DNA from: Microbacterium immunditiarum
Lineage (GTDB): Bacteria; Actinomycetota; Actinomycetes; Actinomycetales; Microbacteriaceae
Length of the DNA stretch: 64,000 nucleotides
NCBI RefSeq assembly: GCF_013409785.1
Contig: NZ_JACCBV010000001.1
Coordinates: 2,356,001 to 2,420,000 of the forward strand
Direction of reading: 5' to 3'
Shown here: piece by piece, positions 1 to 64,000 of the stretch
How positions within the stretch are numbered: the stretch's first letter is position 1
Layout: each line of letters opens with the position of its first letter
Notes under the pieces: model-generated
What the model was told of the DNA's origin: nothing
What the model saw: only the letters and a program-made list of their open reading frames with translations
The model's database searches: none
Program-made: the position numbers and the translations under genes

Positions 1-708
1 CTGGATGATCGTCAGGAAGATCGCGCTCAGCACGCCGTTGATGACACCCATCGTGAGCTGGCCGATGACGTAGTAGCCGACCGAGTCGGTGATCTGCTCG
101 GACAGGTCGATGAACCGCTCGCGCTTGGACGCGGGCACGAGCTGGTACACCGCTCGCTTGAGCGACGGGGTCGACGCGGTGAAGTAGATCGTCAGTATGA
201 GCACGATGAACGCGCCCGCGAGGCCCGAGACGACCGCGAATCCGACGTTGATGACGCCGCCCGTGATCGAGCCCCAGTTGTCGACGAACCAGTCCTGCAG
301 GTTCGCGAGCGCGTCGTCGAGGAACTCGGGCGACAGGCCCGGGAAGATCCCGGCGATCCAGGCGCTCACGTCGTCGAAGAACTGATTGAGCGTGCGATTC
401 CCCACGAAGTCCTGGATCTCGCCGACGAGCTGCGCGATCTGGTTCACGATGATCGGCACCACCATGAGCACGATTCCCGCGAACACGGCGAGAACGGCGA
501 GGATCGTGATGAGCACTGCCGCCCAGCGGGGGAGCTTGCGACGCTCGAGCCACGCCACGAGCGGGTCGAGGCCGAGAGACAGGAAGAGCGCCGTGCCGAT
601 GTACAGCAGGATCGTCGAGAGCGTCTGGATGCTGCCGATCAGCACGAGGCCGAGCCCCACTCCGAGCGTCGCGACGAAAGCCGTGCGGAAGGGGTGGTGG
701 ATCTTCAC
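1..708 (-). CDS. AI-2E family transporter (PerM-like permease), 3' end cut by window edge
   Basis: The first 236 codons are visible; the gene runs off the left edge. The product is an integral membrane protein with hydrophobic segments at about residues 8-46, 57-84, 155-180 and 212-236, and a polar loop between the second and third segments. This layout, with the long loop before the paired C-terminal helices, is that of the AI-2E transporter / PerM family, whose substrates are mostly unknown. The GTG start at 708 follows GGAGAG, with the GGAG core 5 nt from the start. The next gene is divergent and 173 bp away. Family assignment is by recall of sequence character; the substrate cannot be inferred. 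Confidence 0.8.
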   Translation of the reverse strand, partial: MKIHHPFRTAFVATLGVGLGLVLIGSIQTLSTILLYIGTALFLSLGLDPLVAWLERRKLPRWAAVLITILAVLAVFAGIVLMVVPIIVNQIAQLVGEIQDFVGNRTLNQFFDDVSAWIAGIFPGLSPEFLDDALANLQDWFVDNWGSITGGVINVGFAVVSGLAGAFIVLILTIYFTASTPSLKRAVYQLVPASKRERFIDLSEQITDSVGYYVIGQLTMGVINGVLSAIFLTIIQ

Positions 709-881
709 GAGCTCTCCGGTTCGTCGTAGGGCCCAGCGGGGTATAGGTCAGGATACGCACACGCCGCGCCGAGGCCGTGGATTGCTCCCTCCCACGCTCC
801 TTTCAGCCGCTCTTCGCTACTCTGGAATGTCGAGTTTTCCAGGCCCGTGTCCCGACCCCGGGCCAGTGAGAGGTTTCTTCC

Positions 882-2729
882 GTGCGTTTCGTGTGGGCCG
901 TGGTGGCGTTCATCATCGCCGCCGTGATGATCGGTGCGGGCATCGCCCAGCGCACCGTCTTCCAGGGACCGAAGACCGAGACCGCGCCGATCTCGTTCGA
1001 GCAGGACGTGCCCTATCTGCTGATCGACGGCGCGGTGCTGAACAAGCTCCCCGGCGCTCAGACGCTTCGAGCACAGGCCGAGGGCGACATCCTGGCCGCG
1101 TACGGCCGTACCGCCGACATGAAGGCCTGGCTCTCCGACGCCGAATACGCGTCTGCGACCCTCGACGACGGGGGCGAGATCCGCACGCGGATCGTCGAGC
1201 CCGCGCCCATCGACGAGCCGACGGATGCCGTTGCCGACCCGGCCGCCGAGGGCGAAGCCGCGGGTGACACCGCCGCGGACGCCGAAGCCGCGGAGCCCGG
1301 TCGCAACCCCGCCGGCTCGGATCTCTGGCTCGACGAGTTCCAGCAGTCAGACCTGCTCATCGCCCCGCTGCAGCTGCCCGAGGGCATGAGCGTGCTCGTC
1401 GCGAAGGACGGCACCGAGCCCGCTCCGTCCAAGGTGAGCGTCTCGTGGCCGATCGAGAGCACGACGCCGTGGGCCGGACCGCTCATCGTCGGCGGCGGCA
1501 TCGTGATGGCGATCGGCGTGCTGCTGTACATCCTCGGCATCCGTCATGTCCGCCGCTCGCGAGGGCCGCGACGCAAGGGTCTGCCGCTTCCTCCCACCGA
1601 GCCGATCAATCTGGCGATCGAGGGTGAGGACAAGGGCGTCATCTCAGCTGGCGCGCCCACCCGACGCGCCGTGTCGGGCCGCCGCGCCTTCGCGATCCTT
1701 CCGGTCGTGGCCGTGTCGGCGCTGATGTTCACGGGGTGCACGCCCGACGCGTGGCCGCAGCTCGGCCCGACGCCGACTCCCACCCCGACGCAGACCGTCG
1801 TCATGCCCGACAGCCAGCAGGCGCCCGCCGTCACGAAGGCGCAGGCCGACCGCATCCTCAGCCGCGTGTCGTCTACGGTCGCGGAGGCGGACGAGACGCT
1901 CGACGCGACGCTCGCGGCCTCCCGCCTGGACGGCGCGGTGCTGGCGGAGCGGACCACCAACTACAAGCTGCGCGGGGCGATCACCGACCGTGCGCCGCTA
2001 CCGGCGATCCCGACGAAGTCGCTCGAGATCATCCTGCCGCAGGCGTTCGACGGCTGGCCGCGCACGTTCATGGCGGTCGTGAGCGACGCCGATGACAAGA
2101 CGGCGAACATCATGATGCTCTCGCAGGCCGATCAGTGGTCGCCCTACAAGCTGAACTACCTCGCGAACCTCGAGGCCTCGACCGTCATGCCCGAGATGGC
2201 ACCGCACTACGTGGGTGCCACCCAGGTGCCGCCGGACTCGGAGTTCCTCATGCTGGCGCCGCAGGAGCTCTCCGCGGCGTACGCCGACGTCATCGACAAC
2301 GGCGAGAAGAGCGAGTACTGGAGCCTCTTCGACGTCGAGAACGATCACTTCCGCCCGGGTGTCCTCGAGGACCGTCAGCGGCGTCTCGACGACTTCAACC
2401 AGACCGCCACGAACACGGGAAACCTGACATTCAAGGCGGCCCCTGGCACGGTCGCGCCCGTCGCCCTCGCGACGCTGGACAGCGGCGCCATCGTCGCGGT
2501 CCACGTGCACGAGATGGAAGAGGCGAAGCCGACCAACGCCGATGCGGTCATCAAGCTCGGCGACAACACCGAGGTCAAGGCGCTCACGGGCGTGGAGCAG
2601 TCCGCCAGCGGCGTCACGACGACGTTCAGCGACCAGGTCTTCTTCTACGTTCCGGTCCTCGACTCCGACGAGAAGATCCAGCTCCTCGGGTATTCTTCGA
2701 ACATCCTCGACGCGAAGGTGATCAAGTGA
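882..2729 (+). CDS. uncharacterised 615-aa envelope protein with internal lipobox-like motif
   Basis: I do not recognise a characterised family. Residues 1-23 form an N-terminal signal anchor. An Ala/Glu/Asp-rich extracytoplasmic-type region follows, then a second hydrophobic segment at about 199-219 and a basic, Pro-rich linker (RRSRGPRRKG). A third hydrophobic segment at about 267-287 ends in LMFTGC, which looks like a lipoprotein signal placed mid-protein. A Pro-Thr linker (TPTPTPTQT) leads to a C-terminal domain of about 300 residues. It resembles two envelope genes joined into one frame, a membrane protein and a lipoprotein. GTG start at 882 after GTGAGAGG. Its stop overlaps the start of the thioredoxin-like gene (GTGA), so the two are probably co-translated. 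Confidence 0.7.
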   Translation: MRFVWAVVAFIIAAVMIGAGIAQRTVFQGPKTETAPISFEQDVPYLLIDGAVLNKLPGAQTLRAQAEGDILAAYGRTADMKAWLSDAEYASATLDDGGEIRTRIVEPAPIDEPTDAVADPAAEGEAAGDTAADAEAAEPGRNPAGSDLWLDEFQQSDLLIAPLQLPEGMSVLVAKDGTEPAPSKVSVSWPIESTTPWAGPLIVGGGIVMAIGVLLYILGIRHVRRSRGPRRKGLPLPPTEPINLAIEGEDKGVISAGAPTRRAVSGRRAFAILPVVAVSALMFTGCTPDAWPQLGPTPTPTPTQTVVMPDSQQAPAVTKAQADRILSRVSSTVAEADETLDATLAASRLDGAVLAERTTNYKLRGAITDRAPLPAIPTKSLEIILPQAFDGWPRTFMAVVSDADDKTANIMMLSQADQWSPYKLNYLANLEASTVMPEMAPHYVGATQVPPDSEFLMLAPQELSAAYADVIDNGEKSEYWSLFDVENDHFRPGVLEDRQRRLDDFNQTATNTGNLTFKAAPGTVAPVALATLDSGAIVAVHVHEMEEAKPTNADAVIKLGDNTEVKALTGVEQSASGVTTTFSDQVFFYVPVLDSDEKIQLLGYSSNILDAKVIK

Positions 2730-3661
2730 CCGATGCCGCTCCGGGTGCCGCGCTGCGCGGCGCCGTGGATCTGTCCGCACTGCGCAACCGTTCGGCTCCG
2801 TCCCAGGCTGCCGCGCCCGCGGCAGGCGGTCCGGCCGGCAGCGTTCCCGCCCTGGTGATGGATGTCACCGACGAGACGTTCGGCTCTGCGCTGGAGCTCT
2901 CGCGCACGGTCCCGGTGGTCGTGGACCTATGGGCCGAGTGGTGCGGGCCGTGCAAGCAGCTCAGCCCGATCCTCGAGAAGGTCGTCACCGAGCTCGGCGG
3001 GCGTCTGGTGCTCGCGAAGGTCGACGTCGACGCGAACCCGCAGCTCGCGCAGGCCTTCCGCGCGCAGTCGATCCCGATGGTCGTCGCCCTCGTGGGCGGT
3101 CAGCCCGTCCCGCTGTTCACGGGTGCCGTGCCCGAGCAGCAGGTGCGTGAGGTGTTCGCACAGCTCCTCCAGCTCGCCGCGCAGAACGGCGTCACGGGCA
3201 CGCTCGAGGTGAACGGCCAGGCGCCCGCCGAGTCCGACGAGCCGCCGCTGCCTCCGCTGCACGCCGAGGCGTTCGAGGCGATCGAGGCAGGCGACTACGC
3301 GCGTGCCATCGGCGCGTACGAGAAGGCCCTCGCCGAGAACCCGCGCGACGTCGACGCGCGCGCAGGGCTGGGCCAGGTGCGACTGCTCGCGCGCGTGGAG
3401 GGGCTCGACCTGCAGGCGGCGCGCGTCGCCGCCGCGGCGAACCCGACTGACGTCGACGCGCAGTTCCGCGTGGCCGACCTCGACATCGCGGGCGGCCACG
3501 TCGACGACGCGTTCGACCGGCTGCTCGACCTGTTCGCCGCGCTTCCGGGCGACCGTCGCGCGCCCGTGCGCGAGCGTCTGCTCGAGCTGTTCGCGCTCGT
3601 CGGCGACGCCGATCCGCGTGTGATCCGCGCGCGCGGAAGCCTCGCGAGCCTCCTGTTCTGA
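2726..3661 (+). CDS. thioredoxin-fold protein with C-terminal TPR-like region (CnoX/YbbN type)
   Basis: 311 aa. A low-complexity Ala-rich N-terminus (about 1-45) precedes a thioredoxin domain at about 47-150 with the redox motif WCGPCK and the cis-Pro region SIPMVV. From about 180 onward helical repeats of TPR character follow (AFEAIEAGDYARAIGAYEKA). This domain order is that of co-chaperedoxins such as E. coli CnoX (YbbN), which hold unfolded proteins and guard cysteines. Unlike E. coli CnoX, which has SxxC, the motif here is a full CGPC, so true oxidoreductase activity is possible. The start is GTG at 2726, overlapping the previous stop by 4 nt; a longer upstream reading frame exists but lies inside the preceding gene. 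Confidence 0.88.
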   Translation: MTDAAPGAALRGAVDLSALRNRSAPSQAAAPAAGGPAGSVPALVMDVTDETFGSALELSRTVPVVVDLWAEWCGPCKQLSPILEKVVTELGGRLVLAKVDVDANPQLAQAFRAQSIPMVVALVGGQPVPLFTGAVPEQQVREVFAQLLQLAAQNGVTGTLEVNGQAPAESDEPPLPPLHAEAFEAIEAGDYARAIGAYEKALAENPRDVDARAGLGQVRLLARVEGLDLQAARVAAAANPTDVDAQFRVADLDIAGGHVDDAFDRLLDLFAALPGDRRAPVRERLLELFALVGDADPRVIRARGSLASLLF

Positions 3662-3711
3662 GGCTCGCGCGACGTCGGCGCCCGCGACCCCGGTGATCCC
3701 CGAGGGCCGGT

Positions 3712-5892
3712 TCAGCCCCGCGTGGGCGACGGGATGTGCGCCCCCGGTTCGTGACGCAGCCACAGCGCGCCAAGCGGCGGCAGCACCATCGACGCGAGCC
3801 CGTTGCTGTCCGCGTTGACCACGCCCAGGTTGCCGACCCCGGATCCGCCGAACTCCGCGGCATCCGTGTTGAGGACCTCGTGCCAGACACCCTCCGCGGG
3901 CAGGGTGAGCCGATAGCCCGTGATCGGGTTGCCCGAGAAGTTGCACACGACGGCGACCGAGTTGCCGTGCCAGTCGCGCCTCGCGAACGCGACGACGTTC
4001 GGGTTCCACGAGGGTGCGCCCAGCCGTGTGAAGGCGCCCCCGTCGGAGTCGCGCGCCCACAGGGCGGAGTGCTCCCGGTACGTGCGGTTGAGCGCCGCGA
4101 CGAAGCCCGCGAGCTGCGCGTGCGTGGGCTGGTCGAGCAGCCACCAGTCGAGCGACCGCGACTCGGACCACTCCGACATCTGGCCGAACTCCTGGCCCAT
4201 GAACAGCAGCTGCTTGCCCGGGTGCCCCCACATGTAGGCGAGGAACACCCGCATGTTCGCGAGCCTCTGCCAGTGGTCGCCCGGCATGCGCCCGAAGAGG
4301 CTGCCCTTGCCGTGCACCACTTCGTCGTGGCTGATCGGCAGGATGTAGTTCTCGCTGAAGGCGTAGACGAACGAGAACGACAGCTCGCCCTCGTGGTGGC
4401 TGCGGTACAGCGGGTCGCGCTTGATGTACTGCAGCGAGTCGTTCATCCAGCCCATGTTCCACTTCAAGCCGAACCCGAGGCCCGCGTGGTCGGTCGGCGC
4501 CGTGACGCCCGGGAAGCTCGTGGACTCCTCAGCGATCATCGCGATGCCGGGATACCGCCTGTACGCGGTCGCGTTGACCTCCTGCAGGAACGCGATCGCC
4601 TCCAGGTTCTCGCGCCCGCCGTGGATGTTGGGCAGCCACTCGCCGGATTCGCGCGAGTAGTCGAGGTAGAGCATCGAGGCCACCGCGTCCACGCGCAGGC
4701 CGTCGACGTGGAACTCCTCGAGCCAGTACAGGGCGTTCGCGACGAGGAAGTTGCGGACCTCGGGACGCCCGTAGTCGAAGATGTACGTTCCCCAGTCCTT
4801 GTGCTCGCCGCGCCGCGGATCCGGATGCTCGTACAGCGGCTCTCCATCGAACCGCGCGAGCGCGAACGCGTCCTTCGGGAAGTGCCCCGGGACCCAGTCC
4901 ATGATCACGCCGATACCGGCCTGGTGCAGGCGGTCGATGAGGTACCGCAGGTCGTCCGGGCTCCCGTAGCGGCTCGTCGGCGCGTAGTAGCCCGTGACCT
5001 GATACCCCCATGATCCGCCGAACGGGTGCTCTGCGAGGGGCAGGAACTCGATGTGAGTGAAACCGCAGGCGGTCACGTACTCGATGAGCTGGTCGGCCGC
5101 CTCGCGGTACGACAGGCCCTGACGCCATGAGCCGAGGTGCAGCTCGTAGACCGAGACCGGCTGAGACAGGAGCTGGCTCTTGGCGCGACGGCTCATCCAC
5201 TCGCCGTCCCCCCACGAGTACGACGATTCGGTGATGACGGATGCGGTGCCCGGCGGCACCTCGGCCTGGCGGGCCATCGGGTCGGCTTTGAGCACCCACG
5301 AGCCACCGCGTGAGAGCAGCTCGAACTTGTAGTTGGCCCCCGCGCCGAGGCCCGGGATGAACAGCTCCCACACGCCGCTCGCGCCCATCGAGCGCATCGC
5401 ATGGCCCTGTCCGTCCCAGCTGTTGAAGTCGCCGACGACCCGTACCGCGCGGGCGTTGGGCGCCCACACGGCGAACGCCGTGCCCCGAGAGCCCTGGTGC
5501 TCGCGCACGTGCGCGCCGAGGACGCGCCACAGCTCCTCGTGGCGCCCCTCGCGGATGAGATGCAGGTCCAGCTCGCCGAGCGTCGGCGTGTGACCGTACG
5601 GGTCCTCGGCCGTGTGGTCGGGACCTTCCTCATACTTCGCGACGACCTCGTAGCGGCCCGGCTCGCCTCCGCGCGTGCCCTCCCAGATGCCCGCCCGCAC
5701 GTGCTCGAGCGGTACGCGGATCCCGTCGTCGAACACCGCCGTCACGCTGCGGGCGAGGGGACGGCGCACGCGCACGGCCCACTCGACGCCGCCCGCGGCA
5801 TCCGTTCCCGGGTGGAGTCCCAGCACGGCGTGCGGGTCGTGGTGGCTTCCGGCGGCGACGGCGTCGAGCAGGCGATCATCGGGCTCGGGCAT
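3712..5892 (-). CDS. glgB: 1,4-alpha-glucan branching enzyme GlgB
   Basis: 726 aa, usual for GlgB. It transfers alpha-1,4 chains to alpha-1,6 positions in glycogen or in GlgE-derived glucan. An N-terminal CBM48-type region (about 100-200) leads into a GH13 barrel. The nucleophile lies in GLRVDAV (D402) and the acid/base in MIAEES (E455); ISHDEVVHGKGSL is the usual third conserved block. An all-beta C-terminal domain closes the protein. The ATG at 5892 follows GAAGGAG and overlaps the glgE stop by one base (TGATG), so it is translationally coupled to glgE. The frame stays open upstream, but only inside glgE. Confidence 0.97.
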   Translation of the reverse strand: MPEPDDRLLDAVAAGSHHDPHAVLGLHPGTDAAGGVEWAVRVRRPLARSVTAVFDDGIRVPLEHVRAGIWEGTRGGEPGRYEVVAKYEEGPDHTAEDPYGHTPTLGELDLHLIREGRHEELWRVLGAHVREHQGSRGTAFAVWAPNARAVRVVGDFNSWDGQGHAMRSMGASGVWELFIPGLGAGANYKFELLSRGGSWVLKADPMARQAEVPPGTASVITESSYSWGDGEWMSRRAKSQLLSQPVSVYELHLGSWRQGLSYREAADQLIEYVTACGFTHIEFLPLAEHPFGGSWGYQVTGYYAPTSRYGSPDDLRYLIDRLHQAGIGVIMDWVPGHFPKDAFALARFDGEPLYEHPDPRRGEHKDWGTYIFDYGRPEVRNFLVANALYWLEEFHVDGLRVDAVASMLYLDYSRESGEWLPNIHGGRENLEAIAFLQEVNATAYRRYPGIAMIAEESTSFPGVTAPTDHAGLGFGLKWNMGWMNDSLQYIKRDPLYRSHHEGELSFSFVYAFSENYILPISHDEVVHGKGSLFGRMPGDHWQRLANMRVFLAYMWGHPGKQLLFMGQEFGQMSEWSESRSLDWWLLDQPTHAQLAGFVAALNRTYREHSALWARDSDGGAFTRLGAPSWNPNVVAFARRDWHGNSVAVVCNFSGNPITGYRLTLPAEGVWHEVLNTDAAEFGGSGVGNLGVVNADSNGLASMVLPPLGALWLRHEPGAHIPSPTRG

Positions 5893-7982
5893 CACGGCTC
5901 CTTCACGTGCAGGATGTGGACGGGCTCGACGAACGAGTCGAGCCGGACGTAGCTGTGGTCGGACCAGGTCCACCGGGCTCCGGTGAGCAGCTCGTCCACC
6001 TCGAAGGGCGATCCCGGCGCGACGCCCCACACGCGCGTGTCGACGTGCACCATCGTCTCGCGCACCGAGTGCGGGTCGACGTTGGCGACGACGATGATCG
6101 TGTCGGAGCTTCCGGTCGGGGAGAGGGCGGCGTCGAGGTGCTTCGCGTAGACGAGGATCGCGTCGTCGTCGCTCCAATGGATGGTGAGGTTGCGCAGCTG
6201 GCGCAGGGCCGGATGCTCCCGCCTGATCTCGTTGAGTCGCGTGAGGTACGGAGCGAGCGACGCCCCGCGCTCGATGGCATCATCCCAGTCGCGGAGCTTG
6301 TACTCGTACTTCTCGTTGTCGATGTTCTCTTCCGAGCCCGGTCGCGCGACGTTCTCGAACAGCTCGTACCCCGCGTACACGCCGTATGTCGGCGCGGCCG
6401 TCGCCGCGATCGCCGCGCGGACCTTGTAGGCCGGCCGGCCGCCGAACTGCAGGTACTCGGTGAGGATGTCGGGCGTGTTCACGAAGAGGTTCGGCCGCAG
6501 GAAGTCCGCCGTGTCGTTCGCGAGCCCGCCGAGGAACTCCTCGAGCTCGGTCTTCGTGTTGCGCCACGTGAAGTAGGTGTAACTCTGCTGGAAGCCGGCG
6601 GCGGCGAGCCCCTGCAGGGGTGCCGGGCGCGTGAACGCCTCAGCGAGGAACACGACGTCGGGGTGCTCCGCCTCGACCGTCGCGATCAGCCACTCCCAGA
6701 ACTGCAGGGGCTTGGTGTGCGGGTTGTCGACGCGGAAGATCTTGACGCCTTGCGCGATCCAGTGGCGCACGACCCGCAGCACCTCGGCACGGATGCCCTC
6801 CGGGTCGTTGTCGAAGTTGATCGGGTAGATGTCCTGGTACTTCTTCGGCGGGTTCTCGGCGTACGCGATGGTCCCGTCGGGCAGTGTCGTGAACCATTCC
6901 GGATGCTCCGTGACCCAAGGGTGGTCGGGAGAGGCCTGAAGCGCGAGGTCGAGAGCCACCTCGATTCCCTCGGCGCGCGCAGCGCGCACGAAGGCGCGGA
7001 AGTCGGCGAGGGTGCCGAGATCCGGATGCACCGCGTCGTGACCGCCGGTGGAGGCGCCGATCGCCCACGGCGACCCGGGATCGCCGGGCCGGGCCTCGAG
7101 CGTGTTGTTGCGGCCCTTGCGGTGGGTGACGCCGATCGGGTGGATGGGGGGCAGGTAGAGGACATCGAAACCCATCGCGGCGACGGCGGGCAGGCGCCGG
7201 GCCGCGGTGCGGAACGTGCCGGACTTGATGGTGCCGTTCTTGAGGCGGCGGGCGCCCTCGGAGCGTGGGAAGAACTCGTACCAGGCGCCGACGCCCGCCC
7301 GCTCGCGCTCGACGAGGAGCTCGCGTTCGAGGCCGGGCGACAGCAGCGACAGGAGCGGACTCGTTGCGAAGAAGGACGCGATGCGCGGGTCGTCGACGAT
7401 CTCGAGCGCGCGGGCGTCCGAGGTGTCGGGATGCCGCAGCTCGGTGGCCGCGGTCTCGAGCACGCGGCGCTCCGCCGCCGGTCGCGACCGCTCGGTGACG
7501 GCGCGGTCGAAGAGGCGCGCCCCGATCTCGCGCATGAGCGCCGTGTCGACCCCCGCGCCGATCTTCACGCGCGCGGCGTGCCGCCACGTCTCGACCTCGT
7601 CGGCGAACGCCTCGAACCGGAAGCGCCACACGCCCACCTCGAGGAGCCCGACGAGCGTCTGCCAGTGGTCGAGCCCGTTCTCGAGCGGGCGGAGCCGATG
7701 CAGCGACTCATCGCCTGACGGCGACCAAAGCCGCAGGTGCACGCCGATGCGGTCGTGCCCCTCGCGGAACGCCGTGACGCGGAACGGGACGACCTCGCCG
7801 GCGAAGGCCTTCGGTCGGAACAGCCCGCCGGGCACCGACGGCGAGGGCGCATGCGTCGGGATGCGGCCCGTGATGGTGCCGGTGCCGGGGGCGAGAGCGG
7901 ATGTCTCGACGCCGGTCCGGACCGGGACCGATGTCGCGCTTCGCCATGGTCGCGCGGTCGCTCGTCGGTTCGTCGTGGCCAC
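5892..7982 (-). CDS. glgE: alpha-1,4-glucan:maltose-1-phosphate maltosyltransferase GlgE
   Basis: 696 aa. GlgE (GH13_3) adds maltose from maltose-1-phosphate to the non-reducing end of alpha-glucan. After a divergent 35-residue leader comes the family opening GRIP..PSVPGG. The catalytic nucleophile is in FRVDNPHTKP (D419) and the general acid in VFLAEAF (E448). The GTG start at 7982 has no Shine-Dalgarno, but TAGGTT sits exactly 6 nt upstream, so a leaderless transcript starting at this GTG is likely. It lies between glgX and glgB, consistent with one glucan metabolism block. TreS and Pep2, which supply maltose-1-phosphate, are not in the window. Confidence 0.96.
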   Translation of the reverse strand: MATTNRRATARPWRSATSVPVRTGVETSALAPGTGTITGRIPTHAPSPSVPGGLFRPKAFAGEVVPFRVTAFREGHDRIGVHLRLWSPSGDESLHRLRPLENGLDHWQTLVGLLEVGVWRFRFEAFADEVETWRHAARVKIGAGVDTALMREIGARLFDRAVTERSRPAAERRVLETAATELRHPDTSDARALEIVDDPRIASFFATSPLLSLLSPGLERELLVERERAGVGAWYEFFPRSEGARRLKNGTIKSGTFRTAARRLPAVAAMGFDVLYLPPIHPIGVTHRKGRNNTLEARPGDPGSPWAIGASTGGHDAVHPDLGTLADFRAFVRAARAEGIEVALDLALQASPDHPWVTEHPEWFTTLPDGTIAYAENPPKKYQDIYPINFDNDPEGIRAEVLRVVRHWIAQGVKIFRVDNPHTKPLQFWEWLIATVEAEHPDVVFLAEAFTRPAPLQGLAAAGFQQSYTYFTWRNTKTELEEFLGGLANDTADFLRPNLFVNTPDILTEYLQFGGRPAYKVRAAIAATAAPTYGVYAGYELFENVARPGSEENIDNEKYEYKLRDWDDAIERGASLAPYLTRLNEIRREHPALRQLRNLTIHWSDDDAILVYAKHLDAALSPTGSSDTIIVVANVDPHSVRETMVHVDTRVWGVAPGSPFEVDELLTGARWTWSDHSYVRLDSFVEPVHILHVKEP

Positions 7983-7988
7983 GTCTCG

Positions 7989-7994
7989 AACCTA
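7989..7994 (-). promoter_or_regulatory. -10 element of glgE
   Basis: TAGGTT on the minus strand ends 6 nt before the glgE GTG, the spacing expected if transcription begins at the start codon. No -35 consensus is evident. Confidence 0.6.
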
Positions 7995-8048
7995 TCGCGA
8001 CGCCTCGGAGTCCGACAGCCGCGGCACCCGCCCGGCCGCGAGCCGGAG

Positions 8049-10133
8049 TCACTCGGCGCGGAAGAGCCTCATCGACGTGCCCGGCATCCCGATGACCGCA
8101 CCCGGGGCGATCTCCTCGCCCTCGCTGTCGGGTGCCTCGTCGGCGCTCGACCACAGCGACACGAACCGTGAGACGTCGTCGATGCGGGGGAGCGTCACGT
8201 CCATCGGCGTCTCGGTGCCGTGCACGACGAGCAGGATGCGGTTGAGCTCCTCGACCTCGGGCGTCGAGGTCGCGGCGTACTGCAGAGTGCGGTGGCTCGC
8301 GTCGGTCCAGCGCTCGATCGACATCGTCTCGCCACGCTCGTCGTACCACTCCATGACCGAGGCGGACGGCGTGTGCTCGCCGAGCCGCGCGAAGCGGATC
8401 GGCCGCAGGGCGGGGTTCGCGTGACGCAGCGCGATGAGCCGGCGCGCGTGCGCGAGGAGGTCGCGCTGCCACGGCGCGTGCTGCCAGTCGAGCCACGTGA
8501 GCGGCGAGTCCTGGCAGTACGCGTTGTTGTTGCCGCGCTGCGTGCGACCGAACTCGTCACCCGCGGTGATCATCGGCACGCCGGCCGACAGCAGCAGCGT
8601 GCCGAGCAGGTTGCGCATCGCCTTGCGCCGCACGGCGAGGATCCGCTCGTCGCTCGTCCGGCCCTCGGTTCCGTGGTTGAACGACCGGTTCGTGTCGGCG
8701 CCGTCACGATTGTGCTCGCCGTTGGCGATGTTGTGCTTGACGTCGTAGGACACGAGGTCGTGCAGCGTGAAGCCATCGTGCGCCGTGATGAAGTTGATCC
8801 CCGCGAGCGGTCCGCGCTGCTCGCTGAACGTGTTGGACGATCCCGCGAGGCGCGTCGCGAACCCTCCGACGCCGACCGGAGGCGTGCCTGCGCGGCGCGC
8901 GTAGTCGACGTCGCTCAGCCAGAAGTTGCGCACACGGTCGCGATAGCGGTCGTTCCACTCGTGCCAGCCCGAGCCGAAGTTGCCGGTCTGCCACCCGCCC
9001 AAGCCCACGTCCCACGGCTCCGCGATGAGCTTCGCGTCCTGCAGGGCGGGGTCGTCGACGATGGCGCGAAGAAGCGGATGCTCCGGCGTGAACTCGTGGT
9101 TCGCATCGCGCCCGAGGGTCGCCGCCAGGTCGAGCCGGAAGCCGTCGACCTGCACCTCGTTCGCCCAGTAGCGCATCGAGTCGAGGACGAGGCGGGCCGC
9201 GGCATCCGTCGCCGTGTTCAGGGAATTGCCGCATCCCGTCACGTCGATGTACGACGCATCCTCGTCCTGGCGGTAGTACGAACGGTTGTCGATGCCCCGC
9301 AGGCTCGAGCGCGGCCCGCCGATTCCCTCCTCCACGGTGTGGTTGTAGACGACGTCGAGGATGACCTCGAGCCCCGCCTCGTGCAGCTGTCGCACCATCT
9401 GCTTGAACTCGCGGAGGACGGCCTCCGGGCCGCCGCGGCGGCTCTCCTCGGTCGCGTACGGCGCGTGCGGGGTGAAGAAGTTCAGCGAGTTGTAGCCCCA
9501 GTAGTTCGTGAGGCCCAGGTTCAGCAGGCGGGGCTCGGAGACGAACGCGTGCACGGGCAGCAGCTCGACGCTCGTGACCCCGAGCGAGGTCAGGTGGTCG
9601 ATCATCGCGGGGTGGGCGAGGCCGGCATACGTGCCGTGGAGGGCGGGTGGGACATCCGGATGCGTCTTCGTGAGCCCCTTGATGTGACCTTCGTAGATCA
9701 CCGTGCGGTCCCACGGCACGCGCGGCTTGCCGACCCCGCCCCAGTCGAAGGATCCCTCGACGACGACCGAGCGCCAGTCTCCGTAGCCGCCGCTGGCGAG
9801 GCCGCGCGAGTAAGGCTCGACGAGCAGGGTTCTCGGGTTGAACATGTTCCCCGGCCCGTGGACTCCGTCGACGCGGATCGCGTAGATCGTTCCCGCCCGC
9901 AGGCGCGGACTCGTGACGCTCCACACATGGCCGTCGCCCCGCTCGAGCGGGATGACGTCCGTCGCCCAGTCGAGGTCGTCGCCGTCGAAGATCACGAGCT
10001 CGATCTCGGACGCCGCGCCCGACCACACTCGCAGGGTGCCGGCGTCGCCGTGCAGGGTGACTCCGAGCCCGTCGAGCCGGCGGTCGAGAAGTCCGGGGGG
10101 CGAGACGGCCGCGGCGGGCTCCGGGCGAATCAT
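8049..10133 (-). CDS. glgX: glycogen debranching enzyme GlgX
   Basis: 694 aa from the ATG at 10133. GlgX hydrolyses alpha-1,6 linkages of limit dextrins. The protein has an N-terminal CBM48-like domain, then a GH13_11 barrel with typical blocks: VILDVVYNHT, GFRLDLAATLGR (nucleophile Asp), LIAEPWDVG (general acid Glu) and ITAHDGFTLHDLVSY. The motif TAGDEFGRTQRGNNNAYCQD is the usual isoamylase/GlgX signature. A GTG 27 nt upstream is in frame, but the ATG has TACTGT 7 nt before it and fits a leaderless start better. Transcribed divergently from the cysteine desulfurase gene, 74 bp apart. Confidence 0.95.
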   Translation of the reverse strand: MIRPEPAAAVSPPGLLDRRLDGLGVTLHGDAGTLRVWSGAASEIELVIFDGDDLDWATDVIPLERGDGHVWSVTSPRLRAGTIYAIRVDGVHGPGNMFNPRTLLVEPYSRGLASGGYGDWRSVVVEGSFDWGGVGKPRVPWDRTVIYEGHIKGLTKTHPDVPPALHGTYAGLAHPAMIDHLTSLGVTSVELLPVHAFVSEPRLLNLGLTNYWGYNSLNFFTPHAPYATEESRRGGPEAVLREFKQMVRQLHEAGLEVILDVVYNHTVEEGIGGPRSSLRGIDNRSYYRQDEDASYIDVTGCGNSLNTATDAAARLVLDSMRYWANEVQVDGFRLDLAATLGRDANHEFTPEHPLLRAIVDDPALQDAKLIAEPWDVGLGGWQTGNFGSGWHEWNDRYRDRVRNFWLSDVDYARRAGTPPVGVGGFATRLAGSSNTFSEQRGPLAGINFITAHDGFTLHDLVSYDVKHNIANGEHNRDGADTNRSFNHGTEGRTSDERILAVRRKAMRNLLGTLLLSAGVPMITAGDEFGRTQRGNNNAYCQDSPLTWLDWQHAPWQRDLLAHARRLIALRHANPALRPIRFARLGEHTPSASVMEWYDERGETMSIERWTDASHRTLQYAATSTPEVEELNRILLVVHGTETPMDVTLPRIDDVSRFVSLWSSADEAPDSEGEEIAPGAVIGMPGTSMRLFRAE

Positions 10134-10140
10134 GCGCTCT

Positions 10141-10146
10141 ACAGTA
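10141..10146 (-). promoter_or_regulatory. -10 element of glgX
   Basis: TACTGT on the minus strand, 7 nt upstream of ATG 10133. It argues for that ATG over the in-frame GTG at 10160, which would lie upstream of the transcription start. Confidence 0.55.
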
Positions 10147-10207
10147 GTAACGCCGCGCACCTCAGGCGCGCGGCGAAGGACGGCGACAGCGGACGGGGGC
10201 AGGACTC

Positions 10208-11374
10208 GTGGTGTATCTCGATCACGCCGCGACGACGCCGCTTCGGCCCGAAGCGCGAGACGCGTGGGTGCGGGCCGCGGAGGAGCTCGGCAACGCGTCG
10301 TCGATCCACGGCCCGGGCCAGTCCGCGCGCCGGCTGCTCGAAGACGCGCGCGAGCGCCTCGCCGCCGTCGCCGGCTGCGACCCGATCGAGGTCGTGTTCA
10401 CGTCGGGCGGCACCGAGGCGTCGAACCTCGCGATCAAAGGGCTGTGGTGGGCGCGCGCCGACGATCGTGACGCGGTCGTCCTGCCGGACGGAGAGCACCA
10501 CGCGACGCTCGACGCGGTGGAGTGGCTCGCGTCGCACGAGGGGGCGGCCGTGCGCTCGGTGCCCCTGGACGCGGTGGGGCGAATCCCGGTGGGCGCTTTC
10601 GCCGAGGCCCTCCACGGGGCGGTCCTCGCGACAGCGCTCGTCGCGAACAACGAGATCGGCACGGTCAACGACGCGGCCGGGCTCGCCGCTGCCGCGGACG
10701 CGGCGGGTGTGCCGCTGCACCTGGACGCGGTCGCCGCGTTCGGTCACGTTCCCGTCGACTTCACGGGGTGGCGTGCGGATGCCGCGCCCGCCACGGGCCT
10801 CGTCGCGATGAGCCTGTCCGCGCACAAGATCGGCGGCCCCGTCGGCGTGGGCGCCCTGATCGTCTCGCGCACCGCGACGATCGCGCCGCTCGTGCACGGC
10901 GGCGGCCAGCAGCGGGCGCTCCGGGCGGGCACGCAGGACGTCGCGGGCGCGGTCGCGTTCGCGGTCGCGGCGGAGCTCGCCGAGGCGGAGCGCGACGCGG
11001 AGGCCGGGAGGCTCACCGCGCTGCGGGAGAGGCTGGTGGCCGGCATCCGATCTTCCGTTCTCGGCGCGGAGCTGCTCGGCGACCCGGCGGACCGCGTCCC
11101 GGGAAACGCGCACGTGCTGTTCCCGGGCGCGCGCGGCGAGACGCTGCTGTTCCTGCTCGACCAGGCGGGGGTCGCCGTCTCGACGGGGTCGGCGTGCCAG
11201 GCCGGCGTGCCCGAGCCGTCCCACGTCGTGCTCGCACTGGGGCGCAGCGCGGACGAGGCGCGCGAGGTGCTGCGGCTCACGCTGGGGCGCACGTCCACCG
11301 ATGCGGACGTCGACGCGCTGCTCGCAGCGCTGCCTTCCGCCGTGGAGCGGGCGCGCGCGGCATCCGCCCGCTGA
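10208..11374 (+). CDS. cysteine desulfurase (IscS/NifS family), sulfur donor for MnmA
   Basis: 388 aa. This PLP enzyme converts cysteine to alanine and a protein-bound persulfide. It opens with VYLDHAATTPL. The PLP-binding lysine lies in SAHKIGG and the persulfide-carrying cysteine in STGSACQAG. Its length and this class-I loop match IscS/NifS. It lies 46 bp upstream of mnmA, so its likely job is sulfur supply for tRNA 2-thiouridine; a wider Fe-S role is possible. The GTG at 10208 is preceded by AGGA with a 5-nt spacer. Confidence 0.95.
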   Translation: MVYLDHAATTPLRPEARDAWVRAAEELGNASSIHGPGQSARRLLEDARERLAAVAGCDPIEVVFTSGGTEASNLAIKGLWWARADDRDAVVLPDGEHHATLDAVEWLASHEGAAVRSVPLDAVGRIPVGAFAEALHGAVLATALVANNEIGTVNDAAGLAAAADAAGVPLHLDAVAAFGHVPVDFTGWRADAAPATGLVAMSLSAHKIGGPVGVGALIVSRTATIAPLVHGGGQQRALRAGTQDVAGAVAFAVAAELAEAERDAEAGRLTALRERLVAGIRSSVLGAELLGDPADRVPGNAHVLFPGARGETLLFLLDQAGVAVSTGSACQAGVPEPSHVVLALGRSADEAREVLRLTLGRTSTDADVDALLAALPSAVERARAASAR

Positions 11375-11408
11375 GCTCGCTTTCCGGCTGGGGTCCAGGT
11401 GGCGCTCG

Positions 11409-11414
11409 TAGACT
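11409..11414 (+). promoter_or_regulatory. -10 element of mnmA
   Basis: TAGACT, then six bases, then ATG 11421: leaderless geometry. This gives mnmA its own promoter inside the desulfurase-mnmA pair. Confidence 0.6.
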
Positions 11415-11420
11415 TGACGG

Positions 11421-12518
11421 ATGCGCATCCTGGCGGCAATGAGCGGCGGAGTCGACTCCGCCGTCGCCGCCGCGCGCGCGGTCGAAGCCGGTCATGACGT
11501 CGTCGGCGTGCACCTCGCCCTGTCGCGAGCAGGCGGCACGCTGCGTACCGGAAGCCGCGGATGCTGCACGATCGAGGATGCGATGGACGCGCGCCGCGCG
11601 GCCGATCGCCTCGGGATCCCCTTCTACGTATGGGATTTCTCGGAGCGGTTCCGCGACGACGTGATCGACGACTTCATCGCGGAGTACCGCGCCGGCCGCA
11701 CGCCGAATCCGTGCATGCGGTGCAACGAGAAGATCAAGTTCGCGGCGCTCCTCGAGCGGGCTCTCGAGCTCGGGTTCGACGCCGTGTGCACGGGTCATTA
11801 CGCGAAGCTCGTCGACGGCCCCGAGGGACTCGAGCTGCATCGCGCATCGGATGCCGCGAAGGACCAGTCCTACGTGCTCGGAGTGCTCACCGCCGAGCAG
11901 CTCGCGCACACGTTCTTCCCGCTCGGGGCGACCCCGTCGAAGGCGCTCGTGCGGGCCGAGGCGGAGGCGCGTGGGCTGACGGTCGCCCATAAGCCCGACA
12001 GCCACGACATCTGCTTCATCCCCGACGGCGACACGCGCGGCTGGCTCGCCGAGAAGGTGGGCACCGCGCCCGGTGAGATCGTCGACCGCACGGGCGCCGT
12101 GGTCGGGAAGCACGAGGGCGCGCACGCGTTCACGGTGGGACAGCGTCGCGGACTCTCCCTCGGCGTGCCCGCGCCCGACGGCAAGCCGCGCTTCGTGCTC
12201 GAGGTGCGGCCCGTCTCGAACACGGTCGTCGTCGGCCCGAAGGAGGCCCTCGCCACGGCCGAGATCGCGGGGGAGCGATTCACGTGGGCCGGTCGCGCTC
12301 CGTCGACGGACGAGTTCGCGTGCGACGTGCAGATCCGCGCCCACGCCGACCCTGTGCCGGCGCACGCGGTCATCGCCGACGGCATCGTGACAGTCCGCCC
12401 CGAGGCGCCGTTCGAGGGCGTCGCGCCCGGCCAGACGGCGGTGATGTACGACGGCACGCGCGTGATCGGGCAGTTCACGATCGACCGCAGCGTGTCGGCC
12501 GTGCCTGTCGGCGCCTGA
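11421..12518 (+). CDS. mnmA: tRNA-specific 2-thiouridylase MnmA (TrmU)
   Basis: 365 aa. It adenylates and thiolates U34 of tRNAs for Glu, Gln and Lys. The N-terminal PP-loop SGGVDSAV (from residue 9) is followed by the conserved catalytic cysteine region [12 protein letters not shown] and the second cysteine in [10 protein letters not shown]. The GQRRGLSLG block and a C-terminal beta-barrel complete the family architecture. Start ATG 11421 is fixed by the TAGACT -10 element 6 nt upstream and the immediate [13 protein letters not shown] opening. The desulfurase upstream is the expected sulfur donor. Confidence 0.97.
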
Positions 12519-12555
12519 GCCGCGCAAGCCCCGTGGCGCTGTCCGAGGGCACTCC

Positions 12556-14901
<2,346 letters not shown>

Positions 14902-14908
14902 GGGTCGG

Positions 14909-15214
14909 ATGCAGTGGCTGTACCGCATCGTGCCCTCGCGTCCCGAGATGCCCGGCGCCCCGACGCGCGAAGAGGCCGCTCTCGCGAGCGAGCACTTCGA
15001 CTACCTGCTCGAGCTGAAGGAGCGCGGCGCCCTCGTCCTCGCGGGCCGCACACAGGAGGACGTCGGCACGTTCGGCATCGTGATCTTCGAGGCGCCGGAT
15101 CGGGCATCCGCGCGTGCCATCGCCGAAGCCGACCCCGCAGTCGCGGGCGGCGTCTTCACGATGACCCTGCACCCTTACGCCGTCGCGGTCGCGCGCGACG
15201 AGCTCGGCGACTGA
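14909..15214 (+). CDS. YCII-like small protein
   Basis: 101 aa with the YCII family pattern: an N-terminal strand MQWLYRIVPSRP, then EHFDYLLELKERGALVLAGRT and a ferredoxin-like alpha/beta fold ending in MTLHPYAVA. YCII proteins are small dimeric domains of mostly unknown catalytic role. ATG 14909 follows GATGAGGG. The start is 7 nt after the ligA stop, so it is probably read from the ligA transcript. Function unknown; the family call is fairly safe. Confidence 0.75.
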   Translation: MQWLYRIVPSRPEMPGAPTREEAALASEHFDYLLELKERGALVLAGRTQEDVGTFGIVIFEAPDRASARAIAEADPAVAGGVFTMTLHPYAVAVARDELGD

Positions 15215-15217
15215 CGG

Positions 15218-16921
15218 TCAACCGCCGCTGTTCAGCTGCAGCAGCGACTCGCGCACCTGGCGGCGCAGCACCTTGCCGATGAGGGACTTGGGCAGCTCGT
15301 CCACCACGAAGATGCGCCGGGGCACCTTGTAGGGTGTGAGGATGCGGCGGGCGAACTCGCGCACCGCCTCGACGTCGACGTCGTCCACATCGGCGGAGCA
15401 CACGACAGCCGCCACGACCTCTTCGCCGGACTTCTCGCTCGGCAGGCCGACGACCGCGGCGTCCTCGACGTCGGGGTGCTGTCGCAGGACGGCCTCGACC
15501 TCGGTCGGCGCGACGTTGAAGCCGCCCGTGATGATGAGCTCCTTGATGCGGTCGACGATGCGCACGAAGCCGGCGTCGTCGATCGTCACGATGTCTCCGG
15601 TGCGGAACCAGCCGTCGGCGAAGACGCTCTCGGTCTCCTCCGGCTTGCCGTAGTAGGCCTGGAACACCTGCGGACCGCGCACGACGAGCTCGCCGCGCTC
15701 GCCCGGAGCGACGTCGCGCGTCGGGTCGTCGGGATCAACGACGCGGCACTCGGTTCCCGGCAGGGGAAGACCCACGGTGCCCGGAACGCGGTTCGGGGCG
15801 ACCGGGTTCGCCATGAGCACGGGCGAGCACTCCGACAGCCCGTAGCCCTCGACGAGGTATCCGCCCGACGCCTCCTCGAACGGCACGACGAGCTCGTGCG
15901 GAAGCGCCATCGCGCCCGAGATCGCGATCTCGGTTCCGGCGAGCGACACGCCCTTCTCCTTCGCGGCCTGCAGCAGCCGCGCGGCGATCGGAGGCACGAG
16001 GGGGAGGAACGTCGCCGGATGCCTCTTCGTCACCTCGAGCACCATGTCGGGGTCGAAGCGCGGGAAGAGCACGAGCCGCGCGCCCATCGACATCGCGAAC
16101 GTGAGGCACAGCGTCAGCCCGTAGGCGTGGAACATCGGGAGCACGGCGTAGACGACGCATCCGTGTCCGCGTTTGATCGACGGCACCCACGCGCGCGCCT
16201 GCGCTGCGTTCGACAGCAGGTTGCGGTGCGTCAGGACGGCGCCCTTCGGAGTGCCGGTCGTGCCACTCGTGTACTGGATGATCGCGACGTCGTCCGTCGC
16301 GGGCCGCGGTGCCGTCGCCGGGAGAGGCTCGGCCCTCAGCAGCTCCTCCCACGGGGTCACGCCGCGCACGGGCTCGTGCAGCGCCTCGCGGGCCTCGCGA
16401 GCCTTCGCGATGGGCAGCTTGAGGGCGAGGCGAGTGCCGAGCGGCATCGCCTTCGTGATGTTGACCGAGACGAGCTCACGCACGCGAAGGTCGTCGGGGA
16501 AATCCTGGATCGTGGGGACGACCTTGCTCCACGCGATGACGTGCTTTGCGCCGTGGTCCTCGAACTGCTTGCGCAGCTCGCGCGGCGTGTAGAGCGGGTT
16601 GTGCTCGACCACGATGCCTCCTACGCGAAGCACCGCGTAGAAGGCGACGATGTGCTGCGGGCAGTTCGGCAGCACGATCGCCACCGGGTCGCCGGGGCCC
16701 ACGCCGCGGTCGCGCAACGCCGACGCGACGCGCTCGATCTGCTGTTGCATCTCGCGGTAGGACGTCGTGCGTCCGAAGAACTGGAGGGCCGGGGCATCCG
16801 GATAATCGCGGGCCGACGCCTCGACGATGTCGATGAGCGAGCCGGTGACCGGTTCGAGATCCTCGGGCACCCCCTCGGCGTAGCTCGCGATCCAGGGGCG
16901 GGGAGGGTCGTACGTCGTCAC
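15218..16921 (-). CDS. long-chain fatty-acid--CoA ligase (AMP-binding)
   Basis: 567 aa, ANL superfamily. It activates a fatty acid with ATP and CoA. The P-loop motif YTSGTTGTPKGAVLTH (about 230-245) and the later YGLSECSP, GWFRTGD and RIKELIITGG motifs are all present, with the catalytic lysine near the C-terminus (LIGKVLRRQ). The closest functional description is FadD-type, but chain-length preference cannot be read. The GTG start at 16921 has TAGTCT 6 nt upstream and no SD. It is divergent from gatC with 57 bp between the two start codons, so the two promoters lie nearly back to back. Confidence 0.92.
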   Translation of the reverse strand: MTTYDPPRPWIASYAEGVPEDLEPVTGSLIDIVEASARDYPDAPALQFFGRTTSYREMQQQIERVASALRDRGVGPGDPVAIVLPNCPQHIVAFYAVLRVGGIVVEHNPLYTPRELRKQFEDHGAKHVIAWSKVVPTIQDFPDDLRVRELVSVNITKAMPLGTRLALKLPIAKAREAREALHEPVRGVTPWEELLRAEPLPATAPRPATDDVAIIQYTSGTTGTPKGAVLTHRNLLSNAAQARAWVPSIKRGHGCVVYAVLPMFHAYGLTLCLTFAMSMGARLVLFPRFDPDMVLEVTKRHPATFLPLVPPIAARLLQAAKEKGVSLAGTEIAISGAMALPHELVVPFEEASGGYLVEGYGLSECSPVLMANPVAPNRVPGTVGLPLPGTECRVVDPDDPTRDVAPGERGELVVRGPQVFQAYYGKPEETESVFADGWFRTGDIVTIDDAGFVRIVDRIKELIITGGFNVAPTEVEAVLRQHPDVEDAAVVGLPSEKSGEEVVAAVVCSADVDDVDVEAVREFARRILTPYKVPRRIFVVDELPKSLIGKVLRRQVRESLLQLNSGG

Positions 16922-16927
16922 GCGACC

Positions 16928-16933
16928 AGACTA
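16928..16933 (-). promoter_or_regulatory. -10 element of the acyl-CoA ligase gene
   Basis: TAGTCT on the minus strand with a 6-nt spacer to GTG 16921. It lies 33 bp from the gatC -10 element on the opposite strand. Confidence 0.6.
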
Positions 16934-16966
16934 CGCCCGCGGGAAAAGCGCTGTCGGAGCGCGACC

Positions 16967-16972
16967 TAGAAT
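16967..16972 (+). promoter_or_regulatory. -10 element of gatC
   Basis: TAGAAT, close to the TATAAT consensus, 6 nt before the gatC GTG. It probably drives the whole gatCAB operon. Confidence 0.65.
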
Positions 16973-16978
16973 GGGCTG

Positions 16979-17278
16979 GTGTCTGAAATCACCCCCGATC
17001 TCGTGCGCCATCTCGGTGTGCTCGCCCGGATCCAGCTGAGCGACGCGGAGGTCGAGCGTCTCACCGGCCAGCTCGACGTCATCGTCGACAACATCGCGAA
17101 GGTCTCTCGGGTCGCGACACCCGAGGTGCCGGCCACAAGCCACCCGATCGCCATGAGCAACGTGTTCCGCCCCGACGTCGTGGGCGACATGCTCACCTCC
17201 GAGCAGGTGCTGCAGAACGCGCCGGATGCCGCAGACGGCCGCTTCCGCGTGACCGCGATCCTCGGCGAAGAGCAGTAG
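16979..17278 (+). CDS. gatC: glutamyl-tRNA(Gln)/Asp-tRNA(Asn) amidotransferase subunit GatC
   Basis: 99 aa. This small subunit wraps around GatA and GatB. It has the family opening [21 protein letters not shown] and the segment [19 protein letters not shown]. The GTG at 16979 is leaderless by the TAGAAT hexamer. It is the first gene of gatC-gatA-gatB, separated from gatA by only 8 nt. Confidence 0.95.
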
Positions 17279-17286
17279 GGGGAGTC

Positions 17287-18798
17287 GTGACCGATCTCAC
17301 GAAGCTGAGCGCCGCCGCGCTCGCCGACATGCTCGCCTCGGGCGAGGTGTCCAGCGTCGAAGCCACGCAGGCGCACCTCGACCGCATCGCCGCCGTCGAC
17401 GGCGACGTCCATGCCTTCCTGCACGTGAGCGACCACGCCCTCGACGTCGCGGCCGACATCGACCGCCGTCGCGCGGCGGGGGAGCAGCTCGGCCCCGTCG
17501 CGGGCGTGCCGCTCGCCATCAAGGACGTGCTCGTGACGACCGACATGCCGTCAACGAGCGGCTCGAAGATCCTCGAGGGCTTCATGTCGCCGTACGACGC
17601 GACGGTCGTCGCCCGCTCGCGCGCGGCCGGTCTCGTGCCGCTCGGCAAGACGAACATGGACGAGTTCGCGATGGGCTCGTCGACCGAGCACTCGGCATAC
17701 GGCCCGACCCGCAACCCGTGGGACCTCGAGCGCATCCCCGGCGGCTCGGGCGGCGGTTCGGCCGCGGCCGTCGCCGCGTTCGAGGCGCCCCTCGCGCTCG
17801 GCTCGGACACAGGCGGCTCGATCCGCCAGCCCGCACACGTGACCGGGACCGTCGGCATGAAGCCGACGTACGGCGGCGTGAGCCGCTTCGGGGCCATCGC
17901 CCTCGCATCGTCGCTCGACCAGGTCGGCCCCGTGACGCGCACCGTGCTCGACGCGGGCCTGCTGCACGACGTCATCGGCGGACACGACCCGCACGACGCC
18001 ACCTCGCTCACCGACGAGTGGCCGTCGTTCGCGGCCGTCGCGCGCGAGGGCGCGACGGGCGGCGTGCTCAAGGGACTGAAGGTCGGCGTCATCCGCGAGT
18101 TGCCCGACAGCGGCTTCCAGCCCGGCGTCTCGGAGTCGTTCCGCGCTGCTCTGGCCGCGATGGAGGCGCAGGGCGCCGAGATCGTCGAGGTGAGCGCGCC
18201 GCACTTCGAGTACGGCGTCGCCGCGTACTACCTGATCCTTCCCGCCGAGGCGTCGAGCAACCTCGCCAAGTTCGACTCCGTGCGGTTCGGCCTGCGGGTC
18301 GACGTGCCGGGCGGAACGGTCGAGGACGTGATGGCCGCGACCCGCGAGGCGGGCTTCGGCGACGAGGTCAAGCGCCGGGTCATCCTCGGCACCTACGCGC
18401 TGTCGGCCGGCTACTACGACGCGTACTACGGCTCGGCGCAGAAGGTCCGCACCCTCATCCAGCGCGACTTCGACGAGGCGTTCGCGCAGGTCGACGTGAT
18501 CGCGACGCCGTCCGCGCCGACGACCGCGTTCAAGCTCGGCGAGAAGATCGACGACCCGATGCAGATGTACCTCAACGACGTCACGACGATCCCCGCGAAC
18601 CTCGCGGGCGTCCCCGGCATCTCCATCCCCGCCGGCCTCGCGCCGGAGGACGGACTGCCCGTGGGCATCCAGTTCCTCGCTCCCGCCCGCGAGGACGCAC
18701 GCCTCTACCGCGTGGGCGCCGCGCTCGAGGCGCTGCTCCTCGATTCGTGGAGCGGACCGCTGCTCGATCGCGCGCCGGTGCTGGGAGGTGCCCGCTGA
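17287..18798 (+). CDS. gatA: aspartyl/glutamyl-tRNA amidotransferase subunit GatA
   Basis: 503 aa. This amidase subunit releases ammonia from glutamine for transamidation of Glu-tRNA(Gln). The amidase signature is intact: catalytic Lys in AIKDV (K79), the Gly/Ser-rich [12 protein letters not shown], and the cis-Ser/nucleophile Ser block [14 protein letters not shown] 17287 follows GGGGGAG. Its stop overlaps the gatB start (TGATG). Confidence 0.97.
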
Positions 18799-20312
18799 TG
18801 GCCAAGGACAAGCTGATGGACTTCGACGAGGCGCTCGAGCTGTTCGAGCCGGTGCTCGGATTCGAGGTGCACGTCGAGCTGAACACCCACACGAAGATGT
18901 TCTCGCGGGCCGCGAACCCCGCGAACTCGGCGAACCACGGAGCGGAGCCGAACACGCTCGTCGCGCCCGTCGACATGGGCCTCCCGGGGTCGCTTCCGGT
19001 CGTGAACGAGACGGCCGTGCGTCACTCGATCAGCCTGGGCCTGGCGCTCGGATGCTCGATCGCGCCTTCCAGCCGCTTCGCGCGCAAGAACTACTTCTAC
19101 CCCGACCTCGGCAAGAACTACCAGATCTCGCAGTACGACGAGCCGATCGCGTTCGATGGCCAGGTCGACATCGAGCTCTTCGACGGAACGGTGGTGACGG
19201 TGCCGATCGAGCGGGCGCATATGGAGGAAGACGCCGGCAAGCTCACCCACATGGGCGGGGCGACCGGCCGCATCCACGGCGCGGAGTACTCGCTCGTCGA
19301 CTACAACCGCGCCGGTGTGCCGCTCGTCGAGATCGTCACGAAGCCGATCTTCGGCGCCGAGCACCGTGCACCCGAGATCGCGAAGGCGTACGTGCAGACG
19401 ATCCGCGACATCGTGATCGCGCTGGGCATCTCCGAGGCGCGCATGGAGCGAGGCAACCTGCGCTGCGACGCGAACGTGTCGCTGCGCCCGCGCGGCCAGG
19501 AGAAGCTCGGCATCCGCACCGAGACGAAGAACGTCAACTCGATGCGCTCGGTCGAGCGCGCGGTGCGGTACGAGATCCAGCGCCAGGCGGCGATCCTCGC
19601 CGCCGGAGGCACGATCACGCAGGAGACGCGCCACTGGCACGAAGACACCGGCACGACCTCGCCGGGTCGTCCGAAGTCGGATGCCGACGACTACCGCTAC
19701 TTCCCGGAGCCCGACCTGCTGCCGGTCGAGCCGTCGGAGGAGCTGATCGAGGAGCTGCGCGCAACGCTGCCCGAGCCGCCCGCGGCGCACCGCCGCCGGC
19801 TCAAGGCCGACTGGGGCTTCACCGACCTCGAGTTCCAGGACGTCGTCAACGGCGGCCTGCTCGCCGAGGTCGAGGCCACGATCGCCGCGGGCGCCGCGCC
19901 CGCGTCGGCGCGCAAGTGGTGGACGGGTGAGATCAGCCGTATCGCGAACGCCCAGGGGCGCGAGGCGGCCGAGCTGGTGACGCCCGCACAGGTGGCGGAG
20001 CTTCAGGGGCTCGTCGACGCGGGAACGCTCACCGACAAGCTCGCACGCCAGGTGCTCGAAGGCGTCATCGCGGGCGAAGGCTCGCCGCAGCAGGTGGTCG
20101 ACGCTCGCGGACTCGCGGTCGTCTCCGACGACACCGCGCTCCTCGCCGCGATCGACGACGCGCTGGCCTCGCAGCCCGACGTGCTCGAGAAGATCCGCGA
20201 CGGCAAGGTGCAGGCCGCCGGCGCGATCATCGGCGCGGTCATGAAGGCGATGAAGGGCCAGGCGGATGCCGCGCGCGTCCGTGAGCTGATCCTGGAACGC
20301 GCGGCGCAGTAG
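18798..20312 (+). CDS. gatB: aspartyl/glutamyl-tRNA amidotransferase subunit GatB
   Basis: 504 aa. GatB phosphorylates the misacylated glutamyl- or aspartyl-tRNA and receives the ammonia channelled from GatA. The N-terminal kinase-like domain shows [10 protein letters not shown], the block [31 protein letters not shown], and the [13 protein letters not shown] signature. The C-terminal helical and YqeY-like tail (from about 380) binds tRNA. The ATG at 18798 shares a base with the gatA stop, so coupling is certain from the layout. The longer frame upstream is only a shadow of gatA. Confidence 0.97.
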
Positions 20313-20334
20313 CGTCGATGTCGGCTGCGACGTC

Positions 20335-20340
20335 GACAAT
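20335..20340 (+). promoter_or_regulatory. probable -10 element of dinB
   Basis: GACAAT, 6 nt before ATG 20347. It departs from TANNNT only at the first base. No SOS-box-like palindrome is visible next to it. Confidence 0.4.
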
Positions 20341-20346
20341 TGAGTC

Positions 20347-21612
20347 ATGGGACGCGGCGATGGAACCGGTCGTGTCGTCTCGCCGGAAGATGCGGACGAC
20401 ACGGGCACGGGCATCCTCCACGTCGACATGGACGCCTTCTACGCGGCCGTCGCCGTGCTCGACGACCCCTCGCTCGCGGGCAAGCCGATCATCGTCGGCG
20501 CCCTCGAAGGGCGCGGCGTCGTGTCGAGTGCGTCGTACGAGGCGAGGCGCTACGGCGTGCGATCGGCGATGCCGGTCCGTCAGGCGCTGAATCTCTGCCC
20601 GACCGCGGTCGTGGTGCATCCGGCCTTCGAGCGGTTCCTCGAGGAGTCGGAGAAGGTCATGAAGATCTTCCACGACTTCACGCCGATCGTCGAGCCGCTC
20701 TCGATCGACGAGGCGTTCCTCGATGTGCGCGGCGCGCGAAGGCTGTGGGGGAGTCCAGGACAGATCGCACGCATGGTGCGCTCGCGGGTGCGTGACGAGA
20801 CGGGGCTCGCATGCTCGGTCGGGGTCGCGGCGACGAAGCACGTCGCGAAGATGGCGTCGACTCTCGCGAAGCCGGATGGAATGCTCATCGTGGCCGAGGC
20901 CGACTCGCAGGACTTCCTGCACAGGCAGCCGGTCCGCGCGCTGTGGGGCATCGGACCGAAGGCGGGCGAAGCGCTCGCGAGTCGCGGCATCCGTACGGTG
21001 GCCGACGTGCTCGACAGTCCCCGCCCGGTCCTCGAGCGGGCGTTGGGGCACGCGATGGCGGATCGGGTCTGGCACCTCGCGCGGGGTGTCGACCCGAGGG
21101 GTGTGGAGACGGAGCGCGTCGAGAAGAGCGTCGGACACGAAGAGACGTTCCACACCGATATCAGCGACACCGCTGTGCTCAGAAGCGAGCTGCGCCGCCT
21201 CTCGGATCGGGTCGGCCGCCGCTTGCGCAGGAACGGCTGGGAAGCCTCGACGATCTCGATCAAGGTGCGGTTCGCCGACTTCACGACGATCACCCGGTCG
21301 CACACGCTGCCCGAGTCGACGTCGGTCGGTCAGCGCATCGGCGACGCCGCCCTCGAGCTCTTCGACGCCGTCGATCGCATCATGGCGATCCGGCTGGTCG
21401 GGGTGCGGGCCGAGAAGCTGCGACACGCGAGCTCGACCGCTCTGGGACTGTGGGACGACGACGAGGACTGGCGCCGCGTCGAAGGGGCTCTCGACGGCGC
21501 GACGGCGAAGTTCGGCCGCGGGGCCATCACGCGCGCGAACCTGCTCGATCGCGCCCGCGGGGGCGCGGGGCTGCCGTCCCACCACAACCCCGGCACGCTC
21601 GAGGTCGAGTGA
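20347..21612 (+). CDS. dinB: DNA polymerase IV (Y-family translesion polymerase)
   Basis: 421 aa. The Y-family palm has the metal-binding aspartate in HVDMDAFYAAV (about residue 28) and the SIDEAFLDV motif (about 120). The fingers show YEARRYGVRSAMP, with VGVAATKHVAKMAS following. An HhH thumb (PVRALWGIGPKAGEAL) and the little-finger domain come next. A beta-clamp-binding peptide is not obvious in the last residues. ATG 20347 lies 34 bp after gatB and has a near-consensus -10 hexamer 6 nt upstream. It appears to be expressed separately from gatCAB and lacks a visible LexA site. Confidence 0.95.
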   Translation: MGRGDGTGRVVSPEDADDTGTGILHVDMDAFYAAVAVLDDPSLAGKPIIVGALEGRGVVSSASYEARRYGVRSAMPVRQALNLCPTAVVVHPAFERFLEESEKVMKIFHDFTPIVEPLSIDEAFLDVRGARRLWGSPGQIARMVRSRVRDETGLACSVGVAATKHVAKMASTLAKPDGMLIVAEADSQDFLHRQPVRALWGIGPKAGEALASRGIRTVADVLDSPRPVLERALGHAMADRVWHLARGVDPRGVETERVEKSVGHEETFHTDISDTAVLRSELRRLSDRVGRRLRRNGWEASTISIKVRFADFTTITRSHTLPESTSVGQRIGDAALELFDAVDRIMAIRLVGVRAEKLRHASSTALGLWDDDEDWRRVEGALDGATAKFGRGAITRANLLDRARGGAGLPSHHNPGTLEVE

Positions 21613-21668
21613 CACGACGCGCTCGGCCGGTGGCATCGAACCCCTCGTCACGCACCGCCCCCGACCGG

Positions 21669-21674
21669 TACCGT
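21669..21674 (+). promoter_or_regulatory. -10 element of the GerW/YtfJ-like gene
   Basis: TACCGT plus GGGGAC (6 nt) before ATG 21681. The GGGGA could also act as a weak SD. Confidence 0.45.
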
Positions 21675-21680
21675 GGGGAC

Positions 21681-22001
21681 ATGCCCAACATCGCACTCGA
21701 GCTCGGCAAGCAGTCCGCGTCGTTCGGCGTGAAGAGCGCCTACGGCGAGGAGCTGGAGGTCGACGGCGTCCGGATCATCCCCGTCGCACTCACGTGGTCG
21801 GGCTTCGGTGGAGGCTCCGACGAAGCCGGCAACGGTGGAGGGGGCGGCGGTGGCTGGGCGATCCCCGTAGGCGCCTACATCCGCAAGGGCGACGACCTGC
21901 GCTTCGAGCCGAACCTCGTCTCGCTCGTCGCGGTGGCGATCCCGTTCGTGTGGGTCGCCGGACGCGCCCTCAGCCGTGTCATCCGCACCCTCAAGAAGTA
22001 A
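21681..22001 (+). CDS. GerW/YtfJ-like small protein
   Basis: 106 aa. It starts MPNIALELGKQSASFGVKSAYGEEL, continues with DGVRIIPVALTWSGFGGGS, and has an uninterrupted glycine run before WAIPVGAYI; a hydrophobic stretch lies near the C-terminus (about 80-98). The pattern of a strand, a conserved pro-val segment and a glycine-rich loop resembles the GerW/YtfJ sporulation protein family, which also occurs in non-sporulating actinobacteria with unknown role. The family call is tentative. Its end overlaps the next gene by 26 nt. Confidence 0.6.
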   Translation: MPNIALELGKQSASFGVKSAYGEELEVDGVRIIPVALTWSGFGGGSDEAGNGGGGGGGWAIPVGAYIRKGDDLRFEPNLVSLVAVAIPFVWVAGRALSRVIRTLKK

Positions 22002-22569
22002 GCCGGATCCTGTCGCCGCCGCGCTTGACGCGGCCGCGACAGCCGTGCTCGGCGCGATCGTCTCGCTCGCCGCCGCGAACCCCGTCGTCCTCATCGACGG
22101 GCGAAGCGGCGCCGGCAAGACGAGCCTCGCGGGAACGCTCGTGCGCCGCTGGCCGCTGCGCGGACGCGTCCAGTCGATGGCTCTCGACTCCGTGTACCCC
22201 GGCTGGGACGGACTCGATGCGGGCGTGCGCGCCGCGACCGACCTCGTGCTCGTCCCGCACGCGCGTGGGCTGGTCGGCGTGTGGCAGCGGTGGGACTGGA
22301 ACGACGAGTCGTGGGCCGAAGCGCACGCCGTCGACCCGTCGCTGCCGCTCATCGTCGAGGGCGTCGGGCTGCTGAACGGCGAGACCGCCCGGCTCGCCGA
22401 CATCCGCGTGTGGCTCGAATCGCCCGCCGCATCACGTCGTGGGCGAGCGCTCGGCCGCGACGGCGACGCGTACCGGCCGCATTGGGACAGATGGGCGCGC
22501 CAGGAGGACGTTCACGTCACGCGCGACGAGCCCCATCGCCACGCGACACACGTCTTCGCGATCCCATAG
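21976..22569 (+). CDS. P-loop kinase-like ATP-binding protein
   Basis: 197 aa with a Walker A motif LIDGRSGAGKTS at about residues 39-50 and a strand LIVEGVG (about 130), the layout of uridine-kinase-like small-molecule kinases. A basic lid-like region (RRGRALGRDGDAYRPHWDRW) follows. The substrate is not known. The GTG start at 21976 lies 26 nt inside the end of the preceding gene; a downstream start would cut only non-conserved residues and cannot be excluded. Convergent with the DUF2017 gene, 29 bp apart. Confidence 0.75.
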   Translation: MSSAPSRSKPDPVAAALDAAATAVLGAIVSLAAANPVVLIDGRSGAGKTSLAGTLVRRWPLRGRVQSMALDSVYPGWDGLDAGVRAATDLVLVPHARGLVGVWQRWDWNDESWAEAHAVDPSLPLIVEGVGLLNGETARLADIRVWLESPAASRRGRALGRDGDAYRPHWDRWARQEDVHVTRDEPHRHATHVFAIP

Positions 22570-22598
22570 CCGGTCCCACGGCAGGGGAGCAGAGACGT

Positions 22599-23123
22599 TC
22601 AGTCGCCCGAGACCGCCCGGACGAGTCCGTCCAGACGGTAGCCGAGCCAGTCGTACACGCCGAACCGAGGATCGTCGTCGTCGTGGTCGTCTTCGGTCTG
22701 GATGCCGAGCCGCGACGCGAGCACGAGCCGGATCGCCGCGAGCGCACGCAGCCACGCGTTCACCGCCTCGGGATCGAGCGCGATCGTGACGGTGTCGGTG
22801 AGGTCGCCGGCGTCGTCGACGAGGTCGCCGTCCTCGCCGTCCTCCCTCGGGTGCGGCTCGTCGGTCGCCGGACGCAGCGACTCGAGCACGGCGGCGGCAT
22901 CGCTGCGTCGCCGCGAGAGCAGGTCGGCTTCTGTCACCGAGCGGAACTCGCGCGAGGCATCCGGATCCTCCGCGTACGCGTCGGGGACCAGACGCGCGAC
23001 CGCCGGGTCGTCGGCGGCCTGCTCAGTCGAATCGAGCAGCTCGTCGAATTGCGTGACGAGCCCCGCGAGGTGGAGCGCCTCGAGGCGCGTGAGCTCGAGG
23101 ACCACGATTCGGTCGGGGGTCAT
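22599..23123 (-). CDS. DUF2017 family protein
   Basis: 174 aa, acidic in the middle (EDGEDGDLVDDAGDL and a DDHDDDD patch). It opens with TPDRIVVLELTRLEALHLAGLVTQF and ends with ALAAIRLVLASRLGIQ and YDWLGYRLDGLVRAV. DUF2017 genes follow clpS across actinobacteria, and here the ATG at 23123 overlaps the clpS stop (ATGA), so co-translation is expected. A link to the ClpS N-degron pathway is inferred from this conserved pairing only. A longer frame upstream is a shadow of clpS. Confidence 0.85.
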   Translation of the reverse strand: MTPDRIVVLELTRLEALHLAGLVTQFDELLDSTEQAADDPAVARLVPDAYAEDPDASREFRSVTEADLLSRRRSDAAAVLESLRPATDEPHPREDGEDGDLVDDAGDLTDTVTIALDPEAVNAWLRALAAIRLVLASRLGIQTEDDHDDDDPRFGVYDWLGYRLDGLVRAVSGD

Positions 23124-23425
23124 TCCGGGGCCTTCCTGATCGTGGCCCACAGGCCGTAGTCGTGCATCGCCTGCGCGTGCAGCTCCATCTGCTCGCGCGG
23201 CCCTTCCGCGACGACCGCGTGGCCCTCGTGGTGAACCGCGAGCATCAGCCGCTCGGCCTTCGCGCGCGAGAAGCCGAAGTATTCGCGGAACACGTGCACG
23301 ACGTAGCTCATGAGGTTCACGGGGTCGTTCCACACCACCGTCTGCCACGGCCGGTCGGGCGTCGAGGCGATGTCGAGGTCGACGTCGCGATCGAGGTCGG
23401 GCAGCGAGAGGGTCGACGACGACAT
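23120..23425 (-). CDS. clpS: ATP-dependent Clp protease adapter ClpS
   Basis: 101 aa. ClpS delivers N-degron substrates to ClpC/ClpA-type unfoldases. The conserved core is WQTVVWNDPVNLMSYVVHVF followed by KAERLMLAVHHEGHAVV, with the substrate-pocket Asn-Asp and His residues in place. The ATG at 23425 shares a base with the upstream metalloprotease stop (TGATG) and has GGGGTGGG before it; an in-frame GTG lies 9 nt further up. It is the middle gene of a zincin-clpS-DUF2017 operon. The partner unfoldase ClpC is not in this window. Confidence 0.95.
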   Translation of the reverse strand: MSSSTLSLPDLDRDVDLDIASTPDRPWQTVVWNDPVNLMSYVVHVFREYFGFSRAKAERLMLAVHHEGHAVVAEGPREQMELHAQAMHDYGLWATIRKAPE

Positions 23426-23775
23426 CACGCCCACCCCAGTTCATGCAGTCGCTCGTCGTCGATGCCGTAGAAGTGCGCGATCTCGTGGACGAGGGTCGTG
23501 TGGATCTCGTCGCGCAGCTCGTCTTCGTCTTCGCACGCGTGGAGGTGCGGCTCGCGGTACACGATGATGCGGTCGGGAAGCTCGCCGAGCCCGTACCGCC
23601 CGCGCTCGGTCAGCGCGAGCCCGTCGTAGAGGCCGAAGAGGTCGAGGCTGCCGTCCTCGGGACGGTCCTCGACCACGAAGACGACGTTGTCGAGCCCCTC
23701 GACCATGTCGTCGGGGAGTCGGTCGAGTTCGTCGACGACGAGTCGCTCGAACGCTGCGGCGTCCATCTCGATCAT
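23425..23775 (-). CDS. zincin-like metallopeptidase family protein
   Basis: 116 aa. The motif TTLVHEIAHFYGIDDERLHELGW (HExxH near residue 96) marks the small zincin-like metallopeptidase family, often encoded near clpS in actinobacteria. The N-terminal half (FERLVVDELDRLPDDMVEGLDNVVFVVEDRP) also fits. Proteolytic activity has not been established for most members. The start is ATG 23775, or an in-frame ATG 9 nt later. The leader lies between this gene and tRNA-His, only 38 bp away. Confidence 0.85.
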   Translation of the reverse strand: MIEMDAAAFERLVVDELDRLPDDMVEGLDNVVFVVEDRPEDGSLDLFGLYDGLALTERGRYGLGELPDRIIVYREPHLHACEDEDELRDEIHTTLVHEIAHFYGIDDERLHELGWA

Positions 23776-23812
23776 GCAGAACCGCCCGTGAGGTGGAACG
23801 GCCCCTTCTTGG

Positions 23813-23886
23813 GGTGAGTAACGGGACTTGAACCCGCGACCCCCTGGACCACAACCAGGTGCTCTACCAACTGAGCTATACCCACC
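23813..23886 (-). tRNA. tRNA-His (GTG)
   Basis: The cloverleaf folds fully: acceptor GTGGGTA/TACTCAC, D arm GCTC/GAGC, anticodon stem CCTGG/CCAGG with loop TTGTGGT (anticodon GTG), and T arm GCGGG-TTCAAGT-CCCGT. The extra G at -1 typical of tRNA-His faces C73. The CCA end is encoded just downstream (23812-23810). Confidence 0.97.
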
Positions 23887-23922
23887 ATGTCTCCCGCGCG
23901 AGCGGGCAACCAGACAATTCTG

Positions 23923-24549
23923 TCATATTCCCGAGGCATACGATGACACGACGGATGCCGCGGCCGCCCGCGCCCCGTCGCTCGTCGGCCCCGGCTCGGG
24001 CACGAACACGGCCTGTCGGTAGTAGGCCAGTTCGCGGATGGACTCGCGGATGTCGGCGAGCGCCCGGTGGCCGCCGTCTTTCGCCGGTGCGTGGATGTAC
24101 GCGCGCGGGTACCAGCGCCGCGACAGCTCTTTGATGCTCGAGACGTCGACGTTGCGGTAATGCAGCCAGCGGTCGACGCGCGGCATGTACTTCGCGAGGA
24201 ACATGCGGTCGGTGCCGATGGTGTTGCCGGCGAGCGGCGCCTTGCCGGGCTGAGGGGCGAACCGCTGAATGTACTCGAGCGACTCGAACTCGGCCTCGGC
24301 GACGCTGACGCCGTGGGGGATCTCGGCCATCAACCCGGATGCGGTGTGCATCTGGGTGACAAACTCGTTCATGTTGGCGAGCGCGGTGTCGTCGGGCTTG
24401 ATGACGATCTGGAAGCCGGGATCGAGGGGGCGCAGGTCGAAGTCGGTGACCACGATCGCGATCTCGACGAGCTCGTCGACTTCGAGATCGAGGCCCGTCA
24501 TCTCGCAGTCGATCCACACGAGCCGATCGTTGTCGGAAGCCCCCACCAT
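23923..24549 (-). CDS. orn: oligoribonuclease Orn
   Basis: 208 aa from ATG 24549. This DEDDh 3'-5' exonuclease degrades the shortest RNA oligonucleotides, including pGpG. Motifs are WIDCEMTGLD (ExoI, D and E), the AGNTIGTDRMFLAKYMP block (ExoII) and HRALADIRESI (ExoIII, His and Asp). ATG 24549 is chosen because TAGGAT lies 7 nt upstream; the ATG at 24558 overlaps that hexamer. It sits between tRNA-His and tRNA-Arg. A short Ala-rich tail is non-conserved. Confidence 0.96.
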   Translation of the reverse strand: MVGASDNDRLVWIDCEMTGLDLEVDELVEIAIVVTDFDLRPLDPGFQIVIKPDDTALANMNEFVTQMHTASGLMAEIPHGVSVAEAEFESLEYIQRFAPQPGKAPLAGNTIGTDRMFLAKYMPRVDRWLHYRNVDVSSIKELSRRWYPRAYIHAPAKDGGHRALADIRESIRELAYYRQAVFVPEPGPTSDGARAAAASVVSSYASGI

Positions 24550-24556
24550 GCGGACC

Positions 24557-24562
24557 ATCCTA
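24557..24562 (-). promoter_or_regulatory. -10 element of orn
   Basis: TAGGAT on the minus strand, 7 nt upstream of ATG 24549. It overlaps the alternative ATG at 24558, which makes that start unlikely. Confidence 0.55.
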
Positions 24563-24631
24563 GTGAGGACAGCGGACGCGGCCCGTTGGGCGGGTACTCG
24601 CGACGCGCCGAGACGGATGCTGCGCGTGTTG

Positions 24632-24704
24632 TCCCCCCGGGGCGATTCGAACGCCCGACCGGCGGATTAGAAGGCCGCTGCTCTATCCACTGAGCTACAG
24701 GGGG
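24632..24704 (-). tRNA. tRNA-Arg (TCT)
   Basis: Acceptor CCCCCTG/CGGGGGG, D arm GCTC/GAGC, anticodon loop CTTCTAA (anticodon TCT), and T arm GGGCG-TTCGAAT-CGCCC, with discriminator A. CCA is not encoded. It decodes the rare AGA codon, consistent with the high G+C of the genome. No integrase or direct repeat is seen beside it. Confidence 0.95.
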
Positions 24705-24809
24705 TCCCTTCCAGGCTACCGGTCCCGGCGGGGGAGAACCGAAGCGCGGCGCGCCCCTTCCCCCTTGCGATGGGCCAGCGTAGCGTCGGAGGTGTCGGAA
24801 GGAGTTCGC

Positions 24810-25022
24810 ATGAGCACGACCGAAACACCGCGCGCGCTCTGGGTCGCCTACGGCGAATCCGGGGTCGTCGGCAGCATCAAGAAGGACGAGAGCGGCTACA
24901 CCGTCACGATGGCCGGAGCCGACTCGGCTTCGGGAACGTACCCGTCGATGGAGGTCGCCAAGAACGCCCTGCACGCCCGGATGACACCGGGCAGCGCGTG
25001 GCCGGAGTTCCGCGAGCACTGA
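24810..25022 (+). CDS. small uncharacterised protein (70 aa)
   Basis: 70 aa with no recognised family. ATG 24810 has a strong SD (GGAAGGAG, 6 nt away), so translation is credible. The product is soluble, with a beta-rich centre (LWVAYGESGVVGSIKKDESGYTVTM reads as strand-turn-strand) and a short helix near the end (SMEVAKNALHARM). This looks like a compact DUF-type fold that could bind a ligand or nucleic acid, but nothing assigns a role. A TAGCGT hexamer 27 nt upstream could be its -10 element. It is convergent with yczE, 10 bp apart. Confidence 0.65.
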   Translation: MSTTETPRALWVAYGESGVVGSIKKDESGYTVTMAGADSASGTYPSMEVAKNALHARMTPGSAWPEFREH

Positions 25023-25032
25023 CGCACAGCAC

Positions 25033-25668
25033 TCACGTGCGGTCGTCCGCGAGGGCGGCCGCACGTCGCGTGCGGTGCGAAGAGCCCCCGCGCCCGGGAC
25101 GTGCGTCGAGCAGCGGCAGCGCGAGGTGCACGAGCGGCCCGATCAGCAGGGCGTAGAGCACGGTGCCGACGCCGACGGTGCCACCGAGAAGCCACCCTGC
25201 GCCCAGCACGGTGAGCTCCACGGCCGCGCGGCACACCCAGATCGGCCAGCCGAGCCTCGAGTGCATTCCCGTCATGAGCCCGTCCCGCGGACCCGGACCG
25301 AAGCCGGCGCCGATGTAGAGGCCGGACGCGATCGCGACGATGACGACACCGCCGAGGAGTGCGGCGAGCTGAGCGAAGAGTCCCGAGATCGGCGGGATGA
25401 CCGCCAGGGTCGCCTGCATGCTCGTTCCGACCAGCAGGATGTTGAGGATCGTGCCGATGCCCGGCCTCTGCCGAAGCGGGATCCACAGCAGGAGGATGAG
25501 CAGGCCGAGGATGTTCGTCACCCAGCCGATGCCGACACTCGTGTGGATCGACACGCCCTGCGCGAAGACCGTCCACGGATCGACGCCGAGCCCCGCCTGA
25601 ATCGCGAGGGCGCCGCCTGCGCCGTAGAGGAACAGGCCGACGAAGAGCTGGATCACGCGCCTAGTCAC
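25033..25668 (-). CDS. yczE: YczE/YitT-type membrane protein
   Basis: 211 aa with five to six hydrophobic segments. It opens VTRRVIQLFVGLFLYGAGGALAI and contains GLGVDPWTVFAQG and GAGFGPGPRDGLMTG, both typical of the YczE family (COG2364). The molecular function is unknown. The GTG at 25668 lies 61 bp from a divergent MocR regulator, and yczE is a recurrent genomic partner of such regulators (YczR-type). The reading frame continues far upstream but only as a shadow across the regulator. Charged C-terminal tail. Confidence 0.85.
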   Translation of the reverse strand: MTRRVIQLFVGLFLYGAGGALAIQAGLGVDPWTVFAQGVSIHTSVGIGWVTNILGLLILLLWIPLRQRPGIGTILNILLVGTSMQATLAVIPPISGLFAQLAALLGGVVIVAIASGLYIGAGFGPGPRDGLMTGMHSRLGWPIWVCRAAVELTVLGAGWLLGGTVGVGTVLYALLIGPLVHLALPLLDARPGRGGSSHRTRRAAALADDRT

Positions 25669-25676
25669 TGGGCTAT

Positions 25677-25712
25677 CCAATCCCAAGATTGGCCTGTCGC
25701 GTACAGGCCAAT
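25677..25712. promoter_or_regulatory. candidate MocR operator between yczE and mocR
   Basis: A perfect 10-bp inverted repeat ATTGGCCTGT (25688-25697) and ACAGGCCAAT (25703-25712), with loop CGCGT, lies between the divergent starts. A further CCAAT (25677-25681) also pairs with the ATTGG. The two CCAAT copies are 31 bp apart in direct orientation. Position and symmetry suggest a binding site for the adjacent regulator. Confidence 0.6.
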
Positions 25713-25717
25713 TCAGA

Positions 25718-25723
25718 TAACGT
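25718..25723 (+). promoter_or_regulatory. -10 element of mocR
   Basis: TAACGT, 6 nt before GTG 25730 (leaderless geometry). It starts 6 bp past the end of the inverted repeat, so a bound regulator would cover the promoter. Confidence 0.55.
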
Positions 25724-25729
25724 GGCCCC

Positions 25730-27166
25730 GTGGACTCCCGAGTATCCGCTCGCGCACTCACTGCCGCCCTGGGCGGGTGGCGCACGCGCGAGCCCGCGTA
25801 TGAAGCGCTGGCCGACGGCATCCGTCTTCTCTGTCTCGACAATCGTCTCGCACCGCGCACGGCCCTCCCGGCAGAGCGAGAGCTCGCCGCGGCGCTGCGC
25901 GTGAGCCGCAGCACGGTCACGGCCGCCTACCGGAGCCTGCGCGACACGGGGCACATCGCGAGCGTGCGGGGTTCGGGGAGCGTGACGCTCCCGTTGCGCC
26001 GGCACGACCCCGGGCGCGCCGGCGCAGGCGAAGGGATGCTCGACCTGCAGCAGGCGAGTCCGCAAGCGTGGCCCGGGCTGGCCGGCGTGATGGCGGAGGT
26101 CGCGGCGACGTCGGCGGCACTCGTCTCGAGGATCGGGTACGACGTGTACGGCCGTCGAGAGCTTCGGCAGGCCATCGCCGACCACTACAGCGCGCGGGGT
26201 CTTCCCACGACGTCGAGCCAGATCCTCGTGACCACCGGCGCGCAGAGCGCGATCCACCTCGTCGGGGCGGTGCTGCTCGCGCGCGGCGATCGTGTGGTGA
26301 TCGAGACGCCGACGTACCCGCACGCGGCCGACGCGCTCCGCCGGGCGGGAGGCCGCTTGGTCGGCGTTCCCGTGACGACCGACGACGGGTGGGATCTCGA
26401 GCGCGCCGAGCAGGCGTTCGCACGCACGCTGCCCATCGCCGCGTACCTCATGCCGGCGTTCCAGAATCCCACGGGTCGATCGATGTCGGAGCACGAGGTG
26501 GAGCGCATCAGGGCCGCGGCAGAGCGCTCCGGCAGCGTTCTGATCCTCGATGAGACGACCGCCGATCTGGTGATCGATCCCGGCGAGAGTGATGACGCGT
26601 TCATGCGCGTGTTCGCGGCTGCGGATGAGGAGTCCGTCGTGCGGATCGGCTCGTTCGGGAAGACGGTGTGGGGCGGACTCCGCGTCGGCTGGGTCCGCGC
26701 CGACGTCGACCTCGTGCGGCGGCTGGTCGCCGCACGGCCAGCTCACGACCTCGGCACGCCCGAGTTCGAGCAGGCCGTCGCGACCGAGCTGCTCAGGCGG
26801 TTCCCCGAGGTCGTGGCGCAGCGCTCGGACCTGCTCCGCGCGGGACGAGACGCGGCGGTCGCGGCGCTCGCGCGCGAGCTCCCGGAGTGGCGGGTGCCCG
26901 ATGTCAACGGCGGAGTGTCGCTGTGGGTCGAGATGGGCGCGCCCCTCAGCGCCGCGCTCGTCATGGACGTGCGCTCGCGCGGACTGCTGCTGTCGGCCGG
27001 CCCTCGGTTCTCGGTGGACGGCGGTCACGACCGGCACCTGCGAGTGCCGTTCACGGCACCCCCCGACGAGATCGACCGCGCGATCGGGATCCTCGCCGTC
27101 GGCTGGGCGCACGTGCGCGAGAGCGCGCCGGTCGCGTACACCCAGGGGCTCGACGCCGTCGTGTGA
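25730..27166 (+). CDS. MocR-family (GntR + aminotransferase) transcriptional regulator, YczR-like
   Basis: 478 aa. An N-terminal winged HTH of the GntR type (LPAERELAAALRVSRSTVTAAYRSL, about 47-75) is fused by a linker to a fold-type I aminotransferase domain. The PLP-binding Lys is in SFGKTVWGGLRVGW (about residue 309), with PAFQNPTGRSMS and ILDETTADL upstream. MocR proteins use PLP or a PLP adduct as effector. The divergent yczE gene and the palindrome between them point to control of yczE and of itself. GTG 25730 has no SD. Confidence 0.93.
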   Translation: MDSRVSARALTAALGGWRTREPAYEALADGIRLLCLDNRLAPRTALPAERELAAALRVSRSTVTAAYRSLRDTGHIASVRGSGSVTLPLRRHDPGRAGAGEGMLDLQQASPQAWPGLAGVMAEVAATSAALVSRIGYDVYGRRELRQAIADHYSARGLPTTSSQILVTTGAQSAIHLVGAVLLARGDRVVIETPTYPHAADALRRAGGRLVGVPVTTDDGWDLERAEQAFARTLPIAAYLMPAFQNPTGRSMSEHEVERIRAAAERSGSVLILDETTADLVIDPGESDDAFMRVFAAADEESVVRIGSFGKTVWGGLRVGWVRADVDLVRRLVAARPAHDLGTPEFEQAVATELLRRFPEVVAQRSDLLRAGRDAAVAALARELPEWRVPDVNGGVSLWVEMGAPLSAALVMDVRSRGLLLSAGPRFSVDGGHDRHLRVPFTAPPDEIDRAIGILAVGWAHVRESAPVAYTQGLDAVV

Positions 27167-27178
27167 CCGCTCTCGGCG

Positions 27179-27466
27179 TCACCGTGCGAACCGCAGGCAG
27201 TCCACCGCGTCGCCGGGGGACCAGAAGTCGCCGAGGTCGCGCAGGTCGCGGCTCACGCGGTGGAAGCGCCGCGCGCGCCACGCGATCCCCTCGGTCTTGA
27301 GCACGGCCTGGAGATGACCGATCGCCCTGCCGGAATGGTCGAGAACGCGCCAGAGGGCCGGACCGGCCGGAACGAGTCGGATGCCGGTCACAGCGATCGT
27401 CGGTGCGACGCGGGGGAGTCGCTCCGGATGCCGACGGGCGGGGGCGGTGGGGATCGTGGCTGTCAT
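27179..27466 (-). CDS. small uncharacterised protein (95 aa) behind an SOS-box-like site
   Basis: 95 aa with no family I can name with confidence. After a disordered N-terminus, the core is GIRLVPAGPALWRVLDHSGRAI, followed by ARRFHRVSRDLRDLGDFWSPGDAVDCLRF. It is basic and may bind nucleic acid; that is only a guess. ATG 27466 has an excellent SD (GAGGAG). Twenty bases upstream lies a near-perfect LexA-type palindrome. It is divergent from an ssb paralogue, and together these suggest a DNA-damage setting. Convergent with mocR, 12 bp apart. Confidence 0.6.
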   Translation of the reverse strand: MTATIPTAPARRHPERLPRVAPTIAVTGIRLVPAGPALWRVLDHSGRAIGHLQAVLKTEGIAWRARRFHRVSRDLRDLGDFWSPGDAVDCLRFAR

Positions 27467-27485
27467 GGTTCGTCTCCTCTCACTA

Positions 27486-27501
27486 TCGAACATATATGCG
27501 A
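27486..27501. promoter_or_regulatory. SOS-box-like palindrome
   Basis: TCGAACATATATGCGA matches the palindromic ideal TCGAAC-N4-GTTCGA at 10 of 12 arm positions. On the minus strand it overlaps TATGTT, a plausible -10 element, and lies 20 bp before ATG 27466. A LexA-like repressor bound here would block that promoter. Candidate only. Confidence 0.45.
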
Positions 27502-27696
27502 CCTCGGACATTTCGGCGCCCGGCGGGTGCCACGGCTCCTCCCCAGGTGAGATCGGAGTTCGCGGCTTCCACGGGTGGGGCGGGGGGTCGCCTCGTGCGG
27601 ACACGCGATCGTCATGCTGTTCGGACGTCGGTGCCCGTCGGGCACGCGGGCACCGACGCAGCCGAGGGCTCGCCTCGGTCATCGAGAGGAGAAACC

Positions 27697-28272
27697 ATGT
27701 CTGAGACCATCACCGTCACCGGGATCGTCGCGACTCCGCCCGAGCTCCGCCGCAGCTCGGCCGGGGTCCCGATCGCGAGCTTCCGCCTCGCCGCCGGGCA
27801 GCGGCGCTACGATCGCGCGACGAACACGTGGGTCGACAACGGCACGAACTGGTACAGCGTGTCCGCGTTCCGCGCGCTCGCCGAGAACAGCATCGCGTCG
27901 CTCAGGAAGAACGATCGAGTGGTCGTGACCGGCAAGCTGCGCGTGCGCGACTGGGACAACGGGGTCAAGCGCGGCACGGACGTCGACGTCGATGCCGACG
28001 CCATCGGGCACGACCTCCGGTGGGGCGTCTCGCGGTTCGCCCGCCCCGAAGCGCCTGCGGCGCCGAACTCGAATCCGGAGGACGCGTGGGCGCCCGACGA
28101 AAGCGGCGGGGCCGGTGCCGAGGGTGAGACCGCGGATGCCGCACCCGACGCGCTCGAAACGAACGCGCCGGCCGGGGGAGAGGCGTGGGGGACGCCGGAT
28201 GACCCGGTGCTCGCCGACGGCGAAGCGGCACCGGCGTCGGAGAGCGCGATGGCGGTTGACGTGCCCTTCTGA
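27697..28272 (+). CDS. ssb: single-stranded DNA-binding protein paralogue (Ssb)
   Basis: 191 aa. The N-terminal OB fold (1-110) reads SETITVTGIVATPPELRRS, then IASFRLAAGQRRYD and TNWYSVSAFRALAENSIASLRKNDRVVVTGKLRVRDW. A Pro/Ala/Glu-rich linker follows, ending in the tip AVDVPF, a weakened form of the usual DDIPF tip that recruits repair partners. The sequence is nearer to the secondary actinobacterial Ssb than to the replicative one, which is usually encoded between rpsF and rpsR. ATG 27697 has GAGAGGAG 6 nt before it. It is divergent from the SOS-box gene. Confidence 0.9.
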   Translation: MSETITVTGIVATPPELRRSSAGVPIASFRLAAGQRRYDRATNTWVDNGTNWYSVSAFRALAENSIASLRKNDRVVVTGKLRVRDWDNGVKRGTDVDVDADAIGHDLRWGVSRFARPEAPAAPNSNPEDAWAPDESGGAGAEGETADAAPDALETNAPAGGEAWGTPDDPVLADGEAAPASESAMAVDVPF

Positions 28273-28301
28273 GCCTCGCGGGCATGGGGTGGCGTCGGCC
28301 A

Positions 28302-28307
28302 TAGACT
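28302..28307 (+). promoter_or_regulatory. -10 element of the lipoprotein gene
   Basis: TAGACT followed by CATCGG (6 nt) and GTG 28314; leaderless geometry, no SD. Confidence 0.6.
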
Positions 28308-28313
28308 CATCGG

Positions 28314-28856
28314 GTGTCCAGCCGGCTCGTCACCCGCACTCGCCGCGCCGGCGCCGCCCCGTCGGGGGTGGGCGCTCGTCGGCCGCTGGCGATCGTGCTC
28401 GCACTCGCGCTCAGCGCTCTCCTCAGCGCGTGCACGCAGCCGTCTTCGGAGCCGACGACCACCTCCACCGCTGGGCCGAGCACACCGGCCGCGTCGCCGA
28501 CGCCAACGCCGACGCCGACCCAACCGGTCCTCGTGCCCGATGGGACCGCGGAAGAGAACCTGCCGCTGTTCGCGCAGGTCGTCGAGACCGTGTGGGCGTC
28601 GCCCGGCCGGGTGTCCGGTCGCGCCTACATCGACGCCCTCGTGGCGGCGGGCTTCGACAAGGCCGCGATGCAGGTGACGAACGACCAGACGACGATCGGC
28701 GATCCGGCCGAGAGCATCCAATTCTCGGTGCTGTGGGACGATGAGTGTCTCATCGGGCAGGTCGGCCCGGCCACGGGAGAGCCGGTCGCGGTCATCGTGC
28801 CCGCTCTCGCGGAGGGCGGATGCCTCATCGGCAACACCCGCCCGATCGACTGGTGA
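28314..28856 (+). CDS. putative lipoprotein
   Basis: 180 aa. A basic N-terminus and hydrophobic core end in ALLSACTQ, a clear lipobox with Cys at about residue 40. A Thr/Pro/Ser linker (TPTPTPTQPV) leads to a compact C-terminal domain of about 110 residues, with a conserved-looking FDKAAMQVTNDQT and two cysteines (DECLIGQV, GGCLIGN) that could form a disulfide. Anchored outside the membrane; role unknown. GTG 28314 is leaderless by geometry. Confidence 0.75.
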   Translation: MSSRLVTRTRRAGAAPSGVGARRPLAIVLALALSALLSACTQPSSEPTTTSTAGPSTPAASPTPTPTPTQPVLVPDGTAEENLPLFAQVVETVWASPGRVSGRAYIDALVAAGFDKAAMQVTNDQTTIGDPAESIQFSVLWDDECLIGQVGPATGEPVAVIVPALAEGGCLIGNTRPIDW

Positions 28857-29136
28857 TACCCGGCGGCCCGGGCCGCGCGACCCGCTCGAGCGGAATACGG
28901 CCCCGCGTCGATCACGTTGATCTTCATAGAGTGCGCCAGCGCGCCCGTCCGCGCTGTTCACGCGCGTGCGGCGTCGGGCTCAGGTCCAGCATCCGATCGG
29001 TAGGCTAGGAAGTCGAGTCGATCGCGAGCTGCGCCAGCTCGGTTCGACGATCTCCGCACTCGGCATCGACCACGATGCTGTCGCGCCCCGCCTGGGCGCC
29101 CATTCAGACCCCCTCAAGAGGAGCGTGTAAACACCT
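28857..29136. other. intergenic region upstream of ettA, nothing assigned
   Basis: The longest gene-free stretch in the window (280 bp). I see no convincing reading frame, tRNA, strong hairpin or conserved leader. It contains GC-rich short palindromes and the SD AAGAGGAG near its right end, which serves ettA. A long ettA leader is possible. Confidence 0.5.
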
Positions 29137-30816
29137 GTGGCTGAGTACATCTACCAGATGGTCCGCGCCCGAAAGGCCGTCGGCGACAAGCTGATCCTCG
29201 ACGACGTCACGATGGCGTTCCTGCCCGGGGCGAAGATCGGCATGGTCGGTCCCAACGGCGCCGGCAAGTCGACGATCCTGAAGATCATGGCCGGCCTCGA
29301 CCACCCGTCGAACGGCGAGGCCAAGCTCACGCCGGGCTACTCGGTGGGCATCCTCATGCAGGAGCCCGAGCTCGACGAGTCCAAGACGGTGCTCGAGAAC
29401 ATCCAGGACGGCATCGCGATCAAGGCGAAGCTCGACCGGTTCAACGAGATCTCCGGCCTCATGGCCGATCCCGACGCGGACTTCGACTCGCTCCTCGCCG
29501 AGATGGGCACCCTTCAGGAGGAGATCGACGCGGCGGACGCGTGGGACCTCGACTCGCAGCTCGAGCAGGCGATGGACGCGCTGCGCACCCCGCCCGGGGA
29601 CTCGCCGATCGGGCCGCTCTCCGGTGGTGAGAAGCGCCGCGTCGCGCTGACGAAGCTGCTCCTGCAGAAGCCGGATCTGCTGCTGCTCGACGAGCCCACG
29701 AACCACCTCGACGCCGAGAGCGTGCTGTGGCTCGAGCAGCACCTGCAGAAGTACCCCGGCGCCGTGATCGCGATCACGCACGACCGGTACTTCCTCGACA
29801 ACGTGGCCGAGTGGATCGCCGAGGTCGACCGCGGCCGGCTCATCGGCTACGAGGGCAACTACTCGACCTACCTCGAGAAGAAGCGCGAGCGCCTCGAGAT
29901 CCAGGGCAAGAAGGACGCGAAGCTCGCGAAGCGGCTCGCCGACGAGCTCGACTGGGTCCGGTCGAACCAGAAGGGACGTCAGGCGAAGTCGAAGGCCCGC
30001 CTGGCGCGGTACGAGGAGATGGCGGCCGAAGCCGAGCGCACGCGCAAGCTCGACTTCGAAGAGATCCAGATCCCGCCGGGGCCGCGCCTTGGCAGTGTCG
30101 TGATCGAGGCGAAGAAGCTCAAGAAGGGCTTCAACGGCCGATCCCTCATCGACGGCCTGAGCTTCAGCCTTCCGCCGAACGGCATCGTCGGCGTGATCGG
30201 CCCGAACGGCGTCGGCAAGACGACGCTGTTCAAGACGATCGTCGGGCTCGAGTCGCTCGACGGCGGCGACCTGAAGATCGGCGAGACTGTGAAGATCAGC
30301 TACGTCGACCAGACCCGCTCGAACATCGACCCGCAGAAGACTCTGTGGGAGGTCGTGTCCGACGGGCTCGACATCATCACGGTCGGCAAGACCGAGATCC
30401 CGTCGCGTGCGTATGTGTCGAAGTTCGGCTTCAAGGGACCCGACCAGCAGAAGAAGGCCGGTGTGCTCTCCGGTGGTGAGCGGAACCGCCTGAACCTCGC
30501 GCTGACGCTCAAGGAGGGCGGCAACCTGCTGCTGCTCGACGAGCCGACCAACGACCTCGACGTCGAGACCCTGCAGTCGCTCGAGAACGCGCTGCTGGAG
30601 TTCCCCGGCTGCGCCGTCGTCATCACGCACGACCGCTGGTTCCTCGACCGCGTCGCGACGCACATCCTCGCGTGGGAGGGCACCGACGAGGACCCCGACA
30701 ACTGGTACTGGTTCGAGGGCAACTTCGAGGCCTACGAGGAGAACAAGATCGCGCGCCTCGGGCCCGAGGCCGCGAAGCCGCACCGCTACACCTACCGCAA
30801 GCTCACCCGTGACTGA
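29137..30816 (+). CDS. ettA: energy-dependent translational throttle protein EttA (ABC-F)
   Basis: 559 aa. EttA binds the ribosomal E site and gates elongation by ATP/ADP ratio. Two ABC ATPase domains are joined by the ABC-F linker. Walker A motifs are GPNGAGKS (about residue 41) and GPNGVGKT (about 355), signatures LSGGEKRRVAL and LSGGERNRLNL, and both Walker B motifs read LLLLDEPTN. The overall match to EttA, including the opening YIYQMVRARKAVGDK, is strong. GTG 29137 follows AAGAGGAGCGTG. It overlaps the thioesterase gene by 8 nt. Confidence 0.96.
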   Translation: MAEYIYQMVRARKAVGDKLILDDVTMAFLPGAKIGMVGPNGAGKSTILKIMAGLDHPSNGEAKLTPGYSVGILMQEPELDESKTVLENIQDGIAIKAKLDRFNEISGLMADPDADFDSLLAEMGTLQEEIDAADAWDLDSQLEQAMDALRTPPGDSPIGPLSGGEKRRVALTKLLLQKPDLLLLDEPTNHLDAESVLWLEQHLQKYPGAVIAITHDRYFLDNVAEWIAEVDRGRLIGYEGNYSTYLEKKRERLEIQGKKDAKLAKRLADELDWVRSNQKGRQAKSKARLARYEEMAAEAERTRKLDFEEIQIPPGPRLGSVVIEAKKLKKGFNGRSLIDGLSFSLPPNGIVGVIGPNGVGKTTLFKTIVGLESLDGGDLKIGETVKISYVDQTRSNIDPQKTLWEVVSDGLDIITVGKTEIPSRAYVSKFGFKGPDQQKKAGVLSGGERNRLNLALTLKEGGNLLLLDEPTNDLDVETLQSLENALLEFPGCAVVITHDRWFLDRVATHILAWEGTDEDPDNWYWFEGNFEAYEENKIARLGPEAAKPHRYTYRKLTRD

Positions 30817-31342
30817 CTCGTCGTCGACCCGTGCCGCCGACTCGTCCGGCGGCACGGGCACGCGCCTGCACATCCCGATCCCGCTCCGCTGGGGCGACCT
30901 CGACGCGTTCAATCACGTGAACAACACGGCGATGCTGAAGCTGCTCGAGGAGGCACGTGTGCGGGCGTTCTGGCAGCCCGACGAGGGCGAGACCGCGCCG
31001 ACGACCGCGGTCCTCGACTCGGGCCTGCACAGCGGTGTCCTCACGCTCATCGCGCGGCAGGAGATCGAGTACCTCGCGCCCGTGCCGTACCAGCGGCATC
31101 CGCTCGACATCCAGATGTGGTTCGGAAAGCTCGGCGGCTCGAGCATCGAGGTCTGCTACGAAGTGTGCAGCCCGCTCGAGACCGCCGGACTCGCGGGCGG
31201 GCAGACGGTCTACGCGCGCGCGGTGACCGTCGTCGTGAAGGTCGACGCCACGACCGGCAGGCCGTTGCGCCTCAGCCGCGAAGAGCGAGAGGCCTGGGAG
31301 CCGTTCCTTGGAGACCCGATCGAGTTCTCGCACCGGCGCTGA
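30809..31342 (+). CDS. acyl-CoA thioesterase (hotdog fold, 4HBT type)
   Basis: 177 aa. The hotdog signature PLRWGDLDAFNHVNNTAML is present, with the catalytic Asp in WGDLDAFNHVN. The hydrophobic helix and C-terminal strands (EVCYEVCSPLETAG, VYARAVTVVVKVD) fit the 4-hydroxybenzoyl-CoA thioesterase family. Substrate unknown. GTG 30809 overlaps the end of ettA by 8 nt, so it probably rides on the ettA transcript. It is convergent with a second, unrelated thioesterase. Confidence 0.88.
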   Translation: MTDSSSTRAADSSGGTGTRLHIPIPLRWGDLDAFNHVNNTAMLKLLEEARVRAFWQPDEGETAPTTAVLDSGLHSGVLTLIARQEIEYLAPVPYQRHPLDIQMWFGKLGGSSIEVCYEVCSPLETAGLAGGQTVYARAVTVVVKVDATTGRPLRLSREEREAWEPFLGDPIEFSHRR

Positions 31343-31348
31343 CGGACG

Positions 31349-31378
31349 CGCCCGCGGGGCATCCGCATCAAGCGGGCG
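31349..31378. terminator. weak hairpin between convergent thioesterase genes
   Basis: CGCCCGC (31349-31355) and GCGGGCG (31372-31378) pair around a 16-nt loop that contains a GGCATCCG. The right arm runs into the end of the minus-strand gene. There is no U tract, so this is a weak candidate. Confidence 0.3.
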
Positions 31379-32291
31379 ATCCGCCCTCCATCGGCACGCG
31401 GATCATGATCTCCTGAGCGACGCTCGCGAGGAGGCGCCCGTCGCGCGTGTAGATCCGGCCGGTCGACAAGCCGCGGCCGCCGCGGGCGCTCGGGGACTCC
31501 TGCACGTAGAGCATCCACTCGTCGACGCGCCCGTCGCGATGCCACCACATGCCGTGATCGAGGCTCGCGACCTTCAGGCCCGGCGTCGCCCACGCCAAGC
31601 CGTGCGCGCGCAGCACGGACTCCTGGATCGTCAGGTCGCTGAGGTACGCGAGCGCCGCACGATGGATCGTCGGGTCGTCGGGGATCGGGCGGCGGATCTT
31701 CATCCACACCGCCTGGCGCGGCACGCGCTCGCCCTCGACCGCGAGGTACACGGGCGACGGGACGTGGCGCAGATCGGCCGGACGGTCCATGAAGAACCGC
31801 TTGGACATCGGATGCAGGCCCGTGAGGTGATCCTCGAAGTCGGGCAGCTCCTCGGGGGTGGGGATGCCCGTCGGCATCGGAGCCTGGTGCTCGAGCCCCG
31901 GCGTCTCGATCTCGAACGACGCGATCATCGAGAAGATCGGCAGCCCCTCCTGGAACGCCTGCGTGCGCCGCGTCGAGAACGACCGTCCGTCGTGGATGCG
32001 GTCCACGGCGAACGTGATGCCCTGGCTCGCGTCGCCCGGGCGCAGGAAGTAGCCGTGCATCGAGTGCGCGATGCGGTCGGTGGGAACGGTGCGCGCAGCA
32101 GCGACGATCGCCTGGGCGAGCACCTGGCCGCCGTAGACGCGACCGAGGGGCATCCGATGCGACACACCCGTGAAGATGTCTTCGGTCGTGCGCGCCTCGG
32201 AATCGTTCAGAGCGAGCACGTCGAGCATCGACGCGACGGGGTCGGGGTCGGGAGTGACGCCCTCGGGCACCGGCTGGCTCGCGTCGGTCAC
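31368..32291 (-). CDS. tesB: acyl-CoA thioesterase II (TesB family)
   Basis: 307 aa, the usual double-hotdog length. Motifs include RVYGGQVLAQAIVAA near the N-terminus, HSMHGYFLRPGD, and the C-terminal half LASLDH-type block KVASLDHGMWWH with the catalytic Asp. It hydrolyses medium and long acyl-CoA. GTG 32291 has GGGAGG at 5 nt. A longer upstream frame exists but is a shadow of the divergent gene. Its promoter appears to overlap that of the divergent gene. Confidence 0.93.
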   Translation of the reverse strand: MTDASQPVPEGVTPDPDPVASMLDVLALNDSEARTTEDIFTGVSHRMPLGRVYGGQVLAQAIVAAARTVPTDRIAHSMHGYFLRPGDASQGITFAVDRIHDGRSFSTRRTQAFQEGLPIFSMIASFEIETPGLEHQAPMPTGIPTPEELPDFEDHLTGLHPMSKRFFMDRPADLRHVPSPVYLAVEGERVPRQAVWMKIRRPIPDDPTIHRAALAYLSDLTIQESVLRAHGLAWATPGLKVASLDHGMWWHRDGRVDEWMLYVQESPSARGGRGLSTGRIYTRDGRLLASVAQEIMIRVPMEGGSPA

Positions 32292-32333
32292 GAAGCCTCC
32301 CGTCTGCCCGGCCGATTCGCCGGCCGCCCTTGG

Positions 32334-32340
32334 TAGTTTA
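32334..32340. promoter_or_regulatory. overlapping divergent -10 elements
   Basis: TAGTTTA reads TAGTTT on the plus strand (6 nt before ATG 32346) and TAAACT on the minus strand (upstream of tesB). The two RNA polymerases could not both occupy this site. Confidence 0.5.
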
Positions 32341-32345
32341 GGCGG

Positions 32346-33020
32346 ATGCCCGCCCGACTGCCGTTCGCCGACGCGCACGCCGCGGCCGACGCCCTGACCT
32401 TCGCCGGGCGGACGACGCGCTTGGGCGATGGAGCCGTACGCCTCGCCGGGAGGAACGGCGTCCTCGCGATGACCTCGGCCCCGCTCGCCCCGCGCGGTCT
32501 GCTCGACAGCACGCCCACGATCCTCGGCATGCGGGCGGTCCCGGTGGATCCCGAGCTCGAGTGCGACTTCGTCGTGGAAGCGGACGCGCTCTCGCGCGAC
32601 CCCGCCGACGTACGTGCCATCCTGCTGCCCGACACGGCCCTCTCGCCCGCGTGGGCGGGCGTCACGCCGCCGAGGTCGGGGTGGAGCGAGGTGGGGCGGG
32701 TCGCGGCATCCGTGCTCGCCGAGCGAGCGCAGTGGGGGATCGCGGCCGTGGCCCACGCGGTTCCGACGGATGCCGGCGAGGATGCCGTGCGCGCGGTGCG
32801 CGCCTCGATCTGGGGTGCGCCGGATGACGCCCTCGGCGGACTCCCGCGGGGAGTCGCCTTCGCGGCCTTCGCACTCGGGTTCATCGCGGGGGAGGAGGAC
32901 GTCCCCGTCCGGAGGTCGGGCACGTGGACCAGACTCACCTTCGCGCGCGGGCACGTGCTCGCGCGCGGACCGGCGCGCGTCGGACTCACCGACGTGAGGC
33001 GCACCGGGTCATCCGGCTGA
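32346..33020 (+). CDS. uncharacterised actinobacterial protein (224 aa)
   Basis: 224 aa, Ala-rich and soluble. I do not recognise a named family. The opening LPFADAHAAADALTFAGRT and the segment GVLAMTSAPLAPRGLLDSTPTILGMRAV suggest an alpha/beta protein. No catalytic motif or membrane segment is visible. Its position divergent from an acyl-CoA thioesterase, with overlapping promoters, hints at lipid metabolism but proves nothing. ATG 32346 is leaderless by geometry. Convergent with the flavoprotein gene, 12 bp apart. Confidence 0.7.
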   Translation: MPARLPFADAHAAADALTFAGRTTRLGDGAVRLAGRNGVLAMTSAPLAPRGLLDSTPTILGMRAVPVDPELECDFVVEADALSRDPADVRAILLPDTALSPAWAGVTPPRSGWSEVGRVAASVLAERAQWGIAAVAHAVPTDAGEDAVRAVRASIWGAPDDALGGLPRGVAFAAFALGFIAGEEDVPVRRSGTWTRLTFARGHVLARGPARVGLTDVRRTGSSG

Positions 33021-33032
33021 CCGAACGCCGGG

Positions 33033-34700
33033 CTAGACCGCTGCGGCCGCCGCACGCCCGGCGACGCGCCCTGAGAAGAGGCATCCGCCCACGAATGTCC
33101 CCTCGAGGGCGCGGTAGCCATGGACGCCGCCGCCGCCGAAGCCGGATGCCTCGCCCGCCGCGTACAGGCCGGCGATCGGCTGCCCGTCCGCGCCGAGCGC
33201 GCGGCTCTGCAGGTCGGTCTCGATGCCGCCGAGGGACTTGCGCGTCAGCACGTGGAGCTTCACCGCGATGAGCGGCCCGTTCGACGGGTCGAGGATCCGG
33301 TGCGGGACCGCGGTGCGGACGAGCCGGTCACCGCGATACGAGCGCGCGGAGCGCAGCATCGCGATCTGCGCGTCCTTGGTGAACTCGTTGTCGATCTCAC
33401 GGTCGCGCGCCTCGAGCTCGAACCGCACGCGGTCGCCGTCGAGCACGTCCCCGCCGGGGAGCGCCTGCATGCCCGCGATGAGCTCGTCGAGGTCGTCGCG
33501 CACGACGAAGTCGGCGCCCTTGTCCATGAACGCCTGCACGGGGCCCGCCGCACCCTTGCCGAGGCGCGACTTGACCAGCAGCGGGAGATCCTTGCCGGTC
33601 AGGTCGGGGTTCTGCTCGCTGCCCGAGAGCGTGAACTCCTTCTCGATGATCTTCTGCGACAGCACGAACCACGAGTGGTCGTACCCGGTGGCGCGCAGGT
33701 GCGCGAGGGTGCCGAGCGTGTCGAAGCCGGGGAAGAGCGGCACGGGCAGCCGGTGGCCGGTCGCGTCGAGCCAGACCGAAGACGGGCCGGGCAGGATGCG
33801 GATGCCGTGGTCCGGCCAGACCGGATCCCAGTTCTGGATCCCCTCGACGTAGTGCCACATGCGGTCTCGGTTGATGAGGCGTGCGCCGGCGGAGTCGGCG
33901 ACGATCTGCATCGAGCCGTCCACGTAGGCGGGCACGCCCGTGACCATCGTCGACGGTGCGGGACCGAGTCGCTCGGGCCACCACTGACGCACCAGGTCGT
34001 GGTTTCCGCCGATGCCGCCCGACGCGACGATCGTCGCTCCGGCGGTCACCTCGAACGAGCCCACGACCTCGCGTGAGGTCGCCACGCCGCGGGCCGCTCC
34101 CGAGGGCTCGAGGATGTCGCCGCTCGCACCCGTCACGGCGCCGTCGGAGGTCGTGAGCGCCGTCACGCGGTGCCGGGGGAGGATCGTGAGTCGTCCCGCC
34201 GCCTCAGCGGCCTCCACGGCGGACTGGAACGGCGCCACGAGCCCCGGACCGGTGCCCCACGTGATGTGGAAGCGCGGCACCGAGTTCCCGGGCCCTGCGG
34301 CCGTGTAGCCGCCGCGCTCCGCCCAGCCGACGACGGGGAAGAACCCGACGCCCTTCGCACGCAGCCACGTGCGCTTCTCGCCGTGCGCGAACTGCAGGTA
34401 GGCCTCGGCCCACCGGCGCGGCCAGGCATCGTCCTCGCGGTCGAAGCCCGCGTTGCCGAACCAGTCCTGGCGCGCGAGCTCGAGCGAGTCCTTGATGCCG
34501 AACCGCCGCTGCTCGGGCGAGTCGATGAAGAACAGACCGCCGAACGACCACCACGCCTGACCGCCGAGGTTCGTACGGGGCTCCTGGTCGACGATGACGA
34601 CGCGCTTTCCGGCGGCGACCGCCTCGGATGCGGCCACGAGACCGGCCAGACCCCAGCCGATGACGAGCAGGTCCGCGGAGTGGGGCGAGGGTGCGGGCAT
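33033..34700 (-). CDS. FAD-binding dehydrogenase (fumarate reductase / ketosteroid dehydrogenase-like flavoprotein)
   Basis: 555 aa. The dinucleotide fold VIGWGLAGLVAASEAV (from about residue 12) and the second FAD block GGQAWWSFGGLFFID place it in the FAD-dependent oxidoreductase 2 family. The C-terminal motif GLYAAGEASGFGGGGVHGYRALEGTFVGG is typical of the actinobacterial FAD-binding dehydrogenase group, which lacks a heme domain. The substrate is unknown; 3-ketosteroid dehydrogenase is one possibility among several. ATG 34700 follows AAAGGAG. The frame stays open upstream but only through the globin gene. Confidence 0.9.
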   Translation of the reverse strand: MPAPSPHSADLLVIGWGLAGLVAASEAVAAGKRVVIVDQEPRTNLGGQAWWSFGGLFFIDSPEQRRFGIKDSLELARQDWFGNAGFDREDDAWPRRWAEAYLQFAHGEKRTWLRAKGVGFFPVVGWAERGGYTAAGPGNSVPRFHITWGTGPGLVAPFQSAVEAAEAAGRLTILPRHRVTALTTSDGAVTGASGDILEPSGAARGVATSREVVGSFEVTAGATIVASGGIGGNHDLVRQWWPERLGPAPSTMVTGVPAYVDGSMQIVADSAGARLINRDRMWHYVEGIQNWDPVWPDHGIRILPGPSSVWLDATGHRLPVPLFPGFDTLGTLAHLRATGYDHSWFVLSQKIIEKEFTLSGSEQNPDLTGKDLPLLVKSRLGKGAAGPVQAFMDKGADFVVRDDLDELIAGMQALPGGDVLDGDRVRFELEARDREIDNEFTKDAQIAMLRSARSYRGDRLVRTAVPHRILDPSNGPLIAVKLHVLTRKSLGGIETDLQSRALGADGQPIAGLYAAGEASGFGGGGVHGYRALEGTFVGGCLFSGRVAGRAAAAAV

Positions 34701-34738
34701 GGCGACTCCTTTGTCGTGTGCTGCGTGGTGGCGGGGGG

Positions 34739-35257
34739 TCAGTCGGTGTCGGGCGGCTGAGCAGCCGTCACGGGGATCGACGACCGCGGCACGTTCCGCG
34801 CGTTGGGGCCGGGCACGATCGTCGCATCGCGCCCGCCCGCGGCGGGCCCGATGCCGGACGGCTCGAACGTGTTCACCATCGCGAAGGCGGCGCGCTGCAG
34901 GTAGTCCCACAGCGTCTCCTCGTGGAGCGGCGGAAGCTGCAGTTCGTCGAGCGCGTCGCGCATGTGCTGGAGCCACCGGTCGCGAGCGTCGGGGTTGACG
35001 TGGAACGCGGCGTGCCGCATCCGCAGTCTCGGGTGCCCGCGCCGTTCGCTGTACGTCGTGGGTCCGCCCCAGTACTGCTCGAGGAACATCGTGAGCCGCT
35101 CGCGTGCGGGACCGAGGTCCTCTTCGGGGTACATCGGGCGCAGCACCTCGTCGTCGGCCACGCCGCGATAGAACGCGTCGACGAGGCGGACGAAGGTCTC
35201 GTGGCCGCCGACCTCCTCGTAGAAGGTGAGGGGCGTGGCATCCGCGTTCTCGGTCAT
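34739..35257 (-). CDS. group II truncated haemoglobin
   Basis: 172 aa. The globin core (about 10-130) has FYEEVGGHETFVRLVDAFY, LRPMYPEEDL and the block MFLEQYWGGPTTYSERRGHPRLRMRHAAFHV, which carries the proximal His and the conserved Trp-Gly. This is TrHbO type (GlbO). Roles proposed for the family include oxygen or peroxide chemistry at the membrane. A Pro-rich tail of about 40 residues is non-conserved. ATG 35257 overlaps the MscS stop (ATGA), so it is co-translated with the channel. Confidence 0.93.
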   Translation of the reverse strand: MTENADATPLTFYEEVGGHETFVRLVDAFYRGVADDEVLRPMYPEEDLGPARERLTMFLEQYWGGPTTYSERRGHPRLRMRHAAFHVNPDARDRWLQHMRDALDELQLPPLHEETLWDYLQRAAFAMVNTFEPSGIGPAAGGRDATIVPGPNARNVPRSSIPVTAAQPPDTD

Positions 35258-36327
35258 GACGTACTCCCGCTCGGATCCTGCTTCGGCTGCTTGGGCTTCT
35301 TCGGCTTCCACACGACACCGCCCGCGCTGGCCGCGCCGGGTGGCACGGGGTTGGGCTTCGTCTTGGGCGGGTTGGCGCCGCGCACGCGCTGTGCACCCTC
35401 GAGACCCGTCAGCATGATCGTGTTGAGCTGTGGGAGCGTGAGCCCGAGCCCGTCGATCGCATGCTTGAGCCGCATGCGCAGCTCGCGGGCGACGTCGTCC
35501 TTCGCGTTCGGGCGCGTCTTCATGACGACGCGGATGACCAGCGCGTCGCCCGTCACCGACTCGAGACCCCACACCTCAGGCTGCTCGAGGATGCGCGTGC
35601 GCCACTTCGGCTCCTTGTGCAGCGCCTTGGCCGCCTCGAGCAGAGCGTCCTCGACCTGCTCGATGTCGGCGTCGGCCGGCACCGCGAGATCGATGATGAC
35701 GCGCGACCAGCCCTGGGACATGTTGCCGATGCGCGTGATCTCGCCGTTGCGCACGTACCAGAGCGTCCCGTTGACATCGCGCACGTGCGTGATGCGGACG
35801 CTGACGTACTCGACGATGCCCGAGGCGAGGCCGACGTCGACGACGTCGCCGATGCCGATCTGGTCCTCCGCGACGATGAAGATGCCGTTGAGCACGTCCT
35901 TGACGATGTTCTGCGCGCCGAAGCCGAGTCCCGCGCCGATCGCGGCCGACAGGAGCGCGAACGAGCCGAGCACCGACGAGTCGATGACGTTGACGATCAT
36001 CAGGATCGCGACGATCACGATCGCCACGTTGACGATGTTCTGCAGGATCGAGCCCAGCGTGCGCGTGCGCTGCACGAGCCGCACGGCGGCGAGCGGGCTG
36101 CGCTCGAGCGCCTGGGTGTCATCGACGCGAGCCTTGTTCTTGGCACCCGACACGATGCGGTTGACGATGCGCCGGATGACGAACCTCAGCAGCCACGAGA
36201 CGACGAACGCGCCGACGATGATCGCCGCGATGGCGAGCGCCTTGCCACCGGTGAAGGTGATGATCTCGAGCCACCACTCCCAGGACCACTGGGTGGGCGG
36301 AGCCGTTGCGAGCGGGGCGATGTCCAT
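35254..36327 (-). CDS. MscS-type mechanosensitive ion channel
   Basis: 357 aa. Three hydrophobic segments lie at about 23-47, 84-110 and 118-140. The pore helix LLSAAIGAGLGFGAQNIVKDVLNGIFIVAEDQ, with its Gly/Ala packing, and the beta domain IGDVVDVG...GIVEYVSVRITHVRD are the MscS signature. The C-terminus is Lys/Pro-rich. It releases solutes on hypo-osmotic shock. ATG 36327 has TAAGAT 7 nt upstream (leaderless geometry) and no SD; an in-frame GTG lies 6 nt before. Confidence 0.92.
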   Translation of the reverse strand: MDIAPLATAPPTQWSWEWWLEIITFTGGKALAIAAIIVGAFVVSWLLRFVIRRIVNRIVSGAKNKARVDDTQALERSPLAAVRLVQRTRTLGSILQNIVNVAIVIVAILMIVNVIDSSVLGSFALLSAAIGAGLGFGAQNIVKDVLNGIFIVAEDQIGIGDVVDVGLASGIVEYVSVRITHVRDVNGTLWYVRNGEITRIGNMSQGWSRVIIDLAVPADADIEQVEDALLEAAKALHKEPKWRTRILEQPEVWGLESVTGDALVIRVVMKTRPNAKDDVARELRMRLKHAIDGLGLTLPQLNTIMLTGLEGAQRVRGANPPKTKPNPVPPGAASAGGVVWKPKKPKQPKQDPSGSTS

Positions 36328-36334
36328 TGTCACG

Positions 36335-36340
36335 ATCTTA
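36335..36340 (-). promoter_or_regulatory. -10 element of the MscS-type channel gene
   Basis: TAAGAT on the minus strand, 7 nt before ATG 36327. It lies just downstream of the pepN terminator hairpin. Confidence 0.55.
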
Positions 36341-36361
36341 ACGAGCCGAGGCGGGGAGATG

Positions 36362-36403
36362 CGGATGCCCCGGCCGTCCGCGCGCGCCGGGCCGGGGCAT
36401 CCG
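36362..36403 (-). terminator. transcription terminator hairpin after pepN
   Basis: The 14-bp arms CGGATGCCCCGGCC (36362-36375) and GGCCGGGGCATCCG (36390-36403) are perfectly complementary, with a 14-nt loop. The hairpin sits between the pepN stop and the next gene's promoter. There is no U tract, as is common in high-GC actinobacteria. Confidence 0.6.
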
Positions 36404-36413
36404 GATCGCGTGA

Positions 36414-38978
36414 TTACTGCGCGTCGCGCTCCTGCACCGAGAGGGCGCGCTCGACGCCCGCGAGGTTCTCGAGCACGAGGCGGCGCAGTGCGGGCGCCGC
36501 GTCGGCGTTCGCCTCGAGCCACGCGCGCGTCGCGTCGCGCAGTCCGCGGTTCGCGAGCGGGGCCGGGTACAGGCCCGTGATGAGGTACTCGGCGATCTTG
36601 TAAGTGCGGGACTCCCACACCGGCAGCAACATCGCGAAGTACCGCTCGACGAACGCGGTCAGGTCGCCGACGGTCGCGGGGTGCGTGAAGCCGAGCGTCG
36701 CCGAGCGCACGATGGTGTTCGGCAGGTCGTCCTTGTCGATGAGCGATGACCACGCAGCGTTCTTCGCCTCGGGGCCGGGGAGTGCGGCCTTCGCCTGCGC
36801 CGCGAACTCGCCGCCCTTCGCGGTGTTGTCGGCGGCGAGGGCCGCGTCGATGTCGCCGGTCGTCACGACGCCGCCCGCGGCGAGCGACACGAGCAGCTGC
36901 CATGACAGGTCGGTGTCGATCTCGAGCCCGTCGAGCTCGATCTCGCCGTCGCGCACCTGGCGCACGGTCTCCCACTGCGCGGGGGTCGCGGCGGCGTTCG
37001 CGAACGCGGTCACGAACTGCAGCTGGCTGTCGCTTCCGGCCTCAGCCGCCTGGGCGAGCTCCCACAGGCCGTCGGCGACCCTCTCGCGCGACGCGGTGCG
37101 CTTGTCGGGCGCTACGTAGGAGTTCGCGGCGAGCTGCAGCTGTGCGAGGGTGGTCCGCACGGTTGTCGACTCGGTCTCGGCGCCGATGTTGCGCAGCACG
37201 AGGTCGATGTAGTCGCTCGCCGATGCCTCGGCGTCGCGCGTCTGGTCCCACGCGGCGCCCCACACGAGCGAACGGGCCAGCGGATCGCTGATCTTCGCGA
37301 GGTGGTCGATCGCCGTGCGCAGCGACTGCTCGTCGAGGCGGATCTTCGCGTACGCGAGATCGTCATCGTTGAGCAGCACCAGGTCGGGGCGCGTGCGGCC
37401 CTTGAGCTCGGGGACCTCGGTGAGGTCGCCGTCGACGTCGAGCTCGATGCGGTGCGTGCGCACGAGCGCGTCGCCCTGCAGGTCGTAGAACCCGACGCCG
37501 AGGCGGTGCGGGCGGATCGTGGGGTAGTCCGCGGGGGCGGTCTGCACGATCGCGAAGCGCGTGATTCCGCCGTCCACGTCGGTCCGGATCTCGGGGGAGA
37601 GCGTGTTGACGCCGGCGGTCTCCAGCCACTTCTTCGACCAGCTCGACAGCTCGCGGCCGCTCGTGGTCTCAAGCTCGGCGAGCAGGTCGGACAGCTCGGT
37701 GTTCGACCACTCGTGCTTCTTGAAGTAGGCGGCGACGCCGGCGAAGAACTGCTCGATGCCGACCCACGCGGCGAGCTGCTTGAGCACCGATCCGCCCTTG
37801 GCGTAGGTGATGCCGTCGAAGTTGACCTGTACGTCCTCGAGGTCGCGGATCTCGGCGACGACCGGATGCGTCGACGGAAGCTGGTCCTGGCGGTACGCCC
37901 AGGTCTTCTCCATCGCGTTGAACGTGGTCCACGCCTCAGTCCACTCGGTCGCCTCGGCGGTCGCGATCGTCGACGCCCACTCGGCGAACGACTCGTTGAG
38001 CCACAGGTCGTTCCACCACTTCATGGTCACGAGGTCGCCGAACCACATGTGCGCGAGCTCGTGGAGGATCGTGACGACGCGGCGCTCCTTGACGGCATCC
38101 GTCACCTTCGACCGGAAGACATACGTCTCGGTGAACGTGACCGCGCCCGCGTTCTCCATGGCGCCGGCGTTGAACTCGGGGACGAAGAGCTGGTCGTACT
38201 TCGCGAACGGGTACGGGTAGTCGAACTTGTCCTCGAAGTACGCGAAGCCCTGGCGGGTCTTCTCGAAGATGTAATCGGCGTCGAGGTGCTGCCACAGGCT
38301 CTTGCGCCCGTAGACGCCGAGCGGGATCACACGGCCCGACGAGCTCGTGAGCTCGGAGAACGTCGCCTCGTACGGGCCGGCGATGAGGGCCGTGATGTAC
38401 GACGAGATGCGGGGCGTCGGGTCGAACGCCCACGTCGCGGTGGCCGCATCATCCGGGCCCTGAGCCTGATGCAGGGTCGGCTCGGGGGTGGGGGAGTTCG
38501 ACACGACCTTCCAGGCCGCGGGCGCGGTGACGGTGAACTGGAACGTCGCCTTGAGGTCGGGCTGCTCGAACACGGCGTACACGCGGCGCGAGTCCGGCAC
38601 CTCGAATTGCGAGTAGAGGTACACCTCGCCGTCGACCGGGTCGACGAAGCGGTGCAGACCCTCGCCGGTGTTCGTGTAGAGGCAGTCGGCGTCGATCACG
38701 AGCTCGTTCTCGGCGGCGAGGCCGTCGAGGGCGATGCGCGAGTCGGCGAACGCGGTGGCGGGGTCGATGGACCGGCCGTTGAGCATGATCTCGCGCACGT
38801 CGCGGGCGATGAGGTCGATGAAGGTCGAAGCGCCCTCGGTCGCGGCGAACCGCACGACTGTGCGGGACCCGAAGACCTCCGCCCCGCGGGTCAGGTCGAG
38901 CGTGACCTCGTACGAGTGGGTGTCGACGATCGCTCGGCGCTCCTGCGCCTCGACGCGGGTGAGGTTCTCTCCAGGCAC
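36414..38978 (-). CDS. pepN: aminopeptidase N (M1 metallopeptidase)
   Basis: 854 aa. It removes N-terminal residues from peptides. The exopeptidase motif GAMENAGAVTF and the zinc site HELAHMWFG (His306, Glu307, His310), with the third ligand Glu in NESFAEW, are intact. The catalytic domain is followed by an ERAP1-like helical C-terminal domain (from about 520), typical of the actinobacterial enzyme. GTG 38978 has GGGAGAG 7 nt upstream; the few upstream codons in frame lack a start signal. It likely acts downstream of the Clp proteases also found in this window. Confidence 0.96.
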   Translation of the reverse strand: MPGENLTRVEAQERRAIVDTHSYEVTLDLTRGAEVFGSRTVVRFAATEGASTFIDLIARDVREIMLNGRSIDPATAFADSRIALDGLAAENELVIDADCLYTNTGEGLHRFVDPVDGEVYLYSQFEVPDSRRVYAVFEQPDLKATFQFTVTAPAAWKVVSNSPTPEPTLHQAQGPDDAATATWAFDPTPRISSYITALIAGPYEATFSELTSSSGRVIPLGVYGRKSLWQHLDADYIFEKTRQGFAYFEDKFDYPYPFAKYDQLFVPEFNAGAMENAGAVTFTETYVFRSKVTDAVKERRVVTILHELAHMWFGDLVTMKWWNDLWLNESFAEWASTIATAEATEWTEAWTTFNAMEKTWAYRQDQLPSTHPVVAEIRDLEDVQVNFDGITYAKGGSVLKQLAAWVGIEQFFAGVAAYFKKHEWSNTELSDLLAELETTSGRELSSWSKKWLETAGVNTLSPEIRTDVDGGITRFAIVQTAPADYPTIRPHRLGVGFYDLQGDALVRTHRIELDVDGDLTEVPELKGRTRPDLVLLNDDDLAYAKIRLDEQSLRTAIDHLAKISDPLARSLVWGAAWDQTRDAEASASDYIDLVLRNIGAETESTTVRTTLAQLQLAANSYVAPDKRTASRERVADGLWELAQAAEAGSDSQLQFVTAFANAAATPAQWETVRQVRDGEIELDGLEIDTDLSWQLLVSLAAGGVVTTGDIDAALAADNTAKGGEFAAQAKAALPGPEAKNAAWSSLIDKDDLPNTIVRSATLGFTHPATVGDLTAFVERYFAMLLPVWESRTYKIAEYLITGLYPAPLANRGLRDATRAWLEANADAAPALRRLVLENLAGVERALSVQERDAQ

Positions 38979-39092
38979 TGCGTTCTCTCCCAGGGGTGAA
39001 GGGGATGGGCGCCCGTGCCACGCCGTTCGCGCGCACGGCAACCCTGACACTCTACGTCAGGGCTCGGCATCCGCCCTCACCCCTGCGAGCAC

Positions 39093-39503
39093 TCAGCGCA
39101 GCAGGTACCCGCGCAGCATCTCGTGCTCGGCCGGCAGCGTCTCGACGCGCGCGAAACCGGCGCGCTGCGCGTACTCCCGGAGCGTCGACGGGCGCAGGAC
39201 GGTCCCGGTCGCGGCGCCGTCGGGCAGGGCGAGCGGATGCTGCGCCATCGTCGCCGGAAGGCAGTGCAGCACGCTGATCGCGTACAGCACGCGCTCCACG
39301 GGGTCGTCGCTCGGCGCCGTGAACTCGTCCGGCGTGCGCTCGTCGACGACGACGACGAAGCCGTCGGGCTTGACGACGCGGTGTGCCTCGGCGAGCGCGG
39401 CGACCGGGCGGGCGAGATCGTGCACGGCCTCGACGATGAGCACGAGGTCGTACATCGCATCGGCGGCCCCGAGCGCCGCGATGTCGGCGTTCAGGAAGCA
39501 CAC
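39093..39503 (-). pseudogene. truncated class I SAM methyltransferase, 5' part missing
   Basis: 136 residues remain from the first possible start, with an open lead-in of about 20 codons that enters the end of sulP. The visible part is the C-terminal half of a Rossmann methyltransferase: GLADRVCFLNADIAAL, MYDLVLIVEAVHDLARPVAALAEAHRVVKPDG and a late region YAQRAGFARVETLP. The SAM-binding GxGxG motif and everything before it are absent, and sulP ends where the missing half should be. There is no SD. I read it as the 3' remnant of a gene cut by a deletion or insertion at the sulP junction. Confidence 0.7.
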
Positions 39504-39525
39504 CCGGTCGGCGAGGCCTGCGGCG

Positions 39526-41223
39526 TCACCGGCTGCCGGCCGCCTCTCGTGCGATATGGCTGCGGGCGTGCTCGATCGCCGACGGCAGGTCGGCGAAGAG
39601 GTGCTTGTGGTGACGCAGCGAGTCGAGCACGCCGACCGTGCGGAACAGCTCCTCGTGCCCGGGCTGAACGCCCTTGATGAGCACGGTGACGCCGCGCCGC
39701 TCGAGGGACTGCACGATCTCGGTGAGCACGCGGGCGCCGCTCGCGTCGACGAGCTCGAGCTGCGACATCCGCAGGATGACGACCGACACGCCCTTCATAC
39801 GGGTGACGGTCTCGAACACGCGATCGGATGCCGCGAAGAACAGCGGCCCGTCGAAACGGATGATCGCGATGCGCTCGTCGCCCGGTTGCGCGGGCCCGGC
39901 GAGGTCCTCGCGGCGGACGCCGGTCGCGCGGGACAGGTTGCGGAGCGCGAACACCCCCGCGGACAGCACCCCGATGCCCACGGCCACGATGAGGTCGAAC
40001 GACACCGTGATGACCGCCGTGATGACGAACGCGACCGCGTCGGACCGCGTCGAGCGCAGGATCGATCGCACGGTCGCGGCGTGGACCATGCGCGTCGCGG
40101 TGATCATGAGCACGCCGGCGAGCGCGGCGAGGGGGATCATCCCGACGGGGCCGGATGCCACGAGCACGATGAGCAGCAGCACGATCGCGTGCGTGATCGA
40201 CGCGATGCGCGTGCGGCCGCCCGAACGGACGTTGACGGCGGTGCGGGCGATCGCCCCGGTCGCCGGCATACCGCCGAACAGGCCGGATGCCACGGACGCG
40301 AGACCCTGTCCCACGAGCTCGCGGTCGGGGTCGTAGGGTCCGGTGTCGGCGAGCGACGCCGCCACGCGCGCCGACAGAAGCGACTCGATCGCCGCGAGGG
40401 CTGCGACGGTGAGCGCGGCGGGGACGAGGGCGCCGAGTGCGGCCGGATCGATCGACGGGAGCGACGGGGCGGGGAGGGTCGACGGGAGCACGCCGATGAC
40501 CGCGAGCGGTGTGGGAAGGACAACGGCGAGCACGGCGACGATCGCGATGCCGATGAGCGAACCCGGCAGCGAGGGATGGATCTTCGGCGCGATGAGCATG
40601 CACGCGGCGACGATCGCGACCGCCCCGAGCCCCCACGGCACGTACGACCAGTCCGCCTCGATGACCGACTGCACGGCGGCGACGATCGCGTTCGAACTGT
40701 GCTCGCCCGCGTGCGGCGTCGCGGGCGACGTCACGAGCGGCACCTGCTGCATGAAGATGATGAGCGCGATGCCGAGCGTGAAGCCCTCGATCACCGGCCA
40801 CGGGATGAACGACACCGCACGGCCGAGCCGCAGAGCCCCCGCGGCGAGCACGGCGATGCCGGCGAGCACGCTCACCGCCGCGATCGCCCCCATGCCGTGC
40901 GACGCGACGATCGGGAGCAGCACGACCACCATGGCTCCCGTGGGGCCGGACACCTGCACGTTGGATCCGCCGAAGACCGCGGCGACCAGGCCCGCGACGA
41001 TCGCGGTGATGAGCCCCTGCTCGGCCGTGAGTCCCGAGCTCACGCCGAAGCCGAGCGCGAGCGGCAGCGCGACGATGCCGACGGTCACCCCGGCGATGAG
41101 GTCGCGGCGCCACGTGCGCTTCGCGGGGCGATAGTCGTCGGGGGAGGGGAGCAGCGACAGCGCTGCGGCGCCCGCACGCCGCCACCGTGAGGCGGGGACG
41201 GTGGCATCCGTCGCGCGGGTCAT
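39526..41223 (-). CDS. SulP family anion transporter with STAS domain
   Basis: 565 aa. About ten to twelve membrane segments span residues 40-430. The SulP signature near the N-terminus (DLIAGVTVGIVALPLALGFG, then GSNVQVSGPTGAM) is clear. A cytosolic STAS domain follows (about 450-560), with VVILRMSQLELVDASGARVL. The substrate is an anion, possibly sulfate or bicarbonate, and is not readable. ATG 41223 overlaps the stop of the upstream arsR-like gene (ATGA). The 3' end abuts the methyltransferase remnant. Confidence 0.93.
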   Translation of the reverse strand: MTRATDATVPASRWRRAGAAALSLLPSPDDYRPAKRTWRRDLIAGVTVGIVALPLALGFGVSSGLTAEQGLITAIVAGLVAAVFGGSNVQVSGPTGAMVVVLLPIVASHGMGAIAAVSVLAGIAVLAAGALRLGRAVSFIPWPVIEGFTLGIALIIFMQQVPLVTSPATPHAGEHSSNAIVAAVQSVIEADWSYVPWGLGAVAIVAACMLIAPKIHPSLPGSLIGIAIVAVLAVVLPTPLAVIGVLPSTLPAPSLPSIDPAALGALVPAALTVAALAAIESLLSARVAASLADTGPYDPDRELVGQGLASVASGLFGGMPATGAIARTAVNVRSGGRTRIASITHAIVLLLIVLVASGPVGMIPLAALAGVLMITATRMVHAATVRSILRSTRSDAVAFVITAVITVSFDLIVAVGIGVLSAGVFALRNLSRATGVRREDLAGPAQPGDERIAIIRFDGPLFFAASDRVFETVTRMKGVSVVILRMSQLELVDASGARVLTEIVQSLERRGVTVLIKGVQPGHEELFRTVGVLDSLRHHKHLFADLPSAIEHARSHIAREAAGSR

Positions 41224-41588
41224 CGCGGAGCCCCCGGCAGCTCGGGCAGCCCGTCGGCGTCGGCGAGGCGCGCGCCGTCGGAGCGGAGCATCTCGAGCAG
41301 CAGCGCGCGCGCGATCGCGAGGAGGTCGGCGACGCGCGGCTCGGCGAGCCTGTAGTACACGTGGCTCGCGCGCCGCTCGGACGACACGAGGCGGTGACGG
41401 CGCAGCACGGCGAGGTGCTGCGACAGGTGTGAGGCCTCGAGTCCGGTCTCATCCTGAAGGACCGCGACGCTGAGCTCGGGCGCGCTCGCGAGGAGTTCGA
41501 GGATGCGGATGCGGAACGGGTGCGACAAGCCCTTGAAGAGGCCGGCCTTCACCTCGTAGAGCGGACTCTGCTGCTGGGTAAATGGCAT
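41220..41588 (-). CDS. ArsR-family transcriptional regulator
   Basis: 122 aa winged HTH: FKGLSHPFRIRILELLASAPELSVAVLQDETGLEASHLSQHLAVLRRHRLVSSERRASHVYYRL spans the DNA-binding domain. It contains no cysteine, so it is not a thiolate metal sensor of the ArsR/CadC sort and not a persulfide sensor. It is co-transcribed with sulP (ATGA overlap) and so presumably controls it and itself. ATG 41588 sits inside a palindrome that also covers the -10 element. Confidence 0.85.
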   Translation of the reverse strand: MPFTQQQSPLYEVKAGLFKGLSHPFRIRILELLASAPELSVAVLQDETGLEASHLSQHLAVLRRHRLVSSERRASHVYYRLAEPRVADLLAIARALLLEMLRSDGARLADADGLPELPGAPR

Positions 41589-41602
41589 GATGAAACCATC
41601 AT
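41587..41602. promoter_or_regulatory. candidate ArsR operator overlapping the arsR start
   Basis: Inverted repeat ATGATG-AAAC-CATCAT. It covers the arsR start codon and most of the TATGAT hexamer (41603-41598, minus strand), a good -10 element 9 nt from ATG 41588. Autorepression is the natural reading. Confidence 0.5.
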
Positions 41603-41653
41603 ATCGTGTCCTCGAGCGCACTCCGAACCGGCGGGCTCTCCGCCGTGCGGTGC

Positions 41654-41659
41654 GAGGAT
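41654..41659 (+). promoter_or_regulatory. possible -10 element of the ferrochelatase gene
   Basis: GAGGAT 6 nt before GTG 41666. It matches TANNNT except at the first base. The GAGG within it could act as a weak SD if the leader is longer. Confidence 0.3.
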
Positions 41660-41665
41660 GGACTG

Positions 41666-42859
41666 GTGAGCGCAGAAGCACAGCAGGTCCCCTTCGCATC
41701 GCCCGCGGCGAGCGGCGGCGACCCGTACGTCGAGACCCCGGTTCCCTACGACGCCATCCTCCTCGCGAGCTTCGGCGGGCCCGAGGGGCAGGAGGACGTC
41801 ATCCCCTTCCTGCGCAACGTGACGCGCGGCCGCGGCATCCCCGACGAGCGGCTCGAAGAGGTCGCGCACCACTACCGCGCCTTCGGTGGCGTGAGCCCCA
41901 TCAACGCGCAGAATCGTCAGCTCAAGGCGGCGCTCGAGGACGAGCTCGCCCGCCGCGGCATCGACCTGCCGGTGTACTGGGGCAACCGCAACTGGGCGCC
42001 GTACCTCGATGAGGCGGTGACGGATGCCGCGGCATCCGGCCACACGAATCTCATCGCGATCGCCACGAGCGCCTACAGCTCCTTCTCGAGCTGCCGTCAG
42101 TACCGCGAGGACTTCGCACGCGTGCTCGCCGACACGGGACTCGCGGGCACCGTCACGATCGACAAGGTGCGCCAGTTCTTCGATCACCCGGGCTTCGTGC
42201 AGCCGTTCATCGACGGCGTGCGCGACGCCGTGACGCAGCTTCTCGGCGAAGGCATCGAAGGGCGGTACATCCGCGTGCTCTTCTCGACGCACAGCGTGCC
42301 GACCGCCGACGCGCAGCGGTCCGGCCCACGCGAGGGGGACGAGCTGCACCGCGAGTGGGGCGAGGGCGGCGCGTACGCCGCGCAGCACGAGGCGGTCGCG
42401 GCGTACGTGATGGCGCAGGTCGAGGCATCCGTCGACGCCGTCGACATCGGGTGGGAGCTCGTCTATCAGTCGCGCTCCGGTCCGCCCAGCCAGCCATGGC
42501 TCGAGCCCGACATCAACGACGTCATCGAAGGACTGCCCGCGATCGCCGTGCGCGCGGTCGTCATCGTGCCGGTCGGGTTCATCAGCGACCACATGGAGGT
42601 CCTGTGGGACCTCGACACCGAGGCGACGGATGCCGCGACCGCCGCCGGCCTCCGAGTCCTGCGCACTCCCACCCCGGGCGTGGACCCCGCGTTCGTGGCG
42701 GGACTCGTCGATCTCGTCGAGGAGCGGCTGCGCGGGGTGCCGGCGGCCGAGCGTCCGCACGTGACCGAGCTGGGGCCCTGGTTCGACGTGTGCCGGCCCG
42801 CGTGCTGCGAGAACGTGCGCGCCGGTTTCAAGCCCGCGGCGGCGGGCTTGGCGCCCTGA
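41666..42859 (+). CDS. hemH: ferrochelatase, probably coproporphyrin III type (CpfC/HemH)
   Basis: 397 aa. It inserts iron into the porphyrin late in heme synthesis; actinobacteria use the coproporphyrin-dependent route. It opens YDAILLASFGGPEGQEDVIPFLRNV and has LFSTHSVPTAD (the catalytic His) and VGFISDHMEVLWDLD. Cysteines in SFSSCRQYRED and in the C-terminal CRPACC cluster fit the [2Fe-2S] ligands known for actinobacterial ferrochelatases. GTG 41666 is chosen over the earlier GTG at 41606 because the extra 20 residues are non-conserved and promoter-proximal. Confidence 0.92.
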   Translation: MSAEAQQVPFASPAASGGDPYVETPVPYDAILLASFGGPEGQEDVIPFLRNVTRGRGIPDERLEEVAHHYRAFGGVSPINAQNRQLKAALEDELARRGIDLPVYWGNRNWAPYLDEAVTDAAASGHTNLIAIATSAYSSFSSCRQYREDFARVLADTGLAGTVTIDKVRQFFDHPGFVQPFIDGVRDAVTQLLGEGIEGRYIRVLFSTHSVPTADAQRSGPREGDELHREWGEGGAYAAQHEAVAAYVMAQVEASVDAVDIGWELVYQSRSGPPSQPWLEPDINDVIEGLPAIAVRAVVIVPVGFISDHMEVLWDLDTEATDAATAAGLRVLRTPTPGVDPAFVAGLVDLVEERLRGVPAAERPHVTELGPWFDVCRPACCENVRAGFKPAAAGLAP

Positions 42860-42867
42860 CTCGTCCG

Positions 42868-42873
42868 TAGGAT
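42868..42873 (+). promoter_or_regulatory. -10 element of rpiB
   Basis: TAGGAT with a 7-nt spacer to ATG 42881. The spacer TGAGGTC contains GAGG, which may also serve as an SD. Confidence 0.5.
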
Positions 42874-42880
42874 TGAGGTC

Positions 42881-43426
42881 ATGCGCATCCACATCGCGAC
42901 CGACCACGCCGGCCTCGAGTTCTCCACCCAGCTGCAGCACCATCTGGCCGGTCAGGGTCACGATGTGGTCGACCACGGACCGATCGAGTACGACCCCGTC
43001 GACGACTACCCGGCCTTCTGCATCCGTGCGGCTCAGGCGGTCGTGCGCGACCAGGAGGCGGGCATCGACGCGCTCGGCGTCGTGTTCGGCGGCTCGGGCA
43101 ACGGCGAGCAGATCGCGGCCAACAAGGTGCGCGGCGTGCGGGCCGCCCTCGTGTGGAGCATCGCGACCGCCGAGCTCGCGCGCGAGCACAACGACGCGAA
43201 CGTGATCGCGATCGGCGCCCGCCAGCACACGTTCGAGGAGGCCGCGTCGTTCATCGACCGGTTCATCTCGACGCCCTTCTCGAACGAGGAGCGCCACGTG
43301 CGGCGCATCGGCCAGATCGCCGCATTCGAGGCCGACGGCACGCTCGAGCCGGACCCGCGTGCGACGGTGGGCGAGCCGGACGTGCTCGCCGACGACTCGA
43401 GCTCGTTCGACCCCGAAGCCGGCTGA
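42881..43426 (+). CDS. rpiB: ribose-5-phosphate isomerase B
   Basis: 181 aa. It interconverts ribose-5-phosphate and ribulose-5-phosphate. The LacAB/RpiB fold shows IHIATDHAGLEFS at the start and the anion-binding block GVVFGGSGNGEQIAANKVRGVRAAL. AREHNDANVIAIGARQ follows. The actinobacterial RpiB has Glu rather than Cys as catalytic base, and GSGNGEQ fits that type. A short acidic tail is extra. Its stop overlaps the nei start (TGATG). Confidence 0.95.
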   Translation: MRIHIATDHAGLEFSTQLQHHLAGQGHDVVDHGPIEYDPVDDYPAFCIRAAQAVVRDQEAGIDALGVVFGGSGNGEQIAANKVRGVRAALVWSIATAELAREHNDANVIAIGARQHTFEEAASFIDRFISTPFSNEERHVRRIGQIAAFEADGTLEPDPRATVGEPDVLADDSSSFDPEAG

Positions 43427-44427
43427 TGCCCGAGGGCCATTCCGTCCATCGGATCGCCCGCCAGTTCGACCGCAACTTCGTCGGCCGCACGGTGACGGCG
43501 TCCAGTCCGCAGGGCAGGTTCGCCGAGGGCGCCGCCGTGATCTCGGGGCGCACCGTGACGAGCGTGCGCGCGGTCGGCAAGCAGATGTTCCTCGAGTTCG
43601 ACGACGACATCTGGCTGCGCGTCCACCTCGGCATGTACGGCGCGTGGGACTTCGCCGGCGAGATCCTCGTCGACCCGACGATCGCCTCGGCGAACGGACG
43701 CATGGGCCAGACGAACCAGCGGGGCACGACGCTCGAAGACGAGCCGATCCTGGACTCCGCAGGCGAGAACTCGCTCACGTCGATCGGCGCGCCGCGGCGG
43801 ACCCGCGTGCACGTGCGCATGTCGGAGCAGACGACGGGCCTGCCCGACGAGGGCGCCGAGTGGCCGCCCCCGATTGTGGGTCAGGTGCGCCTGCGGCTGC
43901 TCACCGACGTGACGTGCGCTGACCTGCGCGGGCCGACCGCGTGCGAGCTTCTCACGCCCGACGAGGTGTCGGCAGTGATCGCGAAGCTCGGTCCGGACCC
44001 GCTCGTCGACGACGTGCAGGAGGGCGAGGAGCGCTTCGTGTCGGTCGTGCGGCGCAAGCCGACCTCGATCGCGCTCCTGCTCATGGACCCGAGCGTCGTG
44101 AGCGGCATCGGCAACGTCTACCGCGCCGAGCTGCTGTTTCGCGCCCGCCTCAACCCGCACACGCCGGGCCGCGACGTCCCCGAGGAGGTCGTACGCGAGC
44201 TGTGGCGCGACTGGGTGCGTCTGCTCTCGATCGGCGTCGAGACGGGTCAGATGATGACGATGGACGGGCTCGGCCCCGACGCGTACCGCAAGGCGATGGC
44301 GCACCGCGACGATCGCCACTGGGTGTACCACCGCGCCGGGCTGCCGTGCCGCGTGTGCGGCACCGCGATCGTCGTCGAGGAGCTCGCGACTCGCAAGCTG
44401 TACTGGTGCCCGACCTGCCAGGCGTGA
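43426..44427 (+). CDS. nei: Fpg/Nei family DNA glycosylase (endonuclease VIII type)
   Basis: 333 aa. It excises oxidised bases and nicks at the abasic site. The catalytic N-terminal Pro2-Glu3 is present (MPEGHSVHRIA), and the H2TH region reads DPSVVSGIGNVYRAELLF. The zinc finger at the C-terminus is CRVCG...CPTCQ. Compared with E. coli Nei (about 260 aa), roughly 60 residues are inserted in the N-terminal domain (about 87-150). The exact start ATG 43426 is set by the need for Pro2 and by the TGATG overlap with rpiB. Confidence 0.94.
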   Translation: MPEGHSVHRIARQFDRNFVGRTVTASSPQGRFAEGAAVISGRTVTSVRAVGKQMFLEFDDDIWLRVHLGMYGAWDFAGEILVDPTIASANGRMGQTNQRGTTLEDEPILDSAGENSLTSIGAPRRTRVHVRMSEQTTGLPDEGAEWPPPIVGQVRLRLLTDVTCADLRGPTACELLTPDEVSAVIAKLGPDPLVDDVQEGEERFVSVVRRKPTSIALLLMDPSVVSGIGNVYRAELLFRARLNPHTPGRDVPEEVVRELWRDWVRLLSIGVETGQMMTMDGLGPDAYRKAMAHRDDRHWVYHRAGLPCRVCGTAIVVEELATRKLYWCPTCQA

Positions 44428-44446
44428 CGCGGCGCTGAGGGCGGCC

Positions 44447-45274
44447 TCACAGATCGTCGACGGGCGCCGGCCCGTCGATCCACGACCACTCGGTGTCGCG
44501 CATGAACCACGCGCCCCATGTCTTCTCGGCCGCGGCGACGTCGACGCCATAGTGCTCGAGCACGCCGTGCACAAGATCGTCGACGCGCTCCACGGTCGGA
44601 TCGTCGTAGAGCGCCGAGATGTCGTCGAGCAGCCCGACGGGCCGGTTCGGGGCATCCGCTGTGACCCGCAGCAGCCACTTGTGGAAGGGGAAGAGCATCG
44701 CGTTCTCGTTCAGCACGATGCGGCACGCGAACAGCACCGCGCGGTTCAGCGAGATGCCGCGCAGGTAGGGGTTCTGCTTCTCCCACCCCTGCTCGTGGTA
44801 CCAGCGCCACGCGAGCGCCTGCGACACGAACCGCTCGCGCCGCTGCGCTTGTTCCTCGACCGGGAAGCGCACGACCCCCGTGAGCGTCTCGTCGAGGCCG
44901 GGCGCGCGCGAGAACAGCACGCGCGCGTCCTGGTAGCCCCACCGCGTCGCGTCGTCCCCGCGCGCGGCGACGTCCTCGAGGAAGCGCCGCGAGACGTACT
45001 TGCCGTCGACGTACCCGCCTTCGTAGGTGCTGAGGTCGTGGCTGACGAAGCCGGTGTCGGGCACGGCGAGCCGACGCTCGAACTCGTCGTGCGGCACGAC
45101 GATCACGATGTCGACATCGGATGCCTCGGTGCCGAAGCCGTGCGCGAGCGAGCCGGTGAGCAGCAGAGCCTCGACGTCGGGCTGGGCGGAGAAGTGCGCA
45201 AAGACGCGCTCGACGGTCTCGAGCTGGTGCGGCCAGATGCGCACGTCGTCGAGCGGGGGGAGGGCAATGGTCAC
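44447..45274 (-). CDS. nucleotidyltransferase domain protein
   Basis: 275 aa. The N-terminal nucleotidyltransferase fold has the helix and metal motif LLTGSLAHGFGTEASDVDIVIVV (GS, then DxD at about 50). A helical C-terminal region (about 140-260) resembles the substrate-binding half of DUF4037-like or antibiotic-adenylyltransferase-like proteins. The target is unknown; no antitoxin partner sits next to it, so a toxin role is not suggested. GTG 45274 has TAGCGT 8 nt upstream on the minus strand. Confidence 0.75.
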   Translation of the reverse strand: MTIALPPLDDVRIWPHQLETVERVFAHFSAQPDVEALLLTGSLAHGFGTEASDVDIVIVVPHDEFERRLAVPDTGFVSHDLSTYEGGYVDGKYVSRRFLEDVAARGDDATRWGYQDARVLFSRAPGLDETLTGVVRFPVEEQAQRRERFVSQALAWRWYHEQGWEKQNPYLRGISLNRAVLFACRIVLNENAMLFPFHKWLLRVTADAPNRPVGLLDDISALYDDPTVERVDDLVHGVLEHYGVDVAAAEKTWGAWFMRDTEWSWIDGPAPVDDL

Positions 45275-45282
45275 AGACGCAC

Positions 45283-45288
45283 ACGCTA
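45283..45288 (-). promoter_or_regulatory. possible -10 element of the nucleotidyltransferase gene
   Basis: TAGCGT on the minus strand, 8 nt before GTG 45274, slightly longer than the usual 6-7 nt. It lies 48 bp from the divergent PaiB-like -10 element. Confidence 0.4.
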
Positions 45289-45335
45289 GCGTGCGGCGGG
45301 GCTCCCTCGCGATCGCTCGCACTCGCAGGGACTCG

Positions 45336-45341
45336 TAGGCT
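45336..45341 (+). promoter_or_regulatory. -10 element of the PaiB-like gene
   Basis: TAGGCT followed by GGTGAC (6 nt) and GTG 45348; leaderless geometry. Confidence 0.55.
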
Positions 45342-45347
45342 GGTGAC

Positions 45348-46022
45348 GTGCGCCAGAACCCGTCCTTCGCGATGACCGACGTCAGCGAGCTGCGTCGGCT
45401 CATCGATCAGAACCCGTGGGTCACGCTCGTCAGCGGCACCGACGACGGACTCGTCGCCTCGCACTACGCCGTGCTGCTCGACGAGGGCCGCGACGACCTC
45501 ACCATCGTGGGGCATGTCGGGCGTCCTGACGACATCGTGCACGGCCTCGGCCGGCGCGAGCTGCTCGTCGTCGTGCAGGGGCCCCACGGGTACATCTCAC
45601 CCGGCTGGTACGGCGACACCCAGTCCGTCCCCACCTGGAACTTCGTGGCCGCTCACCTCACGGGCGTCCCCGAGCTGCTGTCGACCGAAGAGAATCTCGC
45701 GGTGCTCGACCGGCTCGTCGCGAGATTCGAGAGCCGGATGCCGCAGCCGAGGCTCATGTGGCAGCCGCCCAACGACCGATCGTTCATCGAGAAGCTCGAG
45801 AAGGGCACGGTCGGCTTCCGGCTGACGCCCACGCGCGTCGTCGCGAAGCGCAAGCTCAGCCAGAATAGGAGTCCCGAGGTCGTCGAGACGATCATCGCGG
45901 AGCTCTCGGGCGACGGCCCGTACGCCGATCCGCAGCTGGCAGCCGAGATGCGCCGTGCGCACGACGCGATCGCCGCGGCGCGCGCAGCACTCGAGGCCGC
46001 AGACGCGGGTCCGACCCGATGA
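45348..46022 (+). CDS. PaiB-like FMN-binding protein
   Basis: 224 aa. The split-barrel flavin-binding fold of the PaiB family is clear from FAMTDVSELRRLIDQNPWVTLVS, HYAVLLDEG and the block YISPGWYGDTQSVPTWNFVAAHLTG. PaiB proteins are annotated as negative regulators, but the fold suggests FMN or heme binding rather than classic DNA binding. GTG 45348 is leaderless by geometry. It overlaps the amidohydrolase gene by 4 nt (ATGA), so the pair is likely co-translated. Confidence 0.9.
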   Translation: MRQNPSFAMTDVSELRRLIDQNPWVTLVSGTDDGLVASHYAVLLDEGRDDLTIVGHVGRPDDIVHGLGRRELLVVVQGPHGYISPGWYGDTQSVPTWNFVAAHLTGVPELLSTEENLAVLDRLVARFESRMPQPRLMWQPPNDRSFIEKLEKGTVGFRLTPTRVVAKRKLSQNRSPEVVETIIAELSGDGPYADPQLAAEMRRAHDAIAAARAALEAADAGPTR

Positions 46023-47527
46023 CGCTCGCGCGCGGCGAGCGCGTCGCGGTCATCGCGAACGTGCGCCTGACCGGACGCGACCGCCTCGATCCGTTCGGCG
46101 CCGACCCCGTCGACGTCCACGTCGCGGACGGCGTGATCGCCGACATCGCCCCTGCGAAAGCGCTGCCGCGACGAGGCGCCGTGCTCGATGCCGCGGGGTC
46201 ATGGCTCATTCCGGGGCTCTGGGACCACCACGTGCACACGGTCCAGTGGGCGCTGGTGGCGCAGCGGGAGGCGCTGGGGCACGCGGCATCCGCCGCGGAG
46301 GCGGCTGCGATCATGGCGAACGCACCCGTCCTCGCGGACGGCCGTCGCGTGGGCACCGGGTTCCGCGACGCGCTGTGGTCCGACCGGCCGACTCTCGCGA
46401 TGCTCGACGCGGCGACCGGCGAGGTGCCGACGTACCTCATCAACGCCGACGTGCACAGCGTGTGGCTGAACTCCGTCGCGCTGCGGCGCGAGGGCTTCGA
46501 GGCCGATGAATCCGGCTTCCTGCGCGAGGCGCCCGCATTCGAGATCTCCCGGCGCCTGAACGCCGTCGAGCCGGCGGTCGGCGACGAGCTCGTCTCGGCG
46601 ATGGCGACGGATGCCGCCGCGCGCGGCGTCGTCGGGATCGTCGACCTCGACATGGCGTGGAACGAGGAGGCCTGGGCGCGGCGGCTCGCCGGCGGGTTCG
46701 ATGCGCTCCGTGTCGAGTTCGGCGTGTATCCGGACCTCCTCGATCGCGCGATCGCCGAAGGGCTGCGCTCGGGCGACCTCGTGCGCGGTGCGGAGTCCGG
46801 CCTCGTGTGCGTCGGCCCGCTCAAGGTCATCACCGACGGCTCACTCGGCACGCGCACGGCGGCGTGCTCGCATCCGTACCCCGGCGATCCGCACAACCAC
46901 GGCATGCTCACCGTGGATCCCGCCCACCTCGTCGAGCTCATGACGCGCGCGATGGGCGCGGGCCTGGAGTGCGCGATCCACGCGATCGGCGACGTCGCGA
47001 ACTCTCACGCGCTCGACGCGTTCGCCACGACGGGCGCGGTCGGAACGATCGAGCACGCGCAGCTCGTCTCGGCCGTCGACATCCCGCGCTTCGCCCGGCT
47101 CGGTGTCGCCGCGAGCGTGCAGCCCGAGCACGCCGTGGACGACCGCGACCTGACCGACACGATCTGGGCGGAGCAGACGGCGATCCCGTACCCGCTGCGC
47201 GCGCTGGCCGACGCGGGCGCGACCCTGCGGTTCGGATCGGACGCCCCCGTCTCGCCCCTCGATCCGTGGGCGGCCCTCGCGGCCGCGGTCCATCGCACGC
47301 GCGACGGGCGTCCCGCGTGGCGTCCCGAGCAGGCGCTCGGCGCCGCGACGGCTCTTGCCGCGTCGACGCACGGCGGCTCGGGCGACGACGCCGCCACGAT
47401 CGAGCCCGGCGTGATCGCGGACCTCGCGATCGTCGAGTACGACCCGCTCACGGCGACGGAGGGCGAGCTGCGAGGCATGCGCGTCTCCGCGACGATGATC
47501 GAAGGCCGCCTGACGCACGTGGCCTGA
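46019..47527 (+). CDS. amidohydrolase family protein (YtcJ-like)
   Basis: 502 aa. This is a metal-dependent hydrolase of the amidohydrolase-3 group. The first metal site is IPGLWDHHVHTVQW (HxH), later ligands lie in ECAIHAIGD and TIEHAQL, and the catalytic Asp is in RFGSDAPVSPLDPW. The C-terminal beta sandwich (GVIADLAIVEYDP) is typical. The substrate is unknown. It is translationally linked to the PaiB-like protein by a 4-nt overlap. Confidence 0.88.
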   Translation: MTLARGERVAVIANVRLTGRDRLDPFGADPVDVHVADGVIADIAPAKALPRRGAVLDAAGSWLIPGLWDHHVHTVQWALVAQREALGHAASAAEAAAIMANAPVLADGRRVGTGFRDALWSDRPTLAMLDAATGEVPTYLINADVHSVWLNSVALRREGFEADESGFLREAPAFEISRRLNAVEPAVGDELVSAMATDAAARGVVGIVDLDMAWNEEAWARRLAGGFDALRVEFGVYPDLLDRAIAEGLRSGDLVRGAESGLVCVGPLKVITDGSLGTRTAACSHPYPGDPHNHGMLTVDPAHLVELMTRAMGAGLECAIHAIGDVANSHALDAFATTGAVGTIEHAQLVSAVDIPRFARLGVAASVQPEHAVDDRDLTDTIWAEQTAIPYPLRALADAGATLRFGSDAPVSPLDPWAALAAAVHRTRDGRPAWRPEQALGAATALAASTHGGSGDDAATIEPGVIADLAIVEYDPLTATEGELRGMRVSATMIEGRLTHVA

Positions 47528-47564
47528 CGGCTGCGACGCGCCCGGAGGAACTCCCGCGCCGGAT

Positions 47565-47581
47565 CGGGGGGACAACCCCCG
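47565..47581 (+). terminator. short hairpin after the amidohydrolase gene
   Basis: CGGGGG-GACAA-CCCCCG, 38 bp after the amidohydrolase stop. A strong 6-bp GC stem without a U tract; a weak terminator candidate. Confidence 0.35.
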
Positions 47582-47639
47582 TCCGCATTCGGTCGGCACC
47601 CGGATGCCCCTTCGAGGCCCGCCTCGGTTGGCTGGAGTC

Positions 47640-49172
47640 ATGCTTCACCGATCCCTGTCAACACGCCGGCGACTCCGACGACCCCGCGCCGTCACGGCGA
47701 CCGTCGGCGCCCTCGCGGCCGTGGGCGTCGGCCTCTCCGTGGGCATCTCCGGATGCGCCGTCTTCGCGCGCCCCGCGCCGCCCGCAGCCGGGAGCGTCTC
47801 GTTCTCGAACCCGCTGCGCGTGCCGCCGCTCGCCGAGTCGACGGTCGAGGACGGCGTCCGCGTGTTCGAGCTCACGGCCGCCGCGGGGTCGACCGGCATC
47901 GTCCCCGAGGGCCAGACACCGACGCTCGGCTACAACGGCTCGTACCTCGGTCCGACCCTCGTCGCCGAACGCGGTGAGATCGTGCGCGTCGACGTCGACA
48001 ACCAGCTGCCCGACACGACCACCGTGCACTGGCACGGCATGCACCTGCCCGCGGCGATGGACGGCGGCCCGCACAACCCGATCGCACCGGGCGAGACGTG
48101 GTCGCCGGAGTGGATGGTCGACCAGCCTGCCGCGACGCTCTGGTACCACCCGCATCTGCACGGCATCACGCGCGAGCAGGTCGACGCGGGCCTCGCGGGC
48201 ATGTTCCTCGTGCGCGACGACGTCGAGGCCTCGCTCCCGCTCCCGCACGAGTACGGCGTCGACGACATCCCCGTGATCGTGCAGGACCGTTCGTTCGACG
48301 CCGAGGGCGCCTTCACCGGCGAGCTCGGGCAGTTCGACGGCGTGCTGGGCGACACGATCCTGGTCAACGGCACGGCGTCACCGTACCTCGACGTCACAAC
48401 CGAGCGCGTGCGCCTGCGACTGCTGAACGGCTCGAGCGCCCGCATGTACGAGTTCGCGTTCGACGACGGTCGCCCGTTCGACCTCATCGCGACCGACGGC
48501 GGTCTGCTCGAGGCTCCCGTCGAGTCGGAGAGCATCCCGCTCTCACCGGGTGAGCGGGCCGAGATCGTCGTGACGATGTCTCCGGGCGAGCGTGCCGTGC
48601 TCCGCTCGCTCGCGCCGGACGCGGATCTCAACGCCGGCTCGTCGTCGTTCGACGTGATGGAGCTGCGCGCGGCATCCGCTCTCGACCCGTCTCTCGAGCT
48701 TCCCGAGCGACTGGCGGACATCCCCGAGCCGGATGCCTCCACAGCCGACGGCGAGCGGACGTTCGAGCTCAGCGGCCACAACATCAACGACCGCCAGATG
48801 GACATGGGCCGCGTCGACGAGGTCGTGACCGTGGACACGAGCGAGGTGTGGCGGGTGCGCAACGACAATCCGCTGCCGCACAGCTTCCACGTGCACGACA
48901 CGCAGTTCCGCGTGCTGAGCATCGACGGTCAGGCGCCGCCTGCGCGTCTGGCCGGCTACAAGGACACGATCGCGCTCGAGTGGAACCGGGAGTACCGCCT
49001 GCTCGTGCGGTTCGAGGACTACGCCGACCCGACCACACCGTACATGTACCACTGCCATCTGCTGTGGCACGAGGACCAGGGCATGATGGGACAGTTCCTG
49101 GTCGTCGAGCCGGGCCAGCAGCCCGACCTTCGCACAACACCGGGAGGATCCGATGACCACCACGACCACTGA
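47640..49172 (+). CDS. multicopper oxidase, predicted lipoprotein
   Basis: 510 aa. A basic N-terminus (STRRRLRRPR) and hydrophobic stretch end in VGISGC, a lipobox with Cys39. All copper blocks are present: HWHG (about 123), LWYHPHLHG, HSFHVHDTQF and the T1/T2/T3 block YHCHLLWHEDQGMM. It resembles CotA/CueO-like laccases and may oxidise Cu(I) or phenolics outside the membrane. ATG 47640 has GGAG very close. The C-terminus overlaps the sensor kinase gene by 20 nt, which also gives the protein its His/Asp-rich tail. Confidence 0.9.
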   Translation: MLHRSLSTRRRLRRPRAVTATVGALAAVGVGLSVGISGCAVFARPAPPAAGSVSFSNPLRVPPLAESTVEDGVRVFELTAAAGSTGIVPEGQTPTLGYNGSYLGPTLVAERGEIVRVDVDNQLPDTTTVHWHGMHLPAAMDGGPHNPIAPGETWSPEWMVDQPAATLWYHPHLHGITREQVDAGLAGMFLVRDDVEASLPLPHEYGVDDIPVIVQDRSFDAEGAFTGELGQFDGVLGDTILVNGTASPYLDVTTERVRLRLLNGSSARMYEFAFDDGRPFDLIATDGGLLEAPVESESIPLSPGERAEIVVTMSPGERAVLRSLAPDADLNAGSSSFDVMELRAASALDPSLELPERLADIPEPDASTADGERTFELSGHNINDRQMDMGRVDEVVTVDTSEVWRVRNDNPLPHSFHVHDTQFRVLSIDGQAPPARLAGYKDTIALEWNREYRLLVRFEDYADPTTPYMYHCHLLWHEDQGMMGQFLVVEPGQQPDLRTTPGGSDDHHDH

Positions 49173-50565
49173 CACCGCCGTGGCGCCCCCGCAGCAGCGG
49201 GCCGCCGAGGGCTTCTGGGCCACCTACGGGCGCTGGTGGGTGAACGCGCCCGGAAGCGCGGTTTACCTGCTCGTCGTCTTCGCCCTCGCGATGACGAGCA
49301 TCGGGGTGCTCGCGTCGTTCTTCTGGACCGGGATCGGCCTGCTCATCCTCGTGATCGGGCTCCCGATGGTTGCGTTGACGCTGCTGATCGCGCGCGTGTT
49401 CGGCGTCGTGGACCGATTCCTCCTGGGACTGACGGGCCTCCCGCGGGTCGCCGAGCCGGAGTGGAACCGCGACGCGCCGGACGCCGGCGGCTTCTGGATG
49501 ACGCTGACCCGGCCGATCCGCAACGGCCACTACTGGTCGTACCTCGTTCACGGCATGATCGTGAACCCGATCATCTCGACGATCTCGTTCGCGCTCACCG
49601 TCACGTGGCTCAGCGTGGGCCTCGGAGGGCTGACGTACTGGTTCTGGGGTGTCTTCCTGCCGCGTGATGACGCCGGCCGTTGGGGCCAATACGTGGCGGA
49701 CTTCATGCCGTGGCTGTTCGGCGGCTGGTCGTGGTGGGCGATCGAGGTCGTGCTGTACCTCGTCGCCGGCATCATCTTCACGTTCACCCTGCCGTGGGTC
49801 ATGGGCGGTCTCGCCCGCATGCACCACGCGATCGCGCAGGGCATGCTCGGTCGCTGGCCGTCCGACGACCTCGCCGCCGAGGTGCGCGCCGAGGCTGCGG
49901 CCCGCGGCCTGGCCGTGCAGGCTGAGGACGCGGCGCTCCGCCGCCTCGAACGCGACATCCACGATGGCCCGCAGCAGCGCCTGGTGCGTCTCCAGATGGA
50001 CCTCGCGGCCCTGCAGCGACGCGCCGAGGCAGGAGACACGGATGCCGCGGCCGAGCTCGCACGCGAGGCGCAGTTCCACGCGAAGGCGGCGCTCGACGAG
50101 ATGCGCGCGCTGTCGACCGGCGTCGCACCGCCGCTGCTGCAGGACCGCGGGCTCGCAGCCGCCCTGAGCGCGCTCGGAGCCGCGACCGCGCTGCCGGTGA
50201 ACCTCGAGGTCGACCCCGCCGTCGATGCGGTGAGCCCCGAGATCGCGCGCACGATCTACTTCGTGGTCGCCGAGCTCCTCACGAACGCGGTCAAGCACTC
50301 CGGCGCCTCGGAGGTGACCGTGCGCGCCGCGTTGCGGCCGGCCACCGCACAGACGCAGGCGATGCTCGACGTGTGGGTCCTCGACAACGGCCACGGCGGC
50401 GCGCACATGTCGCCGGGGCACGGGCTCGAGGGCCTGCGCGACCGGGTGGCCGGCCTGCGCGGCATCCTCCGCGTCGAGAGCCCGTACGGAGGACCGACGA
50501 CGATCGGCGCGCACGTGCCGCTGCCGGCCCCGGCTGCGGCGGACGCGGGAGTGGAGGTGCGGTGA
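49153..50565 (+). CDS. sensor histidine kinase (NarL-type partner)
   Basis: 470 aa. Membrane segments lie in two groups, about 35-80 and 130-230. The HisKA_3 phosphoacceptor box is LERDIHDGPQQRLVRLQMDL (His270), followed by the HATPase block ELLTNAVKHSGASEV and a G-box GHGLEGLRDRVAGL. It phosphorylates the adjacent response regulator. No sensor domain outside the membrane helices is evident, so the signal may be membrane-related. ATG 49153 has GGGAGG upstream and lies 20 nt inside the multicopper oxidase gene. Confidence 0.93.
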   Translation: MTTTTTDTAVAPPQQRAAEGFWATYGRWWVNAPGSAVYLLVVFALAMTSIGVLASFFWTGIGLLILVIGLPMVALTLLIARVFGVVDRFLLGLTGLPRVAEPEWNRDAPDAGGFWMTLTRPIRNGHYWSYLVHGMIVNPIISTISFALTVTWLSVGLGGLTYWFWGVFLPRDDAGRWGQYVADFMPWLFGGWSWWAIEVVLYLVAGIIFTFTLPWVMGGLARMHHAIAQGMLGRWPSDDLAAEVRAEAAARGLAVQAEDAALRRLERDIHDGPQQRLVRLQMDLAALQRRAEAGDTDAAAELAREAQFHAKAALDEMRALSTGVAPPLLQDRGLAAALSALGAATALPVNLEVDPAVDAVSPEIARTIYFVVAELLTNAVKHSGASEVTVRAALRPATAQTQAMLDVWVLDNGHGGAHMSPGHGLEGLRDRVAGLRGILRVESPYGGPTTIGAHVPLPAPAAADAGVEVR

Positions 50566-51242
50566 TGGCCGATCCGCGAACCGAGACGACGGATGCCGGA
50601 CTTCGCGTCGTGCTCGTCGAGGACTCCGTCCTCCTGCGCGAGGGCCTCGTGCGGCTCTTCGACGAGGCCGGCTACGTGACGGCGGGCGCGTTCGGCGACG
50701 CGGACGACATCGTCGCGCGGGTGCGCGGCGCCGAAGCGGATGTCGCGATCCTCGACGTGCGGCTTCCCCCGACGTTCCGCGACGAGGGCATCAAGGCGGC
50801 GATCCGCCTCCGTGCGGAGGCTCCTGAGGTCGGGATCCTCGTGCTCAGCCAGTACGTGGAGGGGCTGTACGCGCGAGAGCTGCTCGCGGGCGGCGACGGC
50901 GGCATCGGCTACCTGCTCAAGGACCGCGTCACGTCGCTCGATGAGTTCACGGACGCCGTGCGCCGCGTGAACGGGGGCGGCACCGTGCTCGATCCGCTCG
51001 TCGTGCGCGAACTGCTCGCCGCGCGACCGGACCCGCTCGAACGCCTCACTCCGCGCGAGCGGGATGTGCTCGAGCTCATGGCCGAGGGCCGCAGCAACGC
51101 GAGCATCGCGGAGCGACTGTTCATCGGCGTGGGCGCGGTCGAGAAGAACATCAGCTCGATCTTCGCGAAGCTCGGGCTCGAGGAGACGGGCAGCGAGCAC
51201 CGGCGCGTGCTCGCGGTGCTCGCCTTCACGCAGCGATCGTGA
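50565..51242 (+). CDS. NarL/LuxR-family response regulator
   Basis: 225 aa. The receiver domain (15-125) has the acidic pocket VLVEDS and phosphoacceptor Asp64 in VAILDVRLPP, with the conserved Lys in YLLKDRV. A LuxR-type HTH follows (LTPRERDVLELMAEGRSNASIAERLFIGVGAVEKNISSIFAKLGL). It shares a base with the kinase stop (TGATG), so stoichiometric expression is expected. The target may be the multicopper oxidase operon itself. Confidence 0.94.
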   Translation: MADPRTETTDAGLRVVLVEDSVLLREGLVRLFDEAGYVTAGAFGDADDIVARVRGAEADVAILDVRLPPTFRDEGIKAAIRLRAEAPEVGILVLSQYVEGLYARELLAGGDGGIGYLLKDRVTSLDEFTDAVRRVNGGGTVLDPLVVRELLAARPDPLERLTPRERDVLELMAEGRSNASIAERLFIGVGAVEKNISSIFAKLGLEETGSEHRRVLAVLAFTQRS

Positions 51243-51251
51243 CGTGAAGAC

Positions 51252-51296
51252 GACGGATGCCCCGGCCGCCGGTGAACCGCGGCCGGGGCATCCGTC
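51252..51296. terminator. bidirectional terminator between response regulator and dps
   Basis: Perfect 18-bp arms GACGGATGCCCCGGCCGC (51252-51269) and GCGGCCGGGGCATCCGTC (51279-51296), loop of 9 nt. It lies between two convergent genes, so it can stop both transcripts. It contains the over-represented CGGATGCC on each arm. Confidence 0.75.
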
Positions 51297-51306
51297 ATTC
51301 AGGTCT

Positions 51307-51792
51307 CTACTCGGCGAGGTGCGCGAAGAGGAACCAGCGATCCTTCTCGAGGGACTCCTTGATCGCGATGGCGATGTCCTGGCTCGTGAGGTCGATCTCG
51401 TCGAGGCCGTCGATGGCCGCCTGGGTGTCGGCGATCACGGCGTCCATGTCGGCGATGACCGCGCGGATCATGTCCTCCCACTGCGTGAAGCCGCCGCCGA
51501 CAGCGGTCTTCTTGGCCTTCTCGGCGACCGTCGCCACGCGCGCGTCGATCGGCAGACCGAGGGCGACGATGCGCTCCGCGGCGGAGTCGGCGCCGTCCTG
51601 CGCGTGGGCGACCAGCGTGTCGAGCAGCTCGTGGATGGCGATGAAGTTCGCACCGCGGACGTTCCAGTGGGCCTGCTTGCCGTTCACCGCGAGGGCCTGC
51701 AGTCCGAGGACGAGGGGAGTGAGGAACTGTGCGGCTGCTGCAGCGACCGTCGGGTCGGCAGCGGTCGCGGGGGTCGTGTGCGTGTTCGTCAT
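51307..51792 (-). CDS. dps: Dps family DNA-binding ferritin-like protein
   Basis: 161 aa. It stores iron using peroxide and protects DNA. The inter-subunit ferroxidase site is in KQAHWNVRGANFIAIHELLD and HAQDGADSAAERIVALG (His, Asp and Glu). The following helices (QWEDMIRAVIADMDAVIADTQ) complete the four-helix bundle. ATG 51792 follows CGGAGG. The N-terminal tail is short and has few basic residues, so direct DNA binding may be weak. It is convergent with the response regulator across a strong terminator. Confidence 0.94.
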   Translation of the reverse strand: MTNTHTTPATAADPTVAAAAAQFLTPLVLGLQALAVNGKQAHWNVRGANFIAIHELLDTLVAHAQDGADSAAERIVALGLPIDARVATVAEKAKKTAVGGGFTQWEDMIRAVIADMDAVIADTQAAIDGLDEIDLTSQDIAIAIKESLEKDRWFLFAHLAE

Positions 51793-51952
51793 GGCCTTCG
51801 CCTCCGATAGCGTCGGGGAACCGATCGGTCCGATGGGAGCAACGCTACTCAGCGCTCCGCATTCCGCAACCAAGAGAAGCCTGGGCTAACCGCGAGGCGA
51901 AGGGTGGGTTCGACCACGGCTCGGCGCGTCGTCGCCACCTGCTCGGAGCGAC

Positions 51953-51958
51953 TAACGT
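51953..51958 (+). promoter_or_regulatory. -10 element of the acyltransferase gene
   Basis: TAACGT plus CGAGGG (6 nt) before GTG 51965. The GAGGG may act as an SD if the leader is not exactly zero. Confidence 0.5.
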
Positions 51959-51964
51959 CGAGGG

Positions 51965-54103
51965 GTGCCATCCGCCGATCACGATCTCGGACCGCAGCAC
52001 CTCGAAGACCCCGCGCGGGTCGTGCTGCGGCAGCCGACCGACCGTTCGCCTGAGCACGCCGAGCCGTCGCGGTTCATCCCGCACGTGCAGGGGCTCCGCG
52101 CGATCGCGGTCATGTGCGTCGTGCTGTACCACTTCTGGCCGGGGCGGTTCCCGGGCGGGTACGTCGGCGTCGACATCTTCTTCGTGATCTCGGGCTTCCT
52201 CATCACATCGCACCTCATGCGCGAGCTCACGGCGACCGGCACCGTGAAGCTCTCCCAGTTCTGGGCGCGCCGTGCGCGACGCCTGCTGCCGGCGTCGCTG
52301 CTCGTGCTGCTGTTCTGCGCGATCGTGGCCGGCTCTGCGTACCTCATGCCGACCTCGGCCCTGCCGAACGAGGTGCGGGAGATCATCGCGTCGACGTTCT
52401 ACGTCGAGAACTGGTACCTCGCGCTGAACTCCGCGGACTACCTCAACCACTCGGGTGATCCGACGACGGTGCAGCACTACTGGTCGCTGTCGCTCGAGGA
52501 GCAGTTCTACGTCATGTGGCCGCTCATCATGCTGCTGGCGGCGTGGATCGGCCTGAAGTGGTTCCACGGCGCCCGGCGGCGCGCTGTCATCGCGGCGCTC
52601 GCGATCGTCTCGGCGGTGTCGTTCGTGTTCTGCGTGTGGTTCACGCTCACGAACCCGGCACCCGCGTACTTCGTGACCTTCGGCCGCATGTGGCAGTTCG
52701 GCGTCGGCGCCCTCGTGGCGCTCATCCCGATGCTGCGCATCCGCAACGCGCTCGGCAGCTTCGTGCTCGGGTGGGCGGGTGTCGCCGCCATCGTCTTCAC
52801 GCTCTTCCGGTTCGACGGCCAGACGCCGTTCCCCGGCTACGCTGCGGCGCTGCCGACCCTCGGTGCCGCGGCGATCATCGCCGCCTCGAACTCGGAGCGC
52901 TGGTGGTACCCGACGCGCGTCCTCTCGCTGCGCCCCGCGCAGTTCGTCGGCGACATCTCCTACTCGCTCTATCTGTGGCACTGGCCGCTCATCATCATCG
53001 CGCCGTCGGTGCCGTTCTGGGGCCTCACGATCTACCACCGGCTCGCGCTGCTCGCCCTGTGCTTCGTGCTCGCGTGGCTGACGAAGCGATTCGTCGAAGA
53101 CCCCGTGCGCGGGTGGAAGGTGCTCACCACGCGGCCCGCACGCGTGACCCTGTGGTCGGCGCTCGTCGCGATGCTCGTGGTCGGCGGCGCCGCGGGGACC
53201 GCGTGGGCCGTCAACGCCCCCGCGTACAACGAGGGCGTTCGCGCGCTGCAGGAGCTCCGCGAGAACCCGCCCGAGTGCTTCGGCGCCGCCCTCGAGCTCG
53301 ATCCCGGGTGCGAGGGCGTGGACTTCGGCGACACGATCCTGCCGGCACCCGGTTTCGCGGGAGTCGACCGACCGTCAGACGAGCAGTGCTTCGTGCAGCT
53401 CAACGACGCGCGTCCGGTGTCGTGCGAGTTCGGCTCAGACGACGCGGATGCCCCGACCGTCGCGCTCATCGGAGACAGCCACGCCTTCCAGCTGCTGTCG
53501 ACGTTCCAGCGCATGGCCGACGAGAACGGCTGGCGGCTCGTGACGTACTTCAAGGGCGCATGCCCGTGGAACACGACGCCGCTCTCGACACCCGGCGCGT
53601 TCGGGCAGGCGTGCACCCAGTGGCGCGACGCCGTGCGCGCCCAGCTCGCCGACCGCGACCTCGACGCGGTGTTCACCGCCGCGATCGCCACGACGCCGTA
53701 CTCGTCTGCCGGGTTCGACTCGGCGCACGACGCCGCGGTCGCCGGTTACCGCGAGGCGTGGGGAGAGGTGCTCGACCGCGGCATCCCTGTCGTCACGGTC
53801 ATCGACAACCCTGTGTGGGAGACCGACCCGAACAAGTGCCTGCGCACGCGCGACGCGTCCGAGTGCGACGGACCGCGCTCGGCGCTTCTCGTCGACGACG
53901 ATCCGCTGAGGGCGGCCGCGACGGATGTCGAGGGCGTCACGCTGCTCGACTTCACGGACGTGTTCTGCGGCGCGGACGTGTGCAGCCCCGTCGTGGGGGG
54001 CGCGAACGTGTATCGCGACCAGGACCACCTCACGGTGACCTTCGCCGACACCCTCGCTCCCTGGTACACCGAGGCGATCGAAGGCGCGCTCGCACGCGAA
54101 TAG
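51965..54103 (+). CDS. OafA/YrhL-type acyltransferase with C-terminal SGNH domain
   Basis: 712 aa. The N-terminal acyltransferase-3 domain (about 35-400) has ten to eleven membrane segments; its opening FIPHVQGLRAIAVMCVVLYHF holds the catalytic His, and the block VGVDIFFVISGFLIT follows. A soluble SGNH domain (about 430-712) has the Ser motif ALIGDSHAFQ and the Asp-His pair in DQDHLT. Such proteins O-acylate cell-wall or surface polysaccharides. GTG 51965 is leaderless by geometry. The gamma carbonic anhydrase gene begins 10 nt later. Confidence 0.9.
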   Translation: MPSADHDLGPQHLEDPARVVLRQPTDRSPEHAEPSRFIPHVQGLRAIAVMCVVLYHFWPGRFPGGYVGVDIFFVISGFLITSHLMRELTATGTVKLSQFWARRARRLLPASLLVLLFCAIVAGSAYLMPTSALPNEVREIIASTFYVENWYLALNSADYLNHSGDPTTVQHYWSLSLEEQFYVMWPLIMLLAAWIGLKWFHGARRRAVIAALAIVSAVSFVFCVWFTLTNPAPAYFVTFGRMWQFGVGALVALIPMLRIRNALGSFVLGWAGVAAIVFTLFRFDGQTPFPGYAAALPTLGAAAIIAASNSERWWYPTRVLSLRPAQFVGDISYSLYLWHWPLIIIAPSVPFWGLTIYHRLALLALCFVLAWLTKRFVEDPVRGWKVLTTRPARVTLWSALVAMLVVGGAAGTAWAVNAPAYNEGVRALQELRENPPECFGAALELDPGCEGVDFGDTILPAPGFAGVDRPSDEQCFVQLNDARPVSCEFGSDDADAPTVALIGDSHAFQLLSTFQRMADENGWRLVTYFKGACPWNTTPLSTPGAFGQACTQWRDAVRAQLADRDLDAVFTAAIATTPYSSAGFDSAHDAAVAGYREAWGEVLDRGIPVVTVIDNPVWETDPNKCLRTRDASECDGPRSALLVDDDPLRAAATDVEGVTLLDFTDVFCGADVCSPVVGGANVYRDQDHLTVTFADTLAPWYTEAIEGALARE

Positions 54104-54106
54104 GCT
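54101..54106 (+). promoter_or_regulatory. -10 element of the gamma carbonic anhydrase gene
   Basis: TAGGCT, 6 nt before ATG 54113. Its first three bases are the stop codon of the acyltransferase gene, so promoter and terminator codon share bases. Confidence 0.5.
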
Positions 54107-54112
54107 CGGAGC

Positions 54113-54655
54113 ATGACCATCGCCGACGACGCATCCGTCCTGTCCGTCTCCGGATCGACGCCTGACCTGCACCCGACCGCCTTCGTCGCCTCCGGTGCCC
54201 GGGTCATCGGCGCCGTGACCCTCGGCGAAGGCGCGAGCGTCTGGTACAACGCGGTGCTCCGCGCGGACGGCGACACGATCACGATCGGCGCGAACACCAA
54301 CCTGCAAGACAACGTGTCGGTCCACGTCGACCGCGGCTCGCCCGTCGTGATAGGCGAGAACGTCTCGGTCGGCCACAATGCCGTCGTGCACGGATGCACC
54401 GTCGGAGACGGCGCGCTCATCGGGATGGGCAGCGTCGTGCTTTCGAACTCGGTGATCGGAGCGGGGTCGCTCGTCGCCGCCGGAGCCGTCGTACTGGAGG
54501 GCACGGTCGTTCCGCCCGGGTCGCTCGTCGCGGGCGTTCCGGCGAAGGTGCGTCGCGAGCTCACGGATGAGGAGCGCGACGGCATCCGCGACAACGCCGT
54601 CGGCTATCTGCGGCTGCGCGACGCGCACGAGTCCGCGGCCTCGGCTGAAGGCTGA
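54113..54655 (+). CDS. gamma-class carbonic anhydrase / hexapeptide repeat protein
   Basis: 180 aa. It is a left-handed beta helix built from hexapeptide repeats (VIGAVTLGEGASVWYNAVLRADGD, NTNLQDNVSVHVDRG, SVGHNAVVHGCTVGDG). The three zinc His residues occur in SVHV, GHNA and VVHG. This is the YrdA/gamma-carbonic anhydrase group; catalytic activity is often low. ATG 54113 is 10 nt past the preceding stop. A short soluble C-terminal helix follows the beta helix. Confidence 0.92.
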   Translation: MTIADDASVLSVSGSTPDLHPTAFVASGARVIGAVTLGEGASVWYNAVLRADGDTITIGANTNLQDNVSVHVDRGSPVVIGENVSVGHNAVVHGCTVGDGALIGMGSVVLSNSVIGAGSLVAAGAVVLEGTVVPPGSLVAGVPAKVRRELTDEERDGIRDNAVGYLRLRDAHESAASAEG

Positions 54656-54656
54656 C

Positions 54657-55019
54657 ATGCGCGTCGAGTCGCTCCAGCCCGGCGAGGTCTTCGTCTTCGG
54701 ATCGAACGCGCAAGGCGCGCACGCCGGGGGAGCGGCACGCTTCGCGCACGAGCGCTTCGGCGCGGTGTGGGGCCAGGCCGAGGGTCTTCAGGGGCAGTCC
54801 TACGCGATCGACACGATGTCGGGGCTCGGGGTGCTCGAGGAGCAGGCTGGTCGGTTCGTCGAGTTCGCGCGCGCGCATCCCGAGTTGCGCTTTCTCGTGA
54901 CTGAGGTCGGATGCGGCATCGCCGGCTACGCGCCGGAGCAGGTCGCCGGGTTCTTCCGCGGCGCTGCGGAGAACGTGGTGTTGCCGGAGTCGTTCGTGAG
55001 AGTGCTCCAGGGGGAGTGA
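54657..55019 (+). CDS. small macro-like protein (A1S_2505-type family)
   Basis: 120 aa. It has the pattern EVFVFGSNAQGAHAGGAARFA, GQAEGLQGQSYAIDT and FLVTEVGCGIAGY, which I recognise from a family found in bacteria and phages and sometimes labelled A1S_2505; the fold is macro-domain-like and the role unknown. The start is 1 nt after the carbonic anhydrase stop and has GAAGG at 6 nt, so the two are linked. The name is from recall and should be treated as tentative. Confidence 0.7.
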   Translation: MRVESLQPGEVFVFGSNAQGAHAGGAARFAHERFGAVWGQAEGLQGQSYAIDTMSGLGVLEEQAGRFVEFARAHPELRFLVTEVGCGIAGYAPEQVAGFFRGAAENVVLPESFVRVLQGE

Positions 55020-55025
55020 TCCGGG

Positions 55026-55478
55026 TCACACCGTCGCAGGAGTGACGCTGTCGGCGCGCCGCGCCGCTCGAGCGGTCGCCGGCACGGCGACGATCGCCGC
55101 CAGCAGCGCGCAGAATCCGGCGATCGCTCCCCACACGTGCCGCGCATAGGGACTGTTCCACGCGATTCCGACGCACACCCAGACCAGCGCGGCCCCAGCG
55201 GCGGCGCCGGAGCCGCCGATCACGGCGCGGGAGCCGACGGACCGGTGTCCACCCCTGGTCCACGCGAGCATGCTGAGGAGGAACGCCAGAGCGGCCACGA
55301 ATGCCGTTCCGGCGCCGATGGCCCCGCCGAAGATCGCCATGAAGACAGTCAGAGCTACCCCTTCCTCCCCGCGATCCGGGGGCATGACCACGTGCATGAG
55401 GAGGAATAGCGCGGCGCCGACCAGCGTGCCGATCAGGATGAGGAGACCGGCGACACCGCCGTACCTGGTCAGCACCAT
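55026..55478 (-). CDS. four-helix membrane protein, uncharacterised
   Basis: 150 aa with four hydrophobic segments (about 8-32, 44-72, 85-105, 112-138) and short polar loops; the C-terminus is basic. No family is recognised. ATG 55478 has TAGGGT 6 nt upstream on the minus strand (leaderless geometry) and no SD. It is convergent with the macro-like gene (6 bp). The tRNA-Gly gene lies upstream on the same strand. Confidence 0.65.
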   Translation of the reverse strand: MVLTRYGGVAGLLILIGTLVGAALFLLMHVVMPPDRGEEGVALTVFMAIFGGAIGAGTAFVAALAFLLSMLAWTRGGHRSVGSRAVIGGSGAAAGAALVWVCVGIAWNSPYARHVWGAIAGFCALLAAIVAVPATARAARRADSVTPATV

Positions 55479-55484
55479 GAGCCG

Positions 55485-55490
55485 ACCCTA
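55485..55490 (-). promoter_or_regulatory. -10 element of the membrane protein gene
   Basis: TAGGGT on the minus strand followed by CGGCTC (6 nt) and ATG 55478. A separate promoter fits the terminator that follows tRNA-Gly upstream. Confidence 0.55.
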
Positions 55491-55584
55491 GCGGTGTGCG
55501 CGTCCTGGCGGCCCGGCGAACCGGGATGACGGGGCGCGGAGCGGGACCCCCGCAAGCGGGTCGGTTCCGACGGCATTCACGCGG

Positions 55585-55623
55585 AAGCCCTGAGGGCCGC
55601 CGAATCGGCGGCCCTCAGGGCTT
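55585..55623 (-). terminator. terminator hairpin after tRNA-Gly
   Basis: AAGCCCTGAGGGCCGCC pairs with GGCGGCCCTCAGGGCTT around GAATC; about 17 bp, one of the longest perfect stems in the window. It directly follows tRNA-Gly on the minus strand and is flanked by short T or A runs on both sides, so it could also act bidirectionally. Confidence 0.7.
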
Positions 55624-55626
55624 TGG

Positions 55627-55697
55627 AGGGGATGACGGGAATCGAACCCGCGTAGCCAGTTTGGAAGACTGGGGCTCTACCATTGAGCTACATCCCC
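55627..55697 (-). tRNA. tRNA-Gly (TCC)
   Basis: Acceptor GGGGATG/CATCCCC, D arm GCTC/GAGC, anticodon stem CCAGT/ACTGG with loop CTTCCAA (anticodon TCC), and T arm GCGGG-TTCGATT-CCCGT; discriminator T. CCA is encoded immediately after (55626-55624) and abuts the terminator hairpin. Confidence 0.97.
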
Positions 55698-55794
55698 GTG
55701 CGCCCGCTGACGGGCACCCGACCAATCGTAATACACCGGCGGACCTCGCCATTCCACCGCCAGCCTCCGCGCGGAGTCACGGGAGGAGACAGTG

Positions 55795-56175
55795 ATGTCC
55801 GATGACGGCAAGGCGGTCGTAGAGGCTCTTATCGCGACGCTCAACGCCGGCGACGTGCCGGGCATGGACGATGTGTTCCATGAGGACGCGGTGATGGAGT
55901 GGCCGCAGTCGGCCGAGCGCATCGTCGGCGGCGACAATCGCCGCGCGATCTACGGGTCGTTTCCGCAGCTTCCGACCATCACGCCGCGCCGGATCACCGG
56001 CGAGGGCGACCTGTGGGTCGCCGAAGCGGACCTCGACTACGGCGACGGCGACCCGTACCAGACCGTGTTCATCTTCGAGCTGCGCGACGGGCGCATCGCG
56101 AAGGAGACCGCCTACTGGACCAAGCCGTTCCCGGCGCCCGACTGGCGCGCCCAGTGGGTCGAGCGGACGCGGTAG
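55795..56175 (+). CDS. SnoaL-like / NTF2-fold protein
   Basis: 126 aa. The NTF2-like fold has an N-terminal helix pair (KAVVEALIATLNAGD), the motif DDVFHEDAVMEWP, then strands ending in RIAKETAYWTKPFPAPDWRAQWVE, typical of SnoaL-like polyketide cyclase or steroid isomerase-related proteins. The specific function is unknown. The ATG at 55795 has GGGAGGAG 7 nt upstream; the adjacent GTG at 55792 is the alternative. It lies between tRNA-Gly and tRNA-Pro. Confidence 0.8.
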   Translation: MSDDGKAVVEALIATLNAGDVPGMDDVFHEDAVMEWPQSAERIVGGDNRRAIYGSFPQLPTITPRRITGEGDLWVAEADLDYGDGDPYQTVFIFELRDGRIAKETAYWTKPFPAPDWRAQWVERTR

Positions 56176-56210
56176 CGGGGCATCCGACATATCGGTGTCA
56201 CCGCGTCGGC

Positions 56211-56216
56211 TAGACT
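56211..56216 (+). promoter_or_regulatory. -10 element of tRNA-Pro
   Basis: TAGACT, 41 nt before the mature tRNA 5' end. The same hexamer that serves mnmA, ligA and the lipoprotein here drives a stable RNA with a short leader. Confidence 0.45.
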
Positions 56217-56256
56217 TACCGGGGCCGAATTCGGCGCACTCGTGTGCGCACCCGCC

Positions 56257-56330
56257 CGGGGCGTAGCTCAGCTTGGTAGAGCGCCCGCTTTGGGAGCGGG
56301 AGGCCGCAGGTTCAAATCCTGTCGCCCCGA
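56257..56330 (+). tRNA. tRNA-Pro (TGG)
   Basis: Acceptor CGGGGCG/CGCCCCG, D arm GCTC/GAGC, anticodon stem CCCGC/GCGGG with loop TTTGGGA (anticodon TGG), and T arm GCAGG-TTCAAAT-CCTGT; discriminator A. CCA is not encoded. It lies 71 bp before the tig start. Confidence 0.97.
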
Positions 56331-56401
56331 CGTCACGGCCCCCGAGACCCAGACTTCAGCCGCCGCGCTGTGCGCGGACCACACGAGGAGAACGAACAGG
56401 C

Positions 56402-57856
56402 ATGGTCACGAGCACCGTTGAGAAGCTCAGCCCGACGCGGGTGAAGCTCCGCATCACGGTCACCCCCGAAGAGCTCAAGCCGAGCATCGCGCACGCGTAC
56501 GAGCACATCGCGCAGGACGTGCAGATCCCCGGCTTCCGCAAGGGCAAGGTGCCCGCCCCGATCATCGACCAGCGCATCGGCCGTGCCGCCGTTCTCGAGC
56601 ACGCCGTGAGCGAGGGCCTCGACACCTTCTACCGTGACGCGGTCGCCGAGCAGGGCGTGCGCGTGCTCGGCCGTCCCAGCGCCGATATCGTCGAGTGGCC
56701 CAACGAGAAGGACTTCTCGGGCGACCTGCTCGTCGACGTCGAGGTCGACGTCCGTCCTGAGTTCGAGCTTCCCGAGCTCGAGGGCACGACCATCGAGGTC
56801 GAGGCCGCCGAGGTCGACGAGGCCGCGATCGACGAGGAGCTCGACCGCCTGCGTGCGCGCTTCGGCACGCTCGTCACGGTCGACCGCCCGGCGAGCACGG
56901 GTGACTTCGTCGAGCTCGATCTCGTCGCGACGATCGACGGCGGCGAGATCGACCGCGCCGACGGCGTGTCGTACGAGGTCGGCTCGGGTGAGCTGCTCGA
57001 GGGCATCGACGAGGCCGTCGAGTCGCTCACCGCCGGCGAGGAGACGACCTTCCGCTCGAAGCTCATCGGCGGCGACCACGCCGGCGAAGAGGCCGAGGTC
57101 TCGGTGACGGTGAAGAGCGTGAAGGAGCGTGAGCTTCCCGAGGCCGACGACGACTTCGCCCAGATCGCGAGCGAATTCGACACGATCGCCGAGCTGCGCG
57201 AGAGCCTCAAGGAGCGCGTCGGACAGCAGTCCGCGTTCACGCAGGGCTCGCAGGCTCGCGACAAGCTCGTCGAGCGCCTGCTCGAAGAGGTCGACATCCC
57301 GGTTCCGGCGCAGCTCGTCGAGGACGAGGTGCACAACCACCTGGAGTCCGAAGGCCGTCTCGAAGACGACGTGCACCGCGCCGAGGTGACCGAGGCGAGC
57401 GAGAAGCAGTTCAAGACGCAGATGCTGCTCGACGCGGTCGCCGAGAAGTTCAACGTCCAGGTCTCGCAAGACGAGCTCACCCAGTACCTGGTCCAGTCGT
57501 CCGCGCAGTACGGCATGTCCCCGCAGGACTTCGTCAACGCCCTCCAGGAGAACAACCAGCTGCCCGCGATCGTCGGCGAGGTCGCGCGCAACAAGGCCCT
57601 CGCGGTCGCACTCGGCAAGGTCACCGTGGTCGACACGAACGGCGCCGCGGTCGACCTGACCGGCTTCGTCGCCACCGAAGACGAGGCCGAGGCCGAGGAA
57701 GAGGTCGTCGAAGAGGCCCAGGAGAGCGCGGATGCTGCGGCCGAGGCCGACGCCGTGATCGAGGCCGAAGAGGCCGCCGCCGAAGAGAAGCCGGCGAAGA
57801 AGGCCCCGGTGAAGAAGGCTCCCGCCAAGAAGAAGGCGGCCGCCGACAAGGAGTGA
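56402..57856 (+). CDS. tig: trigger factor Tig
   Basis: 484 aa. This ribosome-bound chaperone and peptidyl-prolyl isomerase has the ribosome-binding signature in [12 protein letters not shown] (about 41-52), then the FKBP-like PPIase domain (about 150-240) and a helical C-terminal substrate domain. The last 60 residues are an Ala/Glu-rich segment ending in a Lys/Ala/Pro tail ([13 protein letters not shown]), common in actinobacterial Tig. ATG 56402 follows GAGGAG at a rather long distance and ACAGG closer. It precedes the clpP-clpX cluster as in many bacteria. Confidence 0.96.
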
Positions 57857-57871
57857 TCGCCGCACGGCGAT
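57856..57871 (+). repeat. small hairpin at the tig stop codon
   Basis: ATCGCC-GCAC-GGCGAT, a 6-bp stem that begins with the last base of the tig stop codon. It could work with the larger terminator immediately downstream. Confidence 0.4.
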
Positions 57872-57878
57872 GTGACCG

Positions 57879-57908
57879 GGGGGACGGGTGCTGCGGCATC
57901 CGTCCCCC
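57879..57908 (+). terminator. terminator hairpin after tig
   Basis: GGGGGACGG (57879-57887) pairs with CCGTCCCCC (57900-57908) around a 12-nt loop. The downstream sequence TGTCGTCTTTCG is T-rich. It separates tig from the TPR-protein gene. Confidence 0.6.
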
Positions 57909-57932
57909 TGTCGTCTTTCGAGAGGAATGACG

Positions 57933-58424
57933 ATGATCGACGACTGGGATGAGCGGATCGCGGCGGTGTGGGCGGATGAGACCGCGTCCGACGAGGAGGT
58001 CATCGCGCGGATCGACGCACTGGCGTCCGAGCGGCCTGACGACGATGCCCGCGCCCTGTTCGAGCGGGCAGGCTCCCGCGACTCGGCGGGGCTCGAGGCG
58101 GAGGCCGAGCCGCTGTACCGCGCAGCGCTCGAGGCGGGGCTCGACGACGAGCATCGCCCGCAGGCCGCGATCCAGCTCGCGAGCACCCTGCGCAACCTCG
58201 ACAGGACGGACGAGGCGATCCGGATGCTCCGCGCCGAGCTCGATCGCGAGCCGCCGTCCCCACTCCGGGACGAGGCCGCCGCGTTCCTCGCGCTGGCGCT
58301 CGTCTCGGCCGGGCACGAGCGGGAGGGGGCATCCGTCGCGCTTCGCGCACTCGCTCCGCACCTGTCCCGATACCGGCGATCGGTCCTCGCGTACGTCGAC
58401 GAGATCGACACCGGCGTGCGCTGA
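57933..58424 (+). CDS. tetratricopeptide repeat protein
   Basis: 163 aa, all helical, with two to three TPR-like units (EAEPLYRAALEAGLDDEHRPQAAIQLASTLRNLDRTDEAI). It is acidic at the N-terminus (MIDDWDERIAAVWADET). Homologous small TPR proteins are common in actinobacteria, with unnamed partners. ATG 57933 is preferred to the ATG 6 nt upstream because GAGG is 7 nt from it. It sits between tig and clpP1, so a role in protein quality control is possible but not shown. Confidence 0.8.
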   Translation: MIDDWDERIAAVWADETASDEEVIARIDALASERPDDDARALFERAGSRDSAGLEAEAEPLYRAALEAGLDDEHRPQAAIQLASTLRNLDRTDEAIRMLRAELDREPPSPLRDEAAAFLALALVSAGHEREGASVALRALAPHLSRYRRSVLAYVDEIDTGVR

Positions 58425-58467
58425 TCTGCCCAGGGCGAACACGGGCGGGTCGCACGCGAGCCGCCGG

Positions 58468-58473
58468 TAGATT
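58468..58473 (+). promoter_or_regulatory. -10 element of clpP1
   Basis: TAGATT, 29 nt before ATG 58503, which has its own SD; a leadered transcript, in contrast to the leaderless genes. GCGAAC (half of a ClgR-type site) occurs 30 bp upstream without a clear partner. Confidence 0.45.
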
Positions 58474-58502
58474 CGATGCCACGAACGGAATCAGGAGCAC
58501 AC

Positions 58503-59090
58503 ATGGCCGCTGAACCCCTTGTCGCGACGAGCGTCTTCGACAGGCTGCTGAAGGACCGCATCATCTGGCTCGGATCAGAGGTGCGCGACGACAACGCGAA
58601 CGAGATCTGCGCGAAGATCCTCCTCCTCGCGGCCGAGGACTCGCAGAAGGACATCTACCTCTACATCAACTCGCCCGGTGGCTCGATCACGGCCGGCATG
58701 GCGATCTACGACACGATGCAGTTCGTCCCGAACGACATCGTGACCGTCGGAATCGGCATGGCCGCGTCGATGGGCCAGCTGCTGCTCACGAGCGGCACGA
58801 AGGGCAAGCGCTACATCACCCCGAACGCGCGCGTGCTGCTGCACCAGCCGCACGGCGGCTTCGGCGGGACCGCGAGCGACATCCAGACGCAGGCGCAGCT
58901 CATCCTCGACATGAAGCGTCGCCTCGCCGAGATCACCGCCGCTCAGACAGGAAAGACGGTCGAGCAGATCAACGCCGACGGAGACCGCGACCGATGGTTC
59001 TCCGCCGAGGAGGCGCTCGAGTACGGCTTCGTCGACCACATCCGCGAGCACGCGGTGGACGTGTCCGGCGGCGGCGGAACCGCGAACTGA
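58503..59090 (+). CDS. clpP1: ATP-dependent Clp protease proteolytic subunit ClpP1
   Basis: 195 aa. The serine protease triad has Ser89 (GMAASMG) and His114 (LLHQPHGG), with the Asp in the DRDRWF region. Actinobacteria have two ClpP subunits that form a mixed tetradecamer. ATG 58503 follows CAGGAG with 7 nt. A TAGATT hexamer at 58468-58473 is a good -10 element, giving a leader of about 25 nt. The clpP2 gene follows after 30 nt. Confidence 0.95.
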
Positions 59091-59120
59091 CGGCACCGAG
59101 GGCGAAAGAGAGACATCGCA

Positions 59121-59792
59121 ATGCACACCCCCACCTTCGGCGCCGGCCTTCCGCAGGGCCTCCAGGTCCCGAACAGTCGGTACATCCTGCCGCAGTTCGA
59201 GGAGCGCACCGCCTACGGCTACAAGCGTCAGGACCCGTACAACAAGCTGTTCGAGGACCGCGTCATCTTCCTCGGCGTCCAGGTCGACGACGCGTCGGCC
59301 GACGACGTCATGGCGCAGCTGCTCGTGCTCGAGTCGCAGGACCCCGACCGCGACATCATCATGTACATCAACTCGCCGGGCGGCTCGTTCACGGCGATGA
59401 CGGCGATCTACGACACGATGCAGTACATCGCGCCGCAGATCCAGACCGTCGTCCTCGGTCAGGCCGCGTCAGCGGCGGCCGTGCTGCTCGCGGCCGGTAC
59501 GCCGGGCAAGCGACTCGCGCTGCCGAACTCGCGCATCCTCATCCACCAGCCCGCGATGGGCGAGGCGGGCCACGGCCAGGCCTCCGACATCGAAATCCAG
59601 GCTGCTGAGATCATGCGCATGCGCACGTGGCTCGAGGAGACGCTGTCGAAGCACTCGAACCGCTCGCCCGAGCAGGTCAACAAGGACATCGACCGCGACA
59701 AGATCCTCTCCGCCGAGGAGGCCGTCGACTACGGCCTCGTCGACCAGGTGCTCTCGTCGCGCAAGCGGGCCCAGCCCGCGCTCACGAAGTAG
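59121..59792 (+). CDS. clpP2: ATP-dependent Clp protease proteolytic subunit ClpP2
   Basis: 223 aa. It has an N-terminal extension relative to ClpP1 (about 20 residues). Ser117 is in GQAASAAA and His142 in ILIHQPAMG, with Asp in DRDKI. The two subunits differ in the handle helix (EAGHGQASDIEIQ), as expected for ClpP1/ClpP2 pairs. ATG 59121 follows AAGAGAG. An intrinsic terminator lies 27 bp past the stop. Confidence 0.95.
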   Translation: MHTPTFGAGLPQGLQVPNSRYILPQFEERTAYGYKRQDPYNKLFEDRVIFLGVQVDDASADDVMAQLLVLESQDPDRDIIMYINSPGGSFTAMTAIYDTMQYIAPQIQTVVLGQAASAAAVLLAAGTPGKRLALPNSRILIHQPAMGEAGHGQASDIEIQAAEIMRMRTWLEETLSKHSNRSPEQVNKDIDRDKILSAEEAVDYGLVDQVLSSRKRAQPALTK

Positions 59793-59818
59793 GCGAAGCC
59801 TCAGCGGATGCTCCGCCC

Positions 59819-59859
59819 GCGCCCCGTCGCCCGGAAGGGTGGCGGGGCGCTCGTTTTCG
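59819..59859 (+). terminator. intrinsic terminator of clpP1-clpP2
   Basis: GCGCCCCG (59819-59826) and CGGGGCGC (59843-59850) form the stem, with a loop that can pair further, followed by TCGTTTTCG. This is the only clear stem-plus-T-tract terminator in the window. Confidence 0.75.
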
Positions 59860-59890
59860 TCCTGGTGATCCACCGTGCGGCAGACGTTCC

Positions 59891-59918
59891 GCTCTGAGCG
59901 GACGGAGCCGCTCAGAGC
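59891..59918. repeat. perfect inverted repeat between clpP2 and clpX
   Basis: GCTCTGAGCGG (59891-59901) and CCGCTCAGAGC (59908-59918) are perfect 11-bp arms around ACGGAG. It lies 99 bp upstream of clpX and downstream of the clpP2 terminator, so it may be an operator for clpX or a second terminator. It carries no T tract. Confidence 0.5.
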
Positions 59919-60017
59919 ATCCGGATTCCGCGTCGCAATCCATCCGCTTGTCGCCGTCACCCGTTAGGCTCGAACACGTGCACGGGAAAGCACACGCCGG
60001 CCACGAGGAGGAGCCTG

Positions 60018-61286
60018 ATGGCACGCATCGGTGAGAGCGCCGACCTGTTCAAGTGCTCCTTCTGCGGCAAGAGCCAGAAGCAGGTGCAGCAGCTCATCGC
60101 AGGACCCGGTGTCTACATCTGCGACGAGTGCGTCGAACTGTGCAACGAGATCATCGAAGAGCGCATGGCCGAGTCGGGCCAGGGCGCGGTCGCGGACTTC
60201 GACCTTCCCAAGCCGCGCGAGATCTACTCCTTCCTCGAGGAGTACGTCGTCGGGCAGGACGACGCGAAGCGCGCCCTGTCGGTCGCGGTCTACAACCACT
60301 ACAAGCGCATCCGCGCGCACGGAACGCTTCAGCCGGCGGAGCAGCGCGCCGACGAGGTCGAGATCGCGAAGAGCAACATCCTGCTCATCGGCCCGACCGG
60401 GTGCGGAAAGACCTACCTCGCGCAGACGCTCGCGAAGCGGCTCAACGTGCCGTTCGCGGTCGCCGACGCGACGGCGCTGACCGAGGCAGGCTACGTCGGC
60501 GAGGACGTCGAGAACATCCTGCTGAAGCTCATCCAGGCGGCCGACTTCGACACGAAGCGCGCCGAGACCGGGATCATCTACATCGACGAGGTCGACAAGA
60601 TCGCTCGCAAAGCCGAGAACCCCTCGATCACGCGCGACGTCTCGGGCGAGGGCGTGCAGCAGGCGCTGCTGAAGATCCTCGAGGGCACGGTCGCCTCGGT
60701 GCCGCCGCAGGGCGGACGCAAGCACCCGCACCAGGAGTTCATCCAGATCGACACGACGAACGTGCTGTTCATCGTTGCCGGTGCGTTCGCGGGTCTCGAA
60801 GACATCATCTCGTCGCGCGTCGGCAAGCACGGCATCGGCTTCGGGGCCGAGCTGCACAACAAGGGCGAAGACCTCAACCTCTACAGCGAGGTGCGGCCGG
60901 AGGACCTGCACAAGTTCGGCCTGATCCCCGAGTTCATCGGCCGGCTTCCGGTCGTGGCATCCGTATCGCCGCTCGACCGCCACGCGCTCATGGAGATCCT
61001 GACCGAGCCGAAGAACGCGCTCGTCAAGCAGTACCAGCGCATGTTCGAGCTCGACGGCGTGTCGCTGGAGTTCGAGACCGAGGCGCTCGAGGCGATCGCC
61101 GACCTCGCGGTCGAGCGCAAGACGGGGGCGCGCGGACTGCGCGCGATCCTCGAAGACGTGCTCGGCCCGATCATGTTCGAGATCCCGTCGACCGACGATG
61201 TCGACAAGGTCGTCATCACACGGGCCTCAGTCGAGCAGGGCGCCGCGCCCACCCTCGTGGTGCGCCAGGCGCGCAAGAGCGCCTGA
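60018..61286 (+). CDS. clpX: ATP-dependent Clp protease ATPase subunit ClpX
   Basis: 422 aa. This hexameric AAA+ unfoldase feeds ClpP. The N-terminal zinc-binding domain has C13, C16, C35 and C38 (CSFCGKSQ...CDECVELC). The Walker A motif is GPTGCGKT (about 127) and Walker [11 protein letters not shown]. The ClpP-binding loop is IGFGAE, and the sensor region FIGRLPVV follows. ATG 60018 follows GAGGAGG. TAGGCT at 59965 could be the -10 element. It lacks a coupled clpP start, so it is transcribed separately from clpP1P2. Confidence 0.97.
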
Positions 61287-61339
61287 CACCCGCGGAGCGG
61301 TCCGTCAGGCGGCCCGCCGACGATGTCGGTGACACTCCA

Positions 61340-61345
61340 TAGTGT
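61340..61345 (+). promoter_or_regulatory. -10 element of the epoxide hydrolase gene
   Basis: TAGTGT followed by CGACGG (6 nt) and ATG 61352; leaderless geometry, no SD. Confidence 0.55.
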
Positions 61346-61351
61346 CGACGG

Positions 61352-62500
61352 ATGCAGACACCGCAGCCGTTCCGCATCGCCGTCCCCGACCGGGTCCTCG
61401 ACGACCTGCACGACCGTCTCTCGCGGTTCCGTCCGCTGCCCGACTCACCGCGCCGCAAGCCGGCCGGTATGAACTCCGAGTACCTGGCCGAGCTCGTCAG
61501 CTCGTGGGCCACGTTCGACTGGCGGGCACGCGAGGAGTGGCTCAACCGGCATCCGCAGTTCCTCGTCGACATCGGCGACTCGACGATCCATTTCGCGCAT
61601 CTCAGGTCGGAGCGAGACGACTCGCCCGCGCTGCTCGTGATGCACGGGTGGCCGCACACCTTCGCGCTGCAGCTCGACTTCGCGGATCTGCTGCCCGATT
61701 TCCACGTGGTCGTGCCGAGCTTTCCCGGATTCGCGTTCTCTTCGCCTTACCGCGACGGACCCATCACCGAGACGAGACTCGCCGACACGATGCACGCCCT
61801 CATGACCGACGTGCTCGGCTACGACCGCTACCTCACCTACGGCGAGGACGTCTCCGCGAACGTGAACGACCTCATCGCGGCGACCCATCCCGAAGCGGTG
61901 CAGGGGATCATCGTCACCCACTCGCACTTCCCGTCACGCGAAGAGCGCGCGGCGCTCGCGGCACCCGACGAGCAGGCCTTCTTCGCGCGCCTCGACGCGG
62001 CCCACGGCACGGACGGCGCGTATGGGCACGTGCAGGCGACGCGCCCCGACACGCTCGCCGCCGCGCTCAACGACTCGCCCGCGGGATTGCTCGCGTGGCT
62101 GACGGAGAAGCTCGTGGAGTGGAGCGACACCCCGACCGAGCGGCCCGCCGAGGTCGAGCGGCGCATCTCACGAGAGCGAATCCTGACCGAGGCGATGATC
62201 TACTGGGTGACCCGGAGCATCGGCACGTCGTTCCGCCCGTACTACGAGGGCGCCGACCAGCCCGACGCGATGCCGTCCGTCGAGGTGCCGGCGACGGTGC
62301 ACATCCAGCGCCACGAGGGCGATTACCCGGAATCTCTCGCGCGGAGGTACTACCGCGACCTGCGGACGTTCGAGCGGCTGGCGGAGGGTGGGCACTTCGT
62401 CGTCGCCGAGGTTCCCGACGTGATGGCCGATCGAACGAGGGCGTTCGCCGTGGAGCTCGGACTGCTCGCGGATGCGGGTGCCGCCGCGGCGCGACGCTGA
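61352..62500 (+). CDS. epoxide hydrolase (alpha/beta hydrolase with N-terminal EHN domain)
   Basis: 382 aa. The EHN domain (about 1-95) begins QPFRIAVPDRVLDDLHDRLSRF and wraps the alpha/beta-hydrolase core. HGWP (about 96) provides the oxyanion hole. The expected nucleophile motif is YGEDVSANV (Asp), slightly different from the usual GGDWG; the catalytic His is in EGGHFVVAE near the C-terminus. Substrate unknown. ATG 61352 is leaderless by geometry. Convergent with the ABC ATPase gene, 7 bp apart. Confidence 0.85.
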   Translation: MQTPQPFRIAVPDRVLDDLHDRLSRFRPLPDSPRRKPAGMNSEYLAELVSSWATFDWRAREEWLNRHPQFLVDIGDSTIHFAHLRSERDDSPALLVMHGWPHTFALQLDFADLLPDFHVVVPSFPGFAFSSPYRDGPITETRLADTMHALMTDVLGYDRYLTYGEDVSANVNDLIAATHPEAVQGIIVTHSHFPSREERAALAAPDEQAFFARLDAAHGTDGAYGHVQATRPDTLAAALNDSPAGLLAWLTEKLVEWSDTPTERPAEVERRISRERILTEAMIYWVTRSIGTSFRPYYEGADQPDAMPSVEVPATVHIQRHEGDYPESLARRYYRDLRTFERLAEGGHFVVAEVPDVMADRTRAFAVELGLLADAGAAAARR

Positions 62501-62507
62501 ATCGACC

Positions 62508-63191
62508 TCACGTGGCCGCGACGACTCCGTCGTGAATCGACACGAGCCGATCCGCGTGGGCGGCGATGCGAGCGTCGTGCGTCGACACGATCGCGGCGAT
62601 CCCGCGCTCATGCACCATGCCGGCGATGAGCCCCATCATGGCCTCGGCGTTGAGGCTGTCGAGCTGACCGGTGGGCTCGTCGGCGATGAGCAGCCGTGGG
62701 CGCGTCGCAAGGGCGCGGGCGATGCCGAGCCGCTGCTGCTGCCCGCCCGAGAGCTCGGGAGGACGCTGCTCGGCGTGCGCGGTGAGACCGACGGCGTCGA
62801 GCAGCTCGGAGACGCGCCGTTCGCGCTCCCTTCGACGCACGCCCGCGAGCCGCAGCGGCAGGTCGACGTTCTCTCGCGCGGAGAGCACGGGGAGCAGCGC
62901 GAACGTCTGGAAGACGAACCCGAGATCGTGCCGCCGGAGCTCGACGAGCTGCTGCTCGTTCGCGCCGGTGACCTCGCGGTCGCCGACCCAGATGCGGCCG
63001 GAGTCGGGTGCGTCGAGCGAGCCGATGAGATTCAGGAGGGTCGTTTTGCCCGAGCCGGACGGTCCCTGCAGCACGACGACCTCGCCCGCACGCAGGGCGA
63101 TCGACGCGTCCCGCACCGCGTGCACCGCGGCGGCCCCGCGACCGTACGTCTTCGTGACCTGCTCGCACCGGGCGATGACGTCGGCGGTCAT
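62508..63191 (-). CDS. ABC transporter ATP-binding protein (LolD/MacB type)
   Basis: 227 aa. Walker A is LQGPSGSGKTTLL (about 38), the Q-loop region GFVFQTFALLPVLSARENV, the signature LSGGQQQRLGIARAL and Walker B LLIADEPTGQLD. The insert and H-loop (VSTHD) fit the MacB/LolD subclass, which works with FtsX-like permeases in mechanotransmission rather than classical transport. The permease is not in this window and would lie beyond the right edge. ATG 63191 overlaps the upstream ATPase stop (ATGA). Confidence 0.92.
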   Translation of the reverse strand: MTADVIARCEQVTKTYGRGAAAVHAVRDASIALRAGEVVVLQGPSGSGKTTLLNLIGSLDAPDSGRIWVGDREVTGANEQQLVELRRHDLGFVFQTFALLPVLSARENVDLPLRLAGVRRRERERRVSELLDAVGLTAHAEQRPPELSGGQQQRLGIARALATRPRLLIADEPTGQLDSLNAEAMMGLIAGMVHERGIAAIVSTHDARIAAHADRLVSIHDGVVAAT

Positions 63192-64000
63192 CGCTGCTCG
63201 CCGCTCTCGGTCGGCCGCGCGTCTGGAGGCTCGGTCGGGTGGACCGCGACGTGGTCGGTCTCGAGCTCGAGGCGGACGAGGTCGCGCATGTCGAGCGCGT
63301 GCAGGTAGTCGGCCGGAAGCTGGAGCCTGCCGACGCGATCGAGCACGGCGTACTCCTGCGCGTGGATCCGCTCCTGTCCGTGCTCGTCGACGGCCTGCCG
63401 GCGGTGCACCTCGGTCGACAGCCGTCCGTCGCGGATCTGCACCGTGCGGCGGACCTGAGCCGACACGCCCTCGTCGTGGGTCACAATGAGGATCGTCGTG
63501 CCGAGTTGCTGGTTGACGTCGCGGAGCGACGAGAACACGAGCTGCGAGTTCGCCTCGTCGAGCTCGCCCGTGGGCTCATCCGCGAAGAGCACCTCGGGCT
63601 TGTTCGCAAGGGCGACGGCGATCGCGACGCGCTGCTGCTCGCCACCCGACATCTCCGGCGGGCGCCGATCGTGGAGTCGATCGATGCCCATGAGCTCGAG
63701 GAGGGCCGTCGCGCGCTCCTTCCGGGACGCGCGGGGAGCGTGTCCGATCGCGAGGGCCATCGCGATGTTCTCGCCCGCGGTCAGGTACGGGACGAGGTTC
63801 CTGGACGCCTGCTGCCACACGAAGCCGACCGTGTGCCGCCGGTACTGCGTGCGCTCCCGGCTCGACATCGTGAGGAGGTCGTGCCCCGCGACGTGCGCGG
63901 AGCCCGCCGTCGGCTTGTCGTGCCCCGACAGGATCCCGAGGAGCGTGGACTTGCCCGAGCCGGATGCGCCGACGATCGCCGTGAGCTCGCCGCGCACGAC
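63188..64000 (-). CDS. ABC transporter ATP-binding protein with C-terminal AbrB-like extension, 5' end cut by window edge
   Basis: About 270 codons are visible and the start lies beyond the right edge. Walker A is IVGASGSGKSTLLG, the Q-loop block GFVWQQASRNLVPYL, signature MSGGEQQRVAIAVAL, Walker B VLFADEPTGELD and H-loop VTHDEG; MacB/LolD subclass. After the ATPase ends (about residue 205 of the visible part), a tail reads EYAVLDRVGRLQLPADYLHA with following DLVRLELETDHVAVHP. This resembles the swapped-hairpin AbrB-type fold, not an ABC element. It is coupled to the second ATPase, which lacks this tail. Confidence 0.9.
   Translation of the reverse strand, partial: VVRGELTAIVGASGSGKSTLLGILSGHDKPTAGSAHVAGHDLLTMSSRERTQYRRHTVGFVWQQASRNLVPYLTAGENIAMALAIGHAPRASRKERATALLELMGIDRLHDRRPPEMSGGEQQRVAIAVALANKPEVLFADEPTGELDEANSQLVFSSLRDVNQQLGTTILIVTHDEGVSAQVRRTVQIRDGRLSTEVHRRQAVDEHGQERIHAQEYAVLDRVGRLQLPADYLHALDMRDLVRLELETDHVAVHPTEPPDARPTESGEQR

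Follow-up and report, generated by a model that had tools for sequence, protein, structure and literature searches.

In a 64-kb stretch of the Microbacterium immunditiarum chromosome (hereafter the window), a TANNNT hexamer repeatedly ends a few bases before ATG or GTG, which raises the question of how the genes concerned are transcribed and how their translation begins. Very probably, the 18 genes listed in Table 1 are each served by their own housekeeping-sigma promoter and give leaderless mRNA, and a subset of such promoters in the chromosome carries in addition a GTC box with a putative link to DNA damage. In each case, 6 or 7 bases separate the -10 element (TANNNT, in most genes TAGNNT) from the start codon, such that RNA polymerase should begin on the A or G of the ATG or GTG itself; ribosomes would then read the leaderless mRNA from the 5' terminus with no need for SD pairing.

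Leaderless geometry in the window

By our own gene calls, 18 of the 52 complete genes in the window have the leaderless geometry. All TANNNT-N5..8-[AG]TG sites in the window were enumerated (26 sites); 23 of these have N6 or N7 spacing, comprising the 18 at starts named in an earlier note on this DNA and five others (15342, 21007, 48373, 55717, and 59978). The earlier note had claimed TANNNT 6 or 7 nt before ATG or GTG for 18 genes, reading TAGNNT in 13; all 18 sites exist, and the recount also gave 13 of 18. It had listed the first two genes as glgX and glgE: both gene types are present, but in the opposite order (Table 1).

Sixteen of the 18 starts coincide with the longest-ORF start or the coding-score start, both chosen without reference to the motif; for orn (24549) and for the MscS gene (36327), the start is three and two codons, respectively, away from a motif-free one. 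Pairing with the SD is weak at all 18 (0.6 to -5.9 kcal/mol; strongest for orn, the acyltransferase gene, and gatC), and none reaches -6 kcal/mol or lower, in line with the earlier statement that no usable SD is present.

Table 1. Predicted -10 elements and GTC boxes in the window (N, bases between the element and the feature named).
Feature	Position	Strand	Remark
-10 TAGGTT, N6 before GTG 7982 (GlgE-domain gene)	7989..7994	-	
-10 TACTGT, N7 before ATG 10133 (CBM48/amylase, GlgX-like)	10141..10146	-	coding-score start also 10133
-10 TAGACT, N6 before ATG 11421 (MnmA)	11409..11414	+	
-10 TAGACT, N6 before GTG 12568 (LigA)	12556..12561	+	
RecA-NDp/PafBC-like box TGTCCGAG, N8 before ligA -10	12540..12547	+	
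-10 TAGTCT, N6 before GTG 16921 (AMP-binding ligase)	16928..16933	-	
-10 TAGAAT, N6 before GTG 16979 (GatC)	16967..16972	+	divergent from 16921
gatC box TGTCGGAG, N7	16952-16959	+	usual spacing missed by one base
-10 TACCGT, N6 before ATG 21681 (106 aa, no Pfam match)	21669..21674	+	earlier named GerW-like
-10 TAGGAT, N7 before ATG 24549 (RNase_T family, orn)	24557..24562	-	overlaps longer-ORF start 24558
PafBC-like box CGTCCGCT, N8 before orn -10	24571..24578	-	
-10 TAACGT, N6 before GTG 25730 (MocR-type GntR-aminotransferase)	25718..25723	+	
-10 TAGACT, N6 before GTG 28314 (DUF6993)	28302..28307	+	
-10 TAGTTT, N6 before ATG 32346 (224 aa, no Pfam match)	32334..32339	+	
-10 TAAGAT, N7 before ATG 36327 (MscS channel)	36335..36340	-	
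-10 TAGGAT, N7 before ATG 42881 (RpiB)	42868..42873	+	
-10 TAGGCT, N6 before GTG 45348 (FMN_bind_2, PaiB-like)	45336..45341	+	
-10 TAACGT, N6 before GTG 51965 (acyltransferase-3/SGNH)	51953..51958	+	kept in Microbacterium relatives
-10 TAGGCT, N6 before ATG 54113 (hexapeptide protein)	54101..54106	+	earlier named gamma carbonic anhydrase
-10 TAGGGT, N6 before ATG 55478 (150 aa, no Pfam match)	55485..55490	-	
-10 TAGTGT, N6 before ATG 61352 (epoxide hydrolase)	61340..61345	+	
Exact RecA-NDp core TGTCGGTG, N8 before 61352 -10	61324..61331	+	

The 51965 gene terminates at the TAG that opens the -10 of the 54113 gene.

Distribution across the chromosome and in relatives

The wider sample comprised 1.26 Mb of the same chromosome (32% of it; 928 genes), with starts from a home-made gene finder (coding fraction 0.86). 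The first base of TANNNT stands at -12 or -13 from ATG or GTG in 184 of the 928 genes, vs. 6-29 at ten other spacing pairs; the sharp peak at -12, set beforehand as the test of the earlier claim outside the window, is therefore present over this 32% of the chromosome. Among candidate RTG starts, TANNNT occurs in 126/3363 at -12 and 59/3363 at -13, against a mean of 5.7/3363 at offsets 16-30 (~0.17%, which bears out the earlier figure of well below 1% for random occurrence at a set position). The same positions stand out for starts chosen without the motif, both coding-score starts (71/928 at -12, 21/928 at -13; other offsets 0-9) and longest-ORF starts (97/928 at -12, 12/928 at -13; other offsets 0-9). 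There is no peak at candidate TTG starts (0/232 at -12, 2/232 at -13) or CTG starts (3/2188 at -12, 4/2188 at -13). When T, A, and T were placed in six positions, TA...T ranked top among the best 12 of 60 arrangements (185 vs. 11.5 expected), followed by an arrangement with 80 vs. 37 expected.

The leaderless share is 19.8% before removal of the 6-29 chance genes and ~17-19% after, with degenerate -10s uncounted. Because starts come from a home-made finder, and 92 of the 184 leaderless starts agree with the coding-score start and 108 with the longest-ORF start, some of the 184 (about 6-29) are chance. One-mismatch -10s in non-leaderless genes show some excess at 12/13 (CA...T, 48 at -13 vs. 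a mean of 17), and were left uncounted because the background changes with offset. No claim is made for short leaderless ORFs upstream of genes: intergenic ORFs not called as genes number 25 at N6 and 30 at N7 vs. 7-20 at other spacings, but many have the length of real genes that the finder may have overlooked.

The geometry is conserved at three genes. For the acyltransferase gene it is present in 63 of 71 properly placed orthologous loci (a count that leaves out L080, L101, L104, L139, and L141, which were scanned at the wrong place), and the eight loci without it are all outside Microbacterium. Among 30 genomes, including that of M. immunditiarum, it is present in 26 and absent in four for orn, and present in 17 and absent in 13 for ligA; given these absences, it is not universal. 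TANNNT-N6-ATG shows no excess over the reversed control in part of the phylum.

A GTC box and its possible link to the DNA-damage response

In 25 of the 184 promoters (~14%), GTC is found at a fixed distance of 15 bases ahead of the -10 (~3 expected; 0-8 at the other positions listed). These promoters resemble the mycobacterial RecA-NDp/PafBC motif, which excerpts of PMC5656591 and PMC8223512 give as tTGTCRgtg-8 nt-TannnT (no wording of the motif was found in PMC11804915), and DNA damage would be expected to induce them. Within the window, ligA, orn, and the epoxide hydrolase gene (61352) have the box; the gatC box was not counted, being one base off register. Exact TGTCRGTG-N8-TANNNT occurs once in the sampled 1.26 Mb, at 61352, with 10 more sites at N8 having one mismatch. 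Because there is only one exact consensus site, we describe the subset as probably working like RecA-NDp, with 61352 alone as a strict member.

The whole genome holds 94 box-plus-(-10) sites, 58 of them leaderless (reversed controls, 49). In these 58 box genes, fixed distances separate the box (GTCSG), the -10, and the start codon; UvrB and DnaX, with GTC at -15 but not GTCSG, fall outside. In the offset control, leaderless sites number 21 at -15 vs. a mean of 1.1, but non-leaderless sites are enriched too (14 vs. a mean of 5.8), so that PafBC-like boxes are mostly, rather than all, leaderless. The Pfam scan covered 57 of the 58 box genes, leaving out L188 (27 aa); L144, L180, L191, and L204 are truncated where their locus ends. 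DNA repair/replication-like genes, including uvrA, recG, ligA, nucS, ruvA, and dnaE, account for 19 of the 58 box genes (57 scanned) and for none of 35 other leaderless genes (Fisher p 3.8e-5), by a classing that was not blind. The 19 include the broad matches Exo_endo_phos (L179, L203) and RNase_T (L197), without which the count is 16/58 (p 3.4e-4); Orn (L195), HNH (L193), GIY-YIG-like (L151), YqaJ (L185), and TrwC (L144) were not classed as repair.

The box might instead be the site of another activator, or a short -35-like element of an alternative sigma factor. The single exact consensus site would fit this, as would the preference of this genome for GTCGGAG (14 sites) over GTCGGTG (5), the 38 of 57 scanned box genes not counted as repair, and the six WYL-domain matches in the genome, which indicate that other WYL regulators exist. 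We nevertheless consider it unlikely: the register, N8 spacing, and repair-gene set match RecA-NDp; pafB and pafC are present, as neighbouring WYL proteins beside tatC that match PDB 6sj9 PafBC (3.5e-34, 5e-37); and across 60 family genomes GTCGGTG-N8-TANNNT occurs 608 times vs. 92 in reversed controls.

On the PafBC-type reading of the box, we propose tentatively, with slightly more doubt than confidence, that the LexA-independent DNA-damage regulon of Microbacteriaceae runs largely via one rigid leaderless module: PafBC-type box (here drifted to GTCGGAG/GTCCGA), N8, TANNNT, N6-7, and start codon. Signals for activator, polymerase, and ribosome would then lie within ~32 bp, and damage-induced repair mRNAs would be translated leaderless. 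If true, many repair proteins would be made by an SD-independent route, and the regulon could be read directly from sequence.

Transcription start and translation initiation

G occupies hexamer+7 in 61% of N6 and 71% of N7 promoters; because its frequency holds at this position for both spacings, its position is tied to the hexamer rather than to the start codon. This fits a sigma-70-type promoter, and the principal sigma factor would be the one used. The third base of the hexamer favours G (108/184 leaderless vs. 444/1419 among all TANNNT). No -35 element was seen in the 184 (TTGAC at spacer 18 in 3/184), which leaves promoter strength unexplained.

In the N7 class, C immediately precedes the start codon in 74% and a purine in 16%. 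Together with the lack of a TTG or CTG peak, this places the predicted +1 on the A or G of the start codon. The same two observations make it very improbable that the hexamer is a real -10 from which transcription starts 1-5 nt off the start codon, leaving either a very short leader or an mRNA that lacks the first base and uses a nearby start, even though N6 and N7 spacings coexist, 12 of the 184 have a 4-base SD core, and each start is a prediction. A translational role for the hexamer, in which it is recognized by the ribosome and is not a promoter, would account for its fixed distance from start codons but can safely be set aside, as the G downstream is spaced constantly from the hexamer rather than from the start, the motif is a -10 consensus, and the upstream GTC box is in register with the hexamer.

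An SD pairing energy of -6 kcal/mol or lower was found for 4% of the 184 leaderless genes vs. 11% of 398 internal RTG controls, and for 57% of 159 overlapping operon genes (same-strand gap <= 3 nt). The leaderless interpretation of the earlier note, although a matter of prediction, thus gains support from the hexamer-locked G, the C before the predicted +1, the restriction to ATG and GTG, and weak SD pairing. Its neat split between two initiation modes is only partly right: the geometry is indeed absent from overlapping operon genes (0/159), but a large third class lacks both an SD and a TANNNT at -12/-13 (among 196 divergent non-leaderless genes, for example, 125 have no 4-base SD core).

Comparison with known systems

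Judged from promoter position, about one-fifth of the sampled genes should have mRNAs that begin precisely on the start codon, a feature for which there is precedent in the phylum. In excerpts of Zheng et al. (2011; PMC3160421), TA-led genes, with the first T of TANNNT ~12 bp before the start, are predicted to be leaderless and make up >20% of genes in Actinobacteria, and operon-distal genes usually require an SD. The genes described here are the same in kind (TANNNT ~12 bp upstream, no usable SD, absent from overlapping operon genes), so the core finding corresponds to this known mode; our strict count is 184/928 (~17-19% once background is subtracted), with G the favoured third base. The leaderless transcriptome of Mycobacterium tuberculosis (Cortes et al., 2013; PMC3898074), as excerpted, likewise has a TANNNT -10, a purine at +1, C at -1, and both ATG and GTG starts, with transcription starts that were mapped there and are predicted here. 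For this high-GC group, the geometry serves as a rule for start-codon placement.

What is new is the subset, which would connect leaderless initiation with a damage response of the PafBC type. With the RecA-NDp/PafBC promoters of the excerpted PMC5656591 and PMC8223512 it shares the box-to--10 register, a DNA-repair gene set, and pafBC in the genome, whereas the box usually departs from TGTCRGTG (e.g., GTCGGAG, GTCCGA). It also differs in that the start codon is mostly locked to the same module; for mycobacterial Rv1955, the excerpted PMC2897130 places the translation start downstream of the mapped transcription start.

Predicted Leaderless Promoter Geometry in the Window and Along the Chromosome

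The predicted leaderless geometry, a TANNNT hexamer ending 6 or 7 nt (N6 or N7) before ATG or GTG (RTG), is a real, genome-wide trait, correctly spotted from raw sequence. A plain scan of the window (positions 2356001-2420000 of a genome assembled as one 3.907-Mb contig, ~70% G+C) returned 23 such sites; 18 are the starts named in the earlier note, all of which carry the geometry claimed for them, with 13 of 18 hexamers reading TAGNNT as stated there, and the other five are not at called gene starts. Our own gene calls, from a 3-periodic Markov model with long ORFs as its training set, give the geometry at 18 of 52 complete genes in the window (binomial probability near 3e-21 at the control rate of 12/928 genes). 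Most of the proposed gene names agree with Pfam domains, which support MnmA, LigA, an AMP-binding ligase, GatC, RNase_T (orn), a GntR-aminotransferase (MocR type), DUF6993, MscS, RpiB, FMN_bind_2 (PaiB-like), acyltransferase-SGNH, a hexapeptide protein, and epoxide hydrolase, as well as the GlgE domains and the GlgX-like protein of the table; no Pfam match was found for proteins 21681, 32346, and 55478.

The wider sample combined the window with 60 stretches of 20 kb from along the chromosome (1,260,867 bases after overlap trimming), with 928 complete genes called. When starts were picked independently of the motif, the first base of TANNNT fell at -12 for 71 and at -13 for 21 of 928 coding-score starts; the corresponding counts for longest-ORF starts are 97 and 12 of 928, and other offsets gave 0-9. 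The sharp -12 peak sought in the earlier note is present outside the window too. When any nearby in-frame RTG is allowed, 184/928 genes show the geometry vs. 6-29 at ten control spacing pairs, so that ~17-19% of genes carry it under the strict motif. There is no TANNNT peak at RTGs that are internal and in frame (3 and 5 of 14971) or that are out of frame (0-2 of ~3900), nor at TTG (0 and 2 of 232) or CTG (3 and 4 of 2188). Ahead of uncalled intergenic frames, TANNNT-N6/7-RTG is in approximately twofold excess (25 and 30 vs. 7-20), which may reflect missed genes or small leaderless proteins.

Promoter Character and Gene Arrangement

In the 184 promoters, the base two past the hexamer is G in 61% (N6) and 71% (N7) and C in 3-4%, at a constant distance to the hexamer rather than to the start codon. 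Sigma region 1.2 favors a G in the discriminator, which fits this pattern. The base preceding the start codon at N7 is C in 74%, leaving the start codon itself to supply the first suitably spaced purine; mapped starts in M. tuberculosis are reported to prefer a purine at +1 and C at -1 (PMC3898074). No -35 element was found upstream of the 184 hexamers. The 16S 3' end has a normal anti-Shine–Dalgarno (SD) sequence, and SD pairing is rarer at the 184 starts than at random internal RTGs.

The proposal that leaderless genes and operon-internal genes are neatly split stands in part: the geometry occurs in 0/159 genes with a same-strand gap of <=3 nt, 57% of which have SD pairing <=-6 kcal/mol. That level is reached in only 26-37% of the remaining non-leaderless classes, and a large class therefore lacks both signals; possible contributors are SD-less leaders, degenerate -10s, and wrongly assigned starts. 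A same-strand upstream neighbor precedes 88 of the 184 leaderless genes, some of which sit within same-strand runs, and in 7 of these 88 the upstream stop codon is shared with the -10 (see table for the hexapeptide gene). Upstream of clpX, the GTG in the table opens an 18-codon frame overlapping the clpX start, which is possibly a leaderless short upstream ORF, or chance.

Window features and predicted leaderless repair genes (bare numbers, window positions; L-numbers, other genome loci)
Feature	Location	Observation
GlgE domains	7982	Pfam
GlgX-like protein	10133	Pfam
acyl-CoA ligase/gatC	16921-16979	Back to back, starts 57 bases apart; two divergent predicted leaderless promoters
NTP_transf_2 gene	44447-45274, minus	TAGCGT at N8 (looser spacing) before coding-score start GTG; faces PaiB-like gene
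Hexapeptide (gamma-CA-like) gene -10	54101-54106	TAGGCT; TAG is stop codon of upstream acyltransferase gene
clpX upstream region	59965-60034	-10 TAGGCT ~50 nt upstream of clpX (60018); strong SD (GAGGAGGAG)
GTG upstream of clpX	59978	N7 past TAGGCT
ligA box	window	TGTCCGAG
orn box	window	CGTCCGCT
Epoxide hydrolase box	window	TGTCGGTG, exact
nucS	L016:16215-16910	Predicted leaderless, GTC at -15
recG	L041:13805-15967	Predicted leaderless, GTC at -15
uvrB	L042:5598-7679	Predicted leaderless, GTC at -15
uvrA	L042:10421-13330	Predicted leaderless, GTC at -15
dnaE	L048:15930-19448	Predicted leaderless, GTC at -15

Conservation of the Geometry

Orthologs of the 51965 acyltransferase reach 84% identity in named Microbacterium records, so that the source is probably Microbacterium or closely related to it (Microbacteriaceae, Actinomycetota). 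They retain the geometry at 63 of 71 properly placed loci, all in frame (62 at -12, one at -13); the eight loci lacking it belong to Agreia (six), Terrimesophilobacter (one), and an unplaced actinobacterial genome (one). Own genome included, it is present in 26/30 genomes for orn and 17/30 for ligA. In the 25 orn relatives with the geometry, the start is displaced inward by 3-9 bases relative to 24549, and none is at the longer start, favoring 24549. TANNNT-N6-ATG exceeds the reversed control in many of 119 phylum genomes (own genome, 291 vs. 102) and is little or not above it in others, particularly many with several hundred matches.

A GTC Box Upstream of Predicted Leaderless Repair Genes

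Alignment of the leaderless promoters on the hexamer places GTC at exactly -15 in 25/184 (0-8 at other printed positions), with a consensus of about tGTCsG(a/c)g-N8-TANNNT. Against an offset control, the box at -15 occurs at 21 leaderless hexamers (mean 1.1) and 14 non-leaderless hexamers (mean 5.8); promoters bearing the box are mostly, not solely, leaderless. Genome-wide, GTCSG-N10-TANNNT-RTG occurs at 29 sites with N6 (reversed control 4) and 29 with N7 (control 3).

Repair, recombination, or replication proteins, by our own classing, are encoded by 19 of these 58 box genes (57 Pfam-scanned): NucS, LigA, two AlkZ-like proteins, RarA (MgsA), RuvA, SRAP, LigD primase-polymerase, RecQ, Tag, SbcD, two polymerase III clamp-loader subunits, RecG, UvrA, DnaE, and, as broad matches, two Exo_endo_phos proteins (exonuclease III-like by eye) and an RNase_T exonuclease (DnaQ-like by eye). 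The remaining 38 scanned genes are of varied kinds, eight without any Pfam match. None of 35 other leaderless genes (20 random draws from 144, plus 15 window genes) falls in this class (Fisher p 3.8e-5; 3.4e-4 with the three broad matches dropped). UvrB and DnaX show a looser version of the box, with GTC at -15. The genome encodes pafB and pafC together, adjoining tatC.

Own genome included, GTC stands at -15 in 15/17 leaderless ligA promoters and 15/26 leaderless orn promoters (14/16 and 14/25 without it). Across 60 family genomes, own included, GTCGGTG-N8-TANNNT occurs 608 times (control 92) and GTCGGAG-N8-TANNNT 294 times (control 55); the T form outnumbers the A form in 49 genomes, the A form prevails in seven, and four tie, with the own genome leaning furthest toward A (14 to 5) and another genome close behind. 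For the leaderless box pattern at N6, the counts are 7, 12, and 20 in the three other same-order genomes (control 1 each) and 13-21 in the six same-class genomes (control 1-11); it is near control in many further phylum genomes and absent in 18/119. The box subset is probably conserved and is predicted to be a damage-response group.

Comparison With Known Systems

The main finding is the already known actinobacterial leaderless mode (Zheng et al., 2011; PMC3160421), for which leaderless genes have been mapped in M. tuberculosis (PMC3898074). In the open-access literature, we found no leaderless-gene mapping in Microbacteriaceae, judged by titles and abstract openings, and no PafBC report for Microbacterium; the tie of a PafBC-type box to leaderless starts in Microbacteriaceae, predicted from sequence, may be new. 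The mycobacterial RecA-independent damage promoter is given as tTGTCRgtg-8 nt-TannnT (PMC5656591), and subsequent work ascribed it to the activator PafBC and described it outside mycobacteria as well (PMC8223512; PMC5087735); our box and -10 match that promoter in register.
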